Source of the DNA: a virus
Virus record (IMG/VR): IMGVR_UViG_3300044825_001871
Span: 1-64,000 of that record
DNA length: 64,000 nt
Direction: 5' to 3' (one strand)
Positions 1 through 64,000 of the stretch are shown in pieces. Position 1 is the first letter of the stretch. Each line of letters starts with the position of its first letter. The notes under the pieces were generated by a model. The model made no database searches. It was not told the DNA's origin and saw nothing but the letters and a program-made list of their open reading frames with translations. The translations under genes were made by a program, and so were the position numbers.

Positions 1-7
1 AGCAGAT

Positions 8-316
8 ATGGATGGTTTGTCTTGGGAAATCCGTGAGGAAACTAACTATGAGGACAACAACATAGAATATTTGACTGAATGTTATGACTTCAATAAAGAA
101 CTTTATGATAATCTCAAACAAATCAAACTGATGATTGAAGAGAAAGACCCTGTAAAACAAATCCTCAACGACCCTAATGATGAACTGATTGAAAAGTTTG
201 TGGAAAAGAAAAAAGAAGTTAATGATAAACTGATTGAGAATGTGCTAAAATGGTCTGATAAAGTTTTAGATGGTATTGATTTGAATGAAAAACTACCCGA
301 TGAAGAAAATGACTGA
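8..316 (+). CDS. Hypothetical acidic helical protein, possibly 5' truncated
   Basis: Unrecognised 102-residue protein, acidic and Lys/Glu rich with predicted helices. The frame stays open to the window edge, so the true start may lie outside. Its stop overlaps the next gene in the 8-base junction ATGACTGA, which recurs through this region and implies translational coupling. Confidence 0.6.
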   Translation: MDGLSWEIREETNYEDNNIEYLTECYDFNKELYDNLKQIKLMIEEKDPVKQILNDPNDELIEKFVEKKKEVNDKLIENVLKWSDKVLDGIDLNEKLPDEEND

Positions 317-485
317 ACCAACAGACACAGAAATCCTTGAATTTCTACTCAATCAATTTCATCCACACAATCTCCAAATGAATGGTGAAAGTGATTGGGT
401 GTTTATGAATGGTGGGTCTCGTATGAACCATCTAAAAGGAAAAACCGTAAGAAATGCTGTGATTACTGCTATGAGGGCAAAATGA
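309..485 (+). CDS. Small hypothetical protein (58 aa)
   Basis: The start ATG at 309 overlaps the previous stop (ATGACTGA) and the stop overlaps the next ATG. It contains W-V-F-M-N-G-G and a basic C-terminal helix. No family recognised. The tight overlaps on both sides are the main evidence that it is translated. Confidence 0.65.
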   Translation: MTEPTDTEILEFLLNQFHPHNLQMNGESDWVFMNGGSRMNHLKGKTVRNAVITAMRAK

Positions 486-649
486 AACTCTACCGATACA
501 ATAAAGACGGACACCTTTATACTCTCTATGAGCAGTTGAGACCATTCTATAATCTTGTAGCAGTTCCTTATTTTCCCAATCAAGGCATTCTTGCTAAAAG
601 TAAGAGGAATATTTCTATGAATGACTTTATTGTGGTTGCTGAACGATGA
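482..649 (+). CDS. Small hypothetical protein (55 aa)
   Basis: Starts in an ATGA overlap with the upstream stop. Begins M-K-L-Y-R-Y-N-K-D, like the gene at 5157 (M-K-L-Y-Q-H-D-K-Q), so the two may be diverged paralogues. Function unknown. Confidence 0.65.
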   Translation: MKLYRYNKDGHLYTLYEQLRPFYNLVAVPYFPNQGILAKSKRNISMNDFIVVAER

Positions 650-780
650 CTGACGAAGAATGGGAAACCTCACTCAAAAGTATGAATGGGGGGGTGAAGA
701 AGTGGGTAGATGAAGAAATTGATAAAATCAAGTATAATGTAGTCAAAGAGATTATTAACAGAGAATTGAAAAATGACTGA
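646..780 (+). CDS. Small hypothetical protein (44 aa)
   Basis: A 44-codon frame starting in an ATGACTGA junction and ending in another one. Charged and helical (W-V-D-E-E-I-D-K-I). Codons 14-16 cover a run of seven G, a potential slippage or sequencing-error site. No family recognised. Confidence 0.6.
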   Translation: MTDEEWETSLKSMNGGVKKWVDEEIDKIKYNVVKEIINRELKND

Positions 781-1201
781 CTTTCAACCAACACCACAAA
801 CACCAGAGCAAGTAGATGAAGGTCTTCGTGAGGCTTTTAGACAAGCAATCAAAGATGGTGTGATGGATGCTACTCCTTACCTGAACCAAATGACTTTTAA
901 CACAGATATTGAAAAAACAGAAGCAGAAATCAAAGTGCTTCAAAAGAAACTTGAACTTCTTAAAGAGATTGAGACACACAAATCTCAACCAAAAATGTAT
1001 TTTGAACTTGGTGGTAAATTTGAGATTGTCTCATATAATGGCGAGAATTATTATCGTCTGGAATATCCAAGTGCTATTATTTGGTATAAGAAAAAGAAAC
1101 CTAATGATGGTATGATGCTGGTTCGTATTACTGATGGTGAAACTTATCGTCTGCTTGAAGGTGTATGGTTCAACGATGTAAAGAAGGGGAAGTATGACTA
1201 A
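773..1201 (+). CDS. Modular hypothetical protein (142 aa) with paralogues in this window
   Basis: Three visible modules. Residues 4-25 (Q-P-T-P-Q-T-P-E-Q-V, G-L-R-E-A-F-R-Q-A) recur in the protein at 6803. Residues 48-66 (A-E-I-K-V-L-Q-K-K-L) recur in the protein at 5964. The C-terminal S-Y-N-G-E-N-Y-Y-R-L and R-L-L-E-G segment recurs in 6803. The middle module is probably a coiled coil. Function unknown; the modules look like exchangeable parts of a phage-specific small-protein family. Confidence 0.75.
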   Translation: MTDFQPTPQTPEQVDEGLREAFRQAIKDGVMDATPYLNQMTFNTDIEKTEAEIKVLQKKLELLKEIETHKSQPKMYFELGGKFEIVSYNGENYYRLEYPSAIIWYKKKKPNDGMMLVRITDGETYRLLEGVWFNDVKKGKYD

Positions 1202-1340
1202 CACTCAAAAAATTCAATCTGAAATTGATGAATTACATAAAAAGTTTGATGTTCTTCAATCACAATCTGCGTCTTTAAGTGAATTGAATAGTGTGCGAAG
1301 ACAGTTAAATATTGCTTACGAAAAGTTGAGGAAGAACTGA
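1194..1340 (+). CDS. Small coiled-coil protein (48 aa)
   Basis: Starts at an ATG overlapping the upstream stop by 8 bases. Almost entirely heptad-like (I-D-E-L-H-K-K-F-D-V-L), so probably a short coiled coil. One base separates it from the next gene. No family recognised. Confidence 0.65.
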   Translation: MTNTQKIQSEIDELHKKFDVLQSQSASLSELNSVRRQLNIAYEKLRKN

Positions 1341-1341
1341 A

Positions 1342-1650
1342 ATGACTGAACCAGAAATCATCGTAGAACGAAAAAAATATGGAAGTTCTGCTATGGATTA
1401 TACTATGAGAGTTTATCAAAAACTTGATGAAGAAACCATAATGATTGATGGTGTGAAGTATCAAAAAGTAGAGGAACCAAAACCAAAGATACTTTATGAG
1501 ATGTTCTGTAAGGAACACGGACAATTTATAAACAGAGATGTTATTTGTGAGATTGTTGAAAGATGGTTGCCTGATGAAGATGATGGTGATGATAGATATG
1601 CTTGTGGTTGGAATGAGTGTCTTCAACATCTAAAAGAGAACCTCAAATGA
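1342..1650 (+). CDS. Hypothetical protein with W-N-x-C-L C-terminal module (102 aa)
   Basis: The C-terminal W-L-P-D-E-D ... G-W-N-E-C-L-Q-H-L resembles the ends of the proteins at 6803 (W-L-P-T-E ... K-W-N-Q-C-I) and 5743 (G-W-T-D-C-L-K-Q-I), suggesting a shared small domain. Stop and next start overlap (ATGA). Function unknown. Confidence 0.75.
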   Translation: MTEPEIIVERKKYGSSAMDYTMRVYQKLDEETIMIDGVKYQKVEEPKPKILYEMFCKEHGQFINRDVICEIVERWLPDEDDGDDRYACGWNECLQHLKENLK

Positions 1651-1916
1651 AACAATTCAACATTAACTCAACAGTTAAAGTTCGTCTCACAGAGTATGGT
1701 AAGGAACTACATAAGAATCAATGGAAAGAATTTTGGAGTTCTGTTGGTAAGTTAGATAAGCACCCATATAAACCACTAGAAACCGATGCTGATGGATATT
1801 GTGAGTTTATGATGTGGAACTTGATGAATAAGTTTGGTTCTTATATGATATTAGGATGTGAAGTTCCTTTTGAAACTACTATTCTTATTGATGAAAAAGA
1901 TTTAAAGGATGAATGA
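1647..1916 (+). CDS. Conserved cyanophage-type hypothetical protein (89 aa)
   Basis: Begins M-K-Q-F-N-I-N-S-T-V-K-V-R-L-T-E-Y-G-K-E-L-H, a pattern I associate with small conserved T4-like cyanophage proteins. ATG 1647 overlaps the upstream stop, which decides the start over the longer frame. Last gene before the endonuclease leader structure. Confidence 0.75.
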   Translation: MKQFNINSTVKVRLTEYGKELHKNQWKEFWSSVGKLDKHPYKPLETDADGYCEFMMWNLMNKFGSYMILGCEVPFETTILIDEKDLKDE

Positions 1917-1922
1917 ATTCCT

Positions 1923-1930
1923 TATAAATA
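1923..1930 (+). promoter_or_regulatory. T4-type late promoter A before GIY-YIG gene
   Basis: Exact TATAAATA. Transcripts starting a few bases downstream would include the first inverted-repeat arm. Confidence 0.55.
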
Positions 1931-1971
1931 AAAATGTCTGTCGAAACTGCAATCTCTACGGACAAAGGATT

Positions 1972-1995
1972 AGGTGCTCTTTGGAGCACCTTTTC
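1972..1995 (+). terminator. Intrinsic terminator inside the inverted repeat
   Basis: Stem AGGTGCTC / GAGCACCT followed by TTTTCT. A near-identical hairpin sits in the equivalent place upstream of the HNH gene at 9376. Confidence 0.65.
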
Positions 1996-1998
1996 TGT

Positions 1999-2006
1999 TA
2001 TAAATA
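1999..2006 (+). promoter_or_regulatory. T4-type late promoter B before GIY-YIG gene
   Basis: Exact TATAAATA between the inverted-repeat arms. A start about 6 bases downstream would fall inside the second arm, giving an RNA that lacks the first arm. Confidence 0.65.
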
Positions 2007-2031
2007 GTAATGCAGTTTCGACAAGATTACT

Positions 2032-2688
2032 ATGACTACTCATAGTCCAAGAATTTATACTTACAAAATTACCTTTGAAGAAGTTCCATATTACTATTAT
2101 GGAGTTCATAAGGAAAAGAAATATAATGAATATTATATGGGTTCTCCTTATACTCACAAATGGTGTTGGGAACTTTACACACCAAAGAAGCAGATACTTC
2201 AACTTTTTCACTTCACAGATGAAGGTTGGTTAGAAGCACAAGAAGTTGAGAAAAGATTAATCAAACCTTTTTATAATACAGATAAATGGTGCTTGAATGA
2301 AAATTGTGGAGGTAGATTTTCAATAGAACATCAAAGAAAATCGGGACAAAAAGGTGGTAAAATATCAAGAGAATTATTACTTGGAGCACATTCAATTCCA
2401 GGCAATCAAAAATATTGGTTACAAAAAAATAAAGAAGATAAAATTGGAATATTTTCATTATCACCAGAGGAATTGAGTAAATATGGAAAAATAGGTAGTG
2501 AAAAAGCAAGAGAGCAAAATGTTGGTATTTTTGCTATGACTAAAGAACAGAGAAGTGAAGCAGGTAAAAAATCAAATTCACAAAAATGGATGTGTCTTGA
2601 AACTGGGTATATAACAACATCTGGACCACTATCTTTATATCAAAATAAAAGAGGAATAGACATTACTAAACGAGTGAGAGTATCATAA
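2032..2688 (+). CDS. GIY-YIG-type free-standing homing endonuclease
   Basis: Probable site-specific nuclease that spreads its own gene. The N-terminal Y-T-Y-K-I-T-F ... Y-Y-Y-Y-G-V-H-K ... Y-Y-M-G-S-P (residues 9-39) matches the degenerate GIY-YIG core of phage endonucleases. The middle and C-terminus carry NUMOD-like repeats (S-G-Q-K-G-G-K, Y-G-K-I-G-S-E-K-A) that usually bind DNA, and the end (C-L-E-T-G-Y ... L-S-L-Y-Q-N-K-R-G-I-D) is typical of phage GIY-YIG proteins. Length 218 aa fits a complete enzyme. The leader predicts late-only expression. Confidence 0.8.
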   Translation: MTTHSPRIYTYKITFEEVPYYYYGVHKEKKYNEYYMGSPYTHKWCWELYTPKKQILQLFHFTDEGWLEAQEVEKRLIKPFYNTDKWCLNENCGGRFSIEHQRKSGQKGGKISRELLLGAHSIPGNQKYWLQKNKEDKIGIFSLSPEELSKYGKIGSEKAREQNVGIFAMTKEQRSEAGKKSNSQKWMCLETGYITTSGPLSLYQNKRGIDITKRVRVS

Positions 2689-2746
2689 GGACACTTCACA
2701 AACAGGCACAAGGGCACTTGAAACAGAGTGCCTTTCGTTGTATAAT
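2689..2746 (+). promoter_or_regulatory. Operator/-10 promoter cassette 1
   Basis: GGACACTT (2689-2696), CAGGCACA (2703-2710), a GGCACT/AGTGCC hairpin with a T run, then TATAAT at 2741, 30 bases after the second box. No -35 consensus at the usual place. Confidence 0.7.
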
Positions 2747-2769
2747 GACTTCATAACCACAAAGAACTG

Positions 2770-3303
2770 ATGATTGAACCAATAGGATACAAACTTAATC
2801 CAAAGAAACTCAAAAAAGCACCACAATATATTACTCCTTATTTGTTTCTTGGTGCTTTTTATTACACCGAAGATTATGAGTATTTTGATGTAATTAAACC
2901 TTATCTTGATATTCCAGAGAAACCTAAAACTCTGGAAGAAATCTCACAAGAGTTTGATGAGAAGATTGATAAACAGATTGAAGATGTAGAGTATAAGTTC
3001 GCACAACTCAAATACTATCAAGAGTATCAGTTTAGTAAAAAGATTACCAAGATTATTGAGGATATTGAGTATGCGAAAGAACACGGACAATTCCCAGTCA
3101 AACTCACAGTAGGTGATTTATGTTGTTCTAACGTTGGTATCAGCAGTACTGTAGATTGGAGTACAGAGTTTAGAATTGGTAAAGATGAGGTAGGATACTG
3201 GGACATCAAACCAAACATCAAAGTGTATCTGAAAAAGAAACCAAATCGTGTTGTGAGATACTTTACTAAATTGCTTCTGGACTTTACTTGGAAAGATGTA
3301 TGA
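2770..3303 (+). CDS. Hypothetical protein (177 aa)
   Basis: First gene after cassette 1. A helical centre (residues 55-105, Lys/Glu-rich, probable coiled coil) is flanked by aromatic-rich parts. Contains D-L-C-C-S-N-V-G and D-I-K-P-N-I-K-V-Y-L-K-K-K-P. Family not recognised. It overlaps the next start by 4 bases. Confidence 0.75.
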   Translation: MIEPIGYKLNPKKLKKAPQYITPYLFLGAFYYTEDYEYFDVIKPYLDIPEKPKTLEEISQEFDEKIDKQIEDVEYKFAQLKYYQEYQFSKKITKIIEDIEYAKEHGQFPVKLTVGDLCCSNVGISSTVDWSTEFRIGKDEVGYWDIKPNIKVYLKKKPNRVVRYFTKLLLDFTWKDV

Positions 3304-3593
3304 CTAATCCTCTCATAGAAAAATATAATGAACTCTACGGAAAGAAAGAAGAACCAAAACCAGATTATTATAAGGGTGAAAAGTCATACGCAGAAGAACT
3401 GGAAGAACTTCGGGATACTTCTACTATTCCTGTTAGTAAAATCAAATCTTATGACATTAATAGTGTGAATGTTTCTTTTCATCAAGTCGTAGAACAAGTC
3501 AAAAAAGGTGAGGCACAAGTATCCAGTATGAGTATGGAAATGGATATAATGTATGGAACAAAAATAACCTTTGAGGTTTATGTGGACACTTGA
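3300..3593 (+). CDS. Hypothetical protein (97 aa)
   Basis: Starts at ATG 3300 in an overlap with the upstream stop. Charged N-terminus and a beta-rich C-terminus. The second promoter cassette begins inside its last codons, so its 3' end doubles as operator. Function unknown. Confidence 0.7.
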   Translation: MTNPLIEKYNELYGKKEEPKPDYYKGEKSYAEELEELRDTSTIPVSKIKSYDINSVNVSFHQVVEQVKKGEAQVSSMSMEMDIMYGTKITFEVYVDT

Positions 3594-3640
3594 AGAACTG
3601 GCACAGGAGCATCCCACAGGTGCTCCTTTTGCCTTATAAT
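3584..3640 (+). promoter_or_regulatory. Operator/-10 promoter cassette 2
   Basis: GGACACTT (3584), ACTGGCACA (3597-3605), a GGAGCA/TGCTCC hairpin with TTTT, then TATAAT at 3635, 29 bases after the box. The downstream leader (ACTCTCATACACA) is shared with two neighbouring promoters. Confidence 0.75.
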
Positions 3641-3663
3641 ACTCTCATACACACAAAGGACTG

Positions 3664-3852
3664 ATGACTTCAAAAACCATATCAATTGGTGATTGGAAAA
3701 TTAAAACTTTGACTGAAACAGAAGTCAAAGATATTATTGCTATGCTTCGTCAGGCACAACAAGACAATCTTGATGATGAGTATTCTTATGATTACTTCAA
3801 AAAATTAGCATCAAAAATTCACCGAATGGGACTTGCTTTTCAATCTCTTTGA
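3664..3852 (+). CDS. Small hypothetical protein (62 aa)
   Basis: Served by cassette 2. Short strand (I-S-I-G-D-W-K-I-K) then helices with L-T-E-T-E-V-K-D-I-I. Function unknown. Confidence 0.7.
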   Translation: MTSKTISIGDWKIKTLTETEVKDIIAMLRQAQQDNLDDEYSYDYFKKLASKIHRMGLAFQSL

Positions 3853-3858
3853 TATAAT
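3853..3858 (+). promoter_or_regulatory. TATAAT -10 box with shared leader
   Basis: TATAAT immediately after the upstream stop, followed by the same ACTCTCATACACACA leader as cassettes 2 and 4. No clear operator boxes, so a degenerate cassette. Confidence 0.5.
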
Positions 3859-3883
3859 ACTCTCATACACACAGAAACCTGTT

Positions 3884-4273
3884 ATGAAACCCTTTGACTA
3901 CTACTCCAAATCTCAAACTGCTTATCCCAACAAAAAGGATTACATCACTTATTATGTTTATGATAAGGGTAAAGTTCTTTGGTCTGGTCCTACTTGGGAA
4001 AAGGATAAAACAGAACTAAAAGAAGAATATCCTAATGCTGTTATTCAGGAAGTTTTGGATAATGAAAGATACAAATCACACCAACTTCAATATACAGATG
4101 AAAAGCATAAACTTCACGAAGAGTTTGTGAATGACCTCTTTGAGAACTTTAATGTAACTAATAATCCTAAAAGGCAAAAGGCATTTGACCTTGCTTGGGA
4201 AAAAGGACACGCAAATGGTCTTGAAGAAGTGTATAATGAGTTTTATGACCTTGTAGAACTTATTCAGGATTGA
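3884..4273 (+). CDS. Hypothetical protein (129 aa)
   Basis: ATG 3884 lies 25 bases after a -10 box, so the longer upstream frame is unlikely to be used. Begins M-K-P-F-D-Y-Y-S-K-S-Q-T-A-Y-P and contains G-K-V-L-W-S-G-P-T-W-E. Acidic C-terminus. Looks cyanophage-conserved but no function known to me. Confidence 0.7.
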   Translation: MKPFDYYSKSQTAYPNKKDYITYYVYDKGKVLWSGPTWEKDKTELKEEYPNAVIQEVLDNERYKSHQLQYTDEKHKLHEEFVNDLFENFNVTNNPKRQKAFDLAWEKGHANGLEEVYNEFYDLVELIQD

Positions 4274-4330
4274 GGACACTTTCTAAACTGGCACAGGGAT
4301 GCTCCAAGTGTCCCTGTGATGTCTTATAAT
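4274..4330 (+). promoter_or_regulatory. Operator/-10 promoter cassette 4
   Basis: GGACACTT (4274), ACTGGCACA (4287-4295), hairpin ACAGGGA/TCCCTGT, TATAAT at 4325 (29-base gap). Confidence 0.75.
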
Positions 4331-4355
4331 ACTCTCATACACAAAGGAACTCCAA

Positions 4356-4562
4356 ATGGCAATTGACACCAGCACCTGCATCAACATCCTCCCTGATGAG
4401 GAGTGGTATTATTCTGTTGAAGACCAGAATATTGCGACCAGTTTGGGTGGTTGTACGATTTCTTATTGGCAAGACCAAAAACGACATACTCACATTACGA
4501 TGGAACCTGAAGAAGCACTTGCCGTTGCTGATGCCATCTACAAACTCTTTAAGAAGAACTGA
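4356..4562 (+). CDS. Small hypothetical protein (68 aa)
   Basis: First gene after cassette 4; a longer frame 7 bases downstream is treated as a shadow. Contains E-E-W-Y-Y-S-V-E-D and ends in the helix E-E-A-L-A-V-A-D-A-I-Y-K-L-F. Function unknown. Confidence 0.7.
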   Translation: MAIDTSTCINILPDEEWYYSVEDQNIATSLGGCTISYWQDQKRHTHITMEPEEALAVADAIYKLFKKN

Positions 4563-4563
4563 A

Positions 4564-4782
4564 ATGACTCGCAATCTGATTCTTCACAGGACAAAAATCG
4601 TTGTCTATGTGAGTATTACTCTTGTTCTACTAGCAATGGATTCAATTTGGAAGGGTATTCGTTGGTTCTTTGAGTATCAAGTTTATGCCTTCACAGGTCT
4701 GTTTTATGAACCTTATCAGAACGCAAGGTATTATTGTCGCAAGTATCTGAACCCTAAAACTTTGAATTGGAATAACCGATGA
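4564..4782 (+). CDS. Small membrane-associated protein (72 aa)
   Basis: ATG 4564 follows the upstream stop by one base. Residues 11-24 (I-V-V-Y-V-S-I-T-L-V-L-L-A) form a probable membrane segment, followed by an aromatic amphipathic stretch. Overlaps the next start by 4 bases. Confidence 0.65.
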   Translation: MTRNLILHRTKIVVYVSITLVLLAMDSIWKGIRWFFEYQVYAFTGLFYEPYQNARYYCRKYLNPKTLNWNNR

Positions 4783-4964
4783 CTTACACAATCACCAAAG
4801 AAATCAAAATCCACCACGATGAATATGGTTGGTGTTTTGAGTTCTCACCTGATGAGTATGGAACTGTAAGTGTGCGTGATGGTAATGGACCAGAATACCA
4901 AACCATTCACATTCCTCAAGATTGTATTCAATCATTTATTGATGTTTTAGAACAATACAAATGA
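4779..4964 (+). CDS. Small hypothetical protein (61 aa)
   Basis: Overlaps both neighbours by 4 bases. Beta-rich (Y-G-W-C-F-E-F-S-P-D-E-Y-G-T-V-S-V) with a C-terminal helix. The frame pattern looks cyanophage-conserved; no function assigned. Confidence 0.7.
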   Translation: MTYTITKEIKIHHDEYGWCFEFSPDEYGTVSVRDGNGPEYQTIHIPQDCIQSFIDVLEQYK

Positions 4965-5155
4965 ACCTCACCAAAGAAGATTATCTCAATTCTCTAAAGA
5001 GTTGGGTTAAATACACTCCTTGGGAATGGATAAGTAATTATTGCGACGAACAAGGTCGTTGCTGGTTTGAAATTATGGGAGAATGGAAACTCATTAAACC
5101 AACAACTGCTTACAACACTATCACTTGTCTTCCTTTTTACATCAATCCAAACTGA
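4961..5155 (+). CDS. Small hypothetical protein (64 aa)
   Basis: Trp- and Tyr-rich (W-V-K-Y-T-P-W-E-W-I). Starts in an ATGA overlap and ends one base before the next ATG. Function unknown. Confidence 0.65.
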   Translation: MNLTKEDYLNSLKSWVKYTPWEWISNYCDEQGRCWFEIMGEWKLIKPTTAYNTITCLPFYINPN

Positions 5156-5156
5156 A

Positions 5157-5402
5157 ATGAAACTCTACCAGCACGACAAACAAACTTATCAGGATGGTGA
5201 AGTATCTCACACCTGGCAGTTTGGTATTATCAACGACATATCATTACTTTGGGTGAATTTTGAAAGCCCTGGTGGTGTCATTCATTCTTCTGGTGGTATC
5301 AACCTCTTGTTTTCTTTCTTTGGTAATTCTCTTATGAGTGTAGATTTTCAACAACGAAGGTTTTGTTTAGCATTTGCTTTTATTACTGAATACGATGACT
5401 GA
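5157..5402 (+). CDS. Hypothetical protein (81 aa)
   Basis: ATG 5157 chosen because it abuts the upstream stop. N-terminus resembles the protein at 482. Contains G-G-V-I-H-S-S-G-G and hydrophobic strands. Overlaps the next gene by 8 bases (ATGACTGA). Confidence 0.65.
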   Translation: MKLYQHDKQTYQDGEVSHTWQFGIINDISLLWVNFESPGGVIHSSGGINLLFSFFGNSLMSVDFQQRRFCLAFAFITEYDD

Positions 5403-5571
5403 CGAGCAACAAGAACTTTTAACCTCCTATCAAAAAGAAGTTGAGAAGTGTTTCAAAATCGCACAGAAACTTGATACTCTCAATCCCGAACTTGTTGGTG
5501 CTTTTACTGGAACTCCAAGTGAAAGAATTGAACGACAACTTTATGCTCTTAGTATTCTAAATGACTACTGA
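5395..5571 (+). CDS. Small helical hypothetical protein (58 aa)
   Basis: Begins M-T-D-E-Q-Q-E-L-L-T-S-Y in an ATGACTGA junction; largely helical. Overlaps the next frame by 11 bases. Function unknown. Confidence 0.65.
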   Translation: MTDEQQELLTSYQKEVEKCFKIAQKLDTLNPELVGAFTGTPSERIERQLYALSILNDY

Positions 5572-5740
5572 AGAAATCCTTGAACTTGTAAAAGAACACT
5601 TTGAAGAAGGTGGTATTCAGGATGATGGTAGTTGCTCCGAGTATTATGGAGACCCTGATGCTTTTGTGAAGTTTGCCCAATTAATGTATGATAAAGGAAG
5701 AGATGATGAGGCAGAACTGTATGTTGATGAGAACTATTGA
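5561..5740 (+). CDS. Small acidic hypothetical protein (59 aa)
   Basis: Frame M-T-T-E-E-I-L-E-L-V-K, acidic throughout. Overlaps the preceding gene by 11 bases; the next gene starts 2 bases after its stop. No family recognised. Confidence 0.6.
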   Translation: MTTEEILELVKEHFEEGGIQDDGSCSEYYGDPDAFVKFAQLMYDKGRDDEAELYVDENY

Positions 5741-5742
5741 TT

Positions 5743-5967
5743 ATGACTAACCAACAAATCGCAAAAGAAGTTCTTTATGCTTATATGGATGTGGAGAGGG
5801 ATTTATCACAACCTAAAATCCTCATTCATACACTCAAACAACTACGCAAACTTATGACTGGTAATCCTCTCAACTGGGAAGATGAACAGGGTATGATGTA
5901 TGAATTTGGTTGGACTGATTGCCTCAAACAGATTGATGCTGTATGTGATGAATTGGAGAACCTATGA
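5743..5967 (+). CDS. Hypothetical protein with W-T-D-C-L module (74 aa)
   Basis: The C-terminal F-G-W-T-D-C-L-K-Q-I resembles the C-termini of the proteins at 1342 and 6803. Helical N-terminus. Overlaps the next start by 4 bases. Function unknown. Confidence 0.7.
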   Translation: MTNQQIAKEVLYAYMDVERDLSQPKILIHTLKQLRKLMTGNPLNWEDEQGMMYEFGWTDCLKQIDAVCDELENL

Positions 5968-6533
5968 CTGGTTGTAAATATTGGGATGCGGGTTGGTGTT
6001 ATGCTCCTGATGATGTAGAAACATCTGCCAGTTCTCAAAGTGCTTGTTTTGATTATGATTTTTGTCCTTATTTGAAATCACAAATGTCCCAACCAGTACA
6101 ATACGAAACTCCTATGACTAAAAGTGAAGAAGAAATTGAAAAAGTAAAAGCACAAATCAAAGTGCTTGAAAAGAAACTCTCATTCCTTGAAGAACTGGAA
6201 AAAACAAAATCACCTTACGAAGAAGGATACAAGAAAGTTTTTGGTTATTATCCTGTGACTGATGTTGGTGATGCTTATTGGGAATATTTCCAAAAAGGAT
6301 ATGAACAAGCAGAGAAAGATTATAAGGTAGGAGAGTATCAAGAACCAGAAAAAGAACCAGTGTCTCTTTACAAACGATTTGTGGATGAGGGTGCTTATGG
6401 TATGACATCTTTTGAGAATGCTCTTAAAATTGTAAAAGACTTTCTTATGGATGAGGGAGTTATAGAAGACGAATCTGGAGAATACATTACATTTACTCTA
6501 CAAAAATCTCTATTGGAGGTTCCTAATGACTGA
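5964..6533 (+). CDS. Hypothetical modular protein (189 aa)
   Basis: The Cys-rich N-terminus (C4, C12, C28, C34) could bind a metal. Residues 56-85 carry the coiled-coil module A-Q-I-K-V-L-E-K-K-L shared with the protein at 773, followed by an aromatic region and a mixed C-terminus. It overlaps the next start by 8 bases. Function unknown; evidence of domain shuffling among neighbours. Confidence 0.75.
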   Translation: MTGCKYWDAGWCYAPDDVETSASSQSACFDYDFCPYLKSQMSQPVQYETPMTKSEEEIEKVKAQIKVLEKKLSFLEELEKTKSPYEEGYKKVFGYYPVTDVGDAYWEYFQKGYEQAEKDYKVGEYQEPEKEPVSLYKRFVDEGAYGMTSFENALKIVKDFLMDEGVIEDESGEYITFTLQKSLLEVPND

Positions 6534-6801
6534 TAAAATCACACTGACACTCACACTGGACCCTTGTAATGAAGTGATTGAAGACCTAAAAAATAGACTT
6601 AAAGAACCTAAAATGACTACCAAACTTGTTGATGATTATGTCAATTTCATTATGGATAGTATGTCTCAACAAATCAAAGAAGAAACTCTTTATGAGTATT
6701 TGGTAAATGAGTATAAGGATTTGAGTGAGAAAGAACTTACTCAACAAATCCTTGAGAATTATGGTGATGAATGGTTTGAATGGGTAAAGGAGAACAACTG
6801 A
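6526..6801 (+). CDS. Hypothetical protein with M-T-D-K-I-T-L N-terminus (91 aa)
   Basis: The first ten residues match the protein at 6803 (M-T-D-K-I-T-L-x-L-T-L-D). The C-terminal K-D-L-S-E-K-E-L-T-Q-Q-I-L-E-N-Y resembles the protein at 29609. Function unknown. Confidence 0.75.
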   Translation: MTDKITLTLTLDPCNEVIEDLKNRLKEPKMTTKLVDDYVNFIMDSMSQQIKEETLYEYLVNEYKDLSEKELTQQILENYGDEWFEWVKENN

Positions 6802-6802
6802 A

Positions 6803-7492
6803 ATGACTGATAAAATTACACTGGAACTTACACTTGACGAGTTGAAAGAACTTGATAAAAACCTCTACTATTGTGAGGAAACTTGGAGTATCTTTGATAA
6901 AATCAAAGTTGCTTTTCCACAACCACAAATGAACCTTCAACAAGAAGGTGATTATGTTTCAGTTTCTTATAATAATACGACATACTATCGTCTTATGGGT
7001 GAAACTACTTACACTTGGTATATCAAAGTTACTCAACCTGTTCCTAATCTTGTGATGGTTGATGATGCCGAAACTGAACGATTGTTGGATGGTCTTTACT
7101 ACAATCATATTGTGGTGAAGAAAGAAACCGCACAAGAACGAGGAGAACGACTTCATAATGAAATGGAAGAAACTATCAAAATTCACGATGGTTATGGTAT
7201 AGTAGATTACCAACCAACTCCACAAACACCAGAACAAGTTGCTGATGGATTGAAAGAAGCATTTAGAGAAGCAGTCAAGCAAGGTGTGGTTTCATCTACC
7301 AAATCAAAAACACTCACAGACCTCATTTATGACTGGTGGGCAGATGTATTCACAACTCATAGTGATTGGGATATGGAAACTTCTATTGAGAATTTGGTAG
7401 ATGAAATTAGTTTGTGGTTGCCGACAGAACACGATACTAACAGTTACAAGTGGAATCAGTGTATCCGAATGATTAGGGAGAAACTACGATGA
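6803..7492 (+). CDS. Large modular hypothetical protein (229 aa)
   Basis: Contains most of the modules scattered in neighbours: M-T-D-K-I-T-L-E-L-T-L-D (1-12, as in 6526), S-Y-N-N-T-T-Y-Y-R-L and R-L-L-D-G (as in 773), Q-P-T-P-Q-T-P-E-Q-V (also 773), and the C-terminal W-L-P-T-E ... K-W-N-Q-C-I (as in 1342). It looks like a composite. Overlaps the next gene by 4 bases. Function unknown. Confidence 0.78.
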   Translation: MTDKITLELTLDELKELDKNLYYCEETWSIFDKIKVAFPQPQMNLQQEGDYVSVSYNNTTYYRLMGETTYTWYIKVTQPVPNLVMVDDAETERLLDGLYYNHIVVKKETAQERGERLHNEMEETIKIHDGYGIVDYQPTPQTPEQVADGLKEAFREAVKQGVVSSTKSKTLTDLIYDWWADVFTTHSDWDMETSIENLVDEISLWLPTEHDTNSYKWNQCIRMIREKLR

Positions 7493-7671
7493 CTGACCGC
7501 AACTTCAAACAAGAACTTGTACACTCCTGTTACTACGACATGGAGAATGGATACGACAGCGAAACAATTGATTATGATTGTCTGATTGGTGTTATCACTG
7601 AATTGTGTGATAGAATAGAGCAACTGGAAAAGGACAACGAACTCCTGAAATCTTATGCTTGGGAACCATGA
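7489..7671 (+). CDS. Small hypothetical protein (60 aa)
   Basis: Helical C-terminus (I-T-E-L-C-D-R-I-E-Q-L-E-K-D-N-E-L-L) looks like a short coiled coil. Starts and stops in ATGA-type overlaps. Function unknown. Confidence 0.7.
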   Translation: MTDRNFKQELVHSCYYDMENGYDSETIDYDCLIGVITELCDRIEQLEKDNELLKSYAWEP

Positions 7672-8435
7672 CTGAACACAATCTACCAGAAAAGGATGAT
7701 GCTCCCTGGTTGAACACACGATATGATGGATTTATGACACACGAAGAAATGCTTGAAGAAGCAGCACGACGAGAAGCAATCGTAGCAAAAGTATCTGAAG
7801 AAGACTATCAGAAAGTCCAAAAAGAAGTAGCAAACAAAAAAGCACTAGAAGCAGTAAAAAAACTTTATGCTGAAAATGGCGATGCTCTAAAAGAACTTGC
7901 TGATATTGAAAAGGAGGAACGAATGGATGCTGTAAGAACTGCCATTGTTGGTATTGATAAGTATTCCGATGCTCTTAAAGAACTTTCTGAAACAGAAAAA
8001 GTGGAACTGCGAGCAGAACTTGAAAAGAAAAAGAAGGAAAACTTCCAACTGGTTTCTGATGCTTGTATGAAAGAATATGAGCAGAAGTATAATCGTGATG
8101 TATTCCCAGTAGATGAATACTGGGTGTATATGCTTTCTGAATATGGGGCAACGGGGGAAGGAAATACTGTTTGTATTATGATGACACAGGCAATTCCATA
8201 TGGCGCTGACTTTAGTGAAGAGAATAGGTATGTTCCTATCAACTCACAGCAATATCGTGCTGTGAGAGCATTCCACGAGCAGTTTGGCACTTGGCATCTT
8301 CATGGTCTCAGATTTCTCAGTAAAGAAGATTTCTTCACTGAATGTGCTTATTACATTCCTCCTGTGATGATGAAACTTTCTAACAAAAATTGCTTTAAAG
8401 AGTTTCATACCAAAGTTCACTACAACTTCTCATAG
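7668..8435 (+). CDS. Hypothetical protein with long charged helices (255 aa)
   Basis: ATG 7668 chosen because it sits in the overlap with the upstream stop. Residues 20-140 are Lys/Glu/Ala-rich, probably helical; from about residue 150 there is a folded C-terminal part (Y-W-V-Y-M-L-S-E-Y-G, W-H-L-H-G-L-R-F-L). No domain recognised. Last gene of its run. Confidence 0.75.
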   Translation: MTEHNLPEKDDAPWLNTRYDGFMTHEEMLEEAARREAIVAKVSEEDYQKVQKEVANKKALEAVKKLYAENGDALKELADIEKEERMDAVRTAIVGIDKYSDALKELSETEKVELRAELEKKKKENFQLVSDACMKEYEQKYNRDVFPVDEYWVYMLSEYGATGEGNTVCIMMTQAIPYGADFSEENRYVPINSQQYRAVRAFHEQFGTWHLHGLRFLSKEDFFTECAYYIPPVMMKLSNKNCFKEFHTKVHYNFS

Positions 8436-8491
8436 GACACTTGGTGAAGTGGTACGGAGGAACTGCCTTAGGTTCTTGAGCGTGCTATAAT
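8435..8491 (+). promoter_or_regulatory. Operator/-10 promoter cassette 5
   Basis: GGACACTT at 8435, diverged second box AGTGGTACG (8448-8456), TATAAT at 8486 after 29 bases. The first box overlaps the upstream stop. Confidence 0.65.
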
Positions 8492-8513
8492 ACTCTTATG
8501 AAAAAGAAACCCG

Positions 8514-8639
8514 ATGAGCACTCTTGATGTAATCAAGTTCTTCACTCCATATGCAGAAAAAAATGAAAAAGGGGAAGTAGTTAGTATGACTTTCCCTTGG
8601 GGTTTTGTTATTGTTCTAATCCTTGTTACTTTATCCTGA
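8514..8639 (+). CDS. Tiny single-pass membrane protein (41 aa)
   Basis: C-terminal half W-G-F-V-I-V-L-I-L-V-T-L is a plausible membrane segment. First gene after cassette 5; its stop overlaps the next start (TGATG). Function unknown. Confidence 0.55.
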   Translation: MSTLDVIKFFTPYAEKNEKGEVVSMTFPWGFVIVLILVTLS

Positions 8640-8935
8640 TGACTTATTCACTCAATCAAGAAGCAAAAGCATTCTCTTACACCCGTGAGGAACTCTTTGA
8701 GTGTATCACCAAGATTGTGGCACATCCACACAAAACCATCACAGAACACGACCAATCCCGTGCTCTTGCTATTATGATAGTTTTTGACGACTACTTCAGC
8801 AATTATACTCAAAGTGATAATAATGGTGGACATTGTGTTTATGAATGTGATGCTATGGATTTGACTGATTTTGTACGGTTCAAACTTTGTATTGATGATT
8901 ATGATGCTGTTGATGTTGATGAGGTTTTGAAATAA
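8639..8935 (+). CDS. Hypothetical protein (98 aa)
   Basis: ATG 8639 overlaps the upstream stop. Helical N-terminus (S-L-N-Q-E-A-K-A-F) and an acidic, aromatic C-terminus. Function unknown. Confidence 0.7.
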   Translation: MTYSLNQEAKAFSYTREELFECITKIVAHPHKTITEHDQSRALAIMIVFDDYFSNYTQSDNNGGHCVYECDAMDLTDFVRFKLCIDDYDAVDVDEVLK

Positions 8936-8968
8936 AACCTATATAAAAACGAAAACAAAGGAGAAAAA

Positions 8969-9082
8969 ATGAAATTAGGAGATGTAATGCTCGCTGCAAT
9001 TTGTGGTCTTGTAATTGTAGTTTCAGTTGCTCATATTGAACCACATTTTTCAACTTCTAATGTAGAACAGAAAGCAAAATGA
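8969..9082 (+). CDS. Tiny membrane or secreted protein (37 aa)
   Basis: Preceded by an ideal Shine-Dalgarno (AAGGAG) 7 bases before ATG. Residues 7-22 are hydrophobic (M-L-A-A-I-C-G-L-V-I-V-V-S-V-A). Overlaps the next gene by 4 bases. Confidence 0.65.
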   Translation: MKLGDVMLAAICGLVIVVSVAHIEPHFSTSNVEQKAK

Positions 9083-9270
9083 GTAAGTGGGTAAAGAATC
9101 CAGATGAAATTGTACTGGAGAATCTCAAAATGTTTCACTTAGAGAGTATGGATTCTAATGCTCTCTGGGTTGGTTGTTATACACAAGACAATAAAATCTA
9201 TCATCTAAATATCGTAACAAAAGATAATCAGTTGAATTATTTTTGGAGTGACGAAACTTGTGATAAATAA
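9079..9270 (+). CDS. Small hypothetical protein (63 aa)
   Basis: Begins M-S-K-W-V-K-N-P-D-E-I, beta-rich middle. Its stop codon lies inside a GATAAATA late-promoter-like element. Function unknown. Confidence 0.65.
   Translation: MSKWVKNPDEIVLENLKMFHLESMDSNALWVGCYTQDNKIYHLNIVTKDNQLNYFWSDETCDK
9262..9269 (+). promoter_or_regulatory. Late promoter-like GATAAATA (A) before HNH gene
   Basis: GATAAATA overlapping the upstream stop codon, in the same relative place as late promoter A of the GIY-YIG gene. Confidence 0.45.
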
Positions 9271-9308
9271 TTGAACCTATTGAGAGTGCAATTTCATAGG
9301 TAAGATTG

Positions 9309-9329
9309 GGTGCTTTCGGGCACCTTTTC
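9309..9329 (+). terminator. Intrinsic terminator inside the inverted repeat
   Basis: Stem GGTGC/GCACC followed by TTTTCT, very like the hairpin at 1972. Confidence 0.6.
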
Positions 9330-9342
9330 TATTATAAAGTAT

Positions 9343-9350
9343 TATAAATA
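9343..9350 (+). promoter_or_regulatory. Late promoter B before HNH gene
   Basis: Exact TATAAATA between the arms; initiation about 6 bases later falls within the second arm. Confidence 0.65.
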
Positions 9351-9375
9351 CCTATGCACTCTCAATAGAATAAAA

Positions 9376-10341
9376 ATGAACTATCTGAAGGTTTATTGTA
9401 ACCTCATTAGAAAAGCAGAGAATAGAACTTTATCTGAAGATTACATAGAAAAGCATCATACATTCCCAAAAAGTATCTTTGGAAAGAATAATAGAGTTGT
9501 TATGCTCACTGCAAGAGAGCATTACATCGCACATTTGCTATTAGAAAAAATTTGTATCGTAAGATATGGAATTGATGATAAAAGAACAAAGAAAATGAAT
9601 CTTGCTTGTTTTTTAATGAGAAGTCGTAGTGAAAAATACAATTCTCATTTATATGAACAAGTAAGAAAGAGATATAGTGAAAATATGAAGGAAAGAATGA
9701 AAGGTGAAAATAATCCAAGTTATGGTGTTCCTTGTAGTGAAGAGAGGAAACAAAAAATAAGAGAAAAACACTTGGGAAGAAAAGCATCTCAAGAAACAAA
9801 AAATAAAATGAGTATAACCAGAAAAGGAAGAAAGTTTAGAAGTTATATTAAAAATGGGAAAAGGTTTGGAAATTACTTAAAAATATATGATTTGCAGTTT
9901 AGAGAAATGTTTATTGAAATAGTTAAAACTTCTCATACTAAAACTGAAATTGTAAAAAGGTTAGAAAATAAAATAAGTTATAAATGTGTTGTTGGTTGGA
10001 TAAAGGAATTGAATTTAGATACTATTCATTTTACTGGAAATCTTGGACTAAAACATACAGATGAAGCAAAGGAAAATATAAAATTAGCAAAACTTGGCGA
10101 GAAAAATCCATTTTATGGAAAAACTCATACTGATGAAGTTAAATCCAAGATGAGTGAAGATAGAACAGGAGAAAAAAATGCTTTTTATGGTAAAACACAT
10201 AACCAAGAAACCAGGCAAAAAATTGGAGAAAAAAATAGTGAAAGTATGAAAGGTATGTTGTGGTGGAATGATGGACAAACTCAAAAAAGAAGTAGAGAAT
10301 GTCCTGGTGATGATTGGATAAGAGGTAGGTTAAAAAAATAA
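9376..10341 (+). CDS. HNH-type free-standing homing endonuclease
   Basis: Start at ATG 9376 just after the second inverted-repeat arm; the longer frame from 9310 would run through the promoter. Residues 18-55 (E-K-H-H-T-F-P-K ... L-T-A-R-E-H-Y-I-A-H-L-L) match the HNH core of phage endonucleases. NUMOD3-like repeats follow (G-E-N-N-P-S-Y-G, E-K-N-P-F-Y-G-K-T-H, E-K-N-A-F-Y-G-K-T-H). The C-terminal W-W-N-D-G ... G-D-D-W-I-R-G-R-L is typical of cyanophage enzymes. Length 321 aa, apparently intact. Confidence 0.85.
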   Translation: MNYLKVYCNLIRKAENRTLSEDYIEKHHTFPKSIFGKNNRVVMLTAREHYIAHLLLEKICIVRYGIDDKRTKKMNLACFLMRSRSEKYNSHLYEQVRKRYSENMKERMKGENNPSYGVPCSEERKQKIREKHLGRKASQETKNKMSITRKGRKFRSYIKNGKRFGNYLKIYDLQFREMFIEIVKTSHTKTEIVKRLENKISYKCVVGWIKELNLDTIHFTGNLGLKHTDEAKENIKLAKLGEKNPFYGKTHTDEVKSKMSEDRTGEKNAFYGKTHNQETRQKIGEKNSESMKGMLWWNDGQTQKRSRECPGDDWIRGRLKK

Positions 10342-10345
10342 CAAA

Positions 10346-10403
10346 AGACACTTGAATAACTGGCACAGGACATCTCACACTCTCACCACTTCTGTGCTAT
10401 AAT
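10346..10403 (+). promoter_or_regulatory. Operator/-10 promoter cassette 6
   Basis: AGACACTT (first box, one mismatch), ACTGGCACA (10359-10367), TATAAT at 10398 after 30 bases. Confidence 0.7.
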
Positions 10404-10426
10404 ACTGTCATAGTCACAAGACTCCT

Positions 10427-10648
10427 ATGAAACAATGGATTGAAAACGCACTCTGGTCTTGGAAATGTTGTATTCATTCTCGATTTGTAGAGTATAATGA
10501 CAACATAGATCGTTGTGCTTTCTTTGAGGAGTTAAACTATGGTTGGGTTCAAATGCAAGATGAATACATAATGTCTCAACCAAACTTTGACCCTTATAAT
10601 CTATCTGGTAGAGACCCTAGATACTCTTATGTGATGAGGAAAAAATGA
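10427..10648 (+). CDS. Small Trp/Tyr-rich hypothetical protein (73 aa)
   Basis: First gene of its run. N-terminal W-I-E-N-A-L-W-S-W-K-C-C, then F-F-E-E-L-N-Y-G-W. The last motif resembles L-N-L-N-H-G-W in the next protein, suggesting related genes. Function unknown. Confidence 0.7.
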   Translation: MKQWIENALWSWKCCIHSRFVEYNDNIDRCAFFEELNYGWVQMQDEYIMSQPNFDPYNLSGRDPRYSYVMRKK

Positions 10649-10983
10649 ACTTTCCTGTGTGGTTAAACAAATGGATAATATCCAACAAATACATAAAATA
10701 TACAATTTTATGGTATTGGTATCGTCTTATCAATCATTCTAATTGGAGAATGGATGATCATCAACGATATGCTGATTTCTGGTTGAATCTCAATCATGGT
10801 TGGGACCACATGAATTATGTTCACAAGTTCGAAGAATTCTGGGGTAAAGGTTCTTATCCACCTGAAAAAACTATAATATCCAAAGAAGCATATGATAAAC
10901 TGGTGGAAAAACTCAACGAACCACCACAATATAATGAAAGGATTGCAAGAGTATTAACCAAAAAAGCCCCTTGGGATGATTGA
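10645..10983 (+). CDS. Protein with TacA/DUF1778 antitoxin-like C-terminus (112 aa)
   Basis: Residues 1-70 are Trp/Tyr-rich and related to the preceding protein. Residues 77-112 (I-I-S-K-E-A-Y-D-K-L-V-E-K-L-N-E-P-P, then N-E-R-I-A-R-V-L) closely follow the toxin-binding tail of DUF1778 (TacA-type) antitoxins, with A-P-W-D at the end. The usual ribbon-helix-helix N-terminus is absent. A decoy antitoxin is a possibility but is only inferred. Confidence 0.65.
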   Translation: MNFPVWLNKWIISNKYIKYTILWYWYRLINHSNWRMDDHQRYADFWLNLNHGWDHMNYVHKFEEFWGKGSYPPEKTIISKEAYDKLVEKLNEPPQYNERIARVLTKKAPWDD

Positions 10984-10984
10984 A

Positions 10985-11227
10985 ATGAAACCTGATGATA
11001 AAGAAGCACTTTTAGACTTTATAAGTGGTTCTAGATTTGTTTTTGGATTTGTAGTATTTGTATCGGTTTTAGCATTTATTGCGAATGCTTCTGCGAACTG
11101 GTTAGACGCACAACCAACACCACAGAACCAAAGATTTGAGGTGGTGGATGAGTACAAGGGGTGTGATGTGATACAATATAATCCTGATGGTTCTGCACGA
11201 TATTCTTATTTCCTTCACTGTAAATGA
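10985..11227 (+). CDS. Conserved cyanophage membrane-anchored protein (80 aa)
   Basis: Membrane segment at about residues 17-35 (F-V-F-G-F-V-V-F-V-S-V-L-A-F-I-A), then F-E-V-V-D-E-Y-K-G-C-D-V and Y-N-P-D-G-S-A-R-Y-S-Y-F-L-H-C. I recognise this ending from conserved T4-like cyanophage proteins. Function unknown. Confidence 0.75.
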   Translation: MKPDDKEALLDFISGSRFVFGFVVFVSVLAFIANASANWLDAQPTPQNQRFEVVDEYKGCDVIQYNPDGSARYSYFLHCK

Positions 11228-11397
11228 ACGAGAAATCTAAAATCTACTACAATATCTGGTGTTGCGCTTATCAACGTAGAGGACTATATAAAGGAACCGA
11301 CAGGGAACACAGAGAGCACGAAACTGTGCGTATGTGCCTTGATATGAAAGACGTGAAGTTCTATCATTTTGATACAGAAAAACCGCATTATCTCTAA
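11224..11397 (+). CDS. Small hypothetical protein (57 aa)
   Basis: Begins M-N-E-K-S-K-I-Y-Y-N-I-W-C-C, basic centre rich in Arg, His and Glu. Overlaps neighbours by 4 and 1 bases. No family recognised. Confidence 0.65.
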   Translation: MNEKSKIYYNIWCCAYQRRGLYKGTDREHREHETVRMCLDMKDVKFYHFDTEKPHYL

Positions 11398-11777
11398 TGA
11401 TATTCTCCAGACCAATTTTAGGAACTAATACCAAGAAAACTAAACTGTCTTGGATTGAATACTACTGGAACTCTTGTATTGTTCAGGGATGGTATAATTG
11501 TTGGTATGCCTTTAAGAATTGGTCCGACTTGATGGGTAATCACTATCAAGACTATGCACTTCTCAAGACTGATGATCCATTAGAACAATGTATTCTTTAT
11601 TTCTGGGATAGTCTTGAAGATGAGATTTATCCCAAACACTTCTTGGATAGTCTTCTTCAAATGGCACACGACATTGATACTGGTAAAGAAAAAGTTATTC
11701 CTCTTGATGAAAATTTCTTTGATAGAATGAAAGACCTTGTAAAAGATGTGGAGTTGAATGATGAAGACCTTACCTGA
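11397..11777 (+). CDS. Hypothetical protein (126 aa)
   Basis: Trp/Tyr-rich first half (W-I-E-Y-Y-W-N-S-C-I-V-Q-G-W-Y-N-C-W) similar in style to 10427 and 10645; acidic C-terminus. Overlaps the next gene by 17 bases. Confidence 0.7.
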   Translation: MIFSRPILGTNTKKTKLSWIEYYWNSCIVQGWYNCWYAFKNWSDLMGNHYQDYALLKTDDPLEQCILYFWDSLEDEIYPKHFLDSLLQMAHDIDTGKEKVIPLDENFFDRMKDLVKDVELNDEDLT

Positions 11778-11919
11778 TAAGTTTCAGTTGAGGATTATGT
11801 GGACTGTTGCTACATCTTCTGCGATTGAAACTAGACAACCTGCATATGAAATCTTTGCTAAATTGCTGTATAATGACTTGAGTGATGAGGAGTTTCCTGT
11901 TAAACTTGGAGAAAAATAA
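11761..11919 (+). CDS. Small hypothetical protein (52 aa)
   Basis: M-K-T-L-P-D-K-F-Q-L-R-I-M-W. Overlaps the previous gene by 17 bases and shares one base with the next ATG. Function unknown. Confidence 0.6.
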   Translation: MKTLPDKFQLRIMWTVATSSAIETRQPAYEIFAKLLYNDLSDEEFPVKLGEK

Positions 11920-12308
11920 TGGGACTATATGACGACATTCGTTCTTCTTATGATTTGGGAGAACAATTCACTAATGTACCAATGCAAACCAAAGGACTTG
12001 CTTGTGCAATGGGTAGTTATTGGATTGCACCTGATGGATGCTTGTATGAAATCACTCATAGAGAAACTCATACCTTTGAAGATATCAAAGAGGATGATGA
12101 GCGTTATGAATCAGACCCAAGAAGAAAAATTTTTAACTTTGAGTGGATACCGACAGGAAAGCATGGTAAAGTAGAACCATGTTACATCACCGATTATGTT
12201 GAAGTTTATCCGGCACAGTGGAATGGGCACTATGATGACTGGCCCCGTTGCAGAATCCACTTCAAGTATGGTAGAGTGATTGAGTACGAACACTTCACCA
12301 GACAATGA
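11919..12308 (+). CDS. Conserved cyanophage hypothetical protein (129 aa)
   Basis: M-G-L-Y-D-D-I-R-S-S-Y-D-L-G-E, followed by beta-rich segments (G-S-Y-W-I-A-P-D-G-C-L-Y-E-I). The style is that of proteins conserved in cyanophages and other T4-like phages; no activity known to me. Overlaps the next start by 4 bases. Confidence 0.78.
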   Translation: MGLYDDIRSSYDLGEQFTNVPMQTKGLACAMGSYWIAPDGCLYEITHRETHTFEDIKEDDERYESDPRRKIFNFEWIPTGKHGKVEPCYITDYVEVYPAQWNGHYDDWPRCRIHFKYGRVIEYEHFTRQ

Positions 12309-12766
12309 AAGAGTTTGATTACTCTTTAGATTATAAAAACTTAGACTTTACAGACATAAATATCAGAAAACTTTATCGTATTGGTCGCGGAGAACAGGGA
12401 GTGCTCCTTGTGAGACCATATACTGATGATATTTGTGCACATTGGAGGTTTAAGGATGTGGTTACTGCTCGTAAATCTTCTACTAAGATATACGAAATGT
12501 ATCAAGATTATAAACGACAGAAGGATTTCATTGGAATGGATATGGCACGGAAATTCCTTGAGATGGGATTCACTAGGTCCAGACGGTATGCGAATCATAA
12601 GAGTGGACGCAAATACGATTCGTCTGGTGCCATACTTCCCCAGGAAGAAGACGCTTTGGTGTCGGTTAAAGCAGAGTCTGCGCGTATATTTAAAGAAGTA
12701 CGTGACAGGGTTGCCCTGGATCCAGAATATGTTATGATGAGAAAGCAATGGAGGAAAGATGAGTGA
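12305..12766 (+). CDS. DUF4385 domain protein (153 aa)
   Basis: The full length matches my knowledge of DUF4385: F-D-Y-S-L-D-Y-K-N-L-D-F, Y-R-I-G-R-G-E-Q-G-V-L-L-V-R-P-Y, H-W-R-F-K, F-I-G-M-D-M-A-R-K-F-L, R-R-Y-A-N-H-K-S-G-R-K-Y. The domain occurs widely in phages and bacteria with no established function. It appears complete and in an operon of small genes. Confidence 0.85.
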   Translation: MKEFDYSLDYKNLDFTDINIRKLYRIGRGEQGVLLVRPYTDDICAHWRFKDVVTARKSSTKIYEMYQDYKRQKDFIGMDMARKFLEMGFTRSRRYANHKSGRKYDSSGAILPQEEDALVSVKAESARIFKEVRDRVALDPEYVMMRKQWRKDE

Positions 12767-13080
12767 TTAGCACAGAAATGTTTCCTTATGATAAGTTTGG
12801 ATTTAGGTTGGAATTTGGTGAGAAGAAAAACCCTACAATTTGTTGGTTTGAGTGCCAAGAACATCTTGACAAATACCTAGAAAGGTATAAACTAGATAAG
12901 AGAACTATTAAGATTGATTATCGTGATGGAGAACCCATTGACACCAGTAAAGAACGTAAGAGAAGTGTGGAACAAAAGCCTAAACCAAAAAGTAAAGGAA
13001 GTTCTGGTACAAGTAAAGGACGAAAACCCCGCGTGGATTCCACTAGAAACACTACTCGCACTACAAAACGCAAAAAATGA
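12763..13080 (+). CDS. Hypothetical protein with basic disordered tail (105 aa)
   Basis: Likely GTG start at 12763 overlapping the upstream stop; ATG 12778 is an alternative. Folded N-terminus (F-G-F-R-L-E-F-G-E-K ... C-W-F-E-C-Q-E-H-L-D-K-Y) then a Lys/Arg/Ser/Thr-rich tail that could bind nucleic acid. Resembles a cyanophage-conserved gene. Confidence 0.7.
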   Translation: MISTEMFPYDKFGFRLEFGEKKNPTICWFECQEHLDKYLERYKLDKRTIKIDYRDGEPIDTSKERKRSVEQKPKPKSKGSSGTSKGRKPRVDSTRNTTRTTKRKK

Positions 13081-13235
13081 TACAGGTAACTGAAAATGAA
13101 GACAAATCATTTACCATCAGTTGGGACGAGACTTCTCCTACTGAAAGTATTCTCAACACCTGGACTGAAGATGATTTCATCAAAGTCATTATGGAACGTG
13201 TTGAAGAACTGAAAGACAATGAACGACAAGACTAA
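13077..13235 (+). CDS. Small conserved acidic protein (52 aa)
   Basis: M-I-Q-V-T-E-N-E-D-K-S-F-T-I-S-W-D, then a helical D-D-F-I-K-V-I-M-E-R. I recognise the N-terminus as cyanophage-conserved. Overlaps both neighbours. Function unknown. Confidence 0.7.
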   Translation: MIQVTENEDKSFTISWDETSPTESILNTWTEDDFIKVIMERVEELKDNERQD

Positions 13236-13368
13236 ACTTATTCTTGCTTTAATGCAGATTGATAACCTTACCGAACTACTAAAAGGAAATCAGTATCAAG
13301 ACTTTCTATACAGTAAACTAATCTCCACACGAATTGAACTACAAAGGCAACTGAATCATTATGAGTAA
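13219..13368 (+). CDS. Small helical protein (49 aa)
   Basis: Overlaps the previous gene by 17 bases. Helical throughout (L-I-L-A-L-M-Q-I-D-N-L-T-E-L-L). Function unknown. Confidence 0.6.
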   Translation: MNDKTKLILALMQIDNLTELLKGNQYQDFLYSKLISTRIELQRQLNHYE

Positions 13369-13579
13369 ACAGTTTTATGACGACGATGCTTTCTATGTGG
13401 AGCAGAAAAAGTATGGACTCTGGCAGTCACATTATCCTGATGGTTCTGGTATCATTACTTCGTTAAATGAACTCCAATGTGTAACTGCTACACGTTGGTA
13501 TTTGAAAGCAAAACAAGAGGGTGAGTTTAACAAATCACCCGATAAAAGTTATTCTGGAGAAGTTGGAGGAAAACTATGA
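13361..13579 (+). CDS. Small hypothetical protein (72 aa)
   Basis: Y-G-L-W-Q-S-H-Y-P-D-G-S-G-I-I and a helix T-A-T-R-W-Y-L-K-A-K. Overlaps both neighbours. No function known. Confidence 0.7.
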   Translation: MSKQFYDDDAFYVEQKKYGLWQSHYPDGSGIITSLNELQCVTATRWYLKAKQEGEFNKSPDKSYSGEVGGKL

Positions 13580-13743
13580 CAACTCGTACATTTATCGATA
13601 AGAATGGCAATTCTTGGGAATGGGAAGAGACCGCAGAGACTGTAAAAGCAGTTCAAGAACTTACGAACTTTGCTGGTAATTATCCCGGTCCATTGTATGC
13701 CCCACACCCAGATTTGAAAAATGAAAATGCGCCTAAATCCTAA
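13576..13743 (+). CDS. Small hypothetical protein (55 aa)
   Basis: R-T-F-I-D-K-N-G-N-S-W-E-W-E-E-T, a short beta hairpin then helix, and a Pro-rich tail. ATGA overlap with the upstream stop. Confidence 0.65.
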   Translation: MTTRTFIDKNGNSWEWEETAETVKAVQELTNFAGNYPGPLYAPHPDLKNENAPKS

Positions 13744-13894
13744 TCAACAGTTCTGGGCTAACATCTTTCGCTGTGCCGTAGAAAGGTCTAACATTTACTT
13801 TCAAGATAAAGACCTTGAGCGACACGCAAGAGAACATACAACTGTCGTATTAGCATTACAAAAAGGAGAGGAATTTTGGAAAGAACTACTGTAG
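13721..13894 (+). CDS. Small basic hypothetical protein (57 aa)
   Basis: Overlaps the upstream gene by 23 bases and the next by 19. Basic and helical (L-E-R-H-A-R-E-H-T-T-V-V-L-A-L). Function unknown. Confidence 0.6.
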   Translation: MKMRLNPNQQFWANIFRCAVERSNIYFQDKDLERHAREHTTVVLALQKGEEFWKELL

Positions 13895-14055
13895 AATATC
13901 CCTATCACGTTCTTGATAAAACCACTCCTTGGTATGAGTGGTTATGTTATTGTGAAATCTGCCACCAACTAGATGTTCCAGGACAACCATCTTTAGGGCG
14001 TTTTATGTCATACAGGCGTTATTTGAAATCTGTTGGACTTCTTGATAATGATTAA
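13876..14055 (+). CDS. Small hypothetical protein with TTG start (59 aa)
   Basis: No suitable ATG; TTG 13876 follows GGAGAGG by a few bases and gives M-E-R-T-T-V-E-Y-P-Y. C-x-x-C (C-E-I-C) and a helical C-terminus (R-F-M-S-Y-R-R-Y-L). The strong Shine-Dalgarno decides the start. Confidence 0.6.
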   Translation: MERTTVEYPYHVLDKTTPWYEWLCYCEICHQLDVPGQPSLGRFMSYRRYLKSVGLLDND

Positions 14056-14269
14056 AAAGTTTATTAGATGGTTTGTTTCTCCCAACGAAAAACCAAATAC
14101 CGAAGATGTCTATTCAAAATTAATTGAATTGCAAGAACGTATTGAAGTACTTGAATCAGAAAGTGTGGAAAATAGTAACTGTTTTTATGAACTTTCAAAT
14201 TCGATTGATGCAGTTGATGCACGCATAGATATTCTAACTCTTGAGAATTGGTGTAAGAAAGATGTATGA
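14048..14269 (+). CDS. Conserved coiled-coil protein (73 aa)
   Basis: Basic amphipathic start (M-I-K-K-F-I-R-W-F), then coiled coil (L-I-E-L-Q-E-R-I-E-V-L-E-S-E). This layout is familiar from cyanophage conserved proteins. Start overlaps the upstream stop. Confidence 0.7.
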   Translation: MIKKFIRWFVSPNEKPNTEDVYSKLIELQERIEVLESESVENSNCFYELSNSIDAVDARIDILTLENWCKKDV

Positions 14270-14441
14270 ATTAGACGATTTCGAAAAAGCATTAGCACAC
14301 TTTGGTACAAGAGTTGATATTATCATAGCATTGGAGATGGGAGGCAAACTAGATGCTGACACTGCTTACAAAAATATTAAAATGGAACTCAAGGAACTCA
14401 AACGTATCCGAAAGTCCATCAAAAAAGACAAGGATCTGTGA
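14262..14441 (+). CDS. Conserved small helical protein (59 aa)
   Basis: M-Y-E-L-D-D-F-E-K-A-L-A-H-F-G-T-R-V-D-I-I; helical with a basic C-terminus. Overlaps 14048 by 8 bases and the zinc-ribbon gene by up to 89. Function unknown. Confidence 0.7.
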   Translation: MYELDDFEKALAHFGTRVDIIIALEMGGKLDADTAYKNIKMELKELKRIRKSIKKDKDL

Positions 14442-14556
14442 TAAGTGTGGAGTGGCAAAACCACTTGACGAAAACCATTACCAAGTCGTAAAATACTTTC
14501 GTGATGGTTTTTCTTATTACTGCCACGAATGTTCTAAACCTAAACCAAAAGATTGA
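14353..14556 (+). CDS. Small zinc-ribbon-like protein (about 45-67 aa)
   Basis: C-D-K-C ... C-H-E-C with A-K-P-L-D-E-N-H-Y-Q and F-R-D-G-F-S-Y-Y in between, as in small phage HNH-like or zinc-ribbon proteins. The start is uncertain: ATG 14353 gives an 89-base overlap, and the conserved part only begins near 14430. Confidence 0.6.
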   Translation: MLTLLTKILKWNSRNSNVSESPSKKTRICDKCGVAKPLDENHYQVVKYFRDGFSYYCHECSKPKPKD

Positions 14557-14558
14557 TT

Positions 14559-15101
14559 ATGGACTATAAAAAGTATTCTCTTGAGAATCTTGAAAATTGG
14601 TTGCACGATGCAATGTCTGCAGGTGAAGCAACACCTCAGGAAATCTATGATGTTATTGTTGGCGTAGTTAAGGAAAACTACTACACATACAAACATCAAA
14701 CATCTCAAGCATATGAACTTCTTGCACTGTTGAATAGCGGTGTCGATAATAACAAATATCAAGATTATCTAAATAAAACCTTGAGATGTGATGGAGATAA
14801 TTCTTCACCTGAACGTAAAGGTGTTTGGAGTGATTTTTGGCAAGAATACTATTACCCAGAAGAATCTAAACTTCACGTAACTGAAGATGGAGATATATAT
14901 CCAGTTAAAGATAAAGTTGTAAAGTGGCGACTTCCGATTGAAATGGATGGATTGACCGGTGAATGTTATGTTCAGTTTCCTGATGATTTGTTAGAAGCAG
15001 CAAATCTAAAGGAAGGTGATACAGTAAACTGGATTGACCGTGGAGACGGTAGTTTTGAATTGAGAAAAGTAACTAAACCCCTAGGAATGGATGAGTGTTG
15101 A
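14559..15101 (+). CDS. AbrB-like domain protein (180 aa)
   Basis: Residues 1-80 are helical; the C-terminus from about 130 (G-E-C-Y-V-Q-F-P-D-D-L-L-E-A-A-N-L-K-E-G) looks like an AbrB/SpoVT swapped-hairpin DNA-binding fold. A transcription or assembly regulator is possible; the family assignment is by eye. First 3 bases after the upstream stop. Confidence 0.7.
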   Translation: MDYKKYSLENLENWLHDAMSAGEATPQEIYDVIVGVVKENYYTYKHQTSQAYELLALLNSGVDNNKYQDYLNKTLRCDGDNSSPERKGVWSDFWQEYYYPEESKLHVTEDGDIYPVKDKVVKWRLPIEMDGLTGECYVQFPDDLLEAANLKEGDTVNWIDRGDGSFELRKVTKPLGMDEC

Positions 15102-15103
15102 TT

Positions 15104-15328
15104 ATGGCATTATCAAAGCAAACTTTAGATCATATTTTGGAGGCGGAGAGTCATCTTCGTGCTGCCATTCGTGTTGCATCAACATCAGAAAAACCATTAG
15201 TTGTGAAACAATTATCACAACTTCTTCTTGATATGGAAAATTGTAAAAAAATTGAAGAACTGATGGATATGCTTGAAGATAGAAAACCTGGAAGTCGTGG
15301 TAATTTTGGAACTTTCTTCAACGATTAA
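15104..15328 (+). CDS. Small helical hypothetical protein (74 aa)
   Basis: M-A-L-S-K-Q-T-L-D-H-I-L-E-A-E-S-H-L-R-A, all helical. ATG 15104, 2 bases after the upstream stop. Function unknown. Confidence 0.7.
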   Translation: MALSKQTLDHILEAESHLRAAIRVASTSEKPLVVKQLSQLLLDMENCKKIEELMDMLEDRKPGSRGNFGTFFND

Positions 15329-15388
15329 GAACTGTTAATCAATCCCGAAGAGAATATTAAGAAATCCCACAACCCCCTTAAATAGTGT

Positions 15389-15405
15389 TATGATATGCAT
15401 ATAAT
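15389..15405 (+). promoter_or_regulatory. Possible overlapping -10 boxes (TATGAT, TATAAT)
   Basis: TATGAT (15389) and TATAAT (15400) lie 16-32 bases before the next start in a 92-base gap. No operator boxes are visible. Confidence 0.4.
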
Positions 15406-15420
15406 CGCGGGAGCAAACCT

Positions 15421-15585
15421 ATGACTCTTCCTTCAAAGGGAAATGAAAAACTTACAGACGAAGAGTTTAATGAAATGACTGCACTCAAAAATGTAATCAA
15501 CCAAAGACCTGCTGCAGTAGTTCCTGAGAAGATGGAGCAATTTACAGAGTATCTTGTACGCAGTTTGAGAGAACGTGGGGGTTGA
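15421..15585 (+). CDS. Small hypothetical protein (54 aa)
   Basis: M-T-L-P-S-K-G-N-E-K-L-T-D-E-E; preceded by CGGGAG. Helical. Its stop codon is part of the GATAAATA element serving the next gene. Confidence 0.65.
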   Translation: MTLPSKGNEKLTDEEFNEMTALKNVINQRPAAVVPEKMEQFTEYLVRSLRERGG

Positions 15586-15591
15586 TAAATA
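15584..15591 (+). promoter_or_regulatory. Late promoter-like GATAAATA
   Basis: One base off TATAAATA, 25 bases before the putative internal head protein gene. Confidence 0.5.
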
Positions 15592-15615
15592 ATCAGAGGT
15601 ATTTTTTTTATACAA

Positions 15616-17058
15616 ATGCTTTCTGAAGGTAGAAAAAGAGACGCAGCAGCAAATGCAGTTTTAGCACTGTCATTTGCTGCTAATGCCGCACAATCACCAC
15701 AATCATTTGTAACTTCTGGAAAAACTGCAGCACCAAGTCTTCCTTTAATGGGAGAACTGATGAGGAAAAGAAAAGAAGCAAATAGAAACTTAGACAGTTC
15801 AAGAGTATCAGAACCAGCACGTAATCGTAAGAAAAAAACTTTTAAAGAGTTTGTAGAAGAGACATACGAATATATTGAAGAAGGTTCTTCTGGAGAAAGA
15901 GGAAGAAGAAGATTGTCTCCTCGTGGACCAAGTTCAGATAAATGGGAAAGGAATAAACAAAGAAGTGTTTCTTCGAGTAATGCAGCATTAAAGAAGGCTG
16001 GATTTAGCAGATCTACTAAGTATATGTCAGGAACAAAAGGAAGACCTACTAAATGGACTGAAACCTCAACTTCTTCTCATCACGGGACAGAAACTGGAAC
16101 CTATGCAAATCAATCTGATTATGCTTCTAGGAAGGTACCAAAAAGAGGAGCAACCAGCACAAGAGTATCTAAATTGAAAAAGATTAGAACTCAACTTGGT
16201 GGAGATAGAACATCAAGACCAGTGCATGATGTTGAGGTTACTAAAAAACGCACATATAATGATACTCCTTCTAGCACTATGACTAGAGGGAGAAGTTTTA
16301 GAAAAGAAGTGACGAAAGGTGTTTCGGATAATCTCAAAAAAGCAGGAGCGAAACCAGGAGACATCATGACAGCAACTCCTACAAGTTCTTCTAGGTCAAG
16401 AATGTATGGAAGAACTCATAATGTTAGAACTGATAGAAAAACAGGAATTCTTGTTGATAGAATTAGAGAAGAATTAAAATTAATAAGAGAAGGAGCACAC
16501 TTCTCAACTAAAGATGAGTTGATGAAGCACCATGGAGGAAAACTCCCAGATGGAACTTTCATTAAAAATAGGGGAACCAAAGAAAATCCAAAGTATGGTC
16601 TTGCTTCAATTCAATCTAGAGAAAATGAGAAAGAAAGAAGAGAAAAAAGAATTAAACAAGCAACAGGACAACTAACACCAAGAGAAAAAGCAAAAGTTGA
16701 ACGTAAACGTAGATTAGCAAGAAGACGTGGAGCAGAACTTCATCATGGAACTGAAATAGAAACTTCTGGTAAAGAAATGGAGGGTATGTCTCCTGGTGAC
16801 GTGTTGAGATATAAGAAAAAGCAAGCACAACAGAATAGGTATCACGGCAATGACCCAAGAAATCTAGTTGTTGCGAATAAAAGTCCAGTATCAAAATTCA
16901 AACCACAACAACCAGGATTTCATCACGGTAAGTTCCATGCATTTGAAAGAGGTAATCGTGAAAAACTAAGTGATATTAGTAATGCTATCACTCCCATGAG
17001 AGCTTATACTACTCTTGTGAATAAAGCAAGAAGAAAAACTAGAAGAGGTGAAGATTAG
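15616..17058 (+). CDS. Putative internal head protein with HNH-like C-terminus (480 aa)
   Basis: Basic, Arg/Lys/Ser-rich protein. Residues 74-89 read K-T-F-K-E-F-V-E-E-T-Y-E-Y-I-E-E, very like the capsid-targeting sequence of T4 internal proteins (M-K-T-Y-Q-E-F-I-A-E-A) with an I-x-E site of the type cut by the gp21 protease. Residues about 370-445 (A-E-L-H-H-G-T, N-D-P-R-N-L-V-V, H-H-G-K-F-H-A-F) suggest an HNH nuclease fold. A late promoter precedes it. Inference: a DNA-binding or nuclease protein packaged in the head and delivered with the DNA. Confidence 0.65.
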   Translation: MLSEGRKRDAAANAVLALSFAANAAQSPQSFVTSGKTAAPSLPLMGELMRKRKEANRNLDSSRVSEPARNRKKKTFKEFVEETYEYIEEGSSGERGRRRLSPRGPSSDKWERNKQRSVSSSNAALKKAGFSRSTKYMSGTKGRPTKWTETSTSSHHGTETGTYANQSDYASRKVPKRGATSTRVSKLKKIRTQLGGDRTSRPVHDVEVTKKRTYNDTPSSTMTRGRSFRKEVTKGVSDNLKKAGAKPGDIMTATPTSSSRSRMYGRTHNVRTDRKTGILVDRIREELKLIREGAHFSTKDELMKHHGGKLPDGTFIKNRGTKENPKYGLASIQSRENEKERREKRIKQATGQLTPREKAKVERKRRLARRRGAELHHGTEIETSGKEMEGMSPGDVLRYKKKQAQQNRYHGNDPRNLVVANKSPVSKFKPQQPGFHHGKFHAFERGNREKLSDISNAITPMRAYTTLVNKARRKTRRGED

Positions 17059-17076
17059 ACTTAATAATTGCCAAAG

Positions 17077-17084
17077 AATAAATA
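17077..17084 (+). promoter_or_regulatory. Late promoter-like AATAAATA
   Basis: AATAAATA 22 bases before the start of the next gene. Confidence 0.5.
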
Positions 17085-17105
17085 AAAATAAAAGTTAGAC
17101 AAAAA

Positions 17106-17552
17106 ATGAAAACTTTCAAAGAGTTCTTAGAAGAAGCATATCTCGTTGAGATGCGTAAGGAGGATAAAGTTAAAGGAGAAACAAAAACTCCCCTTTATGT
17201 GACTAAAACTTCTGGTAGAGTTGAGAGACAACCTGAAGGTAGTGATGAAAAATGGAAACTTAGAACATCGACAAGAACGTCACTATCACCTAGAGCATCA
17301 ACTGGTAGAACGAAGCAGGGAATGATTGATCCTAAAACTCAACCTTATGCTACTCGTATGCCTGGTGCTGCTAGACACGCACAAGGTGGTGGTGGATATG
17401 GAGCAGCAGCATCAGGAAGACTCAGAGGAGTGAGGAGAACTGAAACTATCCAGCAAAGAAGAGAAAGACCATTTAGCGCAGGACCAACACCAGCACAAAA
17501 AGTTGCACTAAAGAGAGCGCAGCAAGCACGTTCAACTGGCGGCGGAAGATGA
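17106..17552 (+). CDS. Putative internal head protein with capsid-targeting-like N-terminus (148 aa)
   Basis: Starts M-K-T-F-K-E-F-L-E-E-A-Y-L-V-E, close to the T4 capsid-targeting sequence, with L-V-E as a plausible gp21 cut. The rest is Arg/Gly/Ser/Thr-rich and probably disordered and DNA-binding, including a poly-Gly stretch near residue 97. Own late promoter. Function in the head inferred from the motif only. Confidence 0.65.
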   Translation: MKTFKEFLEEAYLVEMRKEDKVKGETKTPLYVTKTSGRVERQPEGSDEKWKLRTSTRTSLSPRASTGRTKQGMIDPKTQPYATRMPGAARHAQGGGGYGAAASGRLRGVRRTETIQQRRERPFSAGPTPAQKVALKRAQQARSTGGGR

Positions 17553-17710
17553 TGAAACCAACTCCAAGAGAACTACAAGAAACCTATAAAACCTACGAAA
17601 GTATTGTAGAACATTTGATTTCGGAAGGTTATGCTGATGATAAAGAATCTGCAGATAAAATCATCGCGGGTATGAGTGAAACTTGGTATAGTTTTATTAT
17701 TAACAACTGA
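17552..17710 (+). CDS. Small conserved helical protein (52 aa)
   Basis: P-R-E-L-Q-E-T-Y-K-T-Y-E-S-I-V-E-H-L-I, then S-A-D-K-I-I-A-G-M-S. Shares one base with the upstream stop. Looks conserved in cyanophages; function unknown. Confidence 0.7.
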   Translation: MKPTPRELQETYKTYESIVEHLISEGYADDKESADKIIAGMSETWYSFIINN

Positions 17711-17767
17711 GGACACTTCCCAAACTGTCCCATAGACCCCCCAGAGGGGTCTTTTTTGTGCTATGAT
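17711..17767 (+). promoter_or_regulatory. Operator/-10 promoter cassette 7
   Basis: GGACACTT (17711), ACTGTCCCA (17724-17732), a strong terminator, then TATGAT at 17762 (29-base gap). Confidence 0.7.
17734..17757 (+). terminator. Intrinsic terminator within cassette 7
   Basis: AGACCCC/GGGGTCT stem followed by six T. It ends the upstream operon just before the -10 box of the next. Confidence 0.75.
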
Positions 17768-17790
17768 TACGGAGTAATCGAAAGAGACCA

Positions 17791-18009
17791 ATGGAAGTCC
17801 TTGAGTTCACTGATTCTTCTGCTATTGCAAAGATTCAGTTCGATGATGAACAAGGTCAAGTCGGAGTAGCATACACTTCTTCGCCCGACAATTTTTATGT
17901 CTTTGGTTGCGAAGACTTGGACTATGTTCGACTTCACATCAAAACTGTCGAAAGTGTAGGTAAGTTTATTGCTGAACTAAAGAAAGAAGGAACATTGCAA
18001 AAGATTTAA
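17791..18009 (+). CDS. KTSC-like small protein (72 aa)
   Basis: S-S-A-I-A-K-I-Q-F-D ... V-G-V-A-Y-T-S-S-P-D-N-F-Y-V-F-G and V-G-K-F-I-A-E-L resemble the KTSC domain fold. KTSC function is not established. First gene after cassette 7. Confidence 0.65.
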   Translation: MEVLEFTDSSAIAKIQFDDEQGQVGVAYTSSPDNFYVFGCEDLDYVRLHIKTVESVGKFIAELKKEGTLQKI

Positions 18010-18179
18010 TGGAAGGATTTATAGTTGGGGATGGTACTTATTGTGCTGTCCCTTTTGGAAAACAACTGATGATTATACATAATGGTCAACAGTTAAAAGT
18101 CTGTAGAACAGAGGCATCTGCAAGAAAATATATTGATGCACTAAAAAAAGGAAAATCAGTGGCAAAACTTCCTTTGTGA
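18009..18179 (+). CDS. Small hypothetical protein (56 aa)
   Basis: M-E-G-F-I-V-G-D-G-T-Y-C-A-V-P-F-G-K. Shares a base with the upstream stop; its own stop lies in the next operator. Function unknown. Confidence 0.65.
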   Translation: MEGFIVGDGTYCAVPFGKQLMIIHNGQQLKVCRTEASARKYIDALKKGKSVAKLPL

Positions 18180-18233
18180 CACTTGTTTTTCTGGCACAAC
18201 TCACTCCAATTTTGGTGGGTTGTGTCCTATACT
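18176..18233 (+). promoter_or_regulatory. Operator/-10 promoter cassette 8
   Basis: GTGACACTT (18176), TCTGGCACA (18190-18198), ACTCACTCC.. ..GGTGGGTTGT imperfect hairpin, TATACT at 18228 (29-base gap). Confidence 0.7.
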
Positions 18234-18255
18234 GAGTACATTCAACAAACTTCAA

Positions 18256-18672
18256 ATGTCAACCCGAGCACGAATTGGTCTTGAACTTAAAAATGGTTCT
18301 ATTCTCTCTGTGTACCACCACTGGGATGGTTATCCTGAGTGGTTGGGTCGTATTCTGAAGACTCACTACAACACACGTCAGAAATCTGCAGAACTGATTG
18401 ATGGTGGTGATATGAGTTCTTGTTGGACTGAAGATCGCTGGAATAGTGAGACCAAAGTACAAGAATATGGTCCTCAATACTATTCCCAGCGTGGAGATGA
18501 TTGCCCTCCTCGTCTTGATGCTGACCTTGTAGAATATCTGCTCCCTGAGAATGGTGAAGAATATCATTATCTCTTTCGTAATGGTGAGTGGGTGTGCTAC
18601 AATATGCACTGTTATGTAGAAAGCAAACTCCCTGAAATTGTTGAAATCCCCTCTGCTGCTCTTGCTGTTTGA
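18256..18672 (+). CDS. Conserved phage hypothetical protein (138 aa)
   Basis: ATG 18256 chosen since the longer frame would start upstream of the -10. S-T-R-A-R-I-G-L-E-L-K-N-G-S-I, Y-H-H-W-D-G-Y-P-E-W-L-G and E-Y-H-Y-L-F-R-N-G-E-W are hallmarks of a protein widely shared among phages. No known activity. Confidence 0.78.
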   Translation: MSTRARIGLELKNGSILSVYHHWDGYPEWLGRILKTHYNTRQKSAELIDGGDMSSCWTEDRWNSETKVQEYGPQYYSQRGDDCPPRLDADLVEYLLPENGEEYHYLFRNGEWVCYNMHCYVESKLPEIVEIPSAALAV

Positions 18673-18675
18673 TCT

Positions 18676-18861
18676 ATGAAAACTTCTACTGCTCTTGGTA
18701 TTGGATTTGGCATCCTTGTGATTGCCGTTGCCAGTGTATTCCTACAAGCGTGGGTACTCGGCATTATTCTGTCTTGGTTTAATGTGACCTTGACATTTTG
18801 GCAGAACTTCCTTATTATTCTGCTTGCTAACTCTTTCCGCACTAACGTATCTTCTAAGTAA
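18676..18861 (+). CDS. Small two-segment membrane protein (61 aa)
   Basis: Two hydrophobic stretches (residues 6-32 and 39-52) suggest a small inner-membrane protein. It begins a run of five tiny membrane-type genes ending at 19637. Function unknown. Confidence 0.7.
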   Translation: MKTSTALGIGFGILVIAVASVFLQAWVLGIILSWFNVTLTFWQNFLIILLANSFRTNVSSK

Positions 18862-18863
18862 TT

Positions 18864-19271
18864 ATGACTAAACAAAACGGATATATTGACCCTGCCGCTG
18901 TTCTGCTTGTTGGTGGTGTGGTTTTGATTGGTGGTCTCATTTTTATTGGTGGTCCACAATATAATGTGTGGCAACAATCTCTTGCTGGTAAAGCAGAACT
19001 GCAGAAGGCAGAGTATACTCGTCAGGTAGCAGTGCTGGAAGCACAAGCAAAGAAAGATTCTGCATCACAACTTGCTGATGCTGAAATCATCCGTGCGCAA
19101 GGTGTTGCAAAAGCAAACCAAATCATTGGCGATAGTCTGAAGGATAATCGTGAATACCTTCAGTATCTGTATATCACTGGTATTGAAGATGGTTCTAAGA
19201 ATGGCAATGTGACCATCTATGTTCCCACCGAAGGTGGTATGCCAGTTCCTACTCTTCAAATGAACAAATGA
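18864..19271 (+). CDS. Mini SPFH/band-7-like membrane protein (135 aa)
   Basis: Membrane segment at residues 11-30 (A-A-V-L-L-V-G-G-V-V-L-I-G-G), then a coiled coil (E-A-Q-A-K-K-D-S, A-E-I-I-R-A-Q-G-V-A-K-A-N-Q-I-I) and V-T-I-Y-V-P-T-E-G-G. This matches the C-terminal coiled-coil part of SPFH proteins (prohibitin, HflK/C) without the SPFH core. Might act on host FtsH/HflKC-type complexes; inference only. Confidence 0.65.
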   Translation: MTKQNGYIDPAAVLLVGGVVLIGGLIFIGGPQYNVWQQSLAGKAELQKAEYTRQVAVLEAQAKKDSASQLADAEIIRAQGVAKANQIIGDSLKDNREYLQYLYITGIEDGSKNGNVTIYVPTEGGMPVPTLQMNK

Positions 19272-19426
19272 CCAAAAAACACATTGTCGCTGGATTGATT
19301 GGTCTTGCAGTCATTCTTGGTTGGAATGTCTTTCTAATCCAGCGTGATGAAAACCTTTATAGGGCATACTATCATTCTAAAGAACTAGATAGCAACAAAA
19401 AACATTCTACAGCAGAAATTCGATGA
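19268..19426 (+). CDS. Small single-pass membrane protein (52 aa)
   Basis: Hydrophobic residues 6-23 (I-V-A-G-L-I-G-L-A-V-I-L-G-W) and a charged tail. Overlaps both neighbours by 4 bases. Confidence 0.65.
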   Translation: MTKKHIVAGLIGLAVILGWNVFLIQRDENLYRAYYHSKELDSNKKHSTAEIR

Positions 19427-19548
19427 GTATTGCGGTTGCCTTAGCAATCTACACATCTTTGATTGCATTTGTATCTTCTATTATGGTATATTACTATAAG
19501 ATGATGTATCCAAGGGAAGAGGCAAAACTTATGGAAAAATCCAAATGA
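19423..19548 (+). CDS. Small single-pass membrane protein (41 aa)
   Basis: Hydrophobic residues 3-24, then a basic tail. ATGA-type overlaps on both sides. Confidence 0.6.
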   Translation: MSIAVALAIYTSLIAFVSSIMVYYYKMMYPREEAKLMEKSK

Positions 19549-19637
19549 CTTTTATTCTTGGTATGGGGATTGGTATCCTTTTAACTATAGGCACTGCACT
19601 TATAGTTGCATCTGATGTTGACAACGACGACAACTAA
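19545..19637 (+). CDS. Tiny membrane protein (30 aa)
   Basis: M-T-F-I-L-G-M-G-I-G-I-L-L-T-I-G-T-A-L-I-V-style helix with an acidic end. Supported by overlap with the upstream stop; otherwise weak. Confidence 0.5.
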   Translation: MTFILGMGIGILLTIGTALIVASDVDNDDN

Positions 19638-19669
19638 TCTTAAACTTGAGAGGTAATTTACACACAACG

Positions 19670-19900
19670 ATGAAGTATCTTTATTTGGTTGACTACTGGG
19701 TTCCTTTTCCTTCTTCTGAGTATGGTGGGATAATCAATGTTATCGCTGAAAATGATGTTGAATGTCACGATATTCTGCGAGATTCGAATGACTACGACAC
19801 TAGGTATCACCCAAAAATTATGGAGCGAGTAGTTGCTGCTCCTCGCTTTGCACTTGTGGGTGAAGAAGAATCCCGTATTGTTGAATCTTTTACGACCTGA
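19670..19900 (+). CDS. Conserved small hypothetical protein (76 aa)
   Basis: M-K-Y-L-Y-L-V-D-Y-W-V-P-F-P-S-S-E-Y-G-G and V-I-A-E-N-D-V-E-C-H-D-I-L. Pattern familiar from cyanophages; function unknown. Shares one base with the next start. Confidence 0.7.
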   Translation: MKYLYLVDYWVPFPSSEYGGIINVIAENDVECHDILRDSNDYDTRYHPKIMERVVAAPRFALVGEEESRIVESFTT

Positions 19901-20067
19901 TGACTCACCACGTTACCCATACCAATAAAATGGTATTTGATCTGAAGATGCAGTATCAAGAACGCATAGAACAACTGCAGAATAAAATTGCAGATCAAGA
20001 ACATGAAATCTCACAACTGCAAAAGCAAATAGAGTATATGTCAAGAGATAAATTTTACGATTGCTGA
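19900..20067 (+). CDS. Small coiled-coil protein (55 aa)
   Basis: R-I-E-Q-L-Q-N-K-I-A-D-Q-E-H-E-I-S-Q-L heptads. Starts on the last base of the previous stop. Confidence 0.65.
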   Translation: MTHHVTHTNKMVFDLKMQYQERIEQLQNKIADQEHEISQLQKQIEYMSRDKFYDC

Positions 20068-20070
20068 TTT

Positions 20071-20358
20071 ATGACATACAAACCACAAGTCAATGATTAT
20101 GTTGAATGGACAAAAGATGTTGAGGGTTGGATTTATTTCAGGGATGACGAATACGTAACAATTGAATATATTGTACGTCCCAAAGATACAGAAAACTATC
20201 ATGCTTGTCCTATTCATGCAAATGAAAGATTGCTTGTGGTTTGCTATAAAGAAGATTGGAAACAGTTGAAGTATGTTAAATCAAGAAAATCAAGATATGA
20301 AGAAGAACAAGACTGCTTGGAGGTGGTGGGCGAAGGCGCTTGGAGAGAAAGCAAGTAA
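20071..20358 (+). CDS. Conserved small hypothetical protein (95 aa)
   Basis: Y-V-E-W-T-K-D-V-E-G-W-I-Y-F and Y-I-T-I-E-Y-style segments suggest a small beta-barrel fold. Its end overlaps the following gene by 62 bases. Function unknown. Confidence 0.7.
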   Translation: MTYKPQVNDYVEWTKDVEGWIYFRDDEYVTIEYIVRPKDTENYHACPIHANERLLVVCYKEDWKQLKYVKSRKSRYEEEQDCLEVVGEGAWRESK

Positions 20359-20563
20359 ATGTGATAAGGAATCGGATAAGGTAGCACTTATCCGAACTTT
20401 TATTTTTGCAACTTACTTGATTACTAATGCTTTTATTGTTGCTGGGGTAATTCGTCATTGGAATGATGAAACTAGGATTGAAGTATATGTTGAAACTTCT
20501 ACTGTTCCAGAGTATCAAACACCTTCTATGAAAGTATCAAATAGATCCTTTGAGTTTGAGTAA
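20297..20563 (+). CDS. Conserved cyanophage membrane protein (88 aa)
   Basis: M-K-K-N-K-T-A-W-R-W-W-A-K-A-L-G-E-K and a membrane segment A-T-Y-L-I-T-N-A-F-I-V-A-G-V-I. I recognise this N-terminus from T4-like cyanophages, which supports ATG 20297 over the longer frame. Ends before a bidirectional terminator. Confidence 0.75.
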   Translation: MKKNKTAWRWWAKALGEKASKCDKESDKVALIRTFIFATYLITNAFIVAGVIRHWNDETRIEVYVETSTVPEYQTPSMKVSNRSFEFE

Positions 20564-20569
20564 TAATAA

Positions 20570-20593
20570 AAAGGAGGGATAAAACCCTCCTTT
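20570..20593. terminator. Bidirectional intrinsic terminator
   Basis: AAAGGAGGG / CCCTCCTTT with A-rich and T-rich flanks, placed between two converging genes. Confidence 0.8.
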
Positions 20594-20597
20594 AACT

Positions 20598-20798
20598 TTA
20601 TTTGGAACTTACAAAATTATTAATTATTTCTGCCTGTTCTAGAACCTTTTCTAGAGATGGAAAGTCTGGATATTCCAATTCAAGGTTATCAACCTTATTA
20701 TTCCATTCTCGTGCAGTGTCATATTTTACGCAAAACTCATCATTAAGCATATTATATGCTTGTTTGAAGATTTCAAAGCGAAGTTCATAAGGTGTCAT
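20598..20798 (-). CDS. Conserved small helical protein, only minus-strand gene (66 aa)
   Basis: M-T-P-Y-E-L-R-F-E-I-F-K-Q-A-Y-N-M-L, helical. The start M-T-P-Y-E-L-R is familiar from conserved cyanophage proteins. Shine-Dalgarno AGGAG upstream on the minus strand. It is the only convincing minus-strand gene in the window and is insulated by its own promoter and terminator. Confidence 0.8.
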   Translation of the reverse strand: MTPYELRFEIFKQAYNMLNDEFCVKYDTAREWNNKVDNLELEYPDFPSLEKVLEQAEIINNFVSSK

Positions 20799-20845
20799 AG
20801 GTATTCTCCTAAGGTGTGTGATGTGTGAGTGTAATACTCAAGATG

Positions 20846-20851
20846 ATTATA
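20846..20851 (-). promoter_or_regulatory. Minus-strand TATAAT box
   Basis: TATAAT on the minus strand 48 bases before the start of the minus-strand gene. Confidence 0.5.
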
Positions 20852-20852
20852 G

Positions 20853-20860
20853 AATAAATA
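20853..20860 (+). promoter_or_regulatory. Late promoter-like AATAAATA
   Basis: AATAAATA 20 bases before the next plus-strand start, like the elements before 15616 and 17106. Confidence 0.5.
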
Positions 20861-20879
20861 TTCAAAAAGTCAAGGGATA

Positions 20880-21248
20880 ATGAAAACTTTTACGCAATTT
20901 TCTGAAGATGTAAATAGACTGGAGCAGAGAAGACAACAACTGCGTCAAAGACAACAAGAACAAATTGCAAAGCAAAAGAAAAGAGTTGCTGCATATCAAG
21001 CAGCACAAAGACAAAAAATAGTAGCACAGAGAGAAAGAGAACAATTAAAGAGAGAACTTAAAAGGGAATTGCAAACAGAGCAAAGTCCTGCGATGAAACC
21101 AAATCTTTATAGTCAGTTGGTTGCAAGACGCCAAGCATCTCAAAAATCAGCACTTATTAAACACGCTCATCAAGAAATGGGTGCTGAGGCAAGAACACAA
21201 GAAGCAGCACATCAAGCAAGACTTAAAAAACTCACTGGGACACCTTAG
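20880..21248 (+). CDS. Basic coiled-coil protein with capsid-targeting-like N-terminus (122 aa)
   Basis: M-K-T-F-T-Q-F-S-E-D-V starts like the putative internal proteins at 17106 and 15616. The rest is Gln/Arg/Lys-rich coiled coil (R-R-Q-Q-L-R-Q-R-Q-Q-E-Q). A clear L-x-E cut site is not evident, so the head role is weaker here. AAGGGA precedes ATG. Confidence 0.65.
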   Translation: MKTFTQFSEDVNRLEQRRQQLRQRQQEQIAKQKKRVAAYQAAQRQKIVAQREREQLKRELKRELQTEQSPAMKPNLYSQLVARRQASQKSALIKHAHQEMGAEARTQEAAHQARLKKLTGTP

Positions 21249-21294
21249 GAACTGGCACACACAACCCCACAAGCGCCCGGATCTGGTGTATAGT
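21238..21294 (+). promoter_or_regulatory. Operator/-10 promoter cassette 9
   Basis: GGACACCTT (21238, overlapping the upstream stop), ACTGGCACA (21251-21259), TATAGT at 21289 (29-base gap). Confidence 0.7.
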
Positions 21295-21319
21295 ACTTAA
21301 GTTCGATTGGGAAAGGTCA

Positions 21320-21457
21320 ATGGGCGATTTTGATGATTTTCAGATTGAAGAGATTTCTGGTTTTGATTTTGCAGAAGCATCTTTTGATGGTTTATTTGAT
21401 GAGGATGATGAAGACCAATCATACAACTCTTTTTTGAAGTCCAATTACGATTATTGA
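21320..21457 (+). CDS. Very acidic small protein (45 aa)
   Basis: Asp/Glu/Phe-rich (M-G-D-F-D-D-F-Q-I-E-E, F-D-E-D-D-E-D-Q). Such acidic mini-proteins are often DNA mimics or inhibitors of host proteins, but nothing here proves it. First gene after cassette 9, with GGGAAAGG upstream. Confidence 0.65.
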   Translation: MGDFDDFQIEEISGFDFAEASFDGLFDEDDEDQSYNSFLKSNYDY

Positions 21458-21462
21458 AACTA

Positions 21463-21654
21463 ATGACTGATACTGTAAATGTTCTCCCGCACCTCCAAGA
21501 ACTTCAGCGAACTTGGAGGCGACAAGATTTTAGTTTGACTAAACAACAACAAGAAGAGTATGATATGCTTCTTCAAGCAAGGAGAGAAAGAGTAAAATAC
21601 TTTTATACTAATGGTCTAGTCTCAAAGGGTCGCGTTAAGACGGACACTCCCTGA
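21463..21654 (+). CDS. Small basic helical protein (63 aa)
   Basis: L-P-H-L-Q-E-L-Q-R-T-W-R-R-Q-D-F and Q-A-R-R-E-R-V-K-Y-F. Last codons overlap the next operator. Conserved in style; function unknown. Confidence 0.7.
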   Translation: MTDTVNVLPHLQELQRTWRRQDFSLTKQQQEEYDMLLQARRERVKYFYTNGLVSKGRVKTDTP

Positions 21655-21699
21655 ACTGGCACAAGAGGGGTTGCGGGGTGCCCTAAACCCTGCTATATT
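21642..21699 (+). promoter_or_regulatory. Operator/-10 promoter cassette 10
   Basis: GGACACTC (21642), ACTGGCACA (21655-21663), GC-rich hairpin GGGGTTGCGGGGTGCCC region, TATATT at 21694 (30-base gap). Confidence 0.7.
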
Positions 21700-21728
21700 A
21701 CATATGTTCCTGAGAAACGAACCACTCA

Positions 21729-21914
21729 ATGCTTGTTGACAACAACAACAGTCTTCAAAAGAACTACAACTTTGATGCTCTCCAAGACATTTGTAGCACT
21801 CGCGTCGAAAATGCAAACTTCTTTCTTGGGATCTACGAAACTCTTGGTGATTGCACGGTAGAGAGTGCATACTACCGCGAAGAGATTGCAAAGTATAAAC
21901 TTTATGACGTGTGA
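21729..21914 (+). CDS. Small hypothetical protein (61 aa)
   Basis: Follows cassette 10. Helical with F-D-A-L-Q-D-I-C-S-T-R-V-E-N-A. The stop lies just in front of the next operator. Function unknown. Confidence 0.65.
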   Translation: MLVDNNNSLQKNYNFDALQDICSTRVENANFFLGIYETLGDCTVESAYYREEIAKYKLYDV

Positions 21915-21969
21915 CAGTCTTTGAACTGGTACATGATCGCTTGACCTGCTACCAGTTTCCTGGTACAAT
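21911..21969 (+). promoter_or_regulatory. Operator/-10 promoter cassette 11
   Basis: GTGACAGTC (diverged first box), ACTGGTACA (21925-21933), TACAAT at 21964 (30-base gap), with an ACCAG/CTGGT hairpin between. Confidence 0.6.
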
Positions 21970-21995
21970 ACATTCATACAAAACAAACCCACTCT

Positions 21996-22139
21996 ATGAA
22001 GTACGTCGTTGATCTTTACGTTGGTGGTAAAGTCTTCAAGGAAGAAGTACAAGCAACTAATCCACAAGATGCACGTCAAACTGCTTTAGCAAGAAATCCT
22101 AAAGCAAAAGTAGTTGGTGTTAATGTATCTTTCAAATGA
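21996..22139 (+). CDS. Small hypothetical protein (47 aa)
   Basis: M-K-Y-V-V-D-L-Y-V-G-G-K-V-F-K-E-E-V, then D-A-R-Q-T-A-L-A-R-N-P: a short beta-beta-alpha-beta layout. Overlaps the next start by 4 bases. Confidence 0.7.
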   Translation: MKYVVDLYVGGKVFKEEVQATNPQDARQTALARNPKAKVVGVNVSFK

Positions 22140-22309
22140 ACTACCTTTGTTTTGTTGATGGTCTGCTTGAATATATGAGCACCAGTGCCTCAAACTTCGC
22201 ACACTATCAGTTGATGTATGCTGAAGAGCACCGTGATGCTAATGTTCAGTATCTTACTCTGACTGATGAAGAGTATGATAAAATGTTCCCTTATGAAGAG
22301 GATGAATGA
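22136..22309 (+). CDS. Small acidic hypothetical protein (57 aa)
   Basis: M-N-Y-L-C-F-V-D-G-L-L-E-Y-M, acidic C-terminus. ATGA overlaps on both sides. Function unknown. Confidence 0.65.
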   Translation: MNYLCFVDGLLEYMSTSASNFAHYQLMYAEEHRDANVQYLTLTDEEYDKMFPYEEDE

Positions 22310-22581
22310 TCACTGATTTCGCAACTTCAAATCTTTCTAAGATCCGTCCCAAACTTCGTACTCAAGGTGTTGTATCTGGAAATTTCGGAAAAGCAAAGGT
22401 AAAATCAGGATCACCTCTTAAAGAACTTGGTGTTACTAATGCTAAAGTAGTTAAATGCACCAAACAAGATGAGTATCTCACTCGTCTTTATAAAGCATTT
22501 GATGTCACTGAAGATCCTAAACTGAAGAAGTTTATTTACACCGAAATCCGCAAAATCCACGTTCAACGAGGTGAATGGTGA
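22306..22581 (+). CDS. Basic hypothetical protein (91 aa)
   Basis: Lys-rich middle (G-N-F-G-K-A-K-V-K-S-G) and a helical C-terminus (F-I-Y-T-E-I-R-K-I-H). Looks nucleic-acid-binding but no family recognised. Confidence 0.7.
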   Translation: MITDFATSNLSKIRPKLRTQGVVSGNFGKAKVKSGSPLKELGVTNAKVVKCTKQDEYLTRLYKAFDVTEDPKLKKFIYTEIRKIHVQRGEW

Positions 22582-22763
22582 CTAAAGTTGTTTATGCTTA
22601 TGCTGAGATTGAAAAAGCATACAAGATTCTCAAAGAGATGGTGACTCGTGAAAATAAACTTCACGAGATGGATATGACTATTATGTCTCAGCATCTTGAT
22701 GATATTCAGTATGAGATTCTTCCTGCATTAGAAGAGATCGTTTATTATGATCCTTCCCCCTGA
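22575..22763 (+). CDS. Small helical protein (62 aa)
   Basis: A-E-I-E-K-A-Y-K-I-L-K-E-M-V, helical throughout. ATG 22575 or GTG 22578 are both possible in the overlap with the upstream stop. Confidence 0.65.
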   Translation: MVTKVVYAYAEIEKAYKILKEMVTRENKLHEMDMTIMSQHLDDIQYEILPALEEIVYYDPSP

Positions 22764-22782
22764 TTATATAACTAATACTATT

Positions 22783-22840
22783 GTGCCACTTCTTCTGGTG
22801 GCACAATAACCTTTACGGAGCGCGGTCAGCGTGCTATGAT
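22783..22840 (+). promoter_or_regulatory. Operator/-10 promoter cassette 12 (palindromic form)
   Basis: TGTGCCAC and GTGGCACA inverted repeat (operator ends at 22805), TATGAT at 22835 after 29 bases. Confidence 0.75.
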
Positions 22841-22866
22841 ACATTCATCAAGTCAAGGAGGTTTCA

Positions 22867-23010
22867 ATGGTTATTAAAAATCAGATTCTCATAGACACTT
22901 ATGGAGAGTTTGCTTTGAATTATCTTGGAATTGATCTTGAGGATTATATTGAACTCATTAGCGATTATGATGTCGAAGATGAGGAATTTGATTACTCCTT
23001 GAGTATTTGA
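22867..23010 (+). CDS. Small acidic protein (47 aa)
   Basis: Preceded by a perfect AAGGAGGT. Acidic (D-L-E-D-Y-I-E-L-I-S-D-Y-D-V-E-D-E-E). Follows cassette 12 and precedes tRNA-Ala. Function unknown. Confidence 0.7.
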   Translation: MVIKNQILIDTYGEFALNYLGIDLEDYIELISDYDVEDEEFDYSLSI

Positions 23011-23053
23011 TAGATAGACCGCCGCAGTTCGGTCTCTAAATATAAACTGTTCT

Positions 23054-23124
23054 GGGGAATTAGTTAAACGGTATAACGGGTGCTTTGCAAGCACTTATTA
23101 GGAGTTCGATTCTCCTATTCTCCA
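23054..23124 (+). tRNA. tRNA-Ala (anticodon TGC)
   Basis: Full cloverleaf: acceptor GGGGAAT/ATTCTCC, D stem GTT/AAC, anticodon stem GGTGC/GCACT with loop TTTGCAA, T stem AGGAG/CTCCT with loop TTCGATT. G3:U70, the alanine identity pair, is present. CCA is not encoded. Confidence 0.95.
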
Positions 23125-23165
23125 TTGGGAATTATATTCCCAAATTGCCCTCTTTCATCTTTACT

Positions 23166-23348
23166 ATGTCTGCTAAACTGATTGAGTTTGCTACTGAAAT
23201 CCTTGACAGCAACTTTGCTGGTTCTCAACTGATTGTTAATCTGATTAAAGCAGAAACTGGTGAAGAAATCCTTGAAGCACTGGATAACTATGATTCCACT
23301 GTGCTTGAGAACTATACTCACCCCGTAGAAGATGCTGTTTCTGTTTGA
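23166..23348 (+). CDS. Small helical hypothetical protein (60 aa)
   Basis: M-S-A-K-L-I-E-F-A-T-E-I-L-D-S-N-F. ATG 23166 chosen; the longer frame would run into the tRNA. Lies between the two tRNA genes. Confidence 0.7.
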   Translation: MSAKLIEFATEILDSNFAGSQLIVNLIKAETGEEILEALDNYDSTVLENYTHPVEDAVSV

Positions 23349-23387
23349 GTTTCAGTTCTAATTTAAATCAACTAATTTATTTTTATT

Positions 23388-23639
23388 ATGGCACGTCGTT
23401 GCAACTCTGCTTCCCGACAAATGGTTGAAAATCTTCAAGATCAACTTGTTGAGTATTTTCAAGAAAATGTCCTTGATGATTGTGATTACGAAGATTTGAC
23501 TGGTTCTGACCTTCTTGAGGCACTAGTTGGTACTTTCCGAGAACTGGAAAGTGAAATTCAAAAGAAACTGAATCCTCTTCAGTTTGTACTCAAAAAACTG
23601 GATTCGAAAGATACTGACTCCCAATATCTTGATGTTTGA
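23388..23639 (+). CDS. Hypothetical helical protein (83 aa)
   Basis: M-A-R-R-C-N-S-A-S-R-Q-M-V-E-N-L-Q-D-Q-L and an acidic middle. Located between the tRNA genes; followed by a weak GGGGGC..GCTCCC hairpin. Function unknown. Confidence 0.7.
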   Translation: MARRCNSASRQMVENLQDQLVEYFQENVLDDCDYEDLTGSDLLEALVGTFRELESEIQKKLNPLQFVLKKLDSKDTDSQYLDV

Positions 23640-23669
23640 GTAATTGGGGGGCATTGCTCCCTTTTTCAT

Positions 23670-23741
23670 GGGCACATAGTTAAGCGGATATAACCTTCGC
23701 CTTCTAAGCGAATGTCCCTGGTTCGATTCCAGGTGTGCCTG
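23670..23741 (+). tRNA. tRNA-Arg (anticodon TCT)
   Basis: Cloverleaf: acceptor GGGCACA/TGTGCCT (first pair G:U), anticodon stem TTCGC/GCGAA with loop CTTCTAA, T stem CCTGG/CCAGG with TTCGATT. Reads AGA codons, which are frequent in the AT-rich late genes of this window. CCA not encoded. Confidence 0.95.
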
Positions 23742-23762
23742 CTACACATTATTCTTCCAAAA

Positions 23763-24014
23763 ATGACTATTCATCACATCGAAAGCATTTTCCAAGACGA
23801 ATTTGGTATTGTAAATGTAAATGCAATAGTTGAAGATATGGTTGTGGTTATTCCACAGTCCTATAATTATCCAGCAGAATATGGATCTGCATTGTGCGAG
23901 GCATCATTTGAATTAGATGAAGATGAAACTCTTACAGATAATGAAGAGGATCTAATTCAATATCTTGAATCTCTTAATTTGGATTGGACCATCATAGATA
24001 CTAGCGATTACTGA
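23763..24014 (+). CDS. Conserved acidic hypothetical protein (83 aa)
   Basis: M-T-I-H-H-I-E-S-I-F-Q-D-E-F-G-I-V-N-V-N, then P-Q-S-Y-N-Y-P-A-E-Y-G and E-A-S-F-E-L-D-E-D-E. I recognise this from T4-like cyanophages. Function unknown. Confidence 0.75.
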   Translation: MTIHHIESIFQDEFGIVNVNAIVEDMVVVIPQSYNYPAEYGSALCEASFELDEDETLTDNEEDLIQYLESLNLDWTIIDTSDY

Positions 24015-24022
24015 GTAAACTA

Positions 24023-24166
24023 ATGAAAGATCTAACGCTAGATGAAATGCTTGAAATTGCTGCTGAAAGAGAAGCAGCAAATGAAGCACTACTAAAACAA
24101 CAGCAAGAGGATGACTCTGGGGACACTTCTTCTAGTGTCCATATAGACCCCCACAGCGACCTCTGA
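24023..24166 (+). CDS. Small acidic protein whose tail is encoded by an operator (47 aa)
   Basis: Residues 1-30 are a helical acidic body (M-L-E-I-A-A-E-R-E-A-A-N-E-A-L-L). The last 15 or so residues are read from the GGACACT/AGTGTCC operator of cassette 13, suggesting the cassette landed in the gene's 3' end. Confidence 0.6.
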   Translation: MKDLTLDEMLEIAAEREAANEALLKQQQEDDSGDTSSSVHIDPHSDL

Positions 24167-24177
24167 TGCACTATCAT
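24121..24177 (+). promoter_or_regulatory. Operator/-10 promoter cassette 13 (inside a gene end)
   Basis: Perfect inverted repeat GGACACT-N6-AGTGTCC (24121-24140), TATCAT at 24172 after about 30 bases. Confidence 0.65.
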
Positions 24178-24199
24178 AGTCCTATGAAACATCAAAGAA

Positions 24200-24325
24200 A
24201 TGACTACTCCAAATTGGCAACACAACTCAGGAAAAGATAAAACTACAAAAGGAACTTGCAAGGGGAAACTCAAAGCAAGAAAGCAAGCATTGCAAGCACT
24301 CAAACTCAAACTGAACATTAAGTAA
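24200..24325 (+). CDS. Small very basic protein (41 aa)
   Basis: Lys-rich (G-K-D-K-T-T-K-G-T-C-K-G-K-L-K-A-R-K). ATG 24200 gives a frame ending TAATG with the next gene. An 18-codon frame from ATG 24184 is a competing possibility. Confidence 0.5.
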   Translation: MTTPNWQHNSGKDKTTKGTCKGKLKARKQALQALKLKLNIK

Positions 24326-24714
24326 TGAAAGAACAAGTTCTTGATTTGATTCAACAATACTGCGATGTTCTTCGCACCAATTTCCAAACTTATTCAATTA
24401 AACAGCACCAAGACAAAATTGAAATCGGTGAAAATGTAGAGTATCACCGAGAGCAGATTGATAAATTGTCTGAAGGTGAAGGTCTATACAGATACTACTT
24501 TGAAAAAGGAAGAAAGTACGCACGAATTATAATGCAAGTGCCTGGCGGTCAGAGAAGTGCTCATGCATTTGTAGATATGAATACTGCTGATGTGTATAAA
24601 GCAGCATCTTGGAAAGGTCCCGCAAAAGGTATTCGCTACAATCTCCTTGATGATAAGTCAAAGGAAGAAATGTATAAACGTGCAGATTGGGCAGGCGGAC
24701 ATCTATACGCCTGA
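24325..24714 (+). CDS. Conserved cyanophage protein (129 aa)
   Basis: Helical N-terminus, then A-H-A-F-V-D-M-N-T-A-D-V-Y-K-A-A-S-W-K-G-P-A-K, I-R-Y-N-L-L-D and R-A-D-W-A-G-G-H-L-Y. The C-terminal motif is highly conserved among T4-like cyanophages as I recall; no activity is established. Confidence 0.8.
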   Translation: MKEQVLDLIQQYCDVLRTNFQTYSIKQHQDKIEIGENVEYHREQIDKLSEGEGLYRYYFEKGRKYARIIMQVPGGQRSAHAFVDMNTADVYKAASWKGPAKGIRYNLLDDKSKEEMYKRADWAGGHLYA

Positions 24715-24771
24715 GGACACTTGTTCTACTGGCACTGTAAAGTCCCGTAGACCCCCCTGATGCCCTACAAT
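24715..24771 (+). promoter_or_regulatory. Operator/-10 promoter cassette 14
   Basis: GGACACTT (24715), ACTGGCACT (24728-24736), TACAAT at 24766 (29-base gap), followed by AAAGGAG before the gene. Confidence 0.7.
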
Positions 24772-24797
24772 ACAGGGACACAAGCAAAGGAGACCTG

Positions 24798-25049
24798 ATG
24801 ATTGTTTCTGAAGTGTTCCATTACACTACTTCCCGTTGGGATTGGCATGATGGTAATGTGAATCAGATGTGGATTCAAGAGATTGAAGAATCTCCTGATT
24901 GCTACCGTTATGTTGCTATTGCTTACAATCCTCGCAAGAATGCAGGTATAGTAATGTCTGAACCTCGTTGCTATGCTGATACTCTTGAGTGGGTTCGCAA
25001 GTGGTGCAACTCTTTCTGTATTCTTCCTGAGTTCTCTGTTGCTGTTTGA
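24798..25049 (+). CDS. Hypothetical protein (83 aa)
   Basis: S-E-V-F-H-Y-T-T-S-R-W-D-W, then Y-V-A-I-A-Y-N-P-R-K-N-A-G and a Trp-rich end. First gene after cassette 14 with a good Shine-Dalgarno. Function unknown. Confidence 0.7.
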   Translation: MIVSEVFHYTTSRWDWHDGNVNQMWIQEIEESPDCYRYVAIAYNPRKNAGIVMSEPRCYADTLEWVRKWCNSFCILPEFSVAV

Positions 25050-25055
25050 TTGATT

Positions 25056-25361
25056 ATGACTATTAACTTCACCCGTCTGTCTGCTGGAATCTACGAAGTT
25101 CAGAAGAACTCTAACACAGTTGGTTTCATCCGTAAAGCAAATGCTGCTAAATGGATTGTTGCTGATGTTGTAGACACTCCTCAACATGTCTCTAAGACTC
25201 TCAAGGAAGCAAAGGATGCTTGTATCAATCTAATCATCTTTGATGATGTAGTTGACAAGATCTCTGAGAGTAAGTATAATACCTTTGTTGAGGTTGATAA
25301 GGATGATCTAGGTACTTCTAAGGTATTCAAAGAACCTACTCTAGATCCTATCTTGTTCTGA
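25056..25361 (+). CDS. Hypothetical protein (101 aa)
   Basis: N-F-T-R-L-S-A-G-I-Y-E-V and S-K-T-L-K-E-A-K-D-A; an N-terminal beta sheet followed by helix, as in small phage proteins that modify host factors, but unassigned. Ends just before cassette 15. Confidence 0.7.
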   Translation: MTINFTRLSAGIYEVQKNSNTVGFIRKANAAKWIVADVVDTPQHVSKTLKEAKDACINLIIFDDVVDKISESKYNTFVEVDKDDLGTSKVFKEPTLDPILF

Positions 25362-25419
25362 GTGCCACTTGTGGAACCGTCCAGCATCTCACCCAAACCC
25401 ACGGGAGGGGTGTTATACT
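25362..25419 (+). promoter_or_regulatory. Operator/-10 promoter cassette 15
   Basis: GTGCCACTT (25362), diverged second box AACCGTCCA (ending 25383), TATACT at 25414 (30-base gap). Confidence 0.65.
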
Positions 25420-25439
25420 GTATGAATACAAATTGATTG

Positions 25440-26675
25440 ATGATGCAACTCTATCCTTACCAACAACGCACTCTTGATGCTATCAAAAAAGCAATCAAGG
25501 GAACTTGTTATCTTCCTACTGGTGCAGGGAAGACTGTCGTAATGATGGAAGATGTACGTCGGAGGATTCTTGAAGCAACAGAACCTCTGACCTTTGTTGT
25601 TGTTTGTCCTCGTATTCTGCTTGCAAACCAACTCTGTTCTGAGTTTGAAGAATACCTCAAAGAGCAGAATGTTTCTTATATGCATTGTCATAGTGGAGAA
25701 ACTCATCATCAATCCTCTACACGTCCAGCAGTCATTGCAGAATACAATGATGTTGCAATCGGAAGTGGAAAGCATCACATTATCTTCACCACATACAATT
25801 CAATTCATCGGGTGAATGATGCAGATATTAACATTGATGTTGTGTTCTTTGATGAAGCACACCACTGTGTAAAACCTTCTAACTTTGTGGGTGTCGCTCA
25901 TACTTCATCAGTTGCAGATAATGCTTATTTCTTCACTGCAACTCCTAAGTTCAATAACAGTAAGGAGTCGATGAATAATACTGATGTGTATGGTAGTAAT
26001 ATCATCAGTATTCCCGCACAAGAACTCATTGATGCAGGTAGTATCATTCCTCCTCGGGTTGTTCCTTATGAAGCACAAACCATTCGCACTAAAGAAAATG
26101 CACCTTTTGTAGATGCAGAGAACATTGTAGGTATTCTGTCAGAGATTTCTGATTGTGATGCACCTAAAGTTCTTGTTGCTGCACCTAGCACCAAAGTAAT
26201 TTGGGCGATGTTTACTGAAAGTGATTTGCTACAACAACTCAATGATATGGGTTATACAATTATGCATATCACATCTAAACATGGTGCATATATTGATAAG
26301 AAGAAAGTATCCCGTGAGGTATTCTTTGACACTCTAAATGAGTTTGGTGCTGATCCAGACAAGAAGTTCATTGTGTTTCATTATTCTATTATGAGCGAGG
26401 GTATTAGTATTCATGGTCTGACCCATTGCATTATGCTTCGCAATCTCCCTCTGATTGAAATGGCACAGACTGTTGGACGTATTATTCGTGTTCATAAGGA
26501 TGATCGACAAGCAATCGCATCAGGTAAAGTAAAACCAGGTGAGTTTGCTTTCTATAAGAAACCCTTTGGTACTATTACTATTCCTGTAAACAACAACTAT
26601 GGAGATAGGATTGCAAAACAACTGCAAAATGTGATTGATACAATCTTTGTAAAGGGAGAGGTACTTGCTGCATAA
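25440..26675 (+). CDS. Superfamily 2 DNA/RNA helicase (411 aa)
   Basis: All SF2 motifs are visible: I L-P-T-G-A-G-K-T (25-32), Ia V-V-C-P-R-I-L-L, II F-D-E-A-H-H (about 135), III F-F-T-A-T-P (about 165), V in S-I-M-S-E-G-I-S-I-H, and VI Q-T-V-G-R-I-I-R (about 343). The two RecA domains are complete but there is no N-terminal accessory domain as in T4 UvsW, so it is a compact DEAH-type translocase. Probably acts in replication, repair or transcription; early expression via cassette 15. Start may be ATG 25440 or 25443. Confidence 0.88.
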   Translation: MMQLYPYQQRTLDAIKKAIKGTCYLPTGAGKTVVMMEDVRRRILEATEPLTFVVVCPRILLANQLCSEFEEYLKEQNVSYMHCHSGETHHQSSTRPAVIAEYNDVAIGSGKHHIIFTTYNSIHRVNDADINIDVVFFDEAHHCVKPSNFVGVAHTSSVADNAYFFTATPKFNNSKESMNNTDVYGSNIISIPAQELIDAGSIIPPRVVPYEAQTIRTKENAPFVDAENIVGILSEISDCDAPKVLVAAPSTKVIWAMFTESDLLQQLNDMGYTIMHITSKHGAYIDKKKVSREVFFDTLNEFGADPDKKFIVFHYSIMSEGISIHGLTHCIMLRNLPLIEMAQTVGRIIRVHKDDRQAIASGKVKPGEFAFYKKPFGTITIPVNNNYGDRIAKQLQNVIDTIFVKGEVLAA

Positions 26676-26701
26676 ATCAATATACTCTCTAATAGAATGT
26701 A

Positions 26702-26866
26702 ATGCCCTTCACAAAGAAGTTTCCAAAGTCAGGTGAAACAAAACACATCAGAGTTCCAGTTGTTTATGCTGATCTAGTATTAGAACTTATGGATCTATTT
26801 GAAACTAAATTTGAACCAGAGAAGGGCAAACATCTACTCAAAAAATACATAAGTAATCTCAGTTGA
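26702..26866 (+). CDS. Small basic protein (54 aa)
   Basis: T-K-H-I-R-V-P-V-V-Y-A-D-L-V-L-E-L-M-D-L-F: the I-R-V-P strand followed by a helix resembles ribbon-helix-helix-type DNA-binding proteins. Directly after the helicase. Confidence 0.6.
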   Translation: MPFTKKFPKSGETKHIRVPVVYADLVLELMDLFETKFEPEKGKHLLKKYISNLS

Positions 26867-26880
26867 GATTCAGTTGAGAC

Positions 26881-26938
26881 TGTGCCACTTGTACTGGTGG
26901 CACACTAAAAGAGCACAGACCCCAATCTGTGGTATTGT
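26881..26938 (+). promoter_or_regulatory. Operator/-10 promoter cassette 16 (palindromic form)
   Basis: TGTGCCAC-N8-GTGGCACA (26881-26904), ACAGA/TCTGT hairpin, TATTGT at 26933 (28-base gap). The first 59 bases are identical to cassette 17. Confidence 0.78.
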
Positions 26939-26964
26939 AGTTCTATGGTTGAGGAAGACCTCCA

Positions 26965-27132
26965 ATGACTTACGTCCCGCACATTCCGCACAACATTCCT
27001 TACCTGCGAGTACCTGAGAATCGAGTGAAACTTGTTTCTGATTGGTATACCAGGAAACAAGATCATCCAATGAACTTTCCTGCTTATGCCTATTGGATTC
27101 AACAATGTGAAACTGATGGGAGTGATTACTGA
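26965..27132 (+). CDS. Small hypothetical protein (55 aa)
   Basis: M-T-Y-V-P-H-I-P-H-N-I-P-Y-L-R-V-P-E-N-R-style start and W-Y-T-R-K-Q-D-H-P. First gene after cassette 16. Function unknown. Confidence 0.65.
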   Translation: MTYVPHIPHNIPYLRVPENRVKLVSDWYTRKQDHPMNFPAYAYWIQQCETDGSDY

Positions 27133-27135
27133 ACG

Positions 27136-27336
27136 ATGAACGACACCAACACTAACACAATGCTCGATAAAGTTCTTATGGTTGAAGAATTGCTGAACGA
27201 AAAGCAACTCACCGCACTGCGGGACATGCTTTATCTGTATAAGGATCTTCAGAATGAGGTTCATAACTATCCTGCTGAGGATACTCTCTTCACTAAAACT
27301 CAATTCGAAATCTTCGACATCTTCGACATCAAATGA
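27136..27336 (+). CDS. Small helical protein (66 aa)
   Basis: L-D-K-V-L-M-V-E-E-L-L-N-E-K-Q-L-T; two helices. Its 3' end has a short in-frame repeat (I-F-D-I-F-D-I). Overlaps the next gene by 4 bases. Confidence 0.7.
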   Translation: MNDTNTNTMLDKVLMVEELLNEKQLTALRDMLYLYKDLQNEVHNYPAEDTLFTKTQFEIFDIFDIK

Positions 27337-27569
27337 CTTTCATTCAAGAACTCATTGCATCTGGTTATGTATTCGATGATGAGGATTATGATGGTTGTTA
27401 TGTAAAACAAGATTCGGAGGGTTTCATTCACTGTTATCAGGAAAATGTGGATGATGAGACTGACACTCTCTGGAATTATGTTAAGATGACAGAGGATTTT
27501 GATGTTATCATTGAAACCACTGTTGCTCCTAATGTTGATGGTGGTTGTTTTCCTAATTCTGCACAATGA
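27333..27569 (+). CDS. Acidic hypothetical protein (78 aa)
   Basis: F-D-D-E-D-Y-D-G-C-Y-V-K-Q-D and V-D-D-E-T-D-T-L-W. Acidic, beta-rich. ATGA overlaps on both sides. Confidence 0.68.
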   Translation: MTFIQELIASGYVFDDEDYDGCYVKQDSEGFIHCYQENVDDETDTLWNYVKMTEDFDVIIETTVAPNVDGGCFPNSAQ

Positions 27570-27772
27570 CACAGATCTCTTTTACTTCTGGTGAGTTGTT
27601 GGATATTATTTCCACACTCGAAGATAAAGTAGAAAACCTAGAAGAATCCGCAAACTTTGCACTTGCAAGTTACTATTACAACATCATAGATCAATTTGAT
27701 AGGATTACGGAGAAACTAGAAGAGTTTCAACCCGAAAATAAAGTTGCCAATCTTGTTCTTGCTGCGAATTGA
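27566..27772 (+). CDS. Small helical protein (68 aa)
   Basis: S-G-E-L-L-D-I-I-S-T-L-E-D-K-V-E-N-L, coiled-coil-like. Function unknown. Confidence 0.68.
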   Translation: MTQISFTSGELLDIISTLEDKVENLEESANFALASYYYNIIDQFDRITEKLEEFQPENKVANLVLAAN

Positions 27773-28041
27773 TGACTATGGAAAAGCACAATCTTATTAT
27801 TCTTTCCACTGCACACCTGCATCCTTTGGAGGCAGCAAAGATTGATGAGTTTGCTTACGTTGGAAACAAAGAGTGTGCTCTTGTTTCTACTGCACCAGAA
27901 ATGAGAGATTTCTATTATCAGGGTGGATTGGTTTGCTTGTGCGACCTTCTAAAAGAAGTGCAAGAAAAGCATAATGCAGATTATGTACTTTTTGACCCTG
28001 ATGCAAATACTACTGATGGGTTCAAGTATTATAATTGGTGA
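27772..28041 (+). CDS. Conserved hypothetical protein (89 aa)
   Basis: A-P-E-M-R-D-F-Y-Y-Q-G-G-L-V-C-L-C-D-L-L and Y-V-L-F-D-P-D-A-N. The pattern appears in other T4-like phages; function unknown to me. ATG 27772 preferred over TTG 27769. Confidence 0.72.
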   Translation: MTMEKHNLIILSTAHLHPLEAAKIDEFAYVGNKECALVSTAPEMRDFYYQGGLVCLCDLLKEVQEKHNADYVLFDPDANTTDGFKYYNW

Positions 28042-28099
28042 TGTGCCACTTGTACTGGTGGCACACTAAAAGAGCACAGACCCCAATCTGTGGTATTGT
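28042..28099 (+). promoter_or_regulatory. Operator/-10 promoter cassette 17 (palindromic form)
   Basis: Same sequence as cassette 16 for 59 bases, -10 TATTGT at 28094 (28-base gap). Followed by a GGTGG-rich leader able to fold. Confidence 0.78.
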
Positions 28100-28153
28100 A
28101 TATGGGTGGTGAGGGATGGACCCAATCCACTCTGTTCTCTATTCTTTACAACA

Positions 28154-28483
28154 ATGGAACTGACTAATTCTTTCCCTCCTGTTGATGCAATGGCAAAGAA
28201 AATCAAAGAGTTTGATTATGTGAAGTTTGGAGATAATGTAGTTAAGTATTCAATCACTGCTTATGCTATTGCAGTTGCTGTAAGTTCTTATCTTTGGACT
28301 GCATTTCAACTGTGGTGGGATGAGAATGGTGAAGCAACGCAAGTTAATCTCATTCGCATTGCTGTGAATGTAATTGATTTCATCGCTGCGATTGTGATTG
28401 CTACTCCCAAAGTTTATCGTTGGGTGAAACTGAATAGCAATCGCCTGGTTGATTCTCTGTTCTTCCAATACACCTTTGCTTGA
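28154..28483 (+). CDS. Two-segment membrane protein (109 aa)
   Basis: Hydrophobic segments near residues 37-55 (A-Y-A-I-A-V-A-V-S-S-Y-L-W) and 75-95 (I-A-V-N-V-I-D-F-I-A-A-I-V). ATG 28154 chosen after the leader. Probably inner membrane; function unknown. Confidence 0.7.
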   Translation: MELTNSFPPVDAMAKKIKEFDYVKFGDNVVKYSITAYAIAVAVSSYLWTAFQLWWDENGEATQVNLIRIAVNVIDFIAAIVIATPKVYRWVKLNSNRLVDSLFFQYTFA

Positions 28484-28491
28484 TTATAGGA

Positions 28492-28551
28492 TGTGCCACT
28501 TCTTCTAGTGGCACGATACACTCCCCAAACCCCCGCTGGGGGCGCTACAAT
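28492..28551 (+). promoter_or_regulatory. Operator/-10 promoter cassette 18 (palindromic form)
   Basis: TGTGCCAC.. ..GTGGCACG (28492-28515), strong ACCCCCGC.. hairpin, TACAAT at 28546 (30-base gap). Confidence 0.75.
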
Positions 28552-28578
28552 TACAAAGTAATCAAGGTTAAACACCAA

Positions 28579-28974
28579 ATGACTGCAACTCAAGTGGAAC
28601 TCAAGACTGAAACTCAAGATTTCATTGCTGAACTTGTTGAGAACTCCTACGCTGAAGAAGACATTTATGACTTCATCGAAGAGCAAGGTGAAGATAATTT
28701 TGTAAGTTACTACGAAGATTATTGTGAGTTTGGCGAATCGCATTCTTATGATGCTGTAGATGCTTTTGTTGCTGAATTTGGTATTCAGAGCATTGCTGGT
28801 TTTGAAGATGCTTATCGCGGTGAGTATTCTTCTAAAGGTGATTATGCAGAGCAGTTTGTCAACGATTGCTACAGCATTGATATGCCTGGTTTCCTTGAGA
28901 TTGATTGGGAAGCAACTTTCGACAATATGGATTGTGTATATGTTGATGGATTTGTGTTCGACACACAATTCTGA
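28579..28974 (+). CDS. ardA-like: ArdA-like antirestriction protein (131 aa)
   Basis: Highly acidic. Residues 75-131 (G-F-E-D-A-Y-R-G-E-Y-S-S-K-G-D-Y-A-E-Q-F-V, I-D-W-E-A-T-F, Y-V-D-G-F-V-F) match the conserved C-terminal part of ArdA DNA-mimic proteins, which inhibit type I restriction enzymes. Shorter than typical ArdA (about 165 aa), with a diverged N-terminal domain. Early expression from cassette 18 fits a counter-defence role. Confidence 0.75.
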   Translation: MTATQVELKTETQDFIAELVENSYAEEDIYDFIEEQGEDNFVSYYEDYCEFGESHSYDAVDAFVAEFGIQSIAGFEDAYRGEYSSKGDYAEQFVNDCYSIDMPGFLEIDWEATFDNMDCVYVDGFVFDTQF

Positions 28975-29018
28975 TACATTAGTTTCTCAACTCCAATTCA
29001 CTTCAATCTAATCACTCA

Positions 29019-29267
29019 ATGAAACTTCAATCTAACGACGGTGCAATGGTTGTTGATTATTATCCCATCAAAACTCTGATGGGTGATGTATCTGCTGAGT
29101 GGTTCCTGAAAGTATTGTCTTTCCAAGGCGAAACTCAATCCAAGAAGTTTCTTAACCGAGTTGAAATGAATCTTGAGGTTGATAATTATCTCAATCATCA
29201 AGTTGCCTATAAAGTTGTGGATTTCAATTTGATTCCACAACTTGCTAATCCTTTTTCTGAAGTTTGA
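29019..29267 (+). CDS. Conserved hypothetical protein (82 aa)
   Basis: D-G-A-M-V-V-D-Y-Y-P-I-K-T-L-M-G-D-V, beta-rich. Shares one base with the next ATG. Function unknown. Confidence 0.68.
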   Translation: MKLQSNDGAMVVDYYPIKTLMGDVSAEWFLKVLSFQGETQSKKFLNRVEMNLEVDNYLNHQVAYKVVDFNLIPQLANPFSEV

Positions 29268-29395
29268 TGGTTACTCTGGTGATTGGTGGAGTTATTTTCT
29301 TCACCTTTTTGGTTCTTTTCTATCTTGAAGATAGAGATGGTGGTGGTCTTTATGATCCCGATCCATCTGCATCTTATCGCCACCGCAAAAACTAA
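29267..29395 (+). CDS. Tiny membrane protein (42 aa)
   Basis: Residues 2-19 hydrophobic (V-T-L-V-I-G-G-V-I-F-F-T-F-L-V-L), polar tail with D-R-D-G-G-G. One-base overlaps with both neighbours. Confidence 0.6.
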   Translation: MVTLVIGGVIFFTFLVLFYLEDRDGGGLYDPDPSASYRHRKN

Positions 29396-29607
29396 TGCTT
29401 TTCCAAGTAAATCAAATTGAATTCGATTTCTCTGACGATATTGATGATGAATCCCTTGATGCAGAAAAACAAGATGAAATCTATGATGAGGTGATGTCAT
29501 CTATTTGGGAAGCGAGTGATGAAGATGATCTAGTCGAAGAGATCACTTCTACCTATGGTTGGTGCATTAAATCTATCGACTGCTCTGTAATTACTGAAGA
29601 AAACTGA
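29395..29607 (+). CDS. Acidic hypothetical protein, paralogue of 31917 (70 aa)
   Basis: V-N-Q-I-E-F-D-F-S-D-D-I-D-D-E and G-W-C-I-K-S-I-D parallel I-T-E-I-E-F-D-L and G-L-C-I-N-L-I-D in the gene at 31917. Function unknown. Confidence 0.7.
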   Translation: MLFQVNQIEFDFSDDIDDESLDAEKQDEIYDEVMSSIWEASDEDDLVEEITSTYGWCIKSIDCSVITEEN

Positions 29608-29608
29608 A

Positions 29609-29794
29609 ATGACTAATTTCAACCGCCAAGAACTGATTCAAGAGTATGTTGACCGTGTTCTTGATAACATGAGCACCAAGGATTTGATTCGAATTGTTGG
29701 AGACCAACTGGAAGAGAATCTTTCTACTTACAGTGATGATGAACTTCTCACTGAAGTGCAAGAATACTATCCTGAACTGCTGGAATCTGCCTGA
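29609..29794 (+). CDS. Small helical protein (61 aa)
   Basis: N-R-Q-E-L-I-Q-E-Y-V-D-R-V-L and Y-S-D-D-E-L-L-T-E-V-Q-E-Y-Y, similar to the C-terminus of the protein at 6526. Function unknown. Confidence 0.7.
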   Translation: MTNFNRQELIQEYVDRVLDNMSTKDLIRIVGDQLEENLSTYSDDELLTEVQEYYPELLESA

Positions 29795-29976
29795 TTCTCA
29801 ACAGTTTCAGATGGACCGTCGATGAGACTGCGGCGAACGACCTAGGGCACCTGCAAGGCGAAATTGCAGGTTTTTCGGTTTTTGTCACCGCCCAAACCCC
29901 TGTCACACCAAGGGTTCTCATCTGGGACACATATGAGTCTAGGTGCCCCTGGTGCCCTGACCCCAAACCCTAGCAC
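29795..29976 (+). other. GC-rich gene-free stretch
   Basis: About 180 bases with no frame of note, richer in GC than its surroundings. Holds a terminator, an ATATGAG/CTCAT pair and several GGTGCCC copies. Nothing else seen. Confidence 0.5.
29849..29880 (+). terminator. Intrinsic terminator
   Basis: Stem ACCTGCAA/TTGCAGGT, 7-base loop, then TTTTCGGTTTTT. Confidence 0.75.
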
Positions 29977-30034
29977 TGTGCCAGTTGAGGCACCGTCCAC
30001 TAAACCCCCTGCTGGGTCGGTTCTGTGGTATTCT
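29977..30034 (+). promoter_or_regulatory. Operator/-10 promoter cassette 19
   Basis: TGTGCCAGTT (29977), second box ending ACCGTCCA (29999), TATTCT at 30029 (29-base gap), then a GTGGTGAGGGA leader. Confidence 0.65.
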
Positions 30035-30074
30035 TAAGAAGTGGTGAGGGAAGGGCAACCAACTCACTCCACAA

Positions 30075-30296
30075 ATGTCAAACTTAATTCAAATTAAAAT
30101 GACTGTTGATTTCTCCAAGGATGTTATGCTCGGTATGCTCCGCAAAGGTGCTACTGGTAATCAACTCCTGGATATTCTGAATGTCCTGGTTCCCGATCAA
30201 ACTGAACTCACCCGTGAGTATGTTTGTGATCAACTGGGTATTGCTGATTGTCCTGAGAATGATGATGAGATTGCTCGCTATATGGCAGCGGTCTGA
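30075..30296 (+). CDS. Small hypothetical protein (73 aa)
   Basis: L-R-K-G-A-T-G-N-Q-L-L-D-I-L-N-V-L, C-P-E-N-D-D-E-I. Helical; a style familiar from cyanophages. First gene after cassette 19. Confidence 0.7.
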   Translation: MSNLIQIKMTVDFSKDVMLGMLRKGATGNQLLDILNVLVPDQTELTREYVCDQLGIADCPENDDEIARYMAAV

Positions 30297-30305
30297 GTTT
30301 AATTT

Positions 30306-30326
30306 GGGGGGAGATTTTTCTCCCCT
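30306..30326 (+). terminator. Hairpin, possible terminator
   Basis: GGGGAGA-TTTT-TCTCCCC, without a clear T tail, in a 60-base gap. Confidence 0.4.
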
Positions 30327-30356
30327 CTGTGGTTAAGTTCTTTATTCTCAACTCCA

Positions 30357-30545
30357 ATGTTTGTTATTTGCCCCAAGTCTTTCGATTTGATTGATGCAGA
30401 GTGGTTTGATAATGTTTATGAAGCAAAGGATGAAGCACTTGATTGGAGTGTAGAACTCTCTGGTGAGAATGTGATTGTTTATGAGGCACTTGAGGATGAT
30501 GATGGTGCATATGATTTTCAACAACGATATTCTATTTGCGCTTAA
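30357..30545 (+). CDS. Small acidic protein (62 aa)
   Basis: I-D-A-E-W-F-D-N-V-Y-E-A-K-D-E-A and E-D-D-D-G-A-Y-D. Function unknown. Confidence 0.68.
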   Translation: MFVICPKSFDLIDAEWFDNVYEAKDEALDWSVELSGENVIVYEALEDDDGAYDFQQRYSICA

Positions 30546-30571
30546 CATTCTTTAATCAATGGAGATTCAAA

Positions 30572-31123
30572 TTGAACATTTACTCTCACCTCAAAGAACG
30601 AAATGTCAATATGAGTCTTCATCGACCAATCATTGATGAAGAGAATTGTATTGCAACTTATCTGCTCTATAATCTCTCTGGTCAAATTGTAGGATATCAG
30701 CAATACAATCCACTTGGTGATAGGAAAATGAATAATAAGTCAAAATCAAAGTATTATACTTATGTGAGTAAGAATAAAAGTTCAGTAGTTCTTTATGGTC
30801 TCGAAAGTCTGCATCTAACTGATGGAGTAATTTATGTGACCGAAGGTATCTATGATGCAATGCGACTAACAAATAAAGGACAAACTGCACTTGCAACTCT
30901 TACAAATAATCCATCCAAAGATGTAATCAATCAACTGAAACTTCTGAATCGACCTATTGTTGTTGTTTGCGACAATGATGATGCAGGACGCAAACTTGCA
31001 AAGTGTGGTGATTATGTAGAAGTTGTTGAGGGTGCAAAAGACCTCGCAGAAGCACCTGAATCTTATGTGGATCACCTGATTAAAAAGTATGGTGGTGTGC
31101 CACTTGTACCACTGACACACTAA
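30572..31123 (+). CDS. Toprim-domain protein, TTG start (183 aa)
   Basis: Start TTG 30572 chosen because GGAG lies 7 bases upstream and gives M-N-I-Y-S-H-L-K-E-R. Toprim signatures: V-T-E-G-I-Y-D-A-M-R (about residue 88) and V-C-D-N-D-D-A-G-R-K-L (about 131), as in DnaG-type primases and related nucleases. Much shorter than a full primase, with no zinc or helicase domain, so perhaps a stand-alone or reduced primase-like protein. Its last residues are encoded by operator 20. Confidence 0.8.
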   Translation: MNIYSHLKERNVNMSLHRPIIDEENCIATYLLYNLSGQIVGYQQYNPLGDRKMNNKSKSKYYTYVSKNKSSVVLYGLESLHLTDGVIYVTEGIYDAMRLTNKGQTALATLTNNPSKDVINQLKLLNRPIVVVCDNDDAGRKLAKCGDYVEVVEGAKDLAEAPESYVDHLIKKYGGVPLVPLTH

Positions 31124-31153
31124 AAGAGCACAGACCTCAATCTGTGGTAGATT
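31096..31153 (+). promoter_or_regulatory. Operator/-10 promoter cassette 20 (overlaps Toprim gene end)
   Basis: TGTGCCAC.. ..TGACACA (31096-31119), TAGATT at 31148 (28-base gap), then a GGTGGAGGGAG leader. Confidence 0.68.
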
Positions 31154-31204
31154 AAAAAGGTGGAGGGAGTGAGTCCCGCCCGAGTCCAATTCTTCATTTT
31201 TATT

Positions 31205-31879
31205 ATGGATCGCACTCAAGTTATTGCAAAGATTCAGTCCATTCTGAAACTGCAAGAAAATACCACTTTTGATGGTGAGGCATCCGCTGCCGCTGCAATG
31301 ATTGATAAACTTTGCAAGCAATATGGTATTACCCTCAGTGAAGCAACTGAAACTCAAGTTATTGATGAAGAGTTTCTCACTTTCAAGCGTGTTAATGCTG
31401 CACTGAGTCTTCTGCTTAATGCTGTTGCAAACTTCTATGATGCAAAAGCATATCTGAAGAATGGTGATACTAAATCCATTCAGGTAATTGGTTCTGAGGC
31501 ACAACAAATCCAAGTGCGTCTCTATTATGATTACCTGGTGCAGGTGATGGAGAAAGAGGCAGAAGTCGCACATAAAGCAGAAAAGATTCTTGCTTCACTT
31601 CGCGGCGATTCTGTTTCCCGCAGTTTCAAGATTAACTTCCGCAAAGCATTTGCTGAGAAAGTATCTCTGCGACTGCAGGAAATGAAAAAGGAAGAGGGTC
31701 GAGTTCATGATGATGCTGATGCAGTGAAAAACAAACTCTCTGCAATGCGATTCGGACGTGCAAAGAAAATGAATGGTGCTAACGGTGCTGGTGCTTATGC
31801 TGGTTCTAACGTTGGTGCTGGTGTTTCTTTGAACCGTCAAGCATCTGGTTCTGTAACTAAACAACTGTGTGGTGTGTGA
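31205..31879 (+). CDS. DUF2786-like protein (224 aa)
   Basis: The N-terminal I-A-K-I-Q-S-I-L-K-L-Q-E-N-T-T and E-A-S-A-A-A-A-M-I-D-K-L-C-K-Q-Y-G-I match DUF2786. The middle is helical; the C-terminus is Gly/Ala/Asn-rich and likely disordered. Role unknown in phages. ATG 31205 chosen over the upstream in-frame start in the leader. Confidence 0.78.
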   Translation: MDRTQVIAKIQSILKLQENTTFDGEASAAAAMIDKLCKQYGITLSEATETQVIDEEFLTFKRVNAALSLLLNAVANFYDAKAYLKNGDTKSIQVIGSEAQQIQVRLYYDYLVQVMEKEAEVAHKAEKILASLRGDSVSRSFKINFRKAFAEKVSLRLQEMKKEEGRVHDDADAVKNKLSAMRFGRAKKMNGANGAGAYAGSNVGAGVSLNRQASGSVTKQLCGV

Positions 31880-31916
31880 ACTATACACCTCCATTTTCAT
31901 TCCTTCTTGATTCAAA

Positions 31917-32153
31917 ATGCCACAAGTACAGATTACTGAAATTGAGTTCGACCTGGACCCACTTGATAGTATTCAACAACCGAATATGAAAGAATCACTG
32001 CAAGAAGAATATGTGGGAAAAATATATGATCTAGATATGTGTTGTTATAATGAAGTGAATGATGATACTGTATGTGATTGTTTAGTCCAAGAGATTATCA
32101 ATCAATCAGGTTTATGTATTAACCTGATTGACTTCCGTTACATCCTTTTCTGA
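31917..32153 (+). CDS. Acidic hypothetical protein, paralogue of 29395 (78 aa)
   Basis: I-T-E-I-E-F-D-L-D-P-L-D and L-C-I-N-L-I-D, as in the protein at 29395. Function unknown. Confidence 0.7.
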   Translation: MPQVQITEIEFDLDPLDSIQQPNMKESLQEEYVGKIYDLDMCCYNEVNDDTVCDCLVQEIINQSGLCINLIDFRYILF

Positions 32154-32162
32154 GATTACAAA

Positions 32163-32483
32163 ATGAACGCACAACTTTCGATTGGCGAATGCAAAGTAAT
32201 GTGGGTTGTTGGTGCATTGGAACGACTTGCAACTCTTGGTTTGATTGGTCCTGATATTCCTCTGCGACTTTCTGCTAGTGCAGTGGAAGATTATATTCAA
32301 ATTGATGAGCACAGGGAGCATCTGTTTGAATCTGATTTTGAAATCATCAATATCTTTACTGAACTTGCTGATACTGAAGATCAAGATCCCGATCAAATTA
32401 AACCTATCATTGAACTGCTGATGCAATACAAAAACAATCGTACTGATATTGTAAGGTATGCACTCTCGCACCAACTCACCTGA
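32163..32483 (+). CDS. Hypothetical helical protein (106 aa)
   Basis: C-K-V-M-W-V-V-G-A-L-E-R-L-A-T-L-G-L; acidic, helical. Sits just before the nuclease/methyltransferase pair in the same run. Could be a small regulator of that pair, but there is no recognisable DNA-binding motif. Confidence 0.68.
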   Translation: MNAQLSIGECKVMWVVGALERLATLGLIGPDIPLRLSASAVEDYIQIDEHREHLFESDFEIINIFTELADTEDQDPDQIKPIIELLMQYKNNRTDIVRYALSHQLT

Positions 32484-32491
32484 TTAAAATA

Positions 32492-33085
32492 ATGCGTCCG
32501 AATCTCCAAAAAGTTGTTACTCTCTTTCAACCAGATGTTGATGGTTATTCTGATTGGGTAAGTATTGCTGATGTCCGAAATGTAGGATTGCGTTGGAGTG
32601 ATAATGGCAATGCCCGAAGGGGTATTGCCTTTGGGGTGAGTGAATATAATTGGGAGTTCAAGCGAGTGAATAATCGTCGCATTGTTGAAATGCGACTGAA
32701 TGGATATAATCAATCTGCTGCATTTAATCAACGTATTCGCAAAGATATTGTTGATGAACTTCGCCAACAAACTAGATCTAACTTTGCTCCTAATTGTATA
32801 ATTCCTCTAGTTGATAATGACAAAGAAATAGATCATCGCTGGGGTAGAAAAGATCATCCAAAATATGAATACATCAATGATGTAAATAATCAGAGTATTG
32901 ATGATTTTCAACTACTTTCACATAGTCATAATCAATTCAAACGAGAGCAATGTGTGAAATGTAAGAATACTAACCTACGATTTTTACCACCAAACAATCA
33001 AGTATTTAAGATTGGTTGCGAAAAATGGGAAAATGAGGTAGGATGTATGGGGTGTCCTCTTGCTCAACCTGAACTGTATCGGTAA
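32492..33085 (+). CDS. HNH nuclease, candidate type II restriction-type enzyme (197 aa)
   Basis: D-H-R-W-G-R-K at about residue 113, N at 130-131, D-F-Q-L-L-S-H-S-H-N at about 137, and zinc cysteines C-V-K-C (about 153) and C-M-G-C (about 185) form an HNH/beta-beta-alpha-metal fold of the kind in type II restriction enzymes. It is 5 bases from an adenine methyltransferase gene, which supports an R-M pair. It lacks the NUMOD repeats of homing endonucleases. Confidence 0.72.
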   Translation: MRPNLQKVVTLFQPDVDGYSDWVSIADVRNVGLRWSDNGNARRGIAFGVSEYNWEFKRVNNRRIVEMRLNGYNQSAAFNQRIRKDIVDELRQQTRSNFAPNCIIPLVDNDKEIDHRWGRKDHPKYEYINDVNNQSIDDFQLLSHSHNQFKREQCVKCKNTNLRFLPPNNQVFKIGCEKWENEVGCMGCPLAQPELYR

Positions 33086-33090
33086 ATCTT

Positions 33091-33615
33091 ATGACATTAG
33101 ACAGTGGAAAACTAATGTATTCCGCAGGGAATAATGATGAGTGCTACACGCCGAAATATGGCGTGACGCCAATTCTTAAATATATCTCTGAAAATGCGAT
33201 TGTCTGGTGTCCATTTGATACTGCAGAGAGTGAGTTTGTTAAACAAATTTCTGAGCAAAATCAAGTTATTTACACGCATATCTCATTTGGACAAGATTTT
33301 CTCACATTCACACCTAAGTTTGAGTGGGATGTAATTGTATCCAATCCACCATTCACAAATAAGCGTAAGTTTTTTGAGAGAGCATTATCATTTGAGAAAC
33401 CATTTGCATTGATTATGACTAATACTTGGTTGAATGATAGTGCTCCAAAACAGTTATTCAAGGACAAAGACTTGCAACTATTGATGTTCGATAAGAGAAT
33501 GAAATTCAATAGTCCTGATGGTAGGGCAAATGATAAAATTACTTTTAGTAGTAGTTATTATTGCTGGAACTTTTTGCCGAAGCAGATCATAATGGAAGAA
33601 CTGGAGATAAAGTGA
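33091..33615 (+). CDS. DNA adenine-N6 methyltransferase (174 aa)
   Basis: N-D-E-C-Y-T-P at residues 15-21, W-C-P-F-D-T-A-E-S in the SAM-binding region, and catalytic S-N-P-P-F (about 83-87) identify an adenine-N6 methyltransferase of a family common on phages and mobile elements. Small but apparently complete. Could protect against the neighbouring nuclease or against host restriction. Confidence 0.82.
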   Translation: MTLDSGKLMYSAGNNDECYTPKYGVTPILKYISENAIVWCPFDTAESEFVKQISEQNQVIYTHISFGQDFLTFTPKFEWDVIVSNPPFTNKRKFFERALSFEKPFALIMTNTWLNDSAPKQLFKDKDLQLLMFDKRMKFNSPDGRANDKITFSSSYYCWNFLPKQIIMEELEIK

Positions 33616-33621
33616 AGTCCT

Positions 33622-33679
33622 TGTGCCACTTGTACTGGTGGCACACTAAAAGAGCACAGGGTCCAAATTGTGGTATTCT
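33622..33679 (+). promoter_or_regulatory. Operator/-10 promoter cassette 21 (palindromic form)
   Basis: TGTGCCAC-N8-GTGGCACA (33622-33645), identical to cassettes 16 and 17 for the first 38 bases, TATTCT at 33674 (28-base gap), then a GGTGG.. ..CCACC leader hairpin. Confidence 0.75.
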
Positions 33680-33736
33680 TAAAGGGTGGAGGGAGCAGGT
33701 CGCACTGTCCCACCTAAGTCCCATTGTTTATTCTTT

Positions 33737-34309
33737 ATGACTTCTTTCACTGTTGTTAAAAAGGGCGAAGAGATTCAGTTTGATTCTTCTTTTGCTGATC
33801 TGAATGAAGCAAAAGAATATCTGAGTCAGCATATGTCTTTTAATGACTTTGCAATGCAACTGGTGGAGAAAAAGAAACTCTCCGAAAAGCAAGTTGCTTG
33901 GGTTCACTATCTTGCAACTCAAAGTGTAATTGATTCTCAAACTCCTGTTGAGTTTGGTCCTTACAAGCAACTTGTGAATAAGATGTATGACACAATGACT
34001 GCTAAAAAGTTTCAGGTGCGACTGCCTGGAATGACTCTAAGCACTGTGAATAAAGGTGCTAACATTGGTTGTGTTTATGTCTTCGAGAACAACAACTATG
34101 TTGGTAAGATTACTTCTACTGGTGATCTGAAAGGTAATGCCAGTGAAGATGTACTGAATATGCTAGAAGATGCAAATGACAATCTTCTGCAACTGGCAAA
34201 GATTTATGGTCATCAGACTGGCACTTGTTCGATTTGTGCTCGCACTCTGAATGATCCTCTCTCCGTGCAAATGGGAATTGGTCCTGTTTGCGCCAAGCGC
34301 CTTGCCTAG
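33737..34309 (+). CDS. DUF6011-type zinc-binding protein (190 aa)
   Basis: C-terminal C-S-I-C-A-R-T-L-N-D-P-L-S-V ... G-I-G-P-V-C is the DUF6011 zinc motif. The rest is a phage-specific region with K-K-L-S-E-K-Q-V-A-W-V and V-R-L-P-G-M. Function unknown. ATG 33737 selected after the leader. Confidence 0.8.
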   Translation: MTSFTVVKKGEEIQFDSSFADLNEAKEYLSQHMSFNDFAMQLVEKKKLSEKQVAWVHYLATQSVIDSQTPVEFGPYKQLVNKMYDTMTAKKFQVRLPGMTLSTVNKGANIGCVYVFENNNYVGKITSTGDLKGNASEDVLNMLEDANDNLLQLAKIYGHQTGTCSICARTLNDPLSVQMGIGPVCAKRLA

Positions 34310-34344
34310 TTCTTATTCATCTGTCCCACATAACAACAACTCCA

Positions 34345-34593
34345 ATGTTTGATCAACTTGAATTCAAAGCACATCCCATTCCTGGTGCAGTTCAAGGAAC
34401 ATATAAGTTTCACAATGGATGGAGTATTTCTGTTGTTTCTGGACTTCCTGGTAGTGGATTATATGGTAATGTGACGGATAATACTTATGAAGTTGCAATT
34501 TATCGCCCAAATGGAAATATGACTGAAGATGTAATTGGATGGAATACTAAGCAAGAAGTAAATGCAATGATGAAAGTTCTGGTACATCTCTGA
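34345..34593 (+). CDS. Hypothetical beta-rich protein (82 aa)
   Basis: Y-K-F-H-N-G-W-S-I-S-V-V-S-G and Y-E-V-A-I-Y-R-P-N-G. Pattern seen in several cyanophages as I recall; function unknown. Confidence 0.72.
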   Translation: MFDQLEFKAHPIPGAVQGTYKFHNGWSISVVSGLPGSGLYGNVTDNTYEVAIYRPNGNMTEDVIGWNTKQEVNAMMKVLVHL

Positions 34594-34604
34594 GGAAAAC
34601 AAAA

Positions 34605-34823
34605 ATGTCTAAAACTCATCGCAACTACGGCAATCATTATGTTTATCGCAAACCAAAAACATTCAATGAGCGCAAACAGTTAGAAACAATGTTGCACGAT
34701 GATGAAGTACAACTGACTAATCGAGAAAAGGCAAAAGTCAATAATCTTCCCACTGTTTATGATGATATTGTGAAGAGTGGATTTTATGAGGAATATAACT
34801 GGAAGCACTATTGGGATTGTTAA
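34605..34823 (+). CDS. Basic hypothetical protein (72 aa)
   Basis: N-Y-G-N-H-Y-V-Y-R-K-P-K-T-F-N-E-R-K-Q-L and an aromatic tail. Function unknown. Confidence 0.72.
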   Translation: MSKTHRNYGNHYVYRKPKTFNERKQLETMLHDDEVQLTNREKAKVNNLPTVYDDIVKSGFYEEYNWKHYWDC

Positions 34824-34906
34824 ATCCTCAAACGAGTTTGCCACTCGCTTATGGGACACCAAGGGATACATCAGGGATTCTGATGGGTAGAACAACCGTA
34901 AACCCC

Positions 34907-34936
34907 TTGACAAACCCCCTTGGTCCATGGTAGACT
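34907..34936 (+). promoter_or_regulatory. Sigma70-type promoter
   Basis: TTGACA, 18-base spacer, TAGACT. Unlike the cassettes it has a full -35 box. Confidence 0.6.
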
Positions 34937-34960
34937 GAACGGAGTTCAGAGGATGAGACA

Positions 34961-35134
34961 GTGACTACCGCACAACGGATGGAAAAAAAGTTTTTCATTA
35001 ACTTCATTCAACTTGTTAATGAAGTACAAAATGCAAAAACTATTCTTCCTTCTCAAGTTCGCAATCGCAAATCTGCATGGGTTAAGCAAGTTCAAAATCC
35101 CAAGCAAAAAGCAGATGCACTCTCTCGCGTTTAA
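34961..35134 (+). CDS. Small basic protein with GTG start (57 aa)
   Basis: GTG 34961 preceded by AGAGGATGA gives M-T-T-A-Q-R-M-E-K-K. Basic C-terminus (V-R-N-R-K-S-A-W-V-K-Q). ATG 34979 is an alternative start. Function unknown. Confidence 0.6.
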   Translation: MTTAQRMEKKFFINFIQLVNEVQNAKTILPSQVRNRKSAWVKQVQNPKQKADALSRV

Positions 35135-35169
35135 GTTTTAATTCTCTCAACAAACAAAACAAACAATTC

Positions 35170-35337
35170 ATGATGACTTTTTCCGAAGCAATTCAATCTC
35201 TTCCTTCTTTCATTTCTGAGATGCAAGCAGATTGGGAAATGGTTTATGATTGGATGATTGATATGTGTGAAATTGCTGAGTTCAGTGATGAAGAAAATGC
35301 TGAACTTGCAATTACTTACGCACAATATGCTGACTGA
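35170..35337 (+). CDS. Small acidic helical protein (55 aa)
   Basis: M-M-T-F-S-E-A-I-Q-S-L-P-S-F, acidic helices. Function unknown. Confidence 0.65.
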   Translation: MMTFSEAIQSLPSFISEMQADWEMVYDWMIDMCEIAEFSDEENAELAITYAQYAD

Positions 35338-35375
35338 GTTTTAATTCTCTCATTCACCAACACTCAACAAACAAA

Positions 35376-35537
35376 ATGATTATCAAGTACACTTTCGACA
35401 TTGAAACTCAACAACCTGCATATGCAATTTGTAATGAGAATCACCAATGTGGTTTTGTGACTTATGATATGACAAAAGCAATCAAAGCAGCACAATGTAA
35501 AAACTTCGATCAAGTTCAACAACTCATCAATGCCTGA
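35376..35537 (+). CDS. Small hypothetical protein (53 aa)
   Basis: Y-T-F-D-I-E-T-Q-Q-P-A-Y-A-I-C-N and K-A-I-K-A-A-Q. Overlaps the next start by 8 bases. Confidence 0.65.
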   Translation: MIIKYTFDIETQQPAYAICNENHQCGFVTYDMTKAIKAAQCKNFDQVQQLINA

Positions 35538-35697
35538 AATGACTGAAATGTACGAAGTTACTTATCAGATTCCTTACAACGATTGTGAGTGGAGAAGTCA
35601 ATACTTTAATACTAAAGATGAAGCAGAGAGAATGCTAGAGTTCTACAAATCTTGTGGTTCGCCTGCTAAACTGTATGAACGTAAAGTAAGTAACTGA
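35530..35697 (+). CDS. Small hypothetical protein (55 aa)
   Basis: Y-E-V-T-Y-Q-I-P-Y-N-D-C-E-W-R-S-Q-Y-F, T-K-D-E-A-E-R-M-L-E: a short strand-strand-helix layout common in phage mini-proteins. Function unknown. Confidence 0.65.
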   Translation: MPEMTEMYEVTYQIPYNDCEWRSQYFNTKDEAERMLEFYKSCGSPAKLYERKVSN

Positions 35698-35698
35698 A

Positions 35699-35881
35699 AT
35701 GATTTCTCTTCCTAATCCAATGATTGATTCTGTTACATTACATTCTGCTCTTGTTGAACTTTGTAAAGAGGATCAGAAAGTTCTTCAACAACTATTAGAT
35801 GAGTATATAAGTTCATTGAATACTGATGAACTTAATCGACTTGAAGATTTCATTGTTAATTACTACCGATTCAGCACTTGA
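35699..35881 (+). CDS. Small acidic protein with duplicated 3' end (60 aa)
   Basis: Helical, ending L-E-D-F-I-V-N-Y-Y. The DNA for that ending (35840-35866) is repeated exactly at 35892-35918, just past the stop, so the gene end has been duplicated or replaced. Confidence 0.65.
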   Translation: MISLPNPMIDSVTLHSALVELCKEDQKVLQQLLDEYISSLNTDELNRLEDFIVNYYRFST

Positions 35882-35918
35882 TCTTTTCGGTCTTGAAGAT
35901 TTCATTGTTAATTACTAC
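35840..35918 (+). repeat. 27-bp direct repeat at a gene end
   Basis: Two exact copies (35840-35866 and 35892-35918), offset 52 bases, beginning CTTGAAGATTTCATTGTTAA. The bases between also resemble the start of the gene at 36204. Confidence 0.85.
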
Positions 35919-35923
35919 GATTG

Positions 35924-36007
35924 ATGAAACTGAAAACTAAAATCAATCTATTGTCAAAAGCAATCAACGGCAAAGAACTTCTTATTATTCTTAATTCACT
36001 GAAATGA
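35924..36007 (+). CDS. Very small basic protein (27 aa), doubtful
   Basis: M-K-L-K-T-K-I-N-L-L-S-K-A-I-N-G-K. Supported only by position and a 4-base overlap with the next start. Confidence 0.35.
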   Translation: MKLKTKINLLSKAINGKELLIILNSLK

Positions 36008-36204
36008 TTCTTCTTCAAAAACAAGATTACGGTTGCATCTTTACTCTTGACCCTGATTCAAAAGAATTGTATTATGCTCCCATCTATCAAAACAACACTG
36101 TAAATCTAAATGAATTTGCACCTGTTGATCTTGCTGATGTAGATGATGAGTATGATGTACTCTCTATTCAACAAGAACTGATTCAACTTACTCTTAACAA
36201 CTGA
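36004..36204 (+). CDS. Small acidic protein (66 aa)
   Basis: Y-G-C-I-F-T-L-D-P-D-S-K-E-L-Y-Y and D-L-A-D-V-D-D-E-Y-D. Function unknown. Confidence 0.68.
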   Translation: MILLQKQDYGCIFTLDPDSKELYYAPIYQNNTVNLNEFAPVDLADVDDEYDVLSIQQELIQLTLNN

Positions 36205-36338
36205 TGAACGATTCTACACTTGATCTTTTCTGTCAGCACGAAGATGAAGCATTTGCTGATGAATATGCAATGGAATTAGAAAGGAAAGCAGCAGAGTTAG
36301 AAATTACTGTTGATTATTATATGATGGAGTTTATTTGA
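36204..36338 (+). CDS. Small acidic protein (44 aa)
   Basis: M-N-D-S-T-L-D-L-F-C-Q-H-E-D-E-A. Last gene of the accessory region; its first codons match a stretch between the direct repeats at 35866-35892. Confidence 0.6.
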   Translation: MNDSTLDLFCQHEDEAFADEYAMELERKAAELEITVDYYMMEFI

Positions 36339-36387
36339 TATAATGATAGTGTTATATTAAATAAATGTATTAAAAAACATATATGAG

Positions 36388-36430
36388 TTTTCAACAAGTC
36401 TGTGGAAAACGTTGTTGAATATGTGGAAAA
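36388..36430 (-). promoter_or_regulatory. Cluster of cyanobacterial DnaA-box-like 9-mers
   Basis: TGTGGAAAA at 36401-36409 and 36422-36430 (reverse of TTTTCCACA, the cyanobacterial DnaA box as I recall it) and TTTTCAACA at 36388-36396 with one mismatch. Confidence 0.5.
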
Positions 36431-36436
36431 CTATGT

Positions 36437-36476
36437 TTAATGTCTATAAATGTCTATAAATGTCTATAAATGTCTC
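36437..36476 (+). repeat. 10-bp tandem repeat, three full copies
   Basis: TGTCTATAAA repeated three times without interruption (36441-36470) and a fourth partial copy. Each copy contains CTATAAAT, close to the late promoter consensus. Confidence 0.9.
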
Positions 36477-36605
36477 AGAGTCTTGTGATCTTGGATTCTG
36501 TATTATAACACAACAGCACTGTTTTGTCAATACCCCGCCGCCACTCAAAAAACTGGCACAAGGCGATAATTATAAAACAGTATAACACTATTGTTATATG
36601 TTATG

Positions 36606-36650
36606 AAACCCGTGAGACTCAGTATTTTTATGAGTCTCACGGGTTTTTCT
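36606..36650 (+). terminator. Very strong intrinsic terminator
   Basis: Perfect 15-bp stem (36606-36620 with 36632-36646) containing CCCGTGAGACTC, an 11-base loop, and a run of T. Separates the accessory region from the control region. Confidence 0.85.
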
Positions 36651-36899
36651 TTATGTACCTGTAAGACTCACGCGACGCAAACCACACAGAAAAGTGGCAC
36701 TTGGTCTCATGAGTCTTGCAAAATCGGATGTAGACTGTTAGGGCGGTAAGAGGGAGGGAAGATCATAAGAATCCCCCACACACTGGGTAATACTTATAAA
36801 CACTCCCAGACATACCTATATGCCCCTAGAAGGCGCTTATAATTACTTTTAGGTGTCTTCATACCTTATAGCACCTATTTTAAGTTTTGAAAAAACTTG

Positions 36900-36907
36900 T
36901 ATAAATA
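36900..36907 (+). promoter_or_regulatory. Late promoter in the control region
   Basis: Exact TATAAATA with no large gene downstream for 560 bases, so any product is a short peptide or a non-coding RNA through the repeat array. Confidence 0.5.
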
Positions 36908-37084
36908 AATCACCTATTCAAATTCAATAGAGCAGCTCTTGAACTTTCCTACGGGACCAAAAGGTAACAATCTGACAGAAAGAGAATAGAATTATAACAC
37001 ATTGATGGTTTATATGAAAGGCGAACAGGGTTTAACTATAGGTTTCCCAATGTGCCAAATGCCCGATGAAGAATATCAAACTCC

Positions 37085-37444
37085 TTCGTGATTAGGTGCT
37101 TTCCGTGCCATTGAATTACTTACAATCAATTGCTAAACATAAGAATCAAAAGTTCTTTCGTGTTTAGATAGATTTCGTATGGCTTTTTATAATATCAAAC
37201 AATCACTGAGATAACAACTCAAAGTTTGTTCGTGATTAGATAAGATTCGTACAGAGAATTTATATTTCACCACACTCATCAGAATGTCTTTAAGAATTCA
37301 TTCGTGATTAGATAAGATTCGTATTGATATTGATTCTGATAAACATTTACATGCATTTGTACTTGAAGATGATTCGTTTATAATCAGAGTTCGTTGTAGG
37401 GAATAACTTGACAGTCAATATAAGGTCTGGTAGAATTAAGTCCG
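37085..37444 (+). repeat. Array of repeat units spaced exactly 72 bp
   Basis: Units begin at 37085, 37157, 37229, 37301 and 37373. The 23-bp core starts TTCGTGATTAGATAAGATTC and is identical in units 3 and 4, diverged in 1, 2 and 5; TTCG recurs about 17 bases in. The 49 bases between cores are unrelated. A similar pair of cores (TTCGTTGT) occurs at 37872 and 37944, again 72 apart. Confidence 0.8.
37408..37436 (+). promoter_or_regulatory. Strong sigma70-type promoter
   Basis: TTGACA, 17-base spacer, TAGAAT, lying in the last unit of the repeat array, 33 bases before a start codon. Confidence 0.8.
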
Positions 37445-37469
37445 TAGAGTTTATTCGTTCTTCCGTCTT

Positions 37470-37643
37470 ATGGCAACTTCTTCTCTCACAGCACAGTCAC
37501 AAAAGAACAAGTATCGTATTACGTTAGAATTAAACGTGAATGAAGATTTTAATCCTCATCAGATTGATTGGAGTAAACTCTTTGATCTTGATCGTAACGA
37601 ACACGTTAAGAGTTACGTAGAAGATCTATCTACTCGCTGGTAA
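37470..37643 (+). CDS. Small protein under a strong host-type promoter (57 aa)
   Basis: M-A-T-S-S-L-T-A-Q-S-Q-K-N-K-Y-R-I-T-L-E and D-W-S-K-L-F-D-L-D, ending D-L-S-T-R-W. A disordered start and a compact helical end. The strong promoter and the terminator after it form a complete mono-gene unit, as expected for an immediate-early host-takeover gene. Function unknown. Confidence 0.7.
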   Translation: MATSSLTAQSQKNKYRITLELNVNEDFNPHQIDWSKLFDLDRNEHVKSYVEDLSTRW

Positions 37644-37666
37644 TTATTAATACTTAATACCAGTAA

Positions 37667-37700
37667 GAAACATCGTCTTATAGATGTTTCGTTCATTCTT
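37667..37700 (+). terminator. Intrinsic terminator after the 57-aa gene
   Basis: GAAACATC / GATGTTTC stem, 8-base loop, then GTTCATTCTTT. Confidence 0.6.
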
Positions 37701-37720
37701 TATATACAGTGTTACCTAAT

Positions 37721-37778
37721 AAGAATTAAGTTGTCTGATTATTCTTCTGATTTCGGGCAACTTAATTCTTTATTCTTA
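37721..37778 (+). terminator. Large hairpin, possible terminator
   Basis: Perfect 13-bp stem AAGAATTAAGTTG / CAACTTAATTCTT, 24-base loop, T-rich tail. Confidence 0.55.
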
Positions 37779-38134
37779 TTATTATTCGTTGTTAATTGAC
37801 AGCAGTTAGTATAAAGAATAGGTAATTCTTATTATATAAGTAGACAATTTTCGTGCTACTAGTATAAACAATTCGTTGTTTTATTCTAATAGCACAGTGA
37901 TTGGGGGGGCAGTTAGTATAAAATAGACGAATAATAATAGTTATTCGTTGTCAGTTGTTTATTCGTGTTAGCAGTTATTTTAATTAATTGTTTATTGTTT
38001 ATATTTTGCGTTGCCCCCCGTTTATAAAAATCGATAAGTCCCTAACCTACAGTGTATGTCTTTTTCGATCTCTATATCACTCTCATAAAAAAAAAATTTC
38101 CCAGAAAAAAATAACCTCAAAAAGAGCAAATAAA

Positions 38135-38275
38135 ATGAAACAACGCCCATATTGGAGTTTCTGGAAAGTAGTCTTTGCTGGGTATCTGATACGTTATCCG
38201 GGGAAAATTCTGAAAATTTTTGGCGTTCCTCTTGGAATTCTACTAGTCATAATATATAATGCAGCGAACAAATAA
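38135..38275 (+). CDS. Small membrane protein (46 aa)
   Basis: M-K-Q-R-P-Y-W-S-F-W-K-V-V-F-A-G-Y-L-I-R then hydrophobic V-P-L-G-I-L-L-V-I-I-Y. ATG 38135 chosen; the longer frame begins in non-coding sequence. Conserved in style with cyanophage mini membrane proteins. Confidence 0.7.
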   Translation: MKQRPYWSFWKVVFAGYLIRYPGKILKIFGVPLGILLVIIYNAANK

Positions 38276-38297
38276 AAATTTTCCGAAAAATTTTTTT

Positions 38298-38498
38298 ATG
38301 AAAAATCAAGAAAAGATATATCACATATATGCAAAGGATAAGTGCATATATCACAGTCTTTCAGAGGAAAAATTTTCTGAGACCTGGGAGATGTTGCACA
38401 GGATGGTTGATTTGCTTGGGAAGGGCATTGAAAAAGATGATTTACAGTACGAATCTTTGTTTGTGAATAAAGAGGTCGTATTAAATTCTTCTCATTGA
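38298..38498 (+). CDS. Conserved cyanophage protein (66 aa)
   Basis: K-I-Y-H-I-Y-A-K-D-K-C-I-Y-H-S-L-S-E-E, then W-E-M-L-H-R-M-V-D-L-L. I recognise this from T4-like cyanophages near structural genes; no function known. Confidence 0.78.
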   Translation: MKNQEKIYHIYAKDKCIYHSLSEEKFSETWEMLHRMVDLLGKGIEKDDLQYESLFVNKEVVLNSSH

Positions 38499-38547
38499 CA
38501 ATCGACTATATACAGTGTTAAAATTGAAATGAAGGTTTATTAACTTT

Positions 38548-39024
38548 ATGCTTTTGTTGGATAGATTTTATGACAAATTGCCAGATATTCTCGATGAAGA
38601 ATCTTGTTGGGAATGGAAAGGAGCAATAGATAGGTATGGATATGGTGCTTTTTCTATTGGAAAAAAGACAGTAAAAGCGCACAGGATATCATACGAAGTT
38701 TTCTATGCAGAACCACTGAATGATCTTTTATGCTTACATAAATGCGACAATCGTAGATGTGTAAATCCTCAACATCTATTTGCAGGAACAAATCTCGATA
38801 ATATGAGAGATAAAGTTCAGAAAAATAGATGTTATAGTGGAGACCAAAAGGGAGAAAATAATGGGGCATCAAAACTTACTGACAATCAGGTAAGAGAAAT
38901 TAGACAATTGTATAATTCTGGAAAATATACAAAATCAAAACTTGGAAAAATGTATAAAGTCCATCGAACTACAATTTATTATATTGTAAATAAAAAAACT
39001 TATAAGCCTATCTTGGAGGGTTAA
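38548..39024 (+). CDS. HNH homing-type endonuclease with HTH tail (158 aa)
   Basis: C-W-E-W-K-G-A, V-K-A-H-R-I-S-Y-E-V-F, C-L-H-K-C-D-N-R-R-C-V-N-P-Q-H-L-F-A-G and T-N-L-D-N-M-R-D form the HNH_3 fold. The C-terminus (T-D-N-Q-V-R-E-I-R-Q-L ... S-K-L-G-K-M-Y-K-V-H-R-T-T) is a helix-turn-helix. Typical free-standing phage enzyme, inserted between conserved small genes. TTGACA at 38495 may be part of its promoter. Confidence 0.85.
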   Translation: MLLLDRFYDKLPDILDEESCWEWKGAIDRYGYGAFSIGKKTVKAHRISYEVFYAEPLNDLLCLHKCDNRRCVNPQHLFAGTNLDNMRDKVQKNRCYSGDQKGENNGASKLTDNQVREIRQLYNSGKYTKSKLGKMYKVHRTTIYYIVNKKTYKPILEG

Positions 39025-39028
39025 ATCA

Positions 39029-39793
39029 ATGGCCAAAGGATTTACAGTTAAAGCATCAGCACCCAAACCCCAAGAAGAATGGGATATTGATGGAATTAAA
39101 GAAAGAATGCGAGGTAAGAGTATTGTATTCTGTCTACCAGGACGAGGATGTTCTTTTATCTTTTTGAAGAATTTCGTACAACTGTGCTTTGATATGGTAC
39201 AGAATGGTATGAGTATTCAGATCTCACAAGACTATAGTTCAATGGTAAACTTTGCTCGTTGTAAAGTTCTTGGAGCAAATGTTTTGAGAGGACCAAAGCA
39301 GATTCCTTGGGATGGAAAACTGCAGTATGATTATCAACTTTGGATTGATAGTGACATTGTTTTTGACACGAACAAGTTCTGGCAACTCTGTGATCTTGCT
39401 CTCAATGCGGAAGGTGAGGAGAAGGAAATCGTCGCAGGTTGGTACGCTACTGAGGACGGTCACACAACTTCTGTCGCACATTGGTTGGAAGAAGATGATT
39501 TCCGTAAGAATGGCGGAGTCATGAACCACGAAACTGTGGAATCAATCAGCAAGCGTCGTAAGCCATTCACTGTAGATTACACAGGTTTTGGTTGGGTACT
39601 TATTAAGAAAGGTGTATTTGAAAATCTTGAATACCCTTGGTTTGCTCCTAAGATGCAAGTCTTTGATTCTGGCAAAGTACAAGATATGTGCGGTGAGGAC
39701 GTTTCATTCTGTCTTGATGCTAAAGAGGCAGGCTTTGAAGTTTGGTGCGACCCTCGTATTAGAGTCGGTCATGAGAAAACTCGTATTATCTAA
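39029..39793 (+). CDS. Glycosyltransferase-like protein, GT-A fold (254 aa)
   Basis: I-V-F-C-L-P-G-R-G-C-S near the start, W-I-D-S-D-I-V-F (D-x-D, about residue 106), and E-D-V-S-F-C-L-D-A-K near the end fit a GT-A sugar transferase. Conserved upstream of baseplate genes in cyanophages as I recall. Could glycosylate virion protein, DNA or host surface; substrate not predictable. Confidence 0.75.
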   Translation: MAKGFTVKASAPKPQEEWDIDGIKERMRGKSIVFCLPGRGCSFIFLKNFVQLCFDMVQNGMSIQISQDYSSMVNFARCKVLGANVLRGPKQIPWDGKLQYDYQLWIDSDIVFDTNKFWQLCDLALNAEGEEKEIVAGWYATEDGHTTSVAHWLEEDDFRKNGGVMNHETVESISKRRKPFTVDYTGFGWVLIKKGVFENLEYPWFAPKMQVFDSGKVQDMCGEDVSFCLDAKEAGFEVWCDPRIRVGHEKTRII

Positions 39794-39954
39794 TGAATAA
39801 ACTCTACAATCTTTCTTATAAAGGTCGTACAATTTATAAAGATCTCAGTGCAGAAGACTGTGCTGAGATTCTTCAAGATCTCTCAGAGCGTTTTTACTCG
39901 GGAGAAGACATTGATCCTAATTTAATTGAAATGGAGGAAATTACAAATGGCTAA
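39793..39954 (+). CDS. Small conserved protein (53 aa)
   Basis: M-N-K-L-Y-N-L-S-Y-K-G-R-T-I-Y-K-D-L-S, E-D-C-A-E-I-L-Q-D-L. Shares a base with the upstream stop and overlaps the next gene by 8 bases. Confidence 0.7.
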   Translation: MNKLYNLSYKGRTIYKDLSAEDCAEILQDLSERFYSGEDIDPNLIEMEEITNG

Positions 39955-40090
39955 AGGCGGTGGATCTAATAAGACTATTTTTGAACCTGGCGCACCCAAG
40001 AAAACACGTCAAGGACGTTCGCCACGTACATTGCTAAGTGCAACTTCTCGTAATGGACGTAAGAAAAAGTATCGCGGTCAAGGAAAATAA
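39947..40090 (+). CDS. Small basic conserved protein (47 aa)
   Basis: M-A-K-G-G-G-S-N-K-T-I-F-E-P-G-A-P-K-K, then a Lys/Arg-rich tail. I recognise it as conserved in cyanophages. Likely disordered; function unknown. Confidence 0.75.
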   Translation: MAKGGGSNKTIFEPGAPKKTRQGRSPRTLLSATSRNGRKKKYRGQGK

Positions 40091-40096
40091 AATAAA

Positions 40097-40312
40097 ATGA
40101 TTCAACTTAATCCTCAAATCCCAGTCTTTACCCCAAAAGGTAAAGGTTGGGCTTTTTTTGTAATCGATCGTTCGCAGGAACATGATCTTGAGTGGGTTGT
40201 CTTTCTAGATAGTAATGGAGAATGTTGGACTTTTAGGAATTCTGACATTCGCATTCAGAAAAATTATACTTTAAATCGCCATAATACAAATATTTTTGAT
40301 AAATCGGGATAG
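40097..40312 (+). CDS. Conserved cyanophage protein (71 aa)
   Basis: N-P-Q-I-P-V-F-T-P-K-G-K-G-W-A-F-F-V-I-D and L-E-W-V-V-F-L-D; a small beta domain seen in cyanophage genomes upstream of gp25. Function unknown. Confidence 0.8.
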   Translation: MIQLNPQIPVFTPKGKGWAFFVIDRSQEHDLEWVVFLDSNGECWTFRNSDIRIQKNYTLNRHNTNIFDKSG

Positions 40313-40355
40313 AAACCCCGTAAAAAGTTCTGATTTTCAGTAATCAGGAGCAAAA

Positions 40356-40517
40356 ATGGACCAAAAAATGCTTAGAGAGATCGCAAATGACGATTTAAAC
40401 CCAAAAAAACACGATTTTTATCACCAAAATGAAATTCATGAAAAAATTCGCAATGATGAAGACTATGATGATTGGGAATATGGGACAGAACCCCTCTATG
40501 AATCAAAAAATCGTTAA
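40356..40517 (+). CDS. Small acidic protein (53 aa)
   Basis: M-D-Q-K-M-L-R-E-I-A-N-D-D-L-N-P-K-K-H-D, acidic end. Perfect CAGGAG 5 bases before ATG. Its stop overlaps the late promoter element of gp25. Confidence 0.7.
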   Translation: MDQKMLREIANDDLNPKKHDFYHQNEIHEKIRNDEDYDDWEYGTEPLYESKNR

Positions 40518-40523
40518 TAAATA
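40516..40523 (+). promoter_or_regulatory. Late promoter-like AATAAATA before gp25
   Basis: AATAAATA 32 bases before the gp25 start. Confidence 0.55.
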
Positions 40524-40554
40524 AGTTAGATTATTAAAATTATCATCATTTCTT

Positions 40555-40956
40555 ATGCCTTCTGAAAGGATAAGCAAAGCATTTAAAGATATTAGTTTAT
40601 CCTTTCAGGTTAATCCCCTGAATTATGACTTGATTGCGATCAAAAATGAGACTGCTATCGCACGTTCTATACGTAATTTAGTTTTGACTCAACCAGGAGA
40701 GAGATTTTTTAATCAAAATCTTGGTTCTAAGGTAAATCAGTCTCTTTTTGAAAATATTGATGATATTAGTGCTTCTATACTTCGCGATGAAATCAGAAAC
40801 ACTATTGAAAATTATGAACCAAGAGTTGATTTAATAGATGTTGTAGTCACCCCAAATTATGATGATTACGAATTTAGCGTAAATGTTAGTTATTACATAG
40901 TTGGTGTTGATGTATTACCACAACAGTTAACATTTGCATTACAACCAACACGATAA
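40555..40956 (+). CDS. 25: gp25-like baseplate wedge protein (133 aa)
   Basis: Matches T4 gp25/GPW: S-F-Q-V-N-P-L, T-A-I-A-R-S-I-R-N-L-V-L-T-Q-P-G-E-R-F-F and N-L-G-S at the centre, Y-E-P-R-V and I-D-V-V-V-T near the end. In T4 gp25 joins the wedge to the tube-sheath junction. Length is normal; it abuts gp6. Confidence 0.92.
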   Translation: MPSERISKAFKDISLSFQVNPLNYDLIAIKNETAIARSIRNLVLTQPGERFFNQNLGSKVNQSLFENIDDISASILRDEIRNTIENYEPRVDLIDVVVTPNYDDYEFSVNVSYYIVGVDVLPQQLTFALQPTR

Positions 40957-42867
40957 ATGGCACTAGTTAATTTCACAAACCTAGATTTCGATCAAATCAA
41001 AACTTCGATTAGAGATTATCTCAGATCGAACTCAAATTTTACTGATTATGATTTTGAAGGATCTAATCTTTCTATAATCTTAGATATTCTAGCGTATAAT
41101 ACATATATTTCCTCATACAATGCTAACATGGTTAGCAATGAGGTTTTTATTGATAGTGCCACACTCAGGGAAAATGTTGTTTCCATTGCAAGAAGCATTG
41201 GGTACACTCCAAGATCAAGAACAGCATCAAAAGCAAACGTTTCTTTCTTTGTAGATACTTCTACAGCACCTTCTCCACAAAAACCTCTTACATTAACCTT
41301 AAAGAAAGGAATTGTATCCACTACTTCTGGATCATTTAGTGGAGTAAGTTATGTTTACTCTATTCCAGATGATATAACTGTTCCTGTTATTAATGGAATT
41401 GCTGATTTTAGTAATATCACAATCTATGAAGGAACTTATATTACAGAAACCTATACGGTAAATTCATTAGATCCAAATCAAAGATTTATTTTAAACAACG
41501 CAAACATAGATTCTTCTCTTATTCGCGTTGAAGTTAGGGATGGTTCTCTTGGACCAAGAAAGAAATATATCCAATCAAACAATATTTTAGACATTAACTC
41601 CGAATCAAGAATTTTCTTCATTCAGGAAATTGAAGATCAAAGATATGAGATTATATTTGGAGATGGTATTTTTGGTAAAAAATTAATTAATGAAAATATT
41701 GTCGAAGTTTCATATGTGATTACAAATGGAGAATCCGCAAACGGAGTTTCTTCTTTTGTTTTTAATGGAACTATTGTAGATAATAACAACTTTGATGTTA
41801 CGAGTGGTATTTCACTCATATCAACCAATATTGCAGCAAGTGGTGGTAAGGAGATAGAATCTGTAGACTCTATTAAGAAATATGCAACTAGAATTTATGC
41901 AGCACAAAATAGAGCAGTAACTTCAAGTGACTATGAGGCAATCATTCCTCAAATATATCCAGAAGCAGAATCGGTTTCTGTATTTGGCGGAGAAGATTTG
42001 GATCCACCGCAATACGGAAAAGTTTTTATTACAATTAAACCAGAAGGTGGTTTCTTTGTTTCCAATGGCGTTAAAGATAATATAAAGAGTGCTCTTAAGA
42101 AGTACTCTGTGGCAGGTATTGTTCCTGAAATATTAGATTTAAAATATCTCTCTATTGAAATTGATAGTACAATATATTACAACAATAATAATGCACCATC
42201 TTCAGATTATGTTTCAAGTGTTGTAAGTAATAACGTACAAAAATATGCCAACTCTTCAGAATTAAACAAGTATGGTGCAAGGTTCAAATATAGTAAGTTT
42301 TTAAGAATTATTGATGATAGTCACGAATCAATAACTTCTAATATAACAACAGTTCAGATGAGACGTGATTTAAAACCAGTGTTAAATAGTTTAGCAACAT
42401 ATGAAATTTGTTTTGGAAATCAGTTCCACATCAAAAATAATGATGGATTTAATATAAAATCATCTGGGTTTTATATTAATGGTATTGAAGATCCTGTTTA
42501 TTTGACTGATGTGCCCGATGTAAATGGAATAACTGGCATCATTAACATTTTTAGATTGAATTCTGCAGATCAATACAAAATTATAGTTGCCAATGCAGGA
42601 ACTATCAATTATGTAAAAGGTGAAATTAATTTAGATGCCATCAATATTTTACAAACTGTTAAAAATGATGGCGAACCAATCATAGAAATTTCTGCAATTC
42701 CAGAATCTAATGATATTATTGGACTACAAGATCTTTATTTAAATCTCAACATTAGTGATGTTAGTTTGGAGATTTTACCTGACAAAATTTCATCTGGAGA
42801 TGATCCTTCAGGATCTACATATACAAAAACAACAAGTTACAGTAATGGTTCTATTATAAGAGAATAA
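40957..42867 (+). CDS. 6: gp6-like baseplate wedge protein (636 aa)
   Basis: N-terminal L-V-N-F-T-N-L-D-F-D-Q-I, D-Y-D-F-E-G-S-N-L-S-I-I-L-D-I-L-A-Y-N-T and R-S-I-G-Y-T-P-R-S are diagnostic of gp6/baseplate J-like proteins; the middle has T-S-S-D-Y-E-A-I-I-P-Q-I-Y-P-E-A. gp6 forms the inter-wedge ring of the baseplate. Full length; starts at the base after gp25 ends. Confidence 0.92.
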   Translation: MALVNFTNLDFDQIKTSIRDYLRSNSNFTDYDFEGSNLSIILDILAYNTYISSYNANMVSNEVFIDSATLRENVVSIARSIGYTPRSRTASKANVSFFVDTSTAPSPQKPLTLTLKKGIVSTTSGSFSGVSYVYSIPDDITVPVINGIADFSNITIYEGTYITETYTVNSLDPNQRFILNNANIDSSLIRVEVRDGSLGPRKKYIQSNNILDINSESRIFFIQEIEDQRYEIIFGDGIFGKKLINENIVEVSYVITNGESANGVSSFVFNGTIVDNNNFDVTSGISLISTNIAASGGKEIESVDSIKKYATRIYAAQNRAVTSSDYEAIIPQIYPEAESVSVFGGEDLDPPQYGKVFITIKPEGGFFVSNGVKDNIKSALKKYSVAGIVPEILDLKYLSIEIDSTIYYNNNNAPSSDYVSSVVSNNVQKYANSSELNKYGARFKYSKFLRIIDDSHESITSNITTVQMRRDLKPVLNSLATYEICFGNQFHIKNNDGFNIKSSGFYINGIEDPVYLTDVPDVNGITGIINIFRLNSADQYKIIVANAGTINYVKGEINLDAINILQTVKNDGEPIIEISAIPESNDIIGLQDLYLNLNISDVSLEILPDKISSGDDPSGSTYTKTTSYSNGSIIRE

Positions 42868-42868
42868 T

Positions 42869-45800
42869 ATGTCAAATACAAGAGTCAAAATTGGTTCAAT
42901 TGTACAAAACCAACTTCCAGATTTTGTACAGGAAGAATATCCCCTTGTAGGTGAATTTTTAAAGGAATATTATAATTCTCTAGAAGGAAAAGGAGGGACA
43001 CTTGATGTTCTTCAAAATATTGATCAGTATTTAAAACTCGAAAATCTGACAGAAACCCTCTTTAGTAGAACAGTAACGGCAAAACCAACCTCACCACAAT
43101 CATACTTTGCGGTAAGTGGAGGATTTTCTATTGAGGATCTTATAGTATATAAAAATGGGACAAAGTTAACCAAAAATATTGACTACATTACAGTACAGTC
43201 AACTGCAGTTAGTTTAGCGCAGCCAGCAGTCAATGGAGATATAATTGAATTTGTAGTTCAAAGTCCATCCTCAACATTTTTAACTAGTAATGCTGATTTT
43301 ATAGACTCTACAATTAATGTTGCATCAACTTATGGATTCCCAGAAACAAATGGAATAATAAGAATTGATTCGGAAATTATTCTTTATGGCGGAAAAACTA
43401 ATACCTCATTTACTAATTGCACTAGAGGATTTAGTGGAATAACATCTTATAGATCAGAAAATCAACCAGAACAATTAGTATTTTCTACTTCTGAAATATC
43501 AACACATTCTAGCAATTCTCGCGTAGAAAACTTAAGTTCTCTATTGCTAAGAGAATTTTTAACTAAACTAAAAAAACAGTTAATTCCTGGTTTTGAAAAT
43601 AGGCAATTTACTGATGGATTAAATGAAAAGATTTTTATAAAGCAAGCAAAAGATTTTTATAGTTCAAAAGGAACAGACGACTCATATAAAGTTATTTTTA
43701 AAGCTCTTTTTGGCGAGTCCGTAAATGTTTTAAAACCAAGAGATTTTCTTTTAAAACCTTCAGACGCAAAATATAGAATTACTAGAGATTTAGTAGTAGA
43801 ATCTATTTCTGGTGATCCCACATCTATGGTAAATCGTACCATATATCAAGATGCGGATAGTTCTTTCGACAAAGCATATGGAACTGTAACCAATGTAGAA
43901 AAAATTCAAAGAGCAAATAAGACGTACTATGTGTTGAGTTTAGATAGTGATTATAACAAAGACCTTACTGTTGAGGGGACAGTCTTTGGTGATTTTACAA
44001 TCCATGCTTCAACAAAATTAACTACAAAAGTACCTATCAACAGTCAAGTTTTGGATGTAGACTCAACGATAGGATTCCCTTTGTCAGGAACTATAGTCTA
44101 TAACGTAAATGGAGCAGAATATACAAGCAATTATTTTAATTCAAATCTAACCCAATTTATACTAACTGGAGAAACCTCCGTAGAAATACCAAAAGGAACT
44201 GATATAAAAATAAATGCCTTTGCATATTCTAAAGTTGGAGATGAGACGGTAAAAGTAAGGGTTACTGGAGTATTGTCTGACGTATCCTATGACAAAGACA
44301 CCTATCTTATGTCAAAAGGAGATCCCCTAAAAACAGTTACACTGGGATATAAGGGGTCTAATGAATTATCAAATAACTGGATATTTAATTTAGCAAATAA
44401 ATTTAATATCCAGGAGATTAAAGGACCAAATTCGTCAAATCCAACCTTAAATGTATTTTCATATGAGTTCATAACTTATGATCCTCATACATTTTATCTT
44501 GGAGATACTTTAAATTTAATCTCCTCAGATGGAAATAGTTTTACATACAAAGTTGTTAGAGTCAATAATGATAGATCTATAAGTGTTGAAGGTCCAAGAA
44601 TAACTAACTTGAATTTGAAGTACATCGCTGAAAGAACTATCGTAAAACCAAAGTTCTCTAACTTTAGTTCTGTAAATCAATATACAGCAAATGTCCAGAA
44701 TGTTTATGTGCGAAATCAAGAGGATGTTTATGTAACAGCAAATTCTTTGCCAAATTATTTGGACGAAAGTATTGAATTAAAAACTACAGATATTGTTTTT
44801 TCTGGTATTTTTAACGGAGAAACTTTAGACCTAAGTTCAGGAAATCCTAATAATTATCATGGACTTTACACTGGTGATTCCATAACTTATGTCGATCCTT
44901 TTAATACTGCAAATTCTCTAGGAATACTGGCAAAAATATATTATGTAGAAAAAATTGATGATTTAAAAATAAAATTATCAAATAGTAGATCGAACTTATT
45001 CAATAAAAAGTATGTTTCAATTTCTGGTCCAGTAACTGTAACTAATAATATTTTTAGAAAAACAAGTTTACAATTTTTAGAATTTTCTCCTCAAAGTTAT
45101 ATTAAAAATATAACAACACCATTACCGGCAAATAATGAAGATAACACAGAAACTCCATCTGGTCCAATTGGAATATTCCTTAATGGTGTAGAAGCTTTCG
45201 GATATAAATCTGAGGATAAAGTTTATTATGGAGGAATTCAGCAAATTAATGTACTTGATGGAGGAGTTGACTATGATGTAATTACTCCTCCAGAAATTTC
45301 AATTTATGATAGTAAAGGATCTAATGCAAAAGCATACGTTCATGTTGAAGGATCTTTGGATAGGATCGATGTCCTTGATGGTGGATTCGATTATCTAGAA
45401 GATCCTATAATTACCATCTCTGGCGGAAATGGTGTTGGAGCAATAGCAAAACCAAACTTTACTAATGTAAGGCATAGAGTTTCTTTTAATGCAATAGAAT
45501 CTGCTGGGTTTGTGAATCTATCTACAAACACAATTGGGTTTTCTTCTTATCATAAATTTAGAGATTATGAAAAGGTTTCATATTTAACTGAAGGGCAAAC
45601 ATCCGTTGGCGGGATAACAACAAACGCCCAATATTATGTAAACGTCCAGAACACATATGATGTAAAATTACATAAAACTTTAAATGATGCAGTTTCTGGT
45701 ATTAATACTGTAGATTTAACATCGTATGGTGTTGGTATTCATATTTTAGAATCATTTACATCTAAAAGAATCATTTCAAGTTTTAGTGTTTTAGATAGTG

Positions 45801-48800
45801 GTTCTGGATACTCGAATAAAAAAATTTCATGTTCCTCCTCAGGAATTAACACTGCATCAAACACTGTTAATATTATAAATCATGGATATAAAACCGGAGA
45901 AATTGTAAAATATACTTCGACTGGTTCTGCAATTGGAGGATTATCAAATAATGAATCATATTACGTTGTTAAAGTAAACGATAATCAGTTTAAACTTTCT
46001 CAAGTAGGAATTGCAACAACCAATAAAGATTTTTATCTTAAGACAAACCAAACAGTAAATTTAACATCTATCGGATCATCATCCCATATTTTCAATTATC
46101 CTGAAATTATTGTATCAGTAAAAGGAAAAATTGGAGTTTCTACACTGACGGGACAAGATTTTAATGCAAAAGTCCAACCCGTTTTCAGGGGATCTATTAA
46201 TAAAGTATTTGTCTATGACACTGGAGTTGGATATGGATCTTCGGAAATTATCAATTATGAGAGACAACCAACAGTTGTTTTAGGGATAGGTTCTCAAGCT
46301 CAATTATCTCCAATTGTAAACAACGGACAAATAAAACAAGTTCTAGTTTTAAATGGAGGAAGTAATTACACTTCCTCACCAACTATTAATGTCATAGGTA
46401 TTGGAACTGCTGCGATTTTAACTCCAATCATTAGTAATGGAAAAATAGTTGAAGTTAAAGTTGTAAACGGTGGAGTCGGATTTAGTACCATAGGAACATC
46501 TTTGGAAGTAATTTCTGCAGGTAGAAATTTTAAATCAGAATGCAAAATAAAACCCTGGATTATTAACAAAATAGAGAAAAATTTAAATTCTAACAGAATA
46601 ACAGATGATGATGGTCTTATTGACAAATCATCTTATACAAATAATGGATTACAGTATTGTCACGTTTATGCTCCAAGAAAACTGAGAAGAACTGTCTTTG
46701 GTATAGATTATGTAAATGGTAGAAAAGTTTTTATCCCAGACTTAAATATCAGTGGAAACAGAGAGGTAAATTCTACAGTACACTCCCCTATAATTGGATG
46801 GGCCTATGATGGAAATCCAATTTATGGACCATATGGATACTCATCTCCATCTGGCGGAACTGTTAGGGAAATGGTATCTGGATACATCTCTCAAGTTTCT
46901 TCCGATAGACCAGATCCAATATCATCATCGGGTCAAAAAATTTATCCAGAAGGATTTTTTGTAGATGATTATCAGTTTAATAATTCTGGAGATTTAGACG
47001 AACATAATGGAAGATTTTGCGTAACTCCAGAATTTCCAAATGGAATTTATGCATATTTTGCAACCATTAACAATGGTTCTACAGAAACATCTGGCATATT
47101 CAAAAACTATAAAAAACCAACTTTTCCTTATTTAATTGGAAACACTTTTAAATCTACCCCTAACCAATTTAATTATAATAGAGAATTAACAGATCAAAAG
47201 ACTTTTCCCTTCGAAACAAGCAATTTACTCAGAAACACAAAGCCTTACAATTTAACAAGTGGAAATTCTCAATATGATTTTGTGTTTAATCCATTAAAAG
47301 TAAAAGAGCCTGCTGTAAAAGTAAAATCAATTCTTTTATCTGGACTGGATGATATTGGAATTACTACTGGTGGTAATGGTTATAAGATTGGGGATAAAGT
47401 TATATTCAATAACACAAATACTAGTGGTTCTGATGCATATGTTGAGGTTTCATATCTGAAAGGAAAAGAAATCAATTCCATAAGTTTTGCATCAACTTTT
47501 GCACAAAATGTTGAATTTTATCCATTAAATTCAACAGGGAAGTTTATTGGATTCTGCTCTAATCCACACAGTCTCGTAAATAAAGATATTATATCGATTT
47601 CTGGACTTAATACTTCAGTAAGTTCTTTCAATGAGTTTTTCCAAGTCGGTGTTAGGTCCGACACACTTGCTCTTTCTGGACCTGTCGGTAACTCAACTGC
47701 CACTGGAATCATTACTTATTTTAATGTAAGTGGATCTTTAGAGTTTCCAAATATAAGAGAAAATGACGTTTACCACATTGAAAATGAAAAAGTAAAGATT
47801 TTATCCATTGACAAATTATCTTCTAGAGTAAAGGTTTTGAGATCTTATGAATCTACTTCAGGATCCGCACACACTGCTTCTACAGTTTTATATGAAAAGA
47901 CCAGGAAGTTTACTTTTGATAACTCAAAAGGTGTAAATATAAACTATAACTTAAATAGAGAAATATATTTTAATCCATCAGAATCCGTTTCCCTAGGAAC
48001 ATCTACAGGTGTTGGAGCAGGTTCAACTTTATATTTTTCAAACCCAGGAGCAGGAATCACAATTGTCTTTGTCCCAACAAAGACAATTTACTTACCATCA
48101 CATAAATTAGAAACTGGAGAAGAGTTGACTTATACGAGTAATGGTGGATCTCCACTGTTTGTTTCTGATGATGGGGTAAGTAGTTTTCAGTTATCAGATA
48201 ATCAATCAGTTTATGTTGCTAAAGTTTCTGATGATTTGATTGGAATTTCTACAAATAAAGTTGGTTTAGGGTCTACTGGATCTTTTGTTGGAATTGACAG
48301 TAGTATTACGACTTCTACATTATTCTTTACAAATCTTGGATCTGGAGTCAACCATAGTTTCAAAACCAATTATTCAAATGTTTTAACAGGAGAGTTTGTA
48401 AGGAATACAGTCACAGTTTCTACTGCATCAACTCACGGATTAAAACCGGATGATTTGGTTTATCTGGATGTTCTTCCTGGAATCACAACTACTGTTGTTG
48501 TAAAATATAATGACAAGAACAGAAGATTAGTAATTAATCCAAAATCCTTTGCAGCATCTGATGTTAGTATTACAAATAATACTATTACTATTCCAAATCA
48601 TGAATATGCAACTGGCGAAAAAGTAATTTACAATGCAACTGTTGCAATTGGTGGACTAACAAATGACGACATCTACTATATCGTCAGATTTAATAAAGAC
48701 ACGATCAAACTAGCATCAAGTTATTATAATGCAACTAAAGATATTCCAGAAATAATTGATTTTACAAGTGCTTCTTCAGGAACACTATCTTTAATTAATC

Positions 48801-51800
48801 CAAGAATTTTTGCTATTTCAAATCAAACTATTAGATTTGATCTATCGGATAGTTCATTATCATATACTAAAGGATCTCTTTCTTATCCAGCATTTGATTT
48901 TAAACTATATACAAATTCAGATTTTACTGAAGAATTTAGCAAAACAACAAATTCAACGAAGTTTGATGTCATTAAGACTGGTAGAATAGGAGTAACTTCA
49001 ACTTCTTCCATTACTTTAACAACAGAAAACCTTGATTTTGATTTATATTATAACTTAGTCCCTGTAGACTTAACCGATAATTTTGTTTCTAAAAAAGAAA
49101 TAATTGTAGATGATGATAATGTCAACTCAAATAACAGGTTAATTTTATCACAAAGTTCATATTATGGATTCCACAACATAGTTGGAGTGGGACAGACAAC
49201 ATTTACTTTCAATATTCTGAATAATCCAGAAAGTTCATCATACACAAGTTCTGATGGAAATTTCCAATATTACACTGATTCCAAAAATACAACTGGAGAA
49301 ATTAAATCTGTTGAAATAAAATCTCCAGGAAGATTTTATAATACTTCTCCCGGTATAACATCTGTATTTTCTACTAATGGACGTGGTGCTATTTTAGACC
49401 CAATTACAGTTTCTATAGGAAAAGTTAATAGAGTAGAAATAGATGATATTGGTTTTGATTATCCTGCAGATGTAACTTTGCGTCCAACTTCCAAGTTGCC
49501 CCAAATATTAAAAGTAAATCCACTTTCAATATTTAAGAGTGTTGGAGTTTCTTCAGTTGGAATTGATTACAGCATTTCTCCAGATCTTGTTGTAATTGAT
49601 TCTTTTACAAATCAGGTTGTTAGTGATGCTGATTTGAAGTATGATATAAATTCCAAGACTGTGGAAATTGTAAAAAATACTGAAGGAATCTATAACACAA
49701 AACCAACAATAATTCCAATCAACAACTCCAATGGAATTCCTATTAAGAATATTACATTCAATAGTACAAATAAAAATGTAACCGTCGAACTAGATGTTAA
49801 TTATAGCTTTGGTCAAATTTTCCCCTTTAATGTAGGAGATAAAGTTTTAATTGAAAATGCTAATGTTGGCACAGCATCAACCGCAAAAGGTTATAGTTCT
49901 AAAAATTATAACTATGCTCTATTTACTTTAACCTCGGCGAATCCACAATATGGGGGATCTGGGGCAAATATTGTATATAACCTTTCAAATTATCTATCCT
50001 CTTCAGAATCTCCCGGAACCTTTGATTCGGAAAATTCTGCGGCTATTGTTGTACCAGAAAAGTATTTCCCAATATTCAATCCTGTTTTAGAAAAATACAA
50101 ATTCTTTAAGGGCGAAAAGGCAGTTAGTGGATCTTCAAGTGGAATTGTATTAAATTGGAATGAATATACAGAGGAATTGAAGTTATCTTCGGGCGACACG
50201 TTTGAAGTGAATTCTATCATTCAAGGCGAAACTTCAAAAGCAAAGGGTTCGATTCGTACAGTTGACGATTTTGATGCAGTATATAACGTTGGAGCATCGT
50301 CAATTGTGAAAAAGGGGTGGAATTCTGAAAGTGGATTTTTGAATAACCAATTTCAAGTTACCTCTGATAATAATTACTACCAAAATTTCTCATACTCAAT
50401 AAAGTCTAAAGTTGATTATGAAACTTGGAATGAATCGATAGGAAATCTTAACCATACTACTGGATTTAAAAAATTTAGTGATTTAGTTATAGAATCAATT
50501 GATTCTGCTTTTGTGGGAATATCAACATCTCAAAATGATGGAGATTTTTCTGGATTAGCAGATTTAATAACTGAAATTGATCTAAACTGCACTAATGATT
50601 TCGATCTTGCTAGGGAAAAAACATTAAGTATTGATTCTGATTATTATTCGAAAGAAATTATTTTAAATTCTATTTCTTTGCAGGATGAATTCCAATCAAT
50701 AGGAAACAGAGTTCTTACAATAGATGATATTAGCGAACAATTCTCCAATGTCCCATCAGAACAAAATTATTCTAATGTAGATTCATTTAGATTATCTGAT
50801 TTTAGATCTAAGAAATATATAACCTATGTGAGAGACAAGAGATTTACTGGTCTCAGACAAATTTATCTTGTTTCTTTAATGCATGATGGATTGGAAGGAT
50901 ACTTGAATCAATATGCTAGATCAGAAACTAGTGTTGATTTGGGGTCATTTGATTTCTCTATTTTTGGGTCTGAAGGTACATTAGAATTCTATCCACTAAG
51001 TTATCTTTATAGCAACTATGATATTAGTGTAATATCGTACGGAATTAGAGATACTTCTTCTGGTATTGGAAGCACTTCTTTTGGTAGTTTAATTGATGTA
51101 AGATCATCGACAGCAACAGTTCCCGCAGGAACTACCACACAGACAAATATTGTTGGTATCGGATCTACTTATTTGGCATCAAAAGTCTTGGTTCAGTTCT
51201 CTTCTACAAACGGTACATATTTCCAGTTTGATGAAATAACTTTATTGAATGATGGTACTGATGTAAGTATTTTAGAATATGGTCGCTTATCAAACTCAAG
51301 TAGAGTCAGATATGTCGGAGAAGGAATAGGAACTTATACCGCTTATATTTCTGGATCAAATGTCAATTTAGATTTTACGCCAAATGTTGGATTGGGAACT
51401 ACCTATGTTATTAATACACTTAGAGTTTCAGTTGCTAGTACAAATGTAGGAATTAGTACTTCCTCATTATCATTTGACAATTGCGAAGTAAGGTCCGGAT
51501 ACGTATCTATTTCTTCGTCGCCAACACCTACTCAAATTGGAATAACAACATATTCTAAAGAATATGGATCGGCTTATTATATTGCAGTTGTTAAAGACAG
51601 TACAAATAATCAATATCAAGTTTCTGAACTAGTAGTTGTTGATGATGAAACTGAAGCATATGTATCTGAATTTGGTGTTGTAGAAACGTCTTCCGGACTA
51701 GGAACTTTTGGAGTCGGTGTTAGTTCTATAACAGGAACAACATTAACATTTACCCCCAATCCAAATATTTCGGCAGAGGTTAAAATCTATCAAAATTCAA

Positions 51801-54800
51801 TGAAAGTTGTTAGTACAGCAAATACTTTACAATCATATGATTTCACAAATTCCAACATAGAAACATCTTATGGAGAATTTGAAGGGACTTATAATTCTAT
51901 TAAGAGATCATTTGATTTAAAACATAGACAAATACCAATCTTCCAAAGAGTATTTGATGCTTCAAATACAACAACGGTAAATGTTACAAACAATTCAGTA
52001 AGAATTCCAAAACATTTTTACGTAACTGGAGAAGAACTTATTTATAGCCAAGGTAATGGCAGTCCTATTGGCATTGCAACAACAACTATTACTGGAATTG
52101 GATCAACTGATTTATTGCCTTCATCAGTATTCGTAATTAAAGTAAATGATCTTGATATTAGATTGGCAGCAAGTGCGGAAAAGGCACTAAAAGCAATTCC
52201 AGAACCTCTTACAATTACCTCAGTTGGAATAGGAACAACACACTCATTCACTGCCAAAAAACAAAATACAAAATGTTTGGTAACCATTGACAACTTTATT
52301 CAATCTCCTATTGTCTCCACATCAACAACTACAACTCTAGCGAAAAATGTTGCCTTCAATGTAGTCGATTTAACTCTTTCGGGAATAACCTCTATTTTTG
52401 GTGGCGATTTACTGAAGATTAACGATGAGATAGTAAAGGTAAATACTGTTGGTTATGGATCAACCAATGCTTTATTGGTTGATCGAGGTTGGATGGGAAC
52501 AAATGCAGAGAATCACTCTATTGGGTCAACTGTTACTAAGATTACTGGTAACTATAATATCATTAATAACACAATTCACTTTGTAGAAGCACCATATGGA
52601 AATTCACCAATTGGAACTATAACAAATAGACCCGATGATAGGGATTACACCGGCATTACTACTCGTTCTACATTTGCAGGAAGAGTCTTTCTGAGATCAG
52701 GAATAGAAGATGATATAAATGAACCATATAGTAAGAATTATATTTTTGATGGATTATCAGAACAGTTTACTGGAATAAACACAGAATTTATTCTAAAATC
52801 TTCCAATACAAATATTACTGGAATTTCCACAGGCGGAATGGTTCTCTTGATAAACAATGTTTTCCAAGAACCACAGAGACTTGGAACCATTAATATTAAT
52901 GGAGATTATAAATTAAGAGAAAATGCGGGCATAACCACCTTAGCATTTACTGGAACTATATCGTCAACTGCGTATGATATTAATAATGCAAGTGTTCCCA
53001 GGGGAGGAGTTATTGTTTCAGTAGCATCTACTCAAGGATTTGGTTATCAACCATTAATTTCAGCAGGGGGAACTTCAATAGTTTCCGTTGCAGGTACTAT
53101 TTCTGCAATTAGTGTTGGATATTCTGGATCCGGTTATAGAGGACACGAAAATTATGAAATAATTGCGGAAACTTCTACAAATATTAGTTCAGGAAGCACA
53201 ATTATTCCAATAAACAACCAAAATGGAGTTCTCAACAAATTACAATATTCAACTTCAAATACAATAGGAATAGGATCAATATTCCAAAATGTTCCTATTG
53301 TGGGCGTTGGAAACACTTATATTTTGATTGGTTCAGCAAGTACTTCAAGTCAATCTATTGTCTCTGGAACTTCGGCATTAATAAGTCTGAATTCTCCGAC
53401 TGTTGGATTAGTCGATGTTGGTGTAAAAACTGCCAGCAATGGAATTTTAAATTATCAGTTTATTGGTTTCTCCACTATTTCGTCAGGGCGCATTTCGAAC
53501 AATATAACCATCACAAATCCAGGATCTGGTTATACGTCGTCAAATCCACCAATTGTCGTATTTGAATCTCCACGTAGTTATGATAATATTCCATTAATTT
53601 ACTCTCCAGGGTCTTCTGGAATTGGAACTCAGTCTACGGTCAATATTGTTGTTGGGCAGGGATCTAGTATAGTTGATTTTGAAATTAGAAACCTAGGTTA
53701 TGCATATAAAGTTTCTGAAGTTCTTACCGTTCCTACTGGAGGATTGACAGGAATTCCAACAGACTCTTCAAAACCATTTAGTAGATTTGAATTGACTATC
53801 GACCAAGTATTTGCAGATCTTTTCTCAGGATGGTCTGTTGGGGACTTCCAAGTTATTGATAAAATCGAAAACTTATTCAATGGCGTAAGAAGAAACTTCC
53901 CAATTAAAATAGATGGAGTACAAACATCAATTCGAGCAAGATTTGGTTCAAATATTGACGTACAATCCATATTATTAATATTCATCAATGATATTTTACA
54001 AGTTCCCGGATCTGGATATACTTTCACTGGAGGAAGTACATTTACTTTCTCAGAACCACCAAAAGAAGGGGATACTTGTAAGATATTATTCTATAAGGGA
54101 ACTGGATCGGTAGATGTTGTCTTTAATGATGTTTTAGAAACTATCAAATCTGGAGATACTGTGAGATTAAACAGTGATATTTTATCACAAAAAGAAGATG
54201 AAAGACTTGTTACCGATATCGTTTCTTCTGATATTGTTCAAACCAATCCATATAATGGATATGGATTGTCAATTGACGAAACTCTTTCTAGGCCTTTGAT
54301 CTGGTGTAGGCAAACTGAAGATAAAATTATTAGTGGTCAAGAAATAGGAAAAAATAGAGAAATATATGAACCTCTTATTCAACCAACAACTAACATAATT
54401 AACAATGTAGGAACTGCATCTACTGAAATTTTTGTTGAAAGCGTAAAGATTTTCTTTGATGACAATAGAGAAAATTCAACAACTCCATTCAAAACAAAAA
54501 TTTTAATAACATCTCAAGATGTTATAGTTGGTGCCTCGGCAACTGCAGTAGTTTCTACAGCAGGAACTATTTCCTTATTGAGTCTTATTAATGGTGGATC
54601 AGGATTTACAACTAATCCAATAGTTGTTATTGGAACTCCCGTAGGTGTTGGATCAACTTCTACTGCAACAGCATCCATAACCTCAGGAATTGTAACTTCT
54701 CTGACGATTACATCTCCAGGATTTGGATATACAACCAAAACTCCCCCACAAGTTCTGATTCAATATCCATCTCTTAAATCAGAAAGAATTGAAGATGTTT

Positions 54801-55354
54801 CATATGAAGGAGACTTTGGAATAATTGTCGGAGTTTCTACGACTTCAGTTGGAGTTGCAACAACTGGAATTATATTTGATTTGTTTATTCCAACAGATTC
54901 TTATTTAAGAAATACTAATATTACTGTTGGGGTTGCAACAACTGGAATTAGCGGAATAAAAACTGATTATTACTTTAGCGTATTTAATTCCAATATTGGT
55001 TTTGGAATAACTTCACTAGATTCTACCAATTCAATTGTTGGTGTTGGAACAACTTGTCTTGATAACGTATATAAAGTTGCTTCAGTTTCTATAGCACAAA
55101 CAAGTGTTCCAGGAGTTGGATTAACTAATGTTTCAAGAGTTATTGTTAAGGTCTCAAATTATAATGGATTAGCTGGAATGGGTTACAGTAGTTTCTACGG
55201 ACAATTTAGTTGGGGTAAGATAAACACTCCAACCAGAAAGAAACCTTTGAGTTTCAATTCTTATAATACTAATGGTATTTCTGGATTGTCTACTGGCGCA
55301 GTAATTCAAAGAATTAATCCTCTGAGATATGTTGGTTATTCCACAACCGTTTAA
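42869..55354 (+). CDS. Giant gp7-position baseplate/tail protein with YHYH-like domain (4161 aa)
   Basis: Sits where T4 has gene 7 and starts like cyanophage wedge proteins (V-Q-E-E-Y-P-L-V-G-E-F-L-K-E-Y-Y). A YHYH-like domain lies near residues 1290-1400 (G-W-A-Y-D-G-N-P-I-Y-G-P-Y-G-Y, E-F-P-N-G-I-Y-A-Y). At least five copies of a H-x3-T-G-E-x-V-x-Y ... V-N-D-x-x-I-K-L repeat occur near 895, 1004, 1744, 1911 and 3049, plus many G-G-x-G-Y/F repeats. T4 gp7 is about 1030 aa, so this is about four times longer. Probably a wedge protein extended with fibre-like or carbohydrate-binding repeats. Confidence 0.85.
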   Translation: MSNTRVKIGSIVQNQLPDFVQEEYPLVGEFLKEYYNSLEGKGGTLDVLQNIDQYLKLENLTETLFSRTVTAKPTSPQSYFAVSGGFSIEDLIVYKNGTKLTKNIDYITVQSTAVSLAQPAVNGDIIEFVVQSPSSTFLTSNADFIDSTINVASTYGFPETNGIIRIDSEIILYGGKTNTSFTNCTRGFSGITSYRSENQPEQLVFSTSEISTHSSNSRVENLSSLLLREFLTKLKKQLIPGFENRQFTDGLNEKIFIKQAKDFYSSKGTDDSYKVIFKALFGESVNVLKPRDFLLKPSDAKYRITRDLVVESISGDPTSMVNRTIYQDADSSFDKAYGTVTNVEKIQRANKTYYVLSLDSDYNKDLTVEGTVFGDFTIHASTKLTTKVPINSQVLDVDSTIGFPLSGTIVYNVNGAEYTSNYFNSNLTQFILTGETSVEIPKGTDIKINAFAYSKVGDETVKVRVTGVLSDVSYDKDTYLMSKGDPLKTVTLGYKGSNELSNNWIFNLANKFNIQEIKGPNSSNPTLNVFSYEFITYDPHTFYLGDTLNLISSDGNSFTYKVVRVNNDRSISVEGPRITNLNLKYIAERTIVKPKFSNFSSVNQYTANVQNVYVRNQEDVYVTANSLPNYLDESIELKTTDIVFSGIFNGETLDLSSGNPNNYHGLYTGDSITYVDPFNTANSLGILAKIYYVEKIDDLKIKLSNSRSNLFNKKYVSISGPVTVTNNIFRKTSLQFLEFSPQSYIKNITTPLPANNEDNTETPSGPIGIFLNGVEAFGYKSEDKVYYGGIQQINVLDGGVDYDVITPPEISIYDSKGSNAKAYVHVEGSLDRIDVLDGGFDYLEDPIITISGGNGVGAIAKPNFTNVRHRVSFNAIESAGFVNLSTNTIGFSSYHKFRDYEKVSYLTEGQTSVGGITTNAQYYVNVQNTYDVKLHKTLNDAVSGINTVDLTSYGVGIHILESFTSKRIISSFSVLDSGSGYSNKKISCSSSGINTASNTVNIINHGYKTGEIVKYTSTGSAIGGLSNNESYYVVKVNDNQFKLSQVGIATTNKDFYLKTNQTVNLTSIGSSSHIFNYPEIIVSVKGKIGVSTLTGQDFNAKVQPVFRGSINKVFVYDTGVGYGSSEIINYERQPTVVLGIGSQAQLSPIVNNGQIKQVLVLNGGSNYTSSPTINVIGIGTAAILTPIISNGKIVEVKVVNGGVGFSTIGTSLEVISAGRNFKSECKIKPWIINKIEKNLNSNRITDDDGLIDKSSYTNNGLQYCHVYAPRKLRRTVFGIDYVNGRKVFIPDLNISGNREVNSTVHSPIIGWAYDGNPIYGPYGYSSPSGGTVREMVSGYISQVSSDRPDPISSSGQKIYPEGFFVDDYQFNNSGDLDEHNGRFCVTPEFPNGIYAYFATINNGSTETSGIFKNYKKPTFPYLIGNTFKSTPNQFNYNRELTDQKTFPFETSNLLRNTKPYNLTSGNSQYDFVFNPLKVKEPAVKVKSILLSGLDDIGITTGGNGYKIGDKVIFNNTNTSGSDAYVEVSYLKGKEINSISFASTFAQNVEFYPLNSTGKFIGFCSNPHSLVNKDIISISGLNTSVSSFNEFFQVGVRSDTLALSGPVGNSTATGIITYFNVSGSLEFPNIRENDVYHIENEKVKILSIDKLSSRVKVLRSYESTSGSAHTASTVLYEKTRKFTFDNSKGVNINYNLNREIYFNPSESVSLGTSTGVGAGSTLYFSNPGAGITIVFVPTKTIYLPSHKLETGEELTYTSNGGSPLFVSDDGVSSFQLSDNQSVYVAKVSDDLIGISTNKVGLGSTGSFVGIDSSITTSTLFFTNLGSGVNHSFKTNYSNVLTGEFVRNTVTVSTASTHGLKPDDLVYLDVLPGITTTVVVKYNDKNRRLVINPKSFAASDVSITNNTITIPNHEYATGEKVIYNATVAIGGLTNDDIYYIVRFNKDTIKLASSYYNATKDIPEIIDFTSASSGTLSLINPRIFAISNQTIRFDLSDSSLSYTKGSLSYPAFDFKLYTNSDFTEEFSKTTNSTKFDVIKTGRIGVTSTSSITLTTENLDFDLYYNLVPVDLTDNFVSKKEIIVDDDNVNSNNRLILSQSSYYGFHNIVGVGQTTFTFNILNNPESSSYTSSDGNFQYYTDSKNTTGEIKSVEIKSPGRFYNTSPGITSVFSTNGRGAILDPITVSIGKVNRVEIDDIGFDYPADVTLRPTSKLPQILKVNPLSIFKSVGVSSVGIDYSISPDLVVIDSFTNQVVSDADLKYDINSKTVEIVKNTEGIYNTKPTIIPINNSNGIPIKNITFNSTNKNVTVELDVNYSFGQIFPFNVGDKVLIENANVGTASTAKGYSSKNYNYALFTLTSANPQYGGSGANIVYNLSNYLSSSESPGTFDSENSAAIVVPEKYFPIFNPVLEKYKFFKGEKAVSGSSSGIVLNWNEYTEELKLSSGDTFEVNSIIQGETSKAKGSIRTVDDFDAVYNVGASSIVKKGWNSESGFLNNQFQVTSDNNYYQNFSYSIKSKVDYETWNESIGNLNHTTGFKKFSDLVIESIDSAFVGISTSQNDGDFSGLADLITEIDLNCTNDFDLAREKTLSIDSDYYSKEIILNSISLQDEFQSIGNRVLTIDDISEQFSNVPSEQNYSNVDSFRLSDFRSKKYITYVRDKRFTGLRQIYLVSLMHDGLEGYLNQYARSETSVDLGSFDFSIFGSEGTLEFYPLSYLYSNYDISVISYGIRDTSSGIGSTSFGSLIDVRSSTATVPAGTTTQTNIVGIGSTYLASKVLVQFSSTNGTYFQFDEITLLNDGTDVSILEYGRLSNSSRVRYVGEGIGTYTAYISGSNVNLDFTPNVGLGTTYVINTLRVSVASTNVGISTSSLSFDNCEVRSGYVSISSSPTPTQIGITTYSKEYGSAYYIAVVKDSTNNQYQVSELVVVDDETEAYVSEFGVVETSSGLGTFGVGVSSITGTTLTFTPNPNISAEVKIYQNSMKVVSTANTLQSYDFTNSNIETSYGEFEGTYNSIKRSFDLKHRQIPIFQRVFDASNTTTVNVTNNSVRIPKHFYVTGEELIYSQGNGSPIGIATTTITGIGSTDLLPSSVFVIKVNDLDIRLAASAEKALKAIPEPLTITSVGIGTTHSFTAKKQNTKCLVTIDNFIQSPIVSTSTTTTLAKNVAFNVVDLTLSGITSIFGGDLLKINDEIVKVNTVGYGSTNALLVDRGWMGTNAENHSIGSTVTKITGNYNIINNTIHFVEAPYGNSPIGTITNRPDDRDYTGITTRSTFAGRVFLRSGIEDDINEPYSKNYIFDGLSEQFTGINTEFILKSSNTNITGISTGGMVLLINNVFQEPQRLGTININGDYKLRENAGITTLAFTGTISSTAYDINNASVPRGGVIVSVASTQGFGYQPLISAGGTSIVSVAGTISAISVGYSGSGYRGHENYEIIAETSTNISSGSTIIPINNQNGVLNKLQYSTSNTIGIGSIFQNVPIVGVGNTYILIGSASTSSQSIVSGTSALISLNSPTVGLVDVGVKTASNGILNYQFIGFSTISSGRISNNITITNPGSGYTSSNPPIVVFESPRSYDNIPLIYSPGSSGIGTQSTVNIVVGQGSSIVDFEIRNLGYAYKVSEVLTVPTGGLTGIPTDSSKPFSRFELTIDQVFADLFSGWSVGDFQVIDKIENLFNGVRRNFPIKIDGVQTSIRARFGSNIDVQSILLIFINDILQVPGSGYTFTGGSTFTFSEPPKEGDTCKILFYKGTGSVDVVFNDVLETIKSGDTVRLNSDILSQKEDERLVTDIVSSDIVQTNPYNGYGLSIDETLSRPLIWCRQTEDKIISGQEIGKNREIYEPLIQPTTNIINNVGTASTEIFVESVKIFFDDNRENSTTPFKTKILITSQDVIVGASATAVVSTAGTISLLSLINGGSGFTTNPIVVIGTPVGVGSTSTATASITSGIVTSLTITSPGFGYTTKTPPQVLIQYPSLKSERIEDVSYEGDFGIIVGVSTTSVGVATTGIIFDLFIPTDSYLRNTNITVGVATTGISGIKTDYYFSVFNSNIGFGITSLDSTNSIVGVGTTCLDNVYKVASVSIAQTSVPGVGLTNVSRVIVKVSNYNGLAGMGYSSFYGQFSWGKINTPTRKKPLSFNSYNTNGISGLSTGAVIQRINPLRYVGYSTTV

Positions 55355-55362
55355 ATAATAAC

Positions 55363-55370
55363 TATAAATA
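55363..55370 (+). promoter_or_regulatory. Late promoter before gp8
   Basis: CTATAAATA, an exact match, 18 bases before the gp8 start. Confidence 0.75.
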
Positions 55371-55387
55371 GATAAAAAACGACAAAA

Positions 55388-56944
55388 ATGTCTGCGATTA
55401 TAACTGATCAACTTAGAATATTAAACGCTAAAAACTTTGTTGCGGCGGCGACTTCAAGTTCCAATAGTTATTATACTTTTGTTGGATTACCCAATGCATC
55501 AAATTATGATGCAAACTGGGATTCACTACCGCCTGCACCAAAAGATAATTTTGATCAGGAAAATGATTATTGGGATACCATGATCGCTTTGAAAAAAATT
55601 ACAAGCGGTGATGTAAGACAAGTGGTTAGAAAAATTACTTGGACTTCGGGAACTGTTTATGACATGTATAGACATGACATCAGTAGAACTAGTTTATCTG
55701 TTCCATCCAATTCGACTAGTTTGTATTCTGCAAACTTTTATGTCGTAAACAGTGATTATAGAGTTTACATTTGTTTGTACAATGGAGTTAATCCTGAGAA
55801 TCCAACGGGAAACCCCTCTCTAGATGAGCCAACATTTACTGATTTAGAACCAAGAGCAGCAGGTGATAGCGAAGATGGTTACATATGGAAATATCTTTAC
55901 ACTATAAAACCAAATGAACTAGTCAAATTCGAATCGACCAATTTTATTCCAGTTCCTTCAGATTGGGAAACCAATTCTGATTATGCCTCAGTTAGAAATA
56001 ATGCTTTAAATAGCGGACAAATTAAAATCGCTCAAGTTTTAAGTAGAGGTGTTGGCATAGGAACTGCAAACAGAGTTTATACCAACGTTCCAATTTATGG
56101 GGATGGTGTTGGAGCTAGATGTACGATTGTTATTAATAGTGATTCTAAAGTAGAGTCTGCCATCATCACAAATGGAGGTTCTGGATATAGTTATGGTACG
56201 GTGGATTTAGTTGCAGGTGGAGTTCCAACTGGTACAACTACCCCCTCATTTAAAGTCATCATTCCTCCACAAAACGGGCACGGATATGATATTTACAGAG
56301 AACTTGGTGCATATAGAGTATTAGTTTACTCAAGAATTGAAAATGATACTGAAGATCCAGATTTTATTGTAGGTAATCAAATAGCAAGAGTTGGTATTGT
56401 AGAAAATCCTTTAGCGTATGATTCCGATTCTACATTAGTAAAAAATAAAGCAAGTGCATTATCCGCACTAAAACTAGTTGGAACAGGATATAGTACTGCC
56501 AATTTTGTAGCAGATTCTTACATTACTCAAACAGTTGGACTTGGATCAACTGCAATAGGTAGAGTCGTATCTTACGATAAAAATACTGGAGTTTTGAAAT
56601 ACTGGCAAGATAGAACAGTAGTTGGATTTAATAGTGATGGAACAACAAATTCAACTCCTCTGTATGGGTTTAATTTAAATCGATTTACTGCCACTCCAGA
56701 TACTGGAGGATCCATAACTATTTCTGCCTCAGGTATAAGTGGATTGGGTATTGATACATCTTTTACTGGTGTATCTACCACAATAAATAATAGAAGATAT
56801 TATTTGGGGCAAACCTTTGTCAATGGAGTGTCAAATCCAGAAGTAGAAAAATATTCTGGAAACATAATATATGTTGATAATAGACCTTCAATAACTAGAT
56901 CATCAAATCAAAAAGAAGATATCAAAGTCATTTTGCAGTTCTAA
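55388..56944 (+). CDS. 8: gp8-like baseplate wedge protein (518 aa)
   Basis: N-terminal I-T-D-Q-L-R-I-L-N-A-K-N-F-V, Y-Y-T-F-V-G, D-N-F-D-Q-E-N-D-Y-W-D-T-M-I-A-L-K-K-I and W-K-Y-L-Y-T-I are typical of gp8. Contains N-G-G-S-G-Y, the repeat shared with neighbours. gp8 dimers form part of the T4 wedge. Longer than T4 gp8 (334 aa). Confidence 0.9.
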   Translation: MSAIITDQLRILNAKNFVAAATSSSNSYYTFVGLPNASNYDANWDSLPPAPKDNFDQENDYWDTMIALKKITSGDVRQVVRKITWTSGTVYDMYRHDISRTSLSVPSNSTSLYSANFYVVNSDYRVYICLYNGVNPENPTGNPSLDEPTFTDLEPRAAGDSEDGYIWKYLYTIKPNELVKFESTNFIPVPSDWETNSDYASVRNNALNSGQIKIAQVLSRGVGIGTANRVYTNVPIYGDGVGARCTIVINSDSKVESAIITNGGSGYSYGTVDLVAGGVPTGTTTPSFKVIIPPQNGHGYDIYRELGAYRVLVYSRIENDTEDPDFIVGNQIARVGIVENPLAYDSDSTLVKNKASALSALKLVGTGYSTANFVADSYITQTVGLGSTAIGRVVSYDKNTGVLKYWQDRTVVGFNSDGTTNSTPLYGFNLNRFTATPDTGGSITISASGISGLGIDTSFTGVSTTINNRRYYLGQTFVNGVSNPEVEKYSGNIIYVDNRPSITRSSNQKEDIKVILQF

Positions 56945-56950
56945 AGAATT

Positions 56951-59900
56951 ATGCCACAGCAAACTAACCTAAATGTATCCCCATACTTTGACGACTTTGA
57001 TAGGGAAGACCAATACTATCGCGTCTTATTTAAACCAGGTTATCCGATTCAAGCAAGAGAGCTCACAACTCTCCAATCAATGCTTCAAAGTCAAATTGAA
57101 CAAGTTGGCGATCACTTTTTCAAGGAAGGTTCTGTTGTAATACCCGGAAATATTAATTATATTGATAATTATTATGCGGTAGAATTACAAGAAAGCTATC
57201 TCGGAGTTAATATTTTATCATATTTGCCATATCTAATTGGAAAGACAATTAGAGGTGCTAGCAGTGGGGTTAGGGCTTCAGTTGTAGGTGTTTTGAGCTC
57301 TGAAGATTCTGAAAGGGGCAATAATACAATCTATGTAAACTTCTTAAACTCTGATGTAGCTTCAAATAGTTATCAAGGATTTTCTTCAAATGAAGTTTTG
57401 CTCGTTGAAAGTGGCGTATCGGAGCAAAATACATTAGATATAGAAAGAAATACTATTATTCAAGCAAATGAGGGGTTTGCTGCGACAATTTCATCAAACC
57501 CAAATTCAATTGGTTCTGCGGTTAGTTTGTCGGAAGGAGTATATTATCTAAGAGGTCATTTTGTAACTGTAGACGAGCAGACAATAATTCTAGACCAGTA
57601 TTCAAATAATCCAAGTTATAGGGTTGGATTAGATGTTTTTGAGGTAATAGAAACTCCAGATGATAATATAGATTTAAATGATAATGCTCAGGGATTTTCT
57701 AACTATGCAGCTCCTGGGGCAGATAGACTTTCTATAGTTGCAATTTTAACTAAAATTCCAGTTAATGATCCAAATCCAGTAGCAACTCCTAACTTCGTAC
57801 AATTATTAGAAGTTAGAAATGGTATTCTTCAAAGGCAAATTAATAATCCAGACTATAATGTAATTGAAAAAGAACTAGCAAGAAGAACATATGATGAGTC
57901 TGGAAACTATTATGTAAAATCTCCATCCGTTTCTGTAAAAGAAACTCTAGATGATTTAAAAGGAAATGGTGGCGTCTTTAAAGAAAATCAGTTAACATAC
58001 AACAACAATAAAGCATCGGATGATTTAGCTACATACACAATTTCTCCACTTAAAGCTTTTGTAAGTGGTTATGAAATAGATGTTGTAGGGACTACTTATC
58101 TTGATTTTGAAAAACCAAGAACAACAAAGTTATTGGAAGATCAGAGCATAAACTATGTTACTGGACCAACATATACACTTAATAGAGTTTATGGATCTCC
58201 AGCGTTAGGCATTTCAACTTCATATTCTCTAAGTTTGAGAAATTCTAGAGTTGGATCTAACTCTATTTCTTCTCCAGGAAAAGAAATTGGTCTTGCTAGA
58301 GTATATGATTTTGCTTTAGAATCAGGATCATATAATACATCAACCCCAAATGCAAATGAGTGGGATATTGCCTTATATGATATTCAAACATATACAGAAA
58401 TATCGTTAAATGAACCTATTACATTAACAACTCCAACTTATATCAAAGGAAAATCAAGTGGAGCTGTAGGTTTCTTAAGATATAATGCATCAAATTCGGG
58501 AATTATTACCGCATATAATACTAAAGGAACCTTTGTAATTGGTGAGAAATTTATTTTTGATGGCATAGAAAATACACGAGTTTCTACAGCAGTAACTGCA
58601 TATTCAACTAGTGATGTAAAATCTCTTTATGGCATAGTTGGTAGTGCTTCCACTTTTACAGCAGATGTTAAGCAGTCAACATTGGCAAATGTTGGTCAAG
58701 TTCAAATTACTGCAACTGGTGGCGGAATAAGTACAGTAACTTCAGCAGACTTTATTTTTACAGGAATTGCCACTGTAGGAAATATTGTTGCTTTTTCAAA
58801 TCCAGGATTATCTGCAAATACTTTTGCAAAGATAGAAACAGTATCTCAAAGTGCAATCACCATCTCTGGAATTACAACAGTAATTGGAGTTTGTGATGGT
58901 GGTTTACCAACAACAACTATCAATCCAAGTGATTTTAGAATCCTATTCTCAAACTTCCAATCATCTGTAGATAATACATTATACACTACCCTACCAAAAA
59001 GAAATATTGCATCGGTAGATCTAACTAATTCTGCATTAACTGTAAGAAAGCAATATAATGTAACTATATCTACAAATTCCACAAATACTATAATTGCAGA
59101 ATCTGATGAGACATTCCTACCATATGATGAAGAAAGATATGTTCTCATTACAGATAACGGAACTACCGAAAGTTTAAGTTCTGATAAGTTAGTATTCTCT
59201 AGTGGCGGAAGAGAAATAACAATAAATGGATTGTCAACTTCCTCGGGTACTGGAAAACTAATTGCAACTCTAAGAAAAGTTGATATTGATTCTAAAGTAA
59301 AAAATAAAAATAGAATTCAATCAGTAATAGTTGACAAATCAAAATATCAATATTCTGGAACAGGAACAACAACTAATAATGATGGTTTGACATATGGAAC
59401 TTATCCATATGGAACCAGAGTTCAAGATGAGGAAATCTGTTTACTGCAACCAGACGTAACGGTACTGTATGGAATCTACGAATCTAATGATACTTCTGAT
59501 GCAGAATTACCAAGTTTAACTCTAACAACTATTAATGGACCAACAGCAAAAACTGATGATTTATTGATTGGAGAAGAGTTTGTAGGATCACTTAGTGGTG
59601 CAGTCGGCGTATATGCAGAGAGACTAAATGCATTGCAAGTTTCTTACGTTGCAAGGAATTCTAATAAATTCCAAGTCAATGAAGTTGTAACTTTCAAAGA
59701 ATCCGGAATTACCGCAACCATTACCGCAGTTAATGGTGGGGATAATAATATTATTTCTAACTATATCTTTGATAACGGACAAAGAGAAACAATTTATGAT
59801 TATGCAAGAATTATTAGAAAGGCATCCGCAAAGGAACCAACAAGAAAACTAAAAATAATTTTCGAATCAGCAAGTTTCTCCTCATCAGATAGTGGAGATT

Positions 59901-62620
59901 TAACAACCGCAAGTTCTTATAATCAATTTGATTATTGCGATATTCAATCGGTCAATGGTATAAGAAATACGGATATTATTGACATTAGACCAAGAGTTTC
60001 TAACTTTACTGTAACCACATCTTCATTATCTCCATTTGAGTTTAATGCAAGATCATTTACTTCAAGTGGCAATTCTGCTTCCAGTATTTTGGCATCTGAC
60101 GAATCCATCTTATTTGATTACTCATATTATCTACCAAGAATAGATAAGATTTATCTAACTAAAGATGGTGTTTTCCAACTAAACAAAGGAGAACCCGCAG
60201 ATAATCCTCAACCACCAATTGATATTGATGATGCACTTGATATTGCAACTATTACTCTACCTGCATACTTATGTGATGTCAATGATGCAAGTTTAAATCT
60301 TGCAGAACACAAGAGATATAGAATGAAAGACATTCATTCTCTTGAAAATAGAATTAAAAATCTAGAATACTATACTTCACTATCACTTTTAGAGTCTGAC
60401 ACATCAAATCTATTTGTTAGAGATGTAAACGGTCTTAATAGATTTAAGTCCGGATTCTTTGTAGATGATTTTTCTACAACTTCGACTCAGAAAAAAGTAA
60501 CTATCGTAAAAAATAGTATTGATGTCATTAATTCCGAATTAAGACCTGCACCATATACAACAGAAGTTGACCTAATTTTGGGTTCAAACTCTCTTATTGG
60601 ATTGGGAGTTACTTCAACAAATGTAGATCCAAACTTTGTAAGCGATTTGATAGGCACAAATGTCAAAAAGACTGGTGGACTTATTACTCTAGATTATTAT
60701 GAAGTTGAAGAAATAAATCAACCATACGCAACAAGAGTTGAATCTGTTGCCCCATACCGTGTTGGTTATTATGGCGGAACTATTAACCTCACTCCATCTT
60801 CTGATATTTGGGTTGATGTAGTGAGACTGGCGGCAAACAGTACAGAAGTTGCCACAAACTACATTCAATCAGAATCCCAAATTGTTGCTTCAGAACTAGA
60901 CAGTCAAAGTGGATTTGGTCCAGTAACTTGGGGTTCTTGGGAAACTGTTTGGACTGGATCTACAACAGCGGTAGATTCACGAACAGTTAATGTTGGATAT
61001 TATATTATTAAGGAAGATTTGGAAACGGTAACTAAAACAGGAACAACCACAAGATCTGGTGTTAGAAAAATCACTAAAGAAGAGTTGAAGAATGTTTCGT
61101 TAGGTGATACTGTACTAAGTACAGATATTAGTTCCTTTATGAGATCTAGAAACATTGAGTTTGTTTCTAGAAGATTAAAACCATTTACTAGGGTTTATAC
61201 CTTCTTCAATGGGATTGATGTTAATAAGTTTGTTACTCCCAAACTACTTGAAATCACAATGACTTCAGGCACTTTCCAAGTCGGAGAGACTATTGAAGGC
61301 AATATTGAACTTTCTACTGCACCTGGATTTGCTAACTTGAATGTTGCGCCAGTTAAACCAGATCCCAAAATAACGTTTAGAGTTGCAACATCAAATCACA
61401 AATATGGTCCATTTAATGCACCAACTGAAGTATTTACTGCAAACCCATACAACTCATCGCAACCCATACCAGAAACTTATTCTTCAACTTCGACCATTCT
61501 AAACGTAGATACATTTAGTCTTTCTCAACAAGCACAAGGTGATTTCTTTGGTTACGTCCAAACAGGAATGAAACTAAGAGGTTTAACAAGTGGCGCTGAA
61601 GCAGTGGTTTCTAATATCAGATTGATTACAGATACTATTGGTGTCTTAATTGGATCTTTTTATATTCCAAATCCAAATGTTTTTGGAAATCCAAGATTTG
61701 AAACAGGTTCTAAATTGTTTAGGATCACCAATAGCCCTTCAAACTCACTTATCGATTCGACTACAACGAGTGCAGAAGAGAAATTCTATTCGGAAGGTAA
61801 GATTAATAGAGTTCAAGAAAATATTCTTTCTGTCAGAACAGTAAGAACAGAAACTCAAACAGTTACAGAAAGTAGAACTGAGAGTCTCACTGGGCCAACA
61901 GCAGTGGTTGCTACTACTATTGTTGGCAATACACTACCTCCTTATGTACCACCAGCTCCACCGGTTGTGCCCGCAGATCCACCAACGCAAGTTGATTACG
62001 AGCAAGAACCAGCTCCATCTTCATATCCTCCAGTTCAGGACACTCCAGTTGGTCCAACTGGACCAACTGGACCAACTGGACCAACCGAGACTAGTGGACC
62101 AATTACACCAACTGGAAGTGTTGAACCATTGCCTACTAAAAATGAAACCGCTGCAGGAGGAGGGTCTTGTAAACCGGGAATGGAATATCTTAATACATCA
62201 ACAACTATTGGGTCATACAGATATCAAAGTAACATTTACGCAGGAGAAACAACAGCATTCTCTATTCCTCTACAAACTGTTAAGGGCAAAACTTGGGCTC
62301 AAATTGCAGACAAGAGTGGCAAAAAAGCAGCAAATAAAGCATTTAAAAATTGTGGTATAAAACCAACCACTACCGACAAATCAACTTCTTTACAGCAACA
62401 AGCGATTAATTTTAAAACAACTAAAAAGCAGAAAAATGAATTGCCATTAAAAGGTGCTCCTGGTGCTGCTGGTGCTGTTAGAAAACAATTAGAACAAGAT
62501 AAAATTATTAAACCACAAAAAACAAGAGGACCAGGAGGATTGCTATCAATTACTCCAACGACAATAAATAATGTTCCTGCAGGTAAAGGCAAGAAAAATA
62601 CAAATAAAAATAGAAGATAA
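56951..62620 (+). CDS. DUF4815 baseplate/tail fibre-like protein (1889 aa)
   Basis: N-terminus (S-P-Y-F-D-D-F, R-V-L-F-K-P-G-Y-P-I-Q-A-R-E-L-T, L-Q-S-Q-I-E-Q-V-G-D-H) is DUF4815, found in gp10-like cyanophage virion proteins. Near 1280 Y-L-C-D-V-N-D and E-N-R-I-K-N-L-E mark a helical linker. Near 1700 there is a collagen-like G-P-T-G-P-T-G-P-T run; the C-terminus is basic and Lys/Gly-rich. Probably exposed on the baseplate rim. Confidence 0.85.
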   Translation: MPQQTNLNVSPYFDDFDREDQYYRVLFKPGYPIQARELTTLQSMLQSQIEQVGDHFFKEGSVVIPGNINYIDNYYAVELQESYLGVNILSYLPYLIGKTIRGASSGVRASVVGVLSSEDSERGNNTIYVNFLNSDVASNSYQGFSSNEVLLVESGVSEQNTLDIERNTIIQANEGFAATISSNPNSIGSAVSLSEGVYYLRGHFVTVDEQTIILDQYSNNPSYRVGLDVFEVIETPDDNIDLNDNAQGFSNYAAPGADRLSIVAILTKIPVNDPNPVATPNFVQLLEVRNGILQRQINNPDYNVIEKELARRTYDESGNYYVKSPSVSVKETLDDLKGNGGVFKENQLTYNNNKASDDLATYTISPLKAFVSGYEIDVVGTTYLDFEKPRTTKLLEDQSINYVTGPTYTLNRVYGSPALGISTSYSLSLRNSRVGSNSISSPGKEIGLARVYDFALESGSYNTSTPNANEWDIALYDIQTYTEISLNEPITLTTPTYIKGKSSGAVGFLRYNASNSGIITAYNTKGTFVIGEKFIFDGIENTRVSTAVTAYSTSDVKSLYGIVGSASTFTADVKQSTLANVGQVQITATGGGISTVTSADFIFTGIATVGNIVAFSNPGLSANTFAKIETVSQSAITISGITTVIGVCDGGLPTTTINPSDFRILFSNFQSSVDNTLYTTLPKRNIASVDLTNSALTVRKQYNVTISTNSTNTIIAESDETFLPYDEERYVLITDNGTTESLSSDKLVFSSGGREITINGLSTSSGTGKLIATLRKVDIDSKVKNKNRIQSVIVDKSKYQYSGTGTTTNNDGLTYGTYPYGTRVQDEEICLLQPDVTVLYGIYESNDTSDAELPSLTLTTINGPTAKTDDLLIGEEFVGSLSGAVGVYAERLNALQVSYVARNSNKFQVNEVVTFKESGITATITAVNGGDNNIISNYIFDNGQRETIYDYARIIRKASAKEPTRKLKIIFESASFSSSDSGDLTTASSYNQFDYCDIQSVNGIRNTDIIDIRPRVSNFTVTTSSLSPFEFNARSFTSSGNSASSILASDESILFDYSYYLPRIDKIYLTKDGVFQLNKGEPADNPQPPIDIDDALDIATITLPAYLCDVNDASLNLAEHKRYRMKDIHSLENRIKNLEYYTSLSLLESDTSNLFVRDVNGLNRFKSGFFVDDFSTTSTQKKVTIVKNSIDVINSELRPAPYTTEVDLILGSNSLIGLGVTSTNVDPNFVSDLIGTNVKKTGGLITLDYYEVEEINQPYATRVESVAPYRVGYYGGTINLTPSSDIWVDVVRLAANSTEVATNYIQSESQIVASELDSQSGFGPVTWGSWETVWTGSTTAVDSRTVNVGYYIIKEDLETVTKTGTTTRSGVRKITKEELKNVSLGDTVLSTDISSFMRSRNIEFVSRRLKPFTRVYTFFNGIDVNKFVTPKLLEITMTSGTFQVGETIEGNIELSTAPGFANLNVAPVKPDPKITFRVATSNHKYGPFNAPTEVFTANPYNSSQPIPETYSSTSTILNVDTFSLSQQAQGDFFGYVQTGMKLRGLTSGAEAVVSNIRLITDTIGVLIGSFYIPNPNVFGNPRFETGSKLFRITNSPSNSLIDSTTTSAEEKFYSEGKINRVQENILSVRTVRTETQTVTESRTESLTGPTAVVATTIVGNTLPPYVPPAPPVVPADPPTQVDYEQEPAPSSYPPVQDTPVGPTGPTGPTGPTETSGPITPTGSVEPLPTKNETAAGGGSCKPGMEYLNTSTTIGSYRYQSNIYAGETTAFSIPLQTVKGKTWAQIADKSGKKAANKAFKNCGIKPTTTDKSTSLQQQAINFKTTKKQKNELPLKGAPGAAGAVRKQLEQDKIIKPQKTRGPGGLLSITPTTINNVPAGKGKKNTNKNRR

Positions 62621-62629
62621 AACGTTATT

Positions 62630-62637
62630 AATAAATA
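62630..62637 (+). promoter_or_regulatory. Late promoter-like AATAAATA
   Basis: AATAAATA 39 bases before the last gene. Confidence 0.55.
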
Positions 62638-62675
62638 TATTATATTGGATCCAATCAGAAAGGTAAAAAAATAAA

Positions 62676-64000
62676 ATGAAAATAATAGATCCTTTGGCTC
62701 AATCTTTTTATGTTGAACCGGAAAGTGGCATTTTTGCCACTTCCGTTGATTTATATTTTTATTCAAGAGATCCAGAACTTCCAGTAACTATTCAGTTAAG
62801 ACCCATGCAATTGGGTCTTCCAACTAGTGAGGTTTATCCATTTAGTGAAGTGGTAATTGACCCAAAGGATATTCAAATTTCCGAAGATGCATCTTTACCA
62901 ACTAGAGTTACTTTTGAATCTCCAGTCTATCTTGCAGGAAAACAGTTTCATGCATTAGCAATTTTATCAAACTCTAGCGTTTATAACGTATGGATTTCAA
63001 GATTAACTGAGATTGATGTCAGTACTACTGCTCTCGCAGAGCAAGAGCAAGTTTTAGTTTCTAAACAACCATTAAGTGGTTCATTATTTAAGTCGCAAAA
63101 TGGATCTACCTGGACTCCGAGCCAATTTGAAGATTTAAAATTTAAGTTAAACAGAGCAAACTTTGTAGGAAGTGGAAATATAAACTTTTATAATCCAAAT
63201 TTAAGTCTGGGTAACAATCAAGTAGCTACATTAGTAAGAGACTCCTTAGAGGTAACTTCTAAAAAAGTTAAAGTTGGAATTGGAACTACAATTGCAACAT
63301 CAAATCTTCCCACTTTGGGAAATACAATCATCCAACAAAATAGCAATGCTACAGGCAATTTTGTTGGATATGCGGGATCTGCATTCGGAACTCTAGGAAT
63401 TATTAATGCGGGAATTGGATATACGCCTTCTTCAGGATCTTTTGTATTTAATAATGTTGTACTGAATACAATAACTGGAGATGGTAGAGATGCAAGAGCA
63501 AATATTACTATAACAAATGGAGTTGCAGTAGCTGCAACAATCTCAAATGGTGGAACTGGATACTCCACAGGAGACGTATTGGGAATATCAACGATCGGTG
63601 CACAAAATCTTGGTAGAAACTTAAGACTGTCTGTTTCAGAAGTTTCTGGAGTAAATCAACTAATTATAGATCAAGTTCAAGGAGAATATATTACTGGTGT
63701 CGGAAACACTGTAAGATATGTGAATAATGCAGGAGTTTCTACAGATTTAAATGGCACTGGCGGAAATGTTATCATTCCTATTGGAGGAATAGAAACAATA
63801 TCTGATGGATTGCATATCAAGGTTTACCACAAAAATCATGGAATGAATTCTTCCCAGAATTTGGTAACAATAAGTAATGCAATATCCGATTTGAAACCAA
63901 CTAAACTTTTTAGTAATTATTCATCAACTTCAACTGACAGTATTCCCGTAGAAAGTATTTCTATCGCTAACTTTGATACTTTTGAGAATGTTTCTGTTGC
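62676..64000 (+). CDS. Baseplate/tail structural protein, 3' end outside window
   Basis: Starts M-K-I-I-D-P-L-A-Q-S-F-Y-V-E-P-E-S-G-I-F, then V-D-L-Y-F-Y-S-R-D-P-E-L-P-V-T. As I recall this segment is usually fused behind DUF4815 in other cyanophages, so the gene may be the split-off C-terminal part of that protein. Carries N-A-G-I-G-Y and N-G-G-T-G-Y repeats. At least 441 codons; AAAGG precedes the start. Open to the window edge. Confidence 0.85.
   Translation, partial: MKIIDPLAQSFYVEPESGIFATSVDLYFYSRDPELPVTIQLRPMQLGLPTSEVYPFSEVVIDPKDIQISEDASLPTRVTFESPVYLAGKQFHALAILSNSSVYNVWISRLTEIDVSTTALAEQEQVLVSKQPLSGSLFKSQNGSTWTPSQFEDLKFKLNRANFVGSGNINFYNPNLSLGNNQVATLVRDSLEVTSKKVKVGIGTTIATSNLPTLGNTIIQQNSNATGNFVGYAGSAFGTLGIINAGIGYTPSSGSFVFNNVVLNTITGDGRDARANITITNGVAVAATISNGGTGYSTGDVLGISTIGAQNLGRNLRLSVSEVSGVNQLIIDQVQGEYITGVGNTVRYVNNAGVSTDLNGTGGNVIIPIGGIETISDGLHIKVYHKNHGMNSSQNLVTISNAISDLKPTKLFSNYSSTSTDSIPVESISIANFDTFENVSV

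What the first reader, a model, noticed from the sequence alone, without database searches (positions are those of the whole stretch)
2689..33679. About 20 copies of one operator/-10 promoter cassette organise the accessory region
A two-part element (GGACACTT or GTGCCACTT, then ACTGGCACA or GTGGCACA; some copies a near-perfect inverted repeat TGTGCCAC-N8-GTGGCACA) occurs between gene runs at 2689, 3584, 4274, 8435, 10346, 17711, 18176, 21238, 21642, 21911, 22783, 24121, 24715, 25362, 26881, 28042, 28492, 29977, 31096 and 33622. In each case a TATAAT-like -10 starts 28-30 bases after the second box, and the copies I checked show no TTGACA at the normal -35 position. The centre would lie near -53. 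This is the geometry of an activator- or co-activator-dependent phage promoter, distinct from T4 MotA boxes near -30. A hairpin or terminator often lies between operator and -10, so each unit can end one operon and start the next.
Basis: seen in the sequence. Interest (0 to 1): 0.87.

Follow-up and report, generated by a model that had tools for sequence, protein, structure and literature searches.

The report
Host-type promoter switch copied throughout cyanophages
Viruses that kill marine and freshwater cyanobacteria carry up to about 30 copies of one small DNA switch between their genes, and the switch matches the promoter of a host regulatory RNA, so the virus probably runs these genes through one of the host's own control proteins.

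Summary
All 20 sites are real and a 21st lies at 36537. The 24-bp element is a palindrome, consensus TGTGnCAnTT-N4-AAnTGnCACA, followed 28-30 bp later by TATAAT. It is not private to this phage: 46 IMG/VR loci found by the full pattern, all cyanomyovirus-like, and many named cyanomyoviruses (ACG-2014f 34 operators, B23 33, S-CRM01 24, S-SRM01 24, S-PM2 14, P-SSM2 13) carry it; Syn9, S-SM2 and S-CREM1 barely do. Each copy is an operon junction: upstream stop codon at the operator, start codon about 17 nt after the predicted RNA start, often a hairpin in the spacer. About 30% of family copies keep a TTGACA-like -35 (14% here), so 'no -35' is only partly right.

The key result: the same palindrome at nearly the same spacing is part of the promoter of the cyanobacterial sRNA Yfr2/Cyano-1 (RF01701). 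A matrix trained only on phage sites has its best hit at that position in 16 of 30 independently chosen host promoters (1.7 expected). Yfr2 is controlled by the host GntR-family regulator PMM1637 through the CGRE1 motif (PMC6778093). Best reading: cyanomyoviruses borrowed this host-regulated promoter as their accessory-gene junction cassette. PMM1637 acting on phage copies is inference; no binding or expression was tested.

The parts
2687..2746 (+). cassette 1: operator 2687-2710, hairpin spacer 30, -10 TATAAT 2741-2746
3582..3640 (+). cassette 2: operator 3582-3605, hairpin and T-run spacer 29, -10 TATAAT 3635-3640
4272..4330 (+). cassette 3: operator 4272-4295, spacer 29, -10 TATAAT
8433..8491 (+). 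cassette 4: operator 8433-8456, spacer 29, -10 TATAAT
10344..10403 (+). cassette 5: operator 10344-10367, spacer 30, -10 TATAAT
17709..17767 (+). cassette 6: operator 17709-17732, terminator-like spacer 29 (hairpin plus T6), -10 TATGAT
18175..18233 (+). cassette 7: operator 18175-18198, spacer 29, -10 TATACT
21236..21294 (+). cassette 8: operator 21236-21259, spacer 29, -10 TATAGT
21640..21699 (+). cassette 9: operator 21640-21663, spacer 30, -10 TATATT
21910..21969 (+). cassette 10: operator 21910-21933, spacer 30, -10 TACAAT
22782..22840 (+). cassette 11: operator 22782-22805 (perfect inverted repeat arms), spacer 29, -10 TATGAT
24119..24177 (+). cassette 12: operator 24119-24142, spacer 29, -10 TATCAT
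24713..24771 (+). cassette 13: operator 24713-24736, spacer 29, -10 TACAAT
25361..25419 (+). cassette 14: operator 25361-25384, spacer 29, -10 TATACT
26881..26938 (+). cassette 15 (subclass B): operator 26881-26904, spacer 28, -10 TATTGT
28042..28099 (+). cassette 16 (subclass B): operator 28042-28065, spacer 28, -10 TATTGT, leader with 5' hairpin
28492..28551 (+). cassette 17: operator 28492-28515, spacer 30, -10 TACAAT
29977..30034 (+). cassette 18 (weakest operator, 11 bits leave-one-out): 29977-30000, spacer 28, -10 TATTCT
31096..31153 (+). cassette 19 (subclass B): operator 31096-31119, spacer 28, -10 TAGATT
33622..33679 (+). cassette 20 (subclass B): operator 33622-33645, spacer 28, -10 TATTCT

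Best explanation
Each cassette is an operon-junction unit. The upstream stop codon abuts a 24-bp palindromic operator. A 28-30 bp spacer follows, often with a terminator-like hairpin and sometimes a weak -35. Then come the -10, the start site, and an ATG about 17 nt further on. The operator is most likely a copy of the binding site of a host GntR-family regulator, the PMM1637 type, which is reported to bind the CGRE1 motif in promoters of the conserved cyanobacterial sRNA Yfr2. Cyanomyoviruses thus appear to have taken over the host yfr2 promoter architecture and multiplied it, so that host RNA polymerase with the primary sigma factor, helped by the host regulator bound near -53, starts each small accessory operon while the hairpin ends the one before. 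Shown here: the cassette, its spacing, its spread in cyanomyoviruses, its operon-junction anatomy, and the same operator geometry in host yfr2-type promoters. From the literature: PMM1637 binds yfr2 promoters that hold CGRE1 and mediates Yfr2 induction. Inferred: that PMM1637-type protein binds the phage copies, that it activates them, and when in infection this happens.
For: Phage spread with fixed 29/30 bp spacing. 46/46 full-pattern loci and 111/114 palindrome loci are cyanomyovirus-like. The palindrome also occurs in cyanobacterial chromosomes: 38 of 291 genomes at up to 1 mismatch, against 13 control sites. In 8 of those loci it lies just upstream of Cyano-1 RNA, RF01701, with the -10 at about 29-30 bp. 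In 30 yfr2-type promoters chosen by RF01701 or by published MED4 coordinates, not by the palindrome, a phage-only matrix has its best hit 41-46 bp upstream of the conserved 5' motif in 16, 1.7 expected; MED4 yfr5 scores 16.5 bits. The MED4 yfr2 promoter carries the exact half-sites AACTGGCACA and TGTGACAATT. PMC6778093: PMM1637, 'common to all cyanobacteria', binds yfr2 promoters with CGRE1 and mediates Yfr2 induction. The 323-aa protein taken as PMM1637 in the MED4 genome is GntR (PF00392, E 1e-12); no convincing phage homologue. Operon-junction anatomy.
Against: The CGRE1 paper (PMC6191309) is not held, so I could not compare its motif with this palindrome. In MED4 only yfr5 has a near-complete inward palindrome; yfr2 and yfr4 have the left half-site at the right place with a right half-site upstream in everted order, yfr4 scores no better than shuffles, and yfr3 has neither. 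The phage sites match the palindromes of larger cyanobacteria better than those of Prochlorococcus; marine Synechococcus yfr2 promoters were not recovered. Fourteen of the 30 yfr2-type promoters have no best match at the expected place. Some phages (Syn9, S-SM2, SynMITS9220M01) have almost no copies. GntR proteins are often repressors.
Confidence: 0.68

Rival explanations
1. A phage-encoded regulator binds the operator, and the likeness to the host yfr2 promoter is convergence or a shared DNA-binding fold.
For: The palindrome is dense in phages and sparse in chromosomes. One window protein (14553-15098) has a weak MazE/AbrB-type domain, E 5e-5, below the curated cut-off, and S-SRM01 has an annotated AbrB/MazE protein.
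Against: No gene tracked motif-rich against motif-poor phages cleanly. S-CREM1 has a MazE-type gene too (PMC9964418) but only about 3 sites. No GntR or classic transcription-factor family among the families listed for 151 own ORFs (lists cut at 25). The host promoter match is far above chance.
Confidence: 0.13
2. The operator is a repression or timing site: the host regulator (or a phage one) bound next to the promoter holds these early sigma-70 promoters down or switches them off later.
For: GntR-family proteins are commonly repressors (general knowledge). Many copies have an extended or consensus -10, and ACG-2014f copies keep a -35-like box, so they may fire unaided.
Against: The operator ends well upstream of the -35 position, which suits an activator better than a blocker. 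The literature describes induction of Yfr2 mediated by PMM1637 (PMC6778093). Window copies mostly lack a -35.
Confidence: 0.13
3. The units are mainly recombination or shuffling cassettes (PeSL-like) and sequence conservation reflects exchange between copies rather than binding.
For: They lie between modules in the hyperplastic region upstream of gp25. Subclass B copies in the window are nearly identical over 50 or more bp.
Against: Conservation is concentrated in the half-sites and the -10 while spacers vary freely. The 28-30 bp spacing is kept when sequence is not. The S-PM2 ORFanage deletion does not have cassettes at its ends.
Confidence: 0.05
4. Ordinary terminator plus sigma-70 promoter pairs; the palindrome is just the terminator stem.
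For: Palindrome arms could form an RNA hairpin; terminators and promoters adjoin in compact genomes.
Against: The palindrome is not followed by a T-run, the hairpin with T-run is a second structure in the spacer, half-sites are conserved in sequence, and the same site occurs upstream of host sRNA genes.
Confidence: 0.01

Closest known systems
CGRE1 element of yfr2 (Cyano-1, RF01701) sRNA promoters, bound by host GntR regulator PMM1637 (PMC6778093; original report PMC6191309 not readable here)
   Same: Same half-sites TGTGnCAnTT/AAnTGnCACA; operator 28-31 bp before the -10; host RNA polymerase promoter.
   Different: In hosts it drives one to a few sRNA genes; in phages 10-34 copies drive protein operons and are combined with a spacer hairpin. 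Picocyanobacterial versions are more degenerate or rearranged.
PeSL (promoter-early stem-loop) cassettes of T4-like phages (PMC2839356, PMC4122927; not held, known through PMC4503421)
   Same: Repeated composite terminator plus promoter units in hyperplastic regions, one ending an operon and one starting the next.
   Different: As far as I know PeSLs have no conserved 24-bp operator. S-PM2 authors reported too few PeSLs in S-PM2 (PMC4503421); the 24-bp search finds 14 sites there, one next to a stem-loop they noted at 11369-11391.
Host-factor boxes in cyanophages: PhoB boxes in S-PM2d (PMC10976474), predicted NtcA and Pho boxes (PMC3037559)
   Same: Phage promoters using host stress regulators.
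   Different: Different motif and regulator; those occur at single genes, this one organises a whole accessory region.
P2 Ogr / P4 Delta late promoters (from memory)
   Same: Operator of dyad symmetry centred near -55, no proper -35, activator contacting RNA polymerase.
   Different: Ogr site is TGT-N12-ACA, here TGT-N18-ACA; no Ogr-type protein appeared in the family lists.
T4 MotA middle promoters
   Same: Activator-assisted promoters with weak -35.
   Different: MotA box replaces the -35 near -30; cyanomyoviruses lack motA and asiA (PMC2984593).

Membership tests
CGRE1 / PMM1637-regulated promoter | Operator sequence as in yfr2 promoters | tested here: met
   Phage-only matrix has its best hit at the expected offset in 16 of 30 independent host yfr2-type promoters, 1.7 expected; exact half-sites in MED4 yfr2. 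The published CGRE1 logo itself could not be read.
CGRE1 / PMM1637-regulated promoter | Same position relative to the -10 | tested here: met
   Host 30-31 bp, phage mostly 28-30 bp
CGRE1 / PMM1637-regulated promoter | Bound by the GntR regulator in vitro | not testable with these tools
   needs EMSA or footprint
CGRE1 / PMM1637-regulated promoter | Drives a Yfr2 sRNA | tested here: not met
   No Cyano-1 RNA in window 1-40000; cassettes precede protein ORFs. It is the regulatory site that is shared, not the sRNA.
PeSL cassette | Many copies between modules of a hyperplastic region | tested here: met
   21 copies in 2.7-36.6 kb, upstream of the gp25-gp6 region
PeSL cassette | Stem-loop terminator before the promoter | tested here: inconclusive
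   43% of spacers z < -1.5; T-run in 10-18%
PeSL cassette | Early sigma-70 promoter (-35 and -10) | tested here: inconclusive
   -10 strong; -35-like box in 14% of window and 30% of all copies; timing unknown
PeSL cassette | Serves as point of module exchange | not tested
   no comparison of module boundaries was made
T4 MotA middle promoter | MotA box near -30 | tested here: not met
   Conserved box is centred near -53
T4 late promoter (gp55) | TATAAATA at -10 | tested here: not met
   Consensus is TATAATA with T 96% at the sixth base
P2 Ogr-type promoter | TGT-N12-ACA operator | tested here: not met
   Spacing is TGT-N18-ACA

The most novel reading that the evidence does not exclude
A large part of the cyanomyovirus accessory genome is wired to one host regulon. 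Tens of phage operators tie its expression to the host's light and nitrogen signalling through the GntR regulator, and, as phage genomes multiply, they titrate that regulator away from yfr2 and so disturb the host's own sRNA control of photosynthesis.
Probability: 0.25. Interest if true: 0.87.

Novelty: new variant of a known kind. Interest (0 to 1): 0.74.

Why it matters
How cyanomyoviruses control early and middle genes without MotA, AsiA or Alt is described as unclear (PMC2984593). This gives a precise, widespread promoter element, present in culturable phages (S-PM2, P-SSM2, S-SKS1, S-SRM01), and names a candidate host regulator, which makes the question testable. It would also tie viral gene expression to the light and nitrogen status of the most abundant photosynthetic cells, and it explains how operons of small ORFan genes in the hypervariable region are delimited.

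Tried and rejected
(1) Phage-encoded transcription factor by co-occurrence: no gene separated motif-rich from motif-poor phages; MazE/AbrB-like protein kept only as a weak lead. (2) Genome-collection search with the GGACACTT form found 3 hits, about chance level; only the full palindrome revealed the host sites. (3) Two searches meant for picocyanobacteria used relatives of G004, whose matches look AT-rich and probably belong to non-photosynthetic members of the phylum; they say nothing about phage hosts, and the same holds. (4) Two searches of the family of G162 (picocyanobacteria) for yfr2 starts returned mostly chance hits, but one led to a genome whose coordinates match Prochlorococcus MED4. 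(5) Cyano-1 RNA in the phage window: none. (6) A weak tblastn hit of the GntR protein in S-CRM01 (E 0.16) has no open frame that supports it, rejected. (7) NtcA (GTA-N8-TAC), CRP (TGTGA-N6-TCACA) and Pho boxes were considered; spacing or sequence do not fit. (8) The papers PMC2839356, PMC4122927 and PMC6191309 are not held, so prior mention of CGRE1 in phages cannot be excluded.
Full report
The window is the first 64 kb of a 156,235-base IMG/VR record. It is a T4-like cyanomyovirus: gp25-, gp6- and other baseplate-like genes start at 40.5 kb, and the accessory region matches the S-PM2 'ORFanage'.

Observation. All 20 listed sites are present. They form one 24-bp palindromic operator, consensus TGTGnCAnTT-N4-AAnTGnCACA, whose left half is degenerate (GGACACTT) in some copies. 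Leave-one-out matrix scores are 11-31 bits. A whole-genome scan adds a good copy at 36537 and finds the cassettes confined to 2.7-36.6 kb and on the + strand; a weaker operator at 122253 has a -10 at the right distance and one at 132570 does not. The -10 lies 28-30 bp after the operator.

Spacing is not an artefact of choosing sites by eye. Palindromes collected from IMG/VR without regard to a -10 show enriched -10 hexamers only at 28-30 bp. In 12 other cyanomyoviruses the 350 oriented operators have 62 and 48 near-consensus -10s at 29 and 30 bp against about 3 at other distances.

Anatomy. In most copies the upstream ORF stops within about 20 bases of the operator start and the next ATG lies 16-23 nt after the predicted start site. 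The cassette is therefore essentially the whole intergenic region. Spacer hairpins are frequent but not universal (43% with z < -1.5 over 167 sites; T-runs 18%). A TTGACA-like box at exactly 17 bp is present in 30% of family copies, 78% in ACG-2014f and 14% in this genome, sometimes inside the hairpin loop. So the promoters run from -35-plus to -35-less. A subclass B (26881, 28042, 31096, 33622) has a spacer of 28, TATTNT or TAGATT, and in most copies a GC-rich 5' leader hairpin.

Distribution. The long pattern gave 46 IMG/VR loci and the palindrome 114; 46/46 and 111/114 contain ORFs matching named cyanomyoviruses. Named genomes differ widely: 34 operators in ACG-2014f, 33 in B23, 24 in S-CRM01 and S-SRM01, 14 in S-PM2, 13 in P-SSM2 and S-SKS1, 1-4 in Syn9, S-SM2 and S-CREM1, none in SynMITS9220M01.

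Source of the operator. In 291 cyanobacterial-phylum genomes 38 hold the palindrome at up to one mismatch, against 13 control sites. In eight of the loci it lies directly upstream of Cyano-1 RNA, RF01701, with the -10 at about 29-30 bp. This sRNA has the GTGTGAGGAG 5' motif of the Yfr2 family. I then took yfr2-type promoters independently of the palindrome: RF01701 hits, plus MED4 yfr2-5 by published coordinates (PMC1242208) from a genome whose coordinates match MED4. A matrix trained only on 167 phage sites has its best hit 41-46 bases upstream of the 5' motif in 16 of 30, with 1.7 expected. In MED4, yfr5 has a 3-mismatch palindrome at the same place, and yfr2 has the exact half-sites TGTGACAATT (in place) and AACTGGCACA (just upstream, everted). 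PMC6778093 states that the GntR regulator PMM1637, common to all cyanobacteria, binds yfr2 promoters containing CGRE1, and that it mediates Yfr2 induction by high light and late nitrogen starvation. The protein taken as PMM1637 (L446:6595-7563) is GntR by Pfam, and no convincing homologue is found in 13 phage genomes.

Interpretation. The simplest account is that cyanomyoviruses acquired the host GntR-regulated yfr2-type promoter and multiplied it as an operon-junction cassette. Activation rather than repression is inferred from the Yfr2 literature and the operator position. Binding to phage DNA, start sites, timing and any titration effect are untested.

Limits. The CGRE1 paper was not available, so identity of CGRE1 with this palindrome, and whether phage copies were already noted, are open. 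Marine Synechococcus yfr2 promoters were not recovered. The host sites of larger cyanobacteria fit the phage consensus better than those of Prochlorococcus. I found no paper in the library describing this element in cyanophages, which is weak evidence of novelty.

Noticed in passing
window 26881, 28042, 31096, 33622; L062, L063, L068 and others: A subclass of cassettes (spacer 28, TATTNT or TAGATT) in most copies starts its RNA with a GGGTGG...CCACCC-type 5' hairpin (29 leaders, mean z -1.66); it could stabilise the mRNA or mimic the GUGAGG motif of Yfr2.
   Followed up: partly
L326-L330 (five cyanobacterial genomes): The same palindrome (TGTGCCACTTGCAAAACTGGTACA type) is conserved at one further chromosomal locus, next to a roughly 470-aa ORF and, in several, a small membrane-protein-like ORF: a possible second member of the host regulon, without Cyano-1 RNA.
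   Followed up: no
window 14553-15098: Protein with a weak C-terminal MazE/AbrB-type domain; a similar annotation exists in S-SRM01 (gp130).
   Followed up: partly
L014 (S-PM2) 11347-11400: A stem-loop noted by the S-PM2 authors at 11369-11391 is the spacer hairpin of one of these cassettes; their count of too few PeSLs in S-PM2 should be revisited.
   Followed up: partly
window 23053-23125 and 23670-23742: tRNA-Ala(TGC) and tRNA-Arg(TCT) genes within the cassette region.
   Followed up: no
window 9310-10341 and 38548-39024: Homing-endonuclease-like ORFs within the accessory region (NUMOD3 and HNH_3 families appear in the Pfam list for the window's ORFs; which ORF carries which was not resolved). 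One ends at cassette 10344.
   Followed up: no
L323 1501-1524 and 1673-1696: Two tandem palindromes 172 bp apart in a large-genome cyanobacterium with similar flanks; may be mobile-element ends.
   Followed up: no
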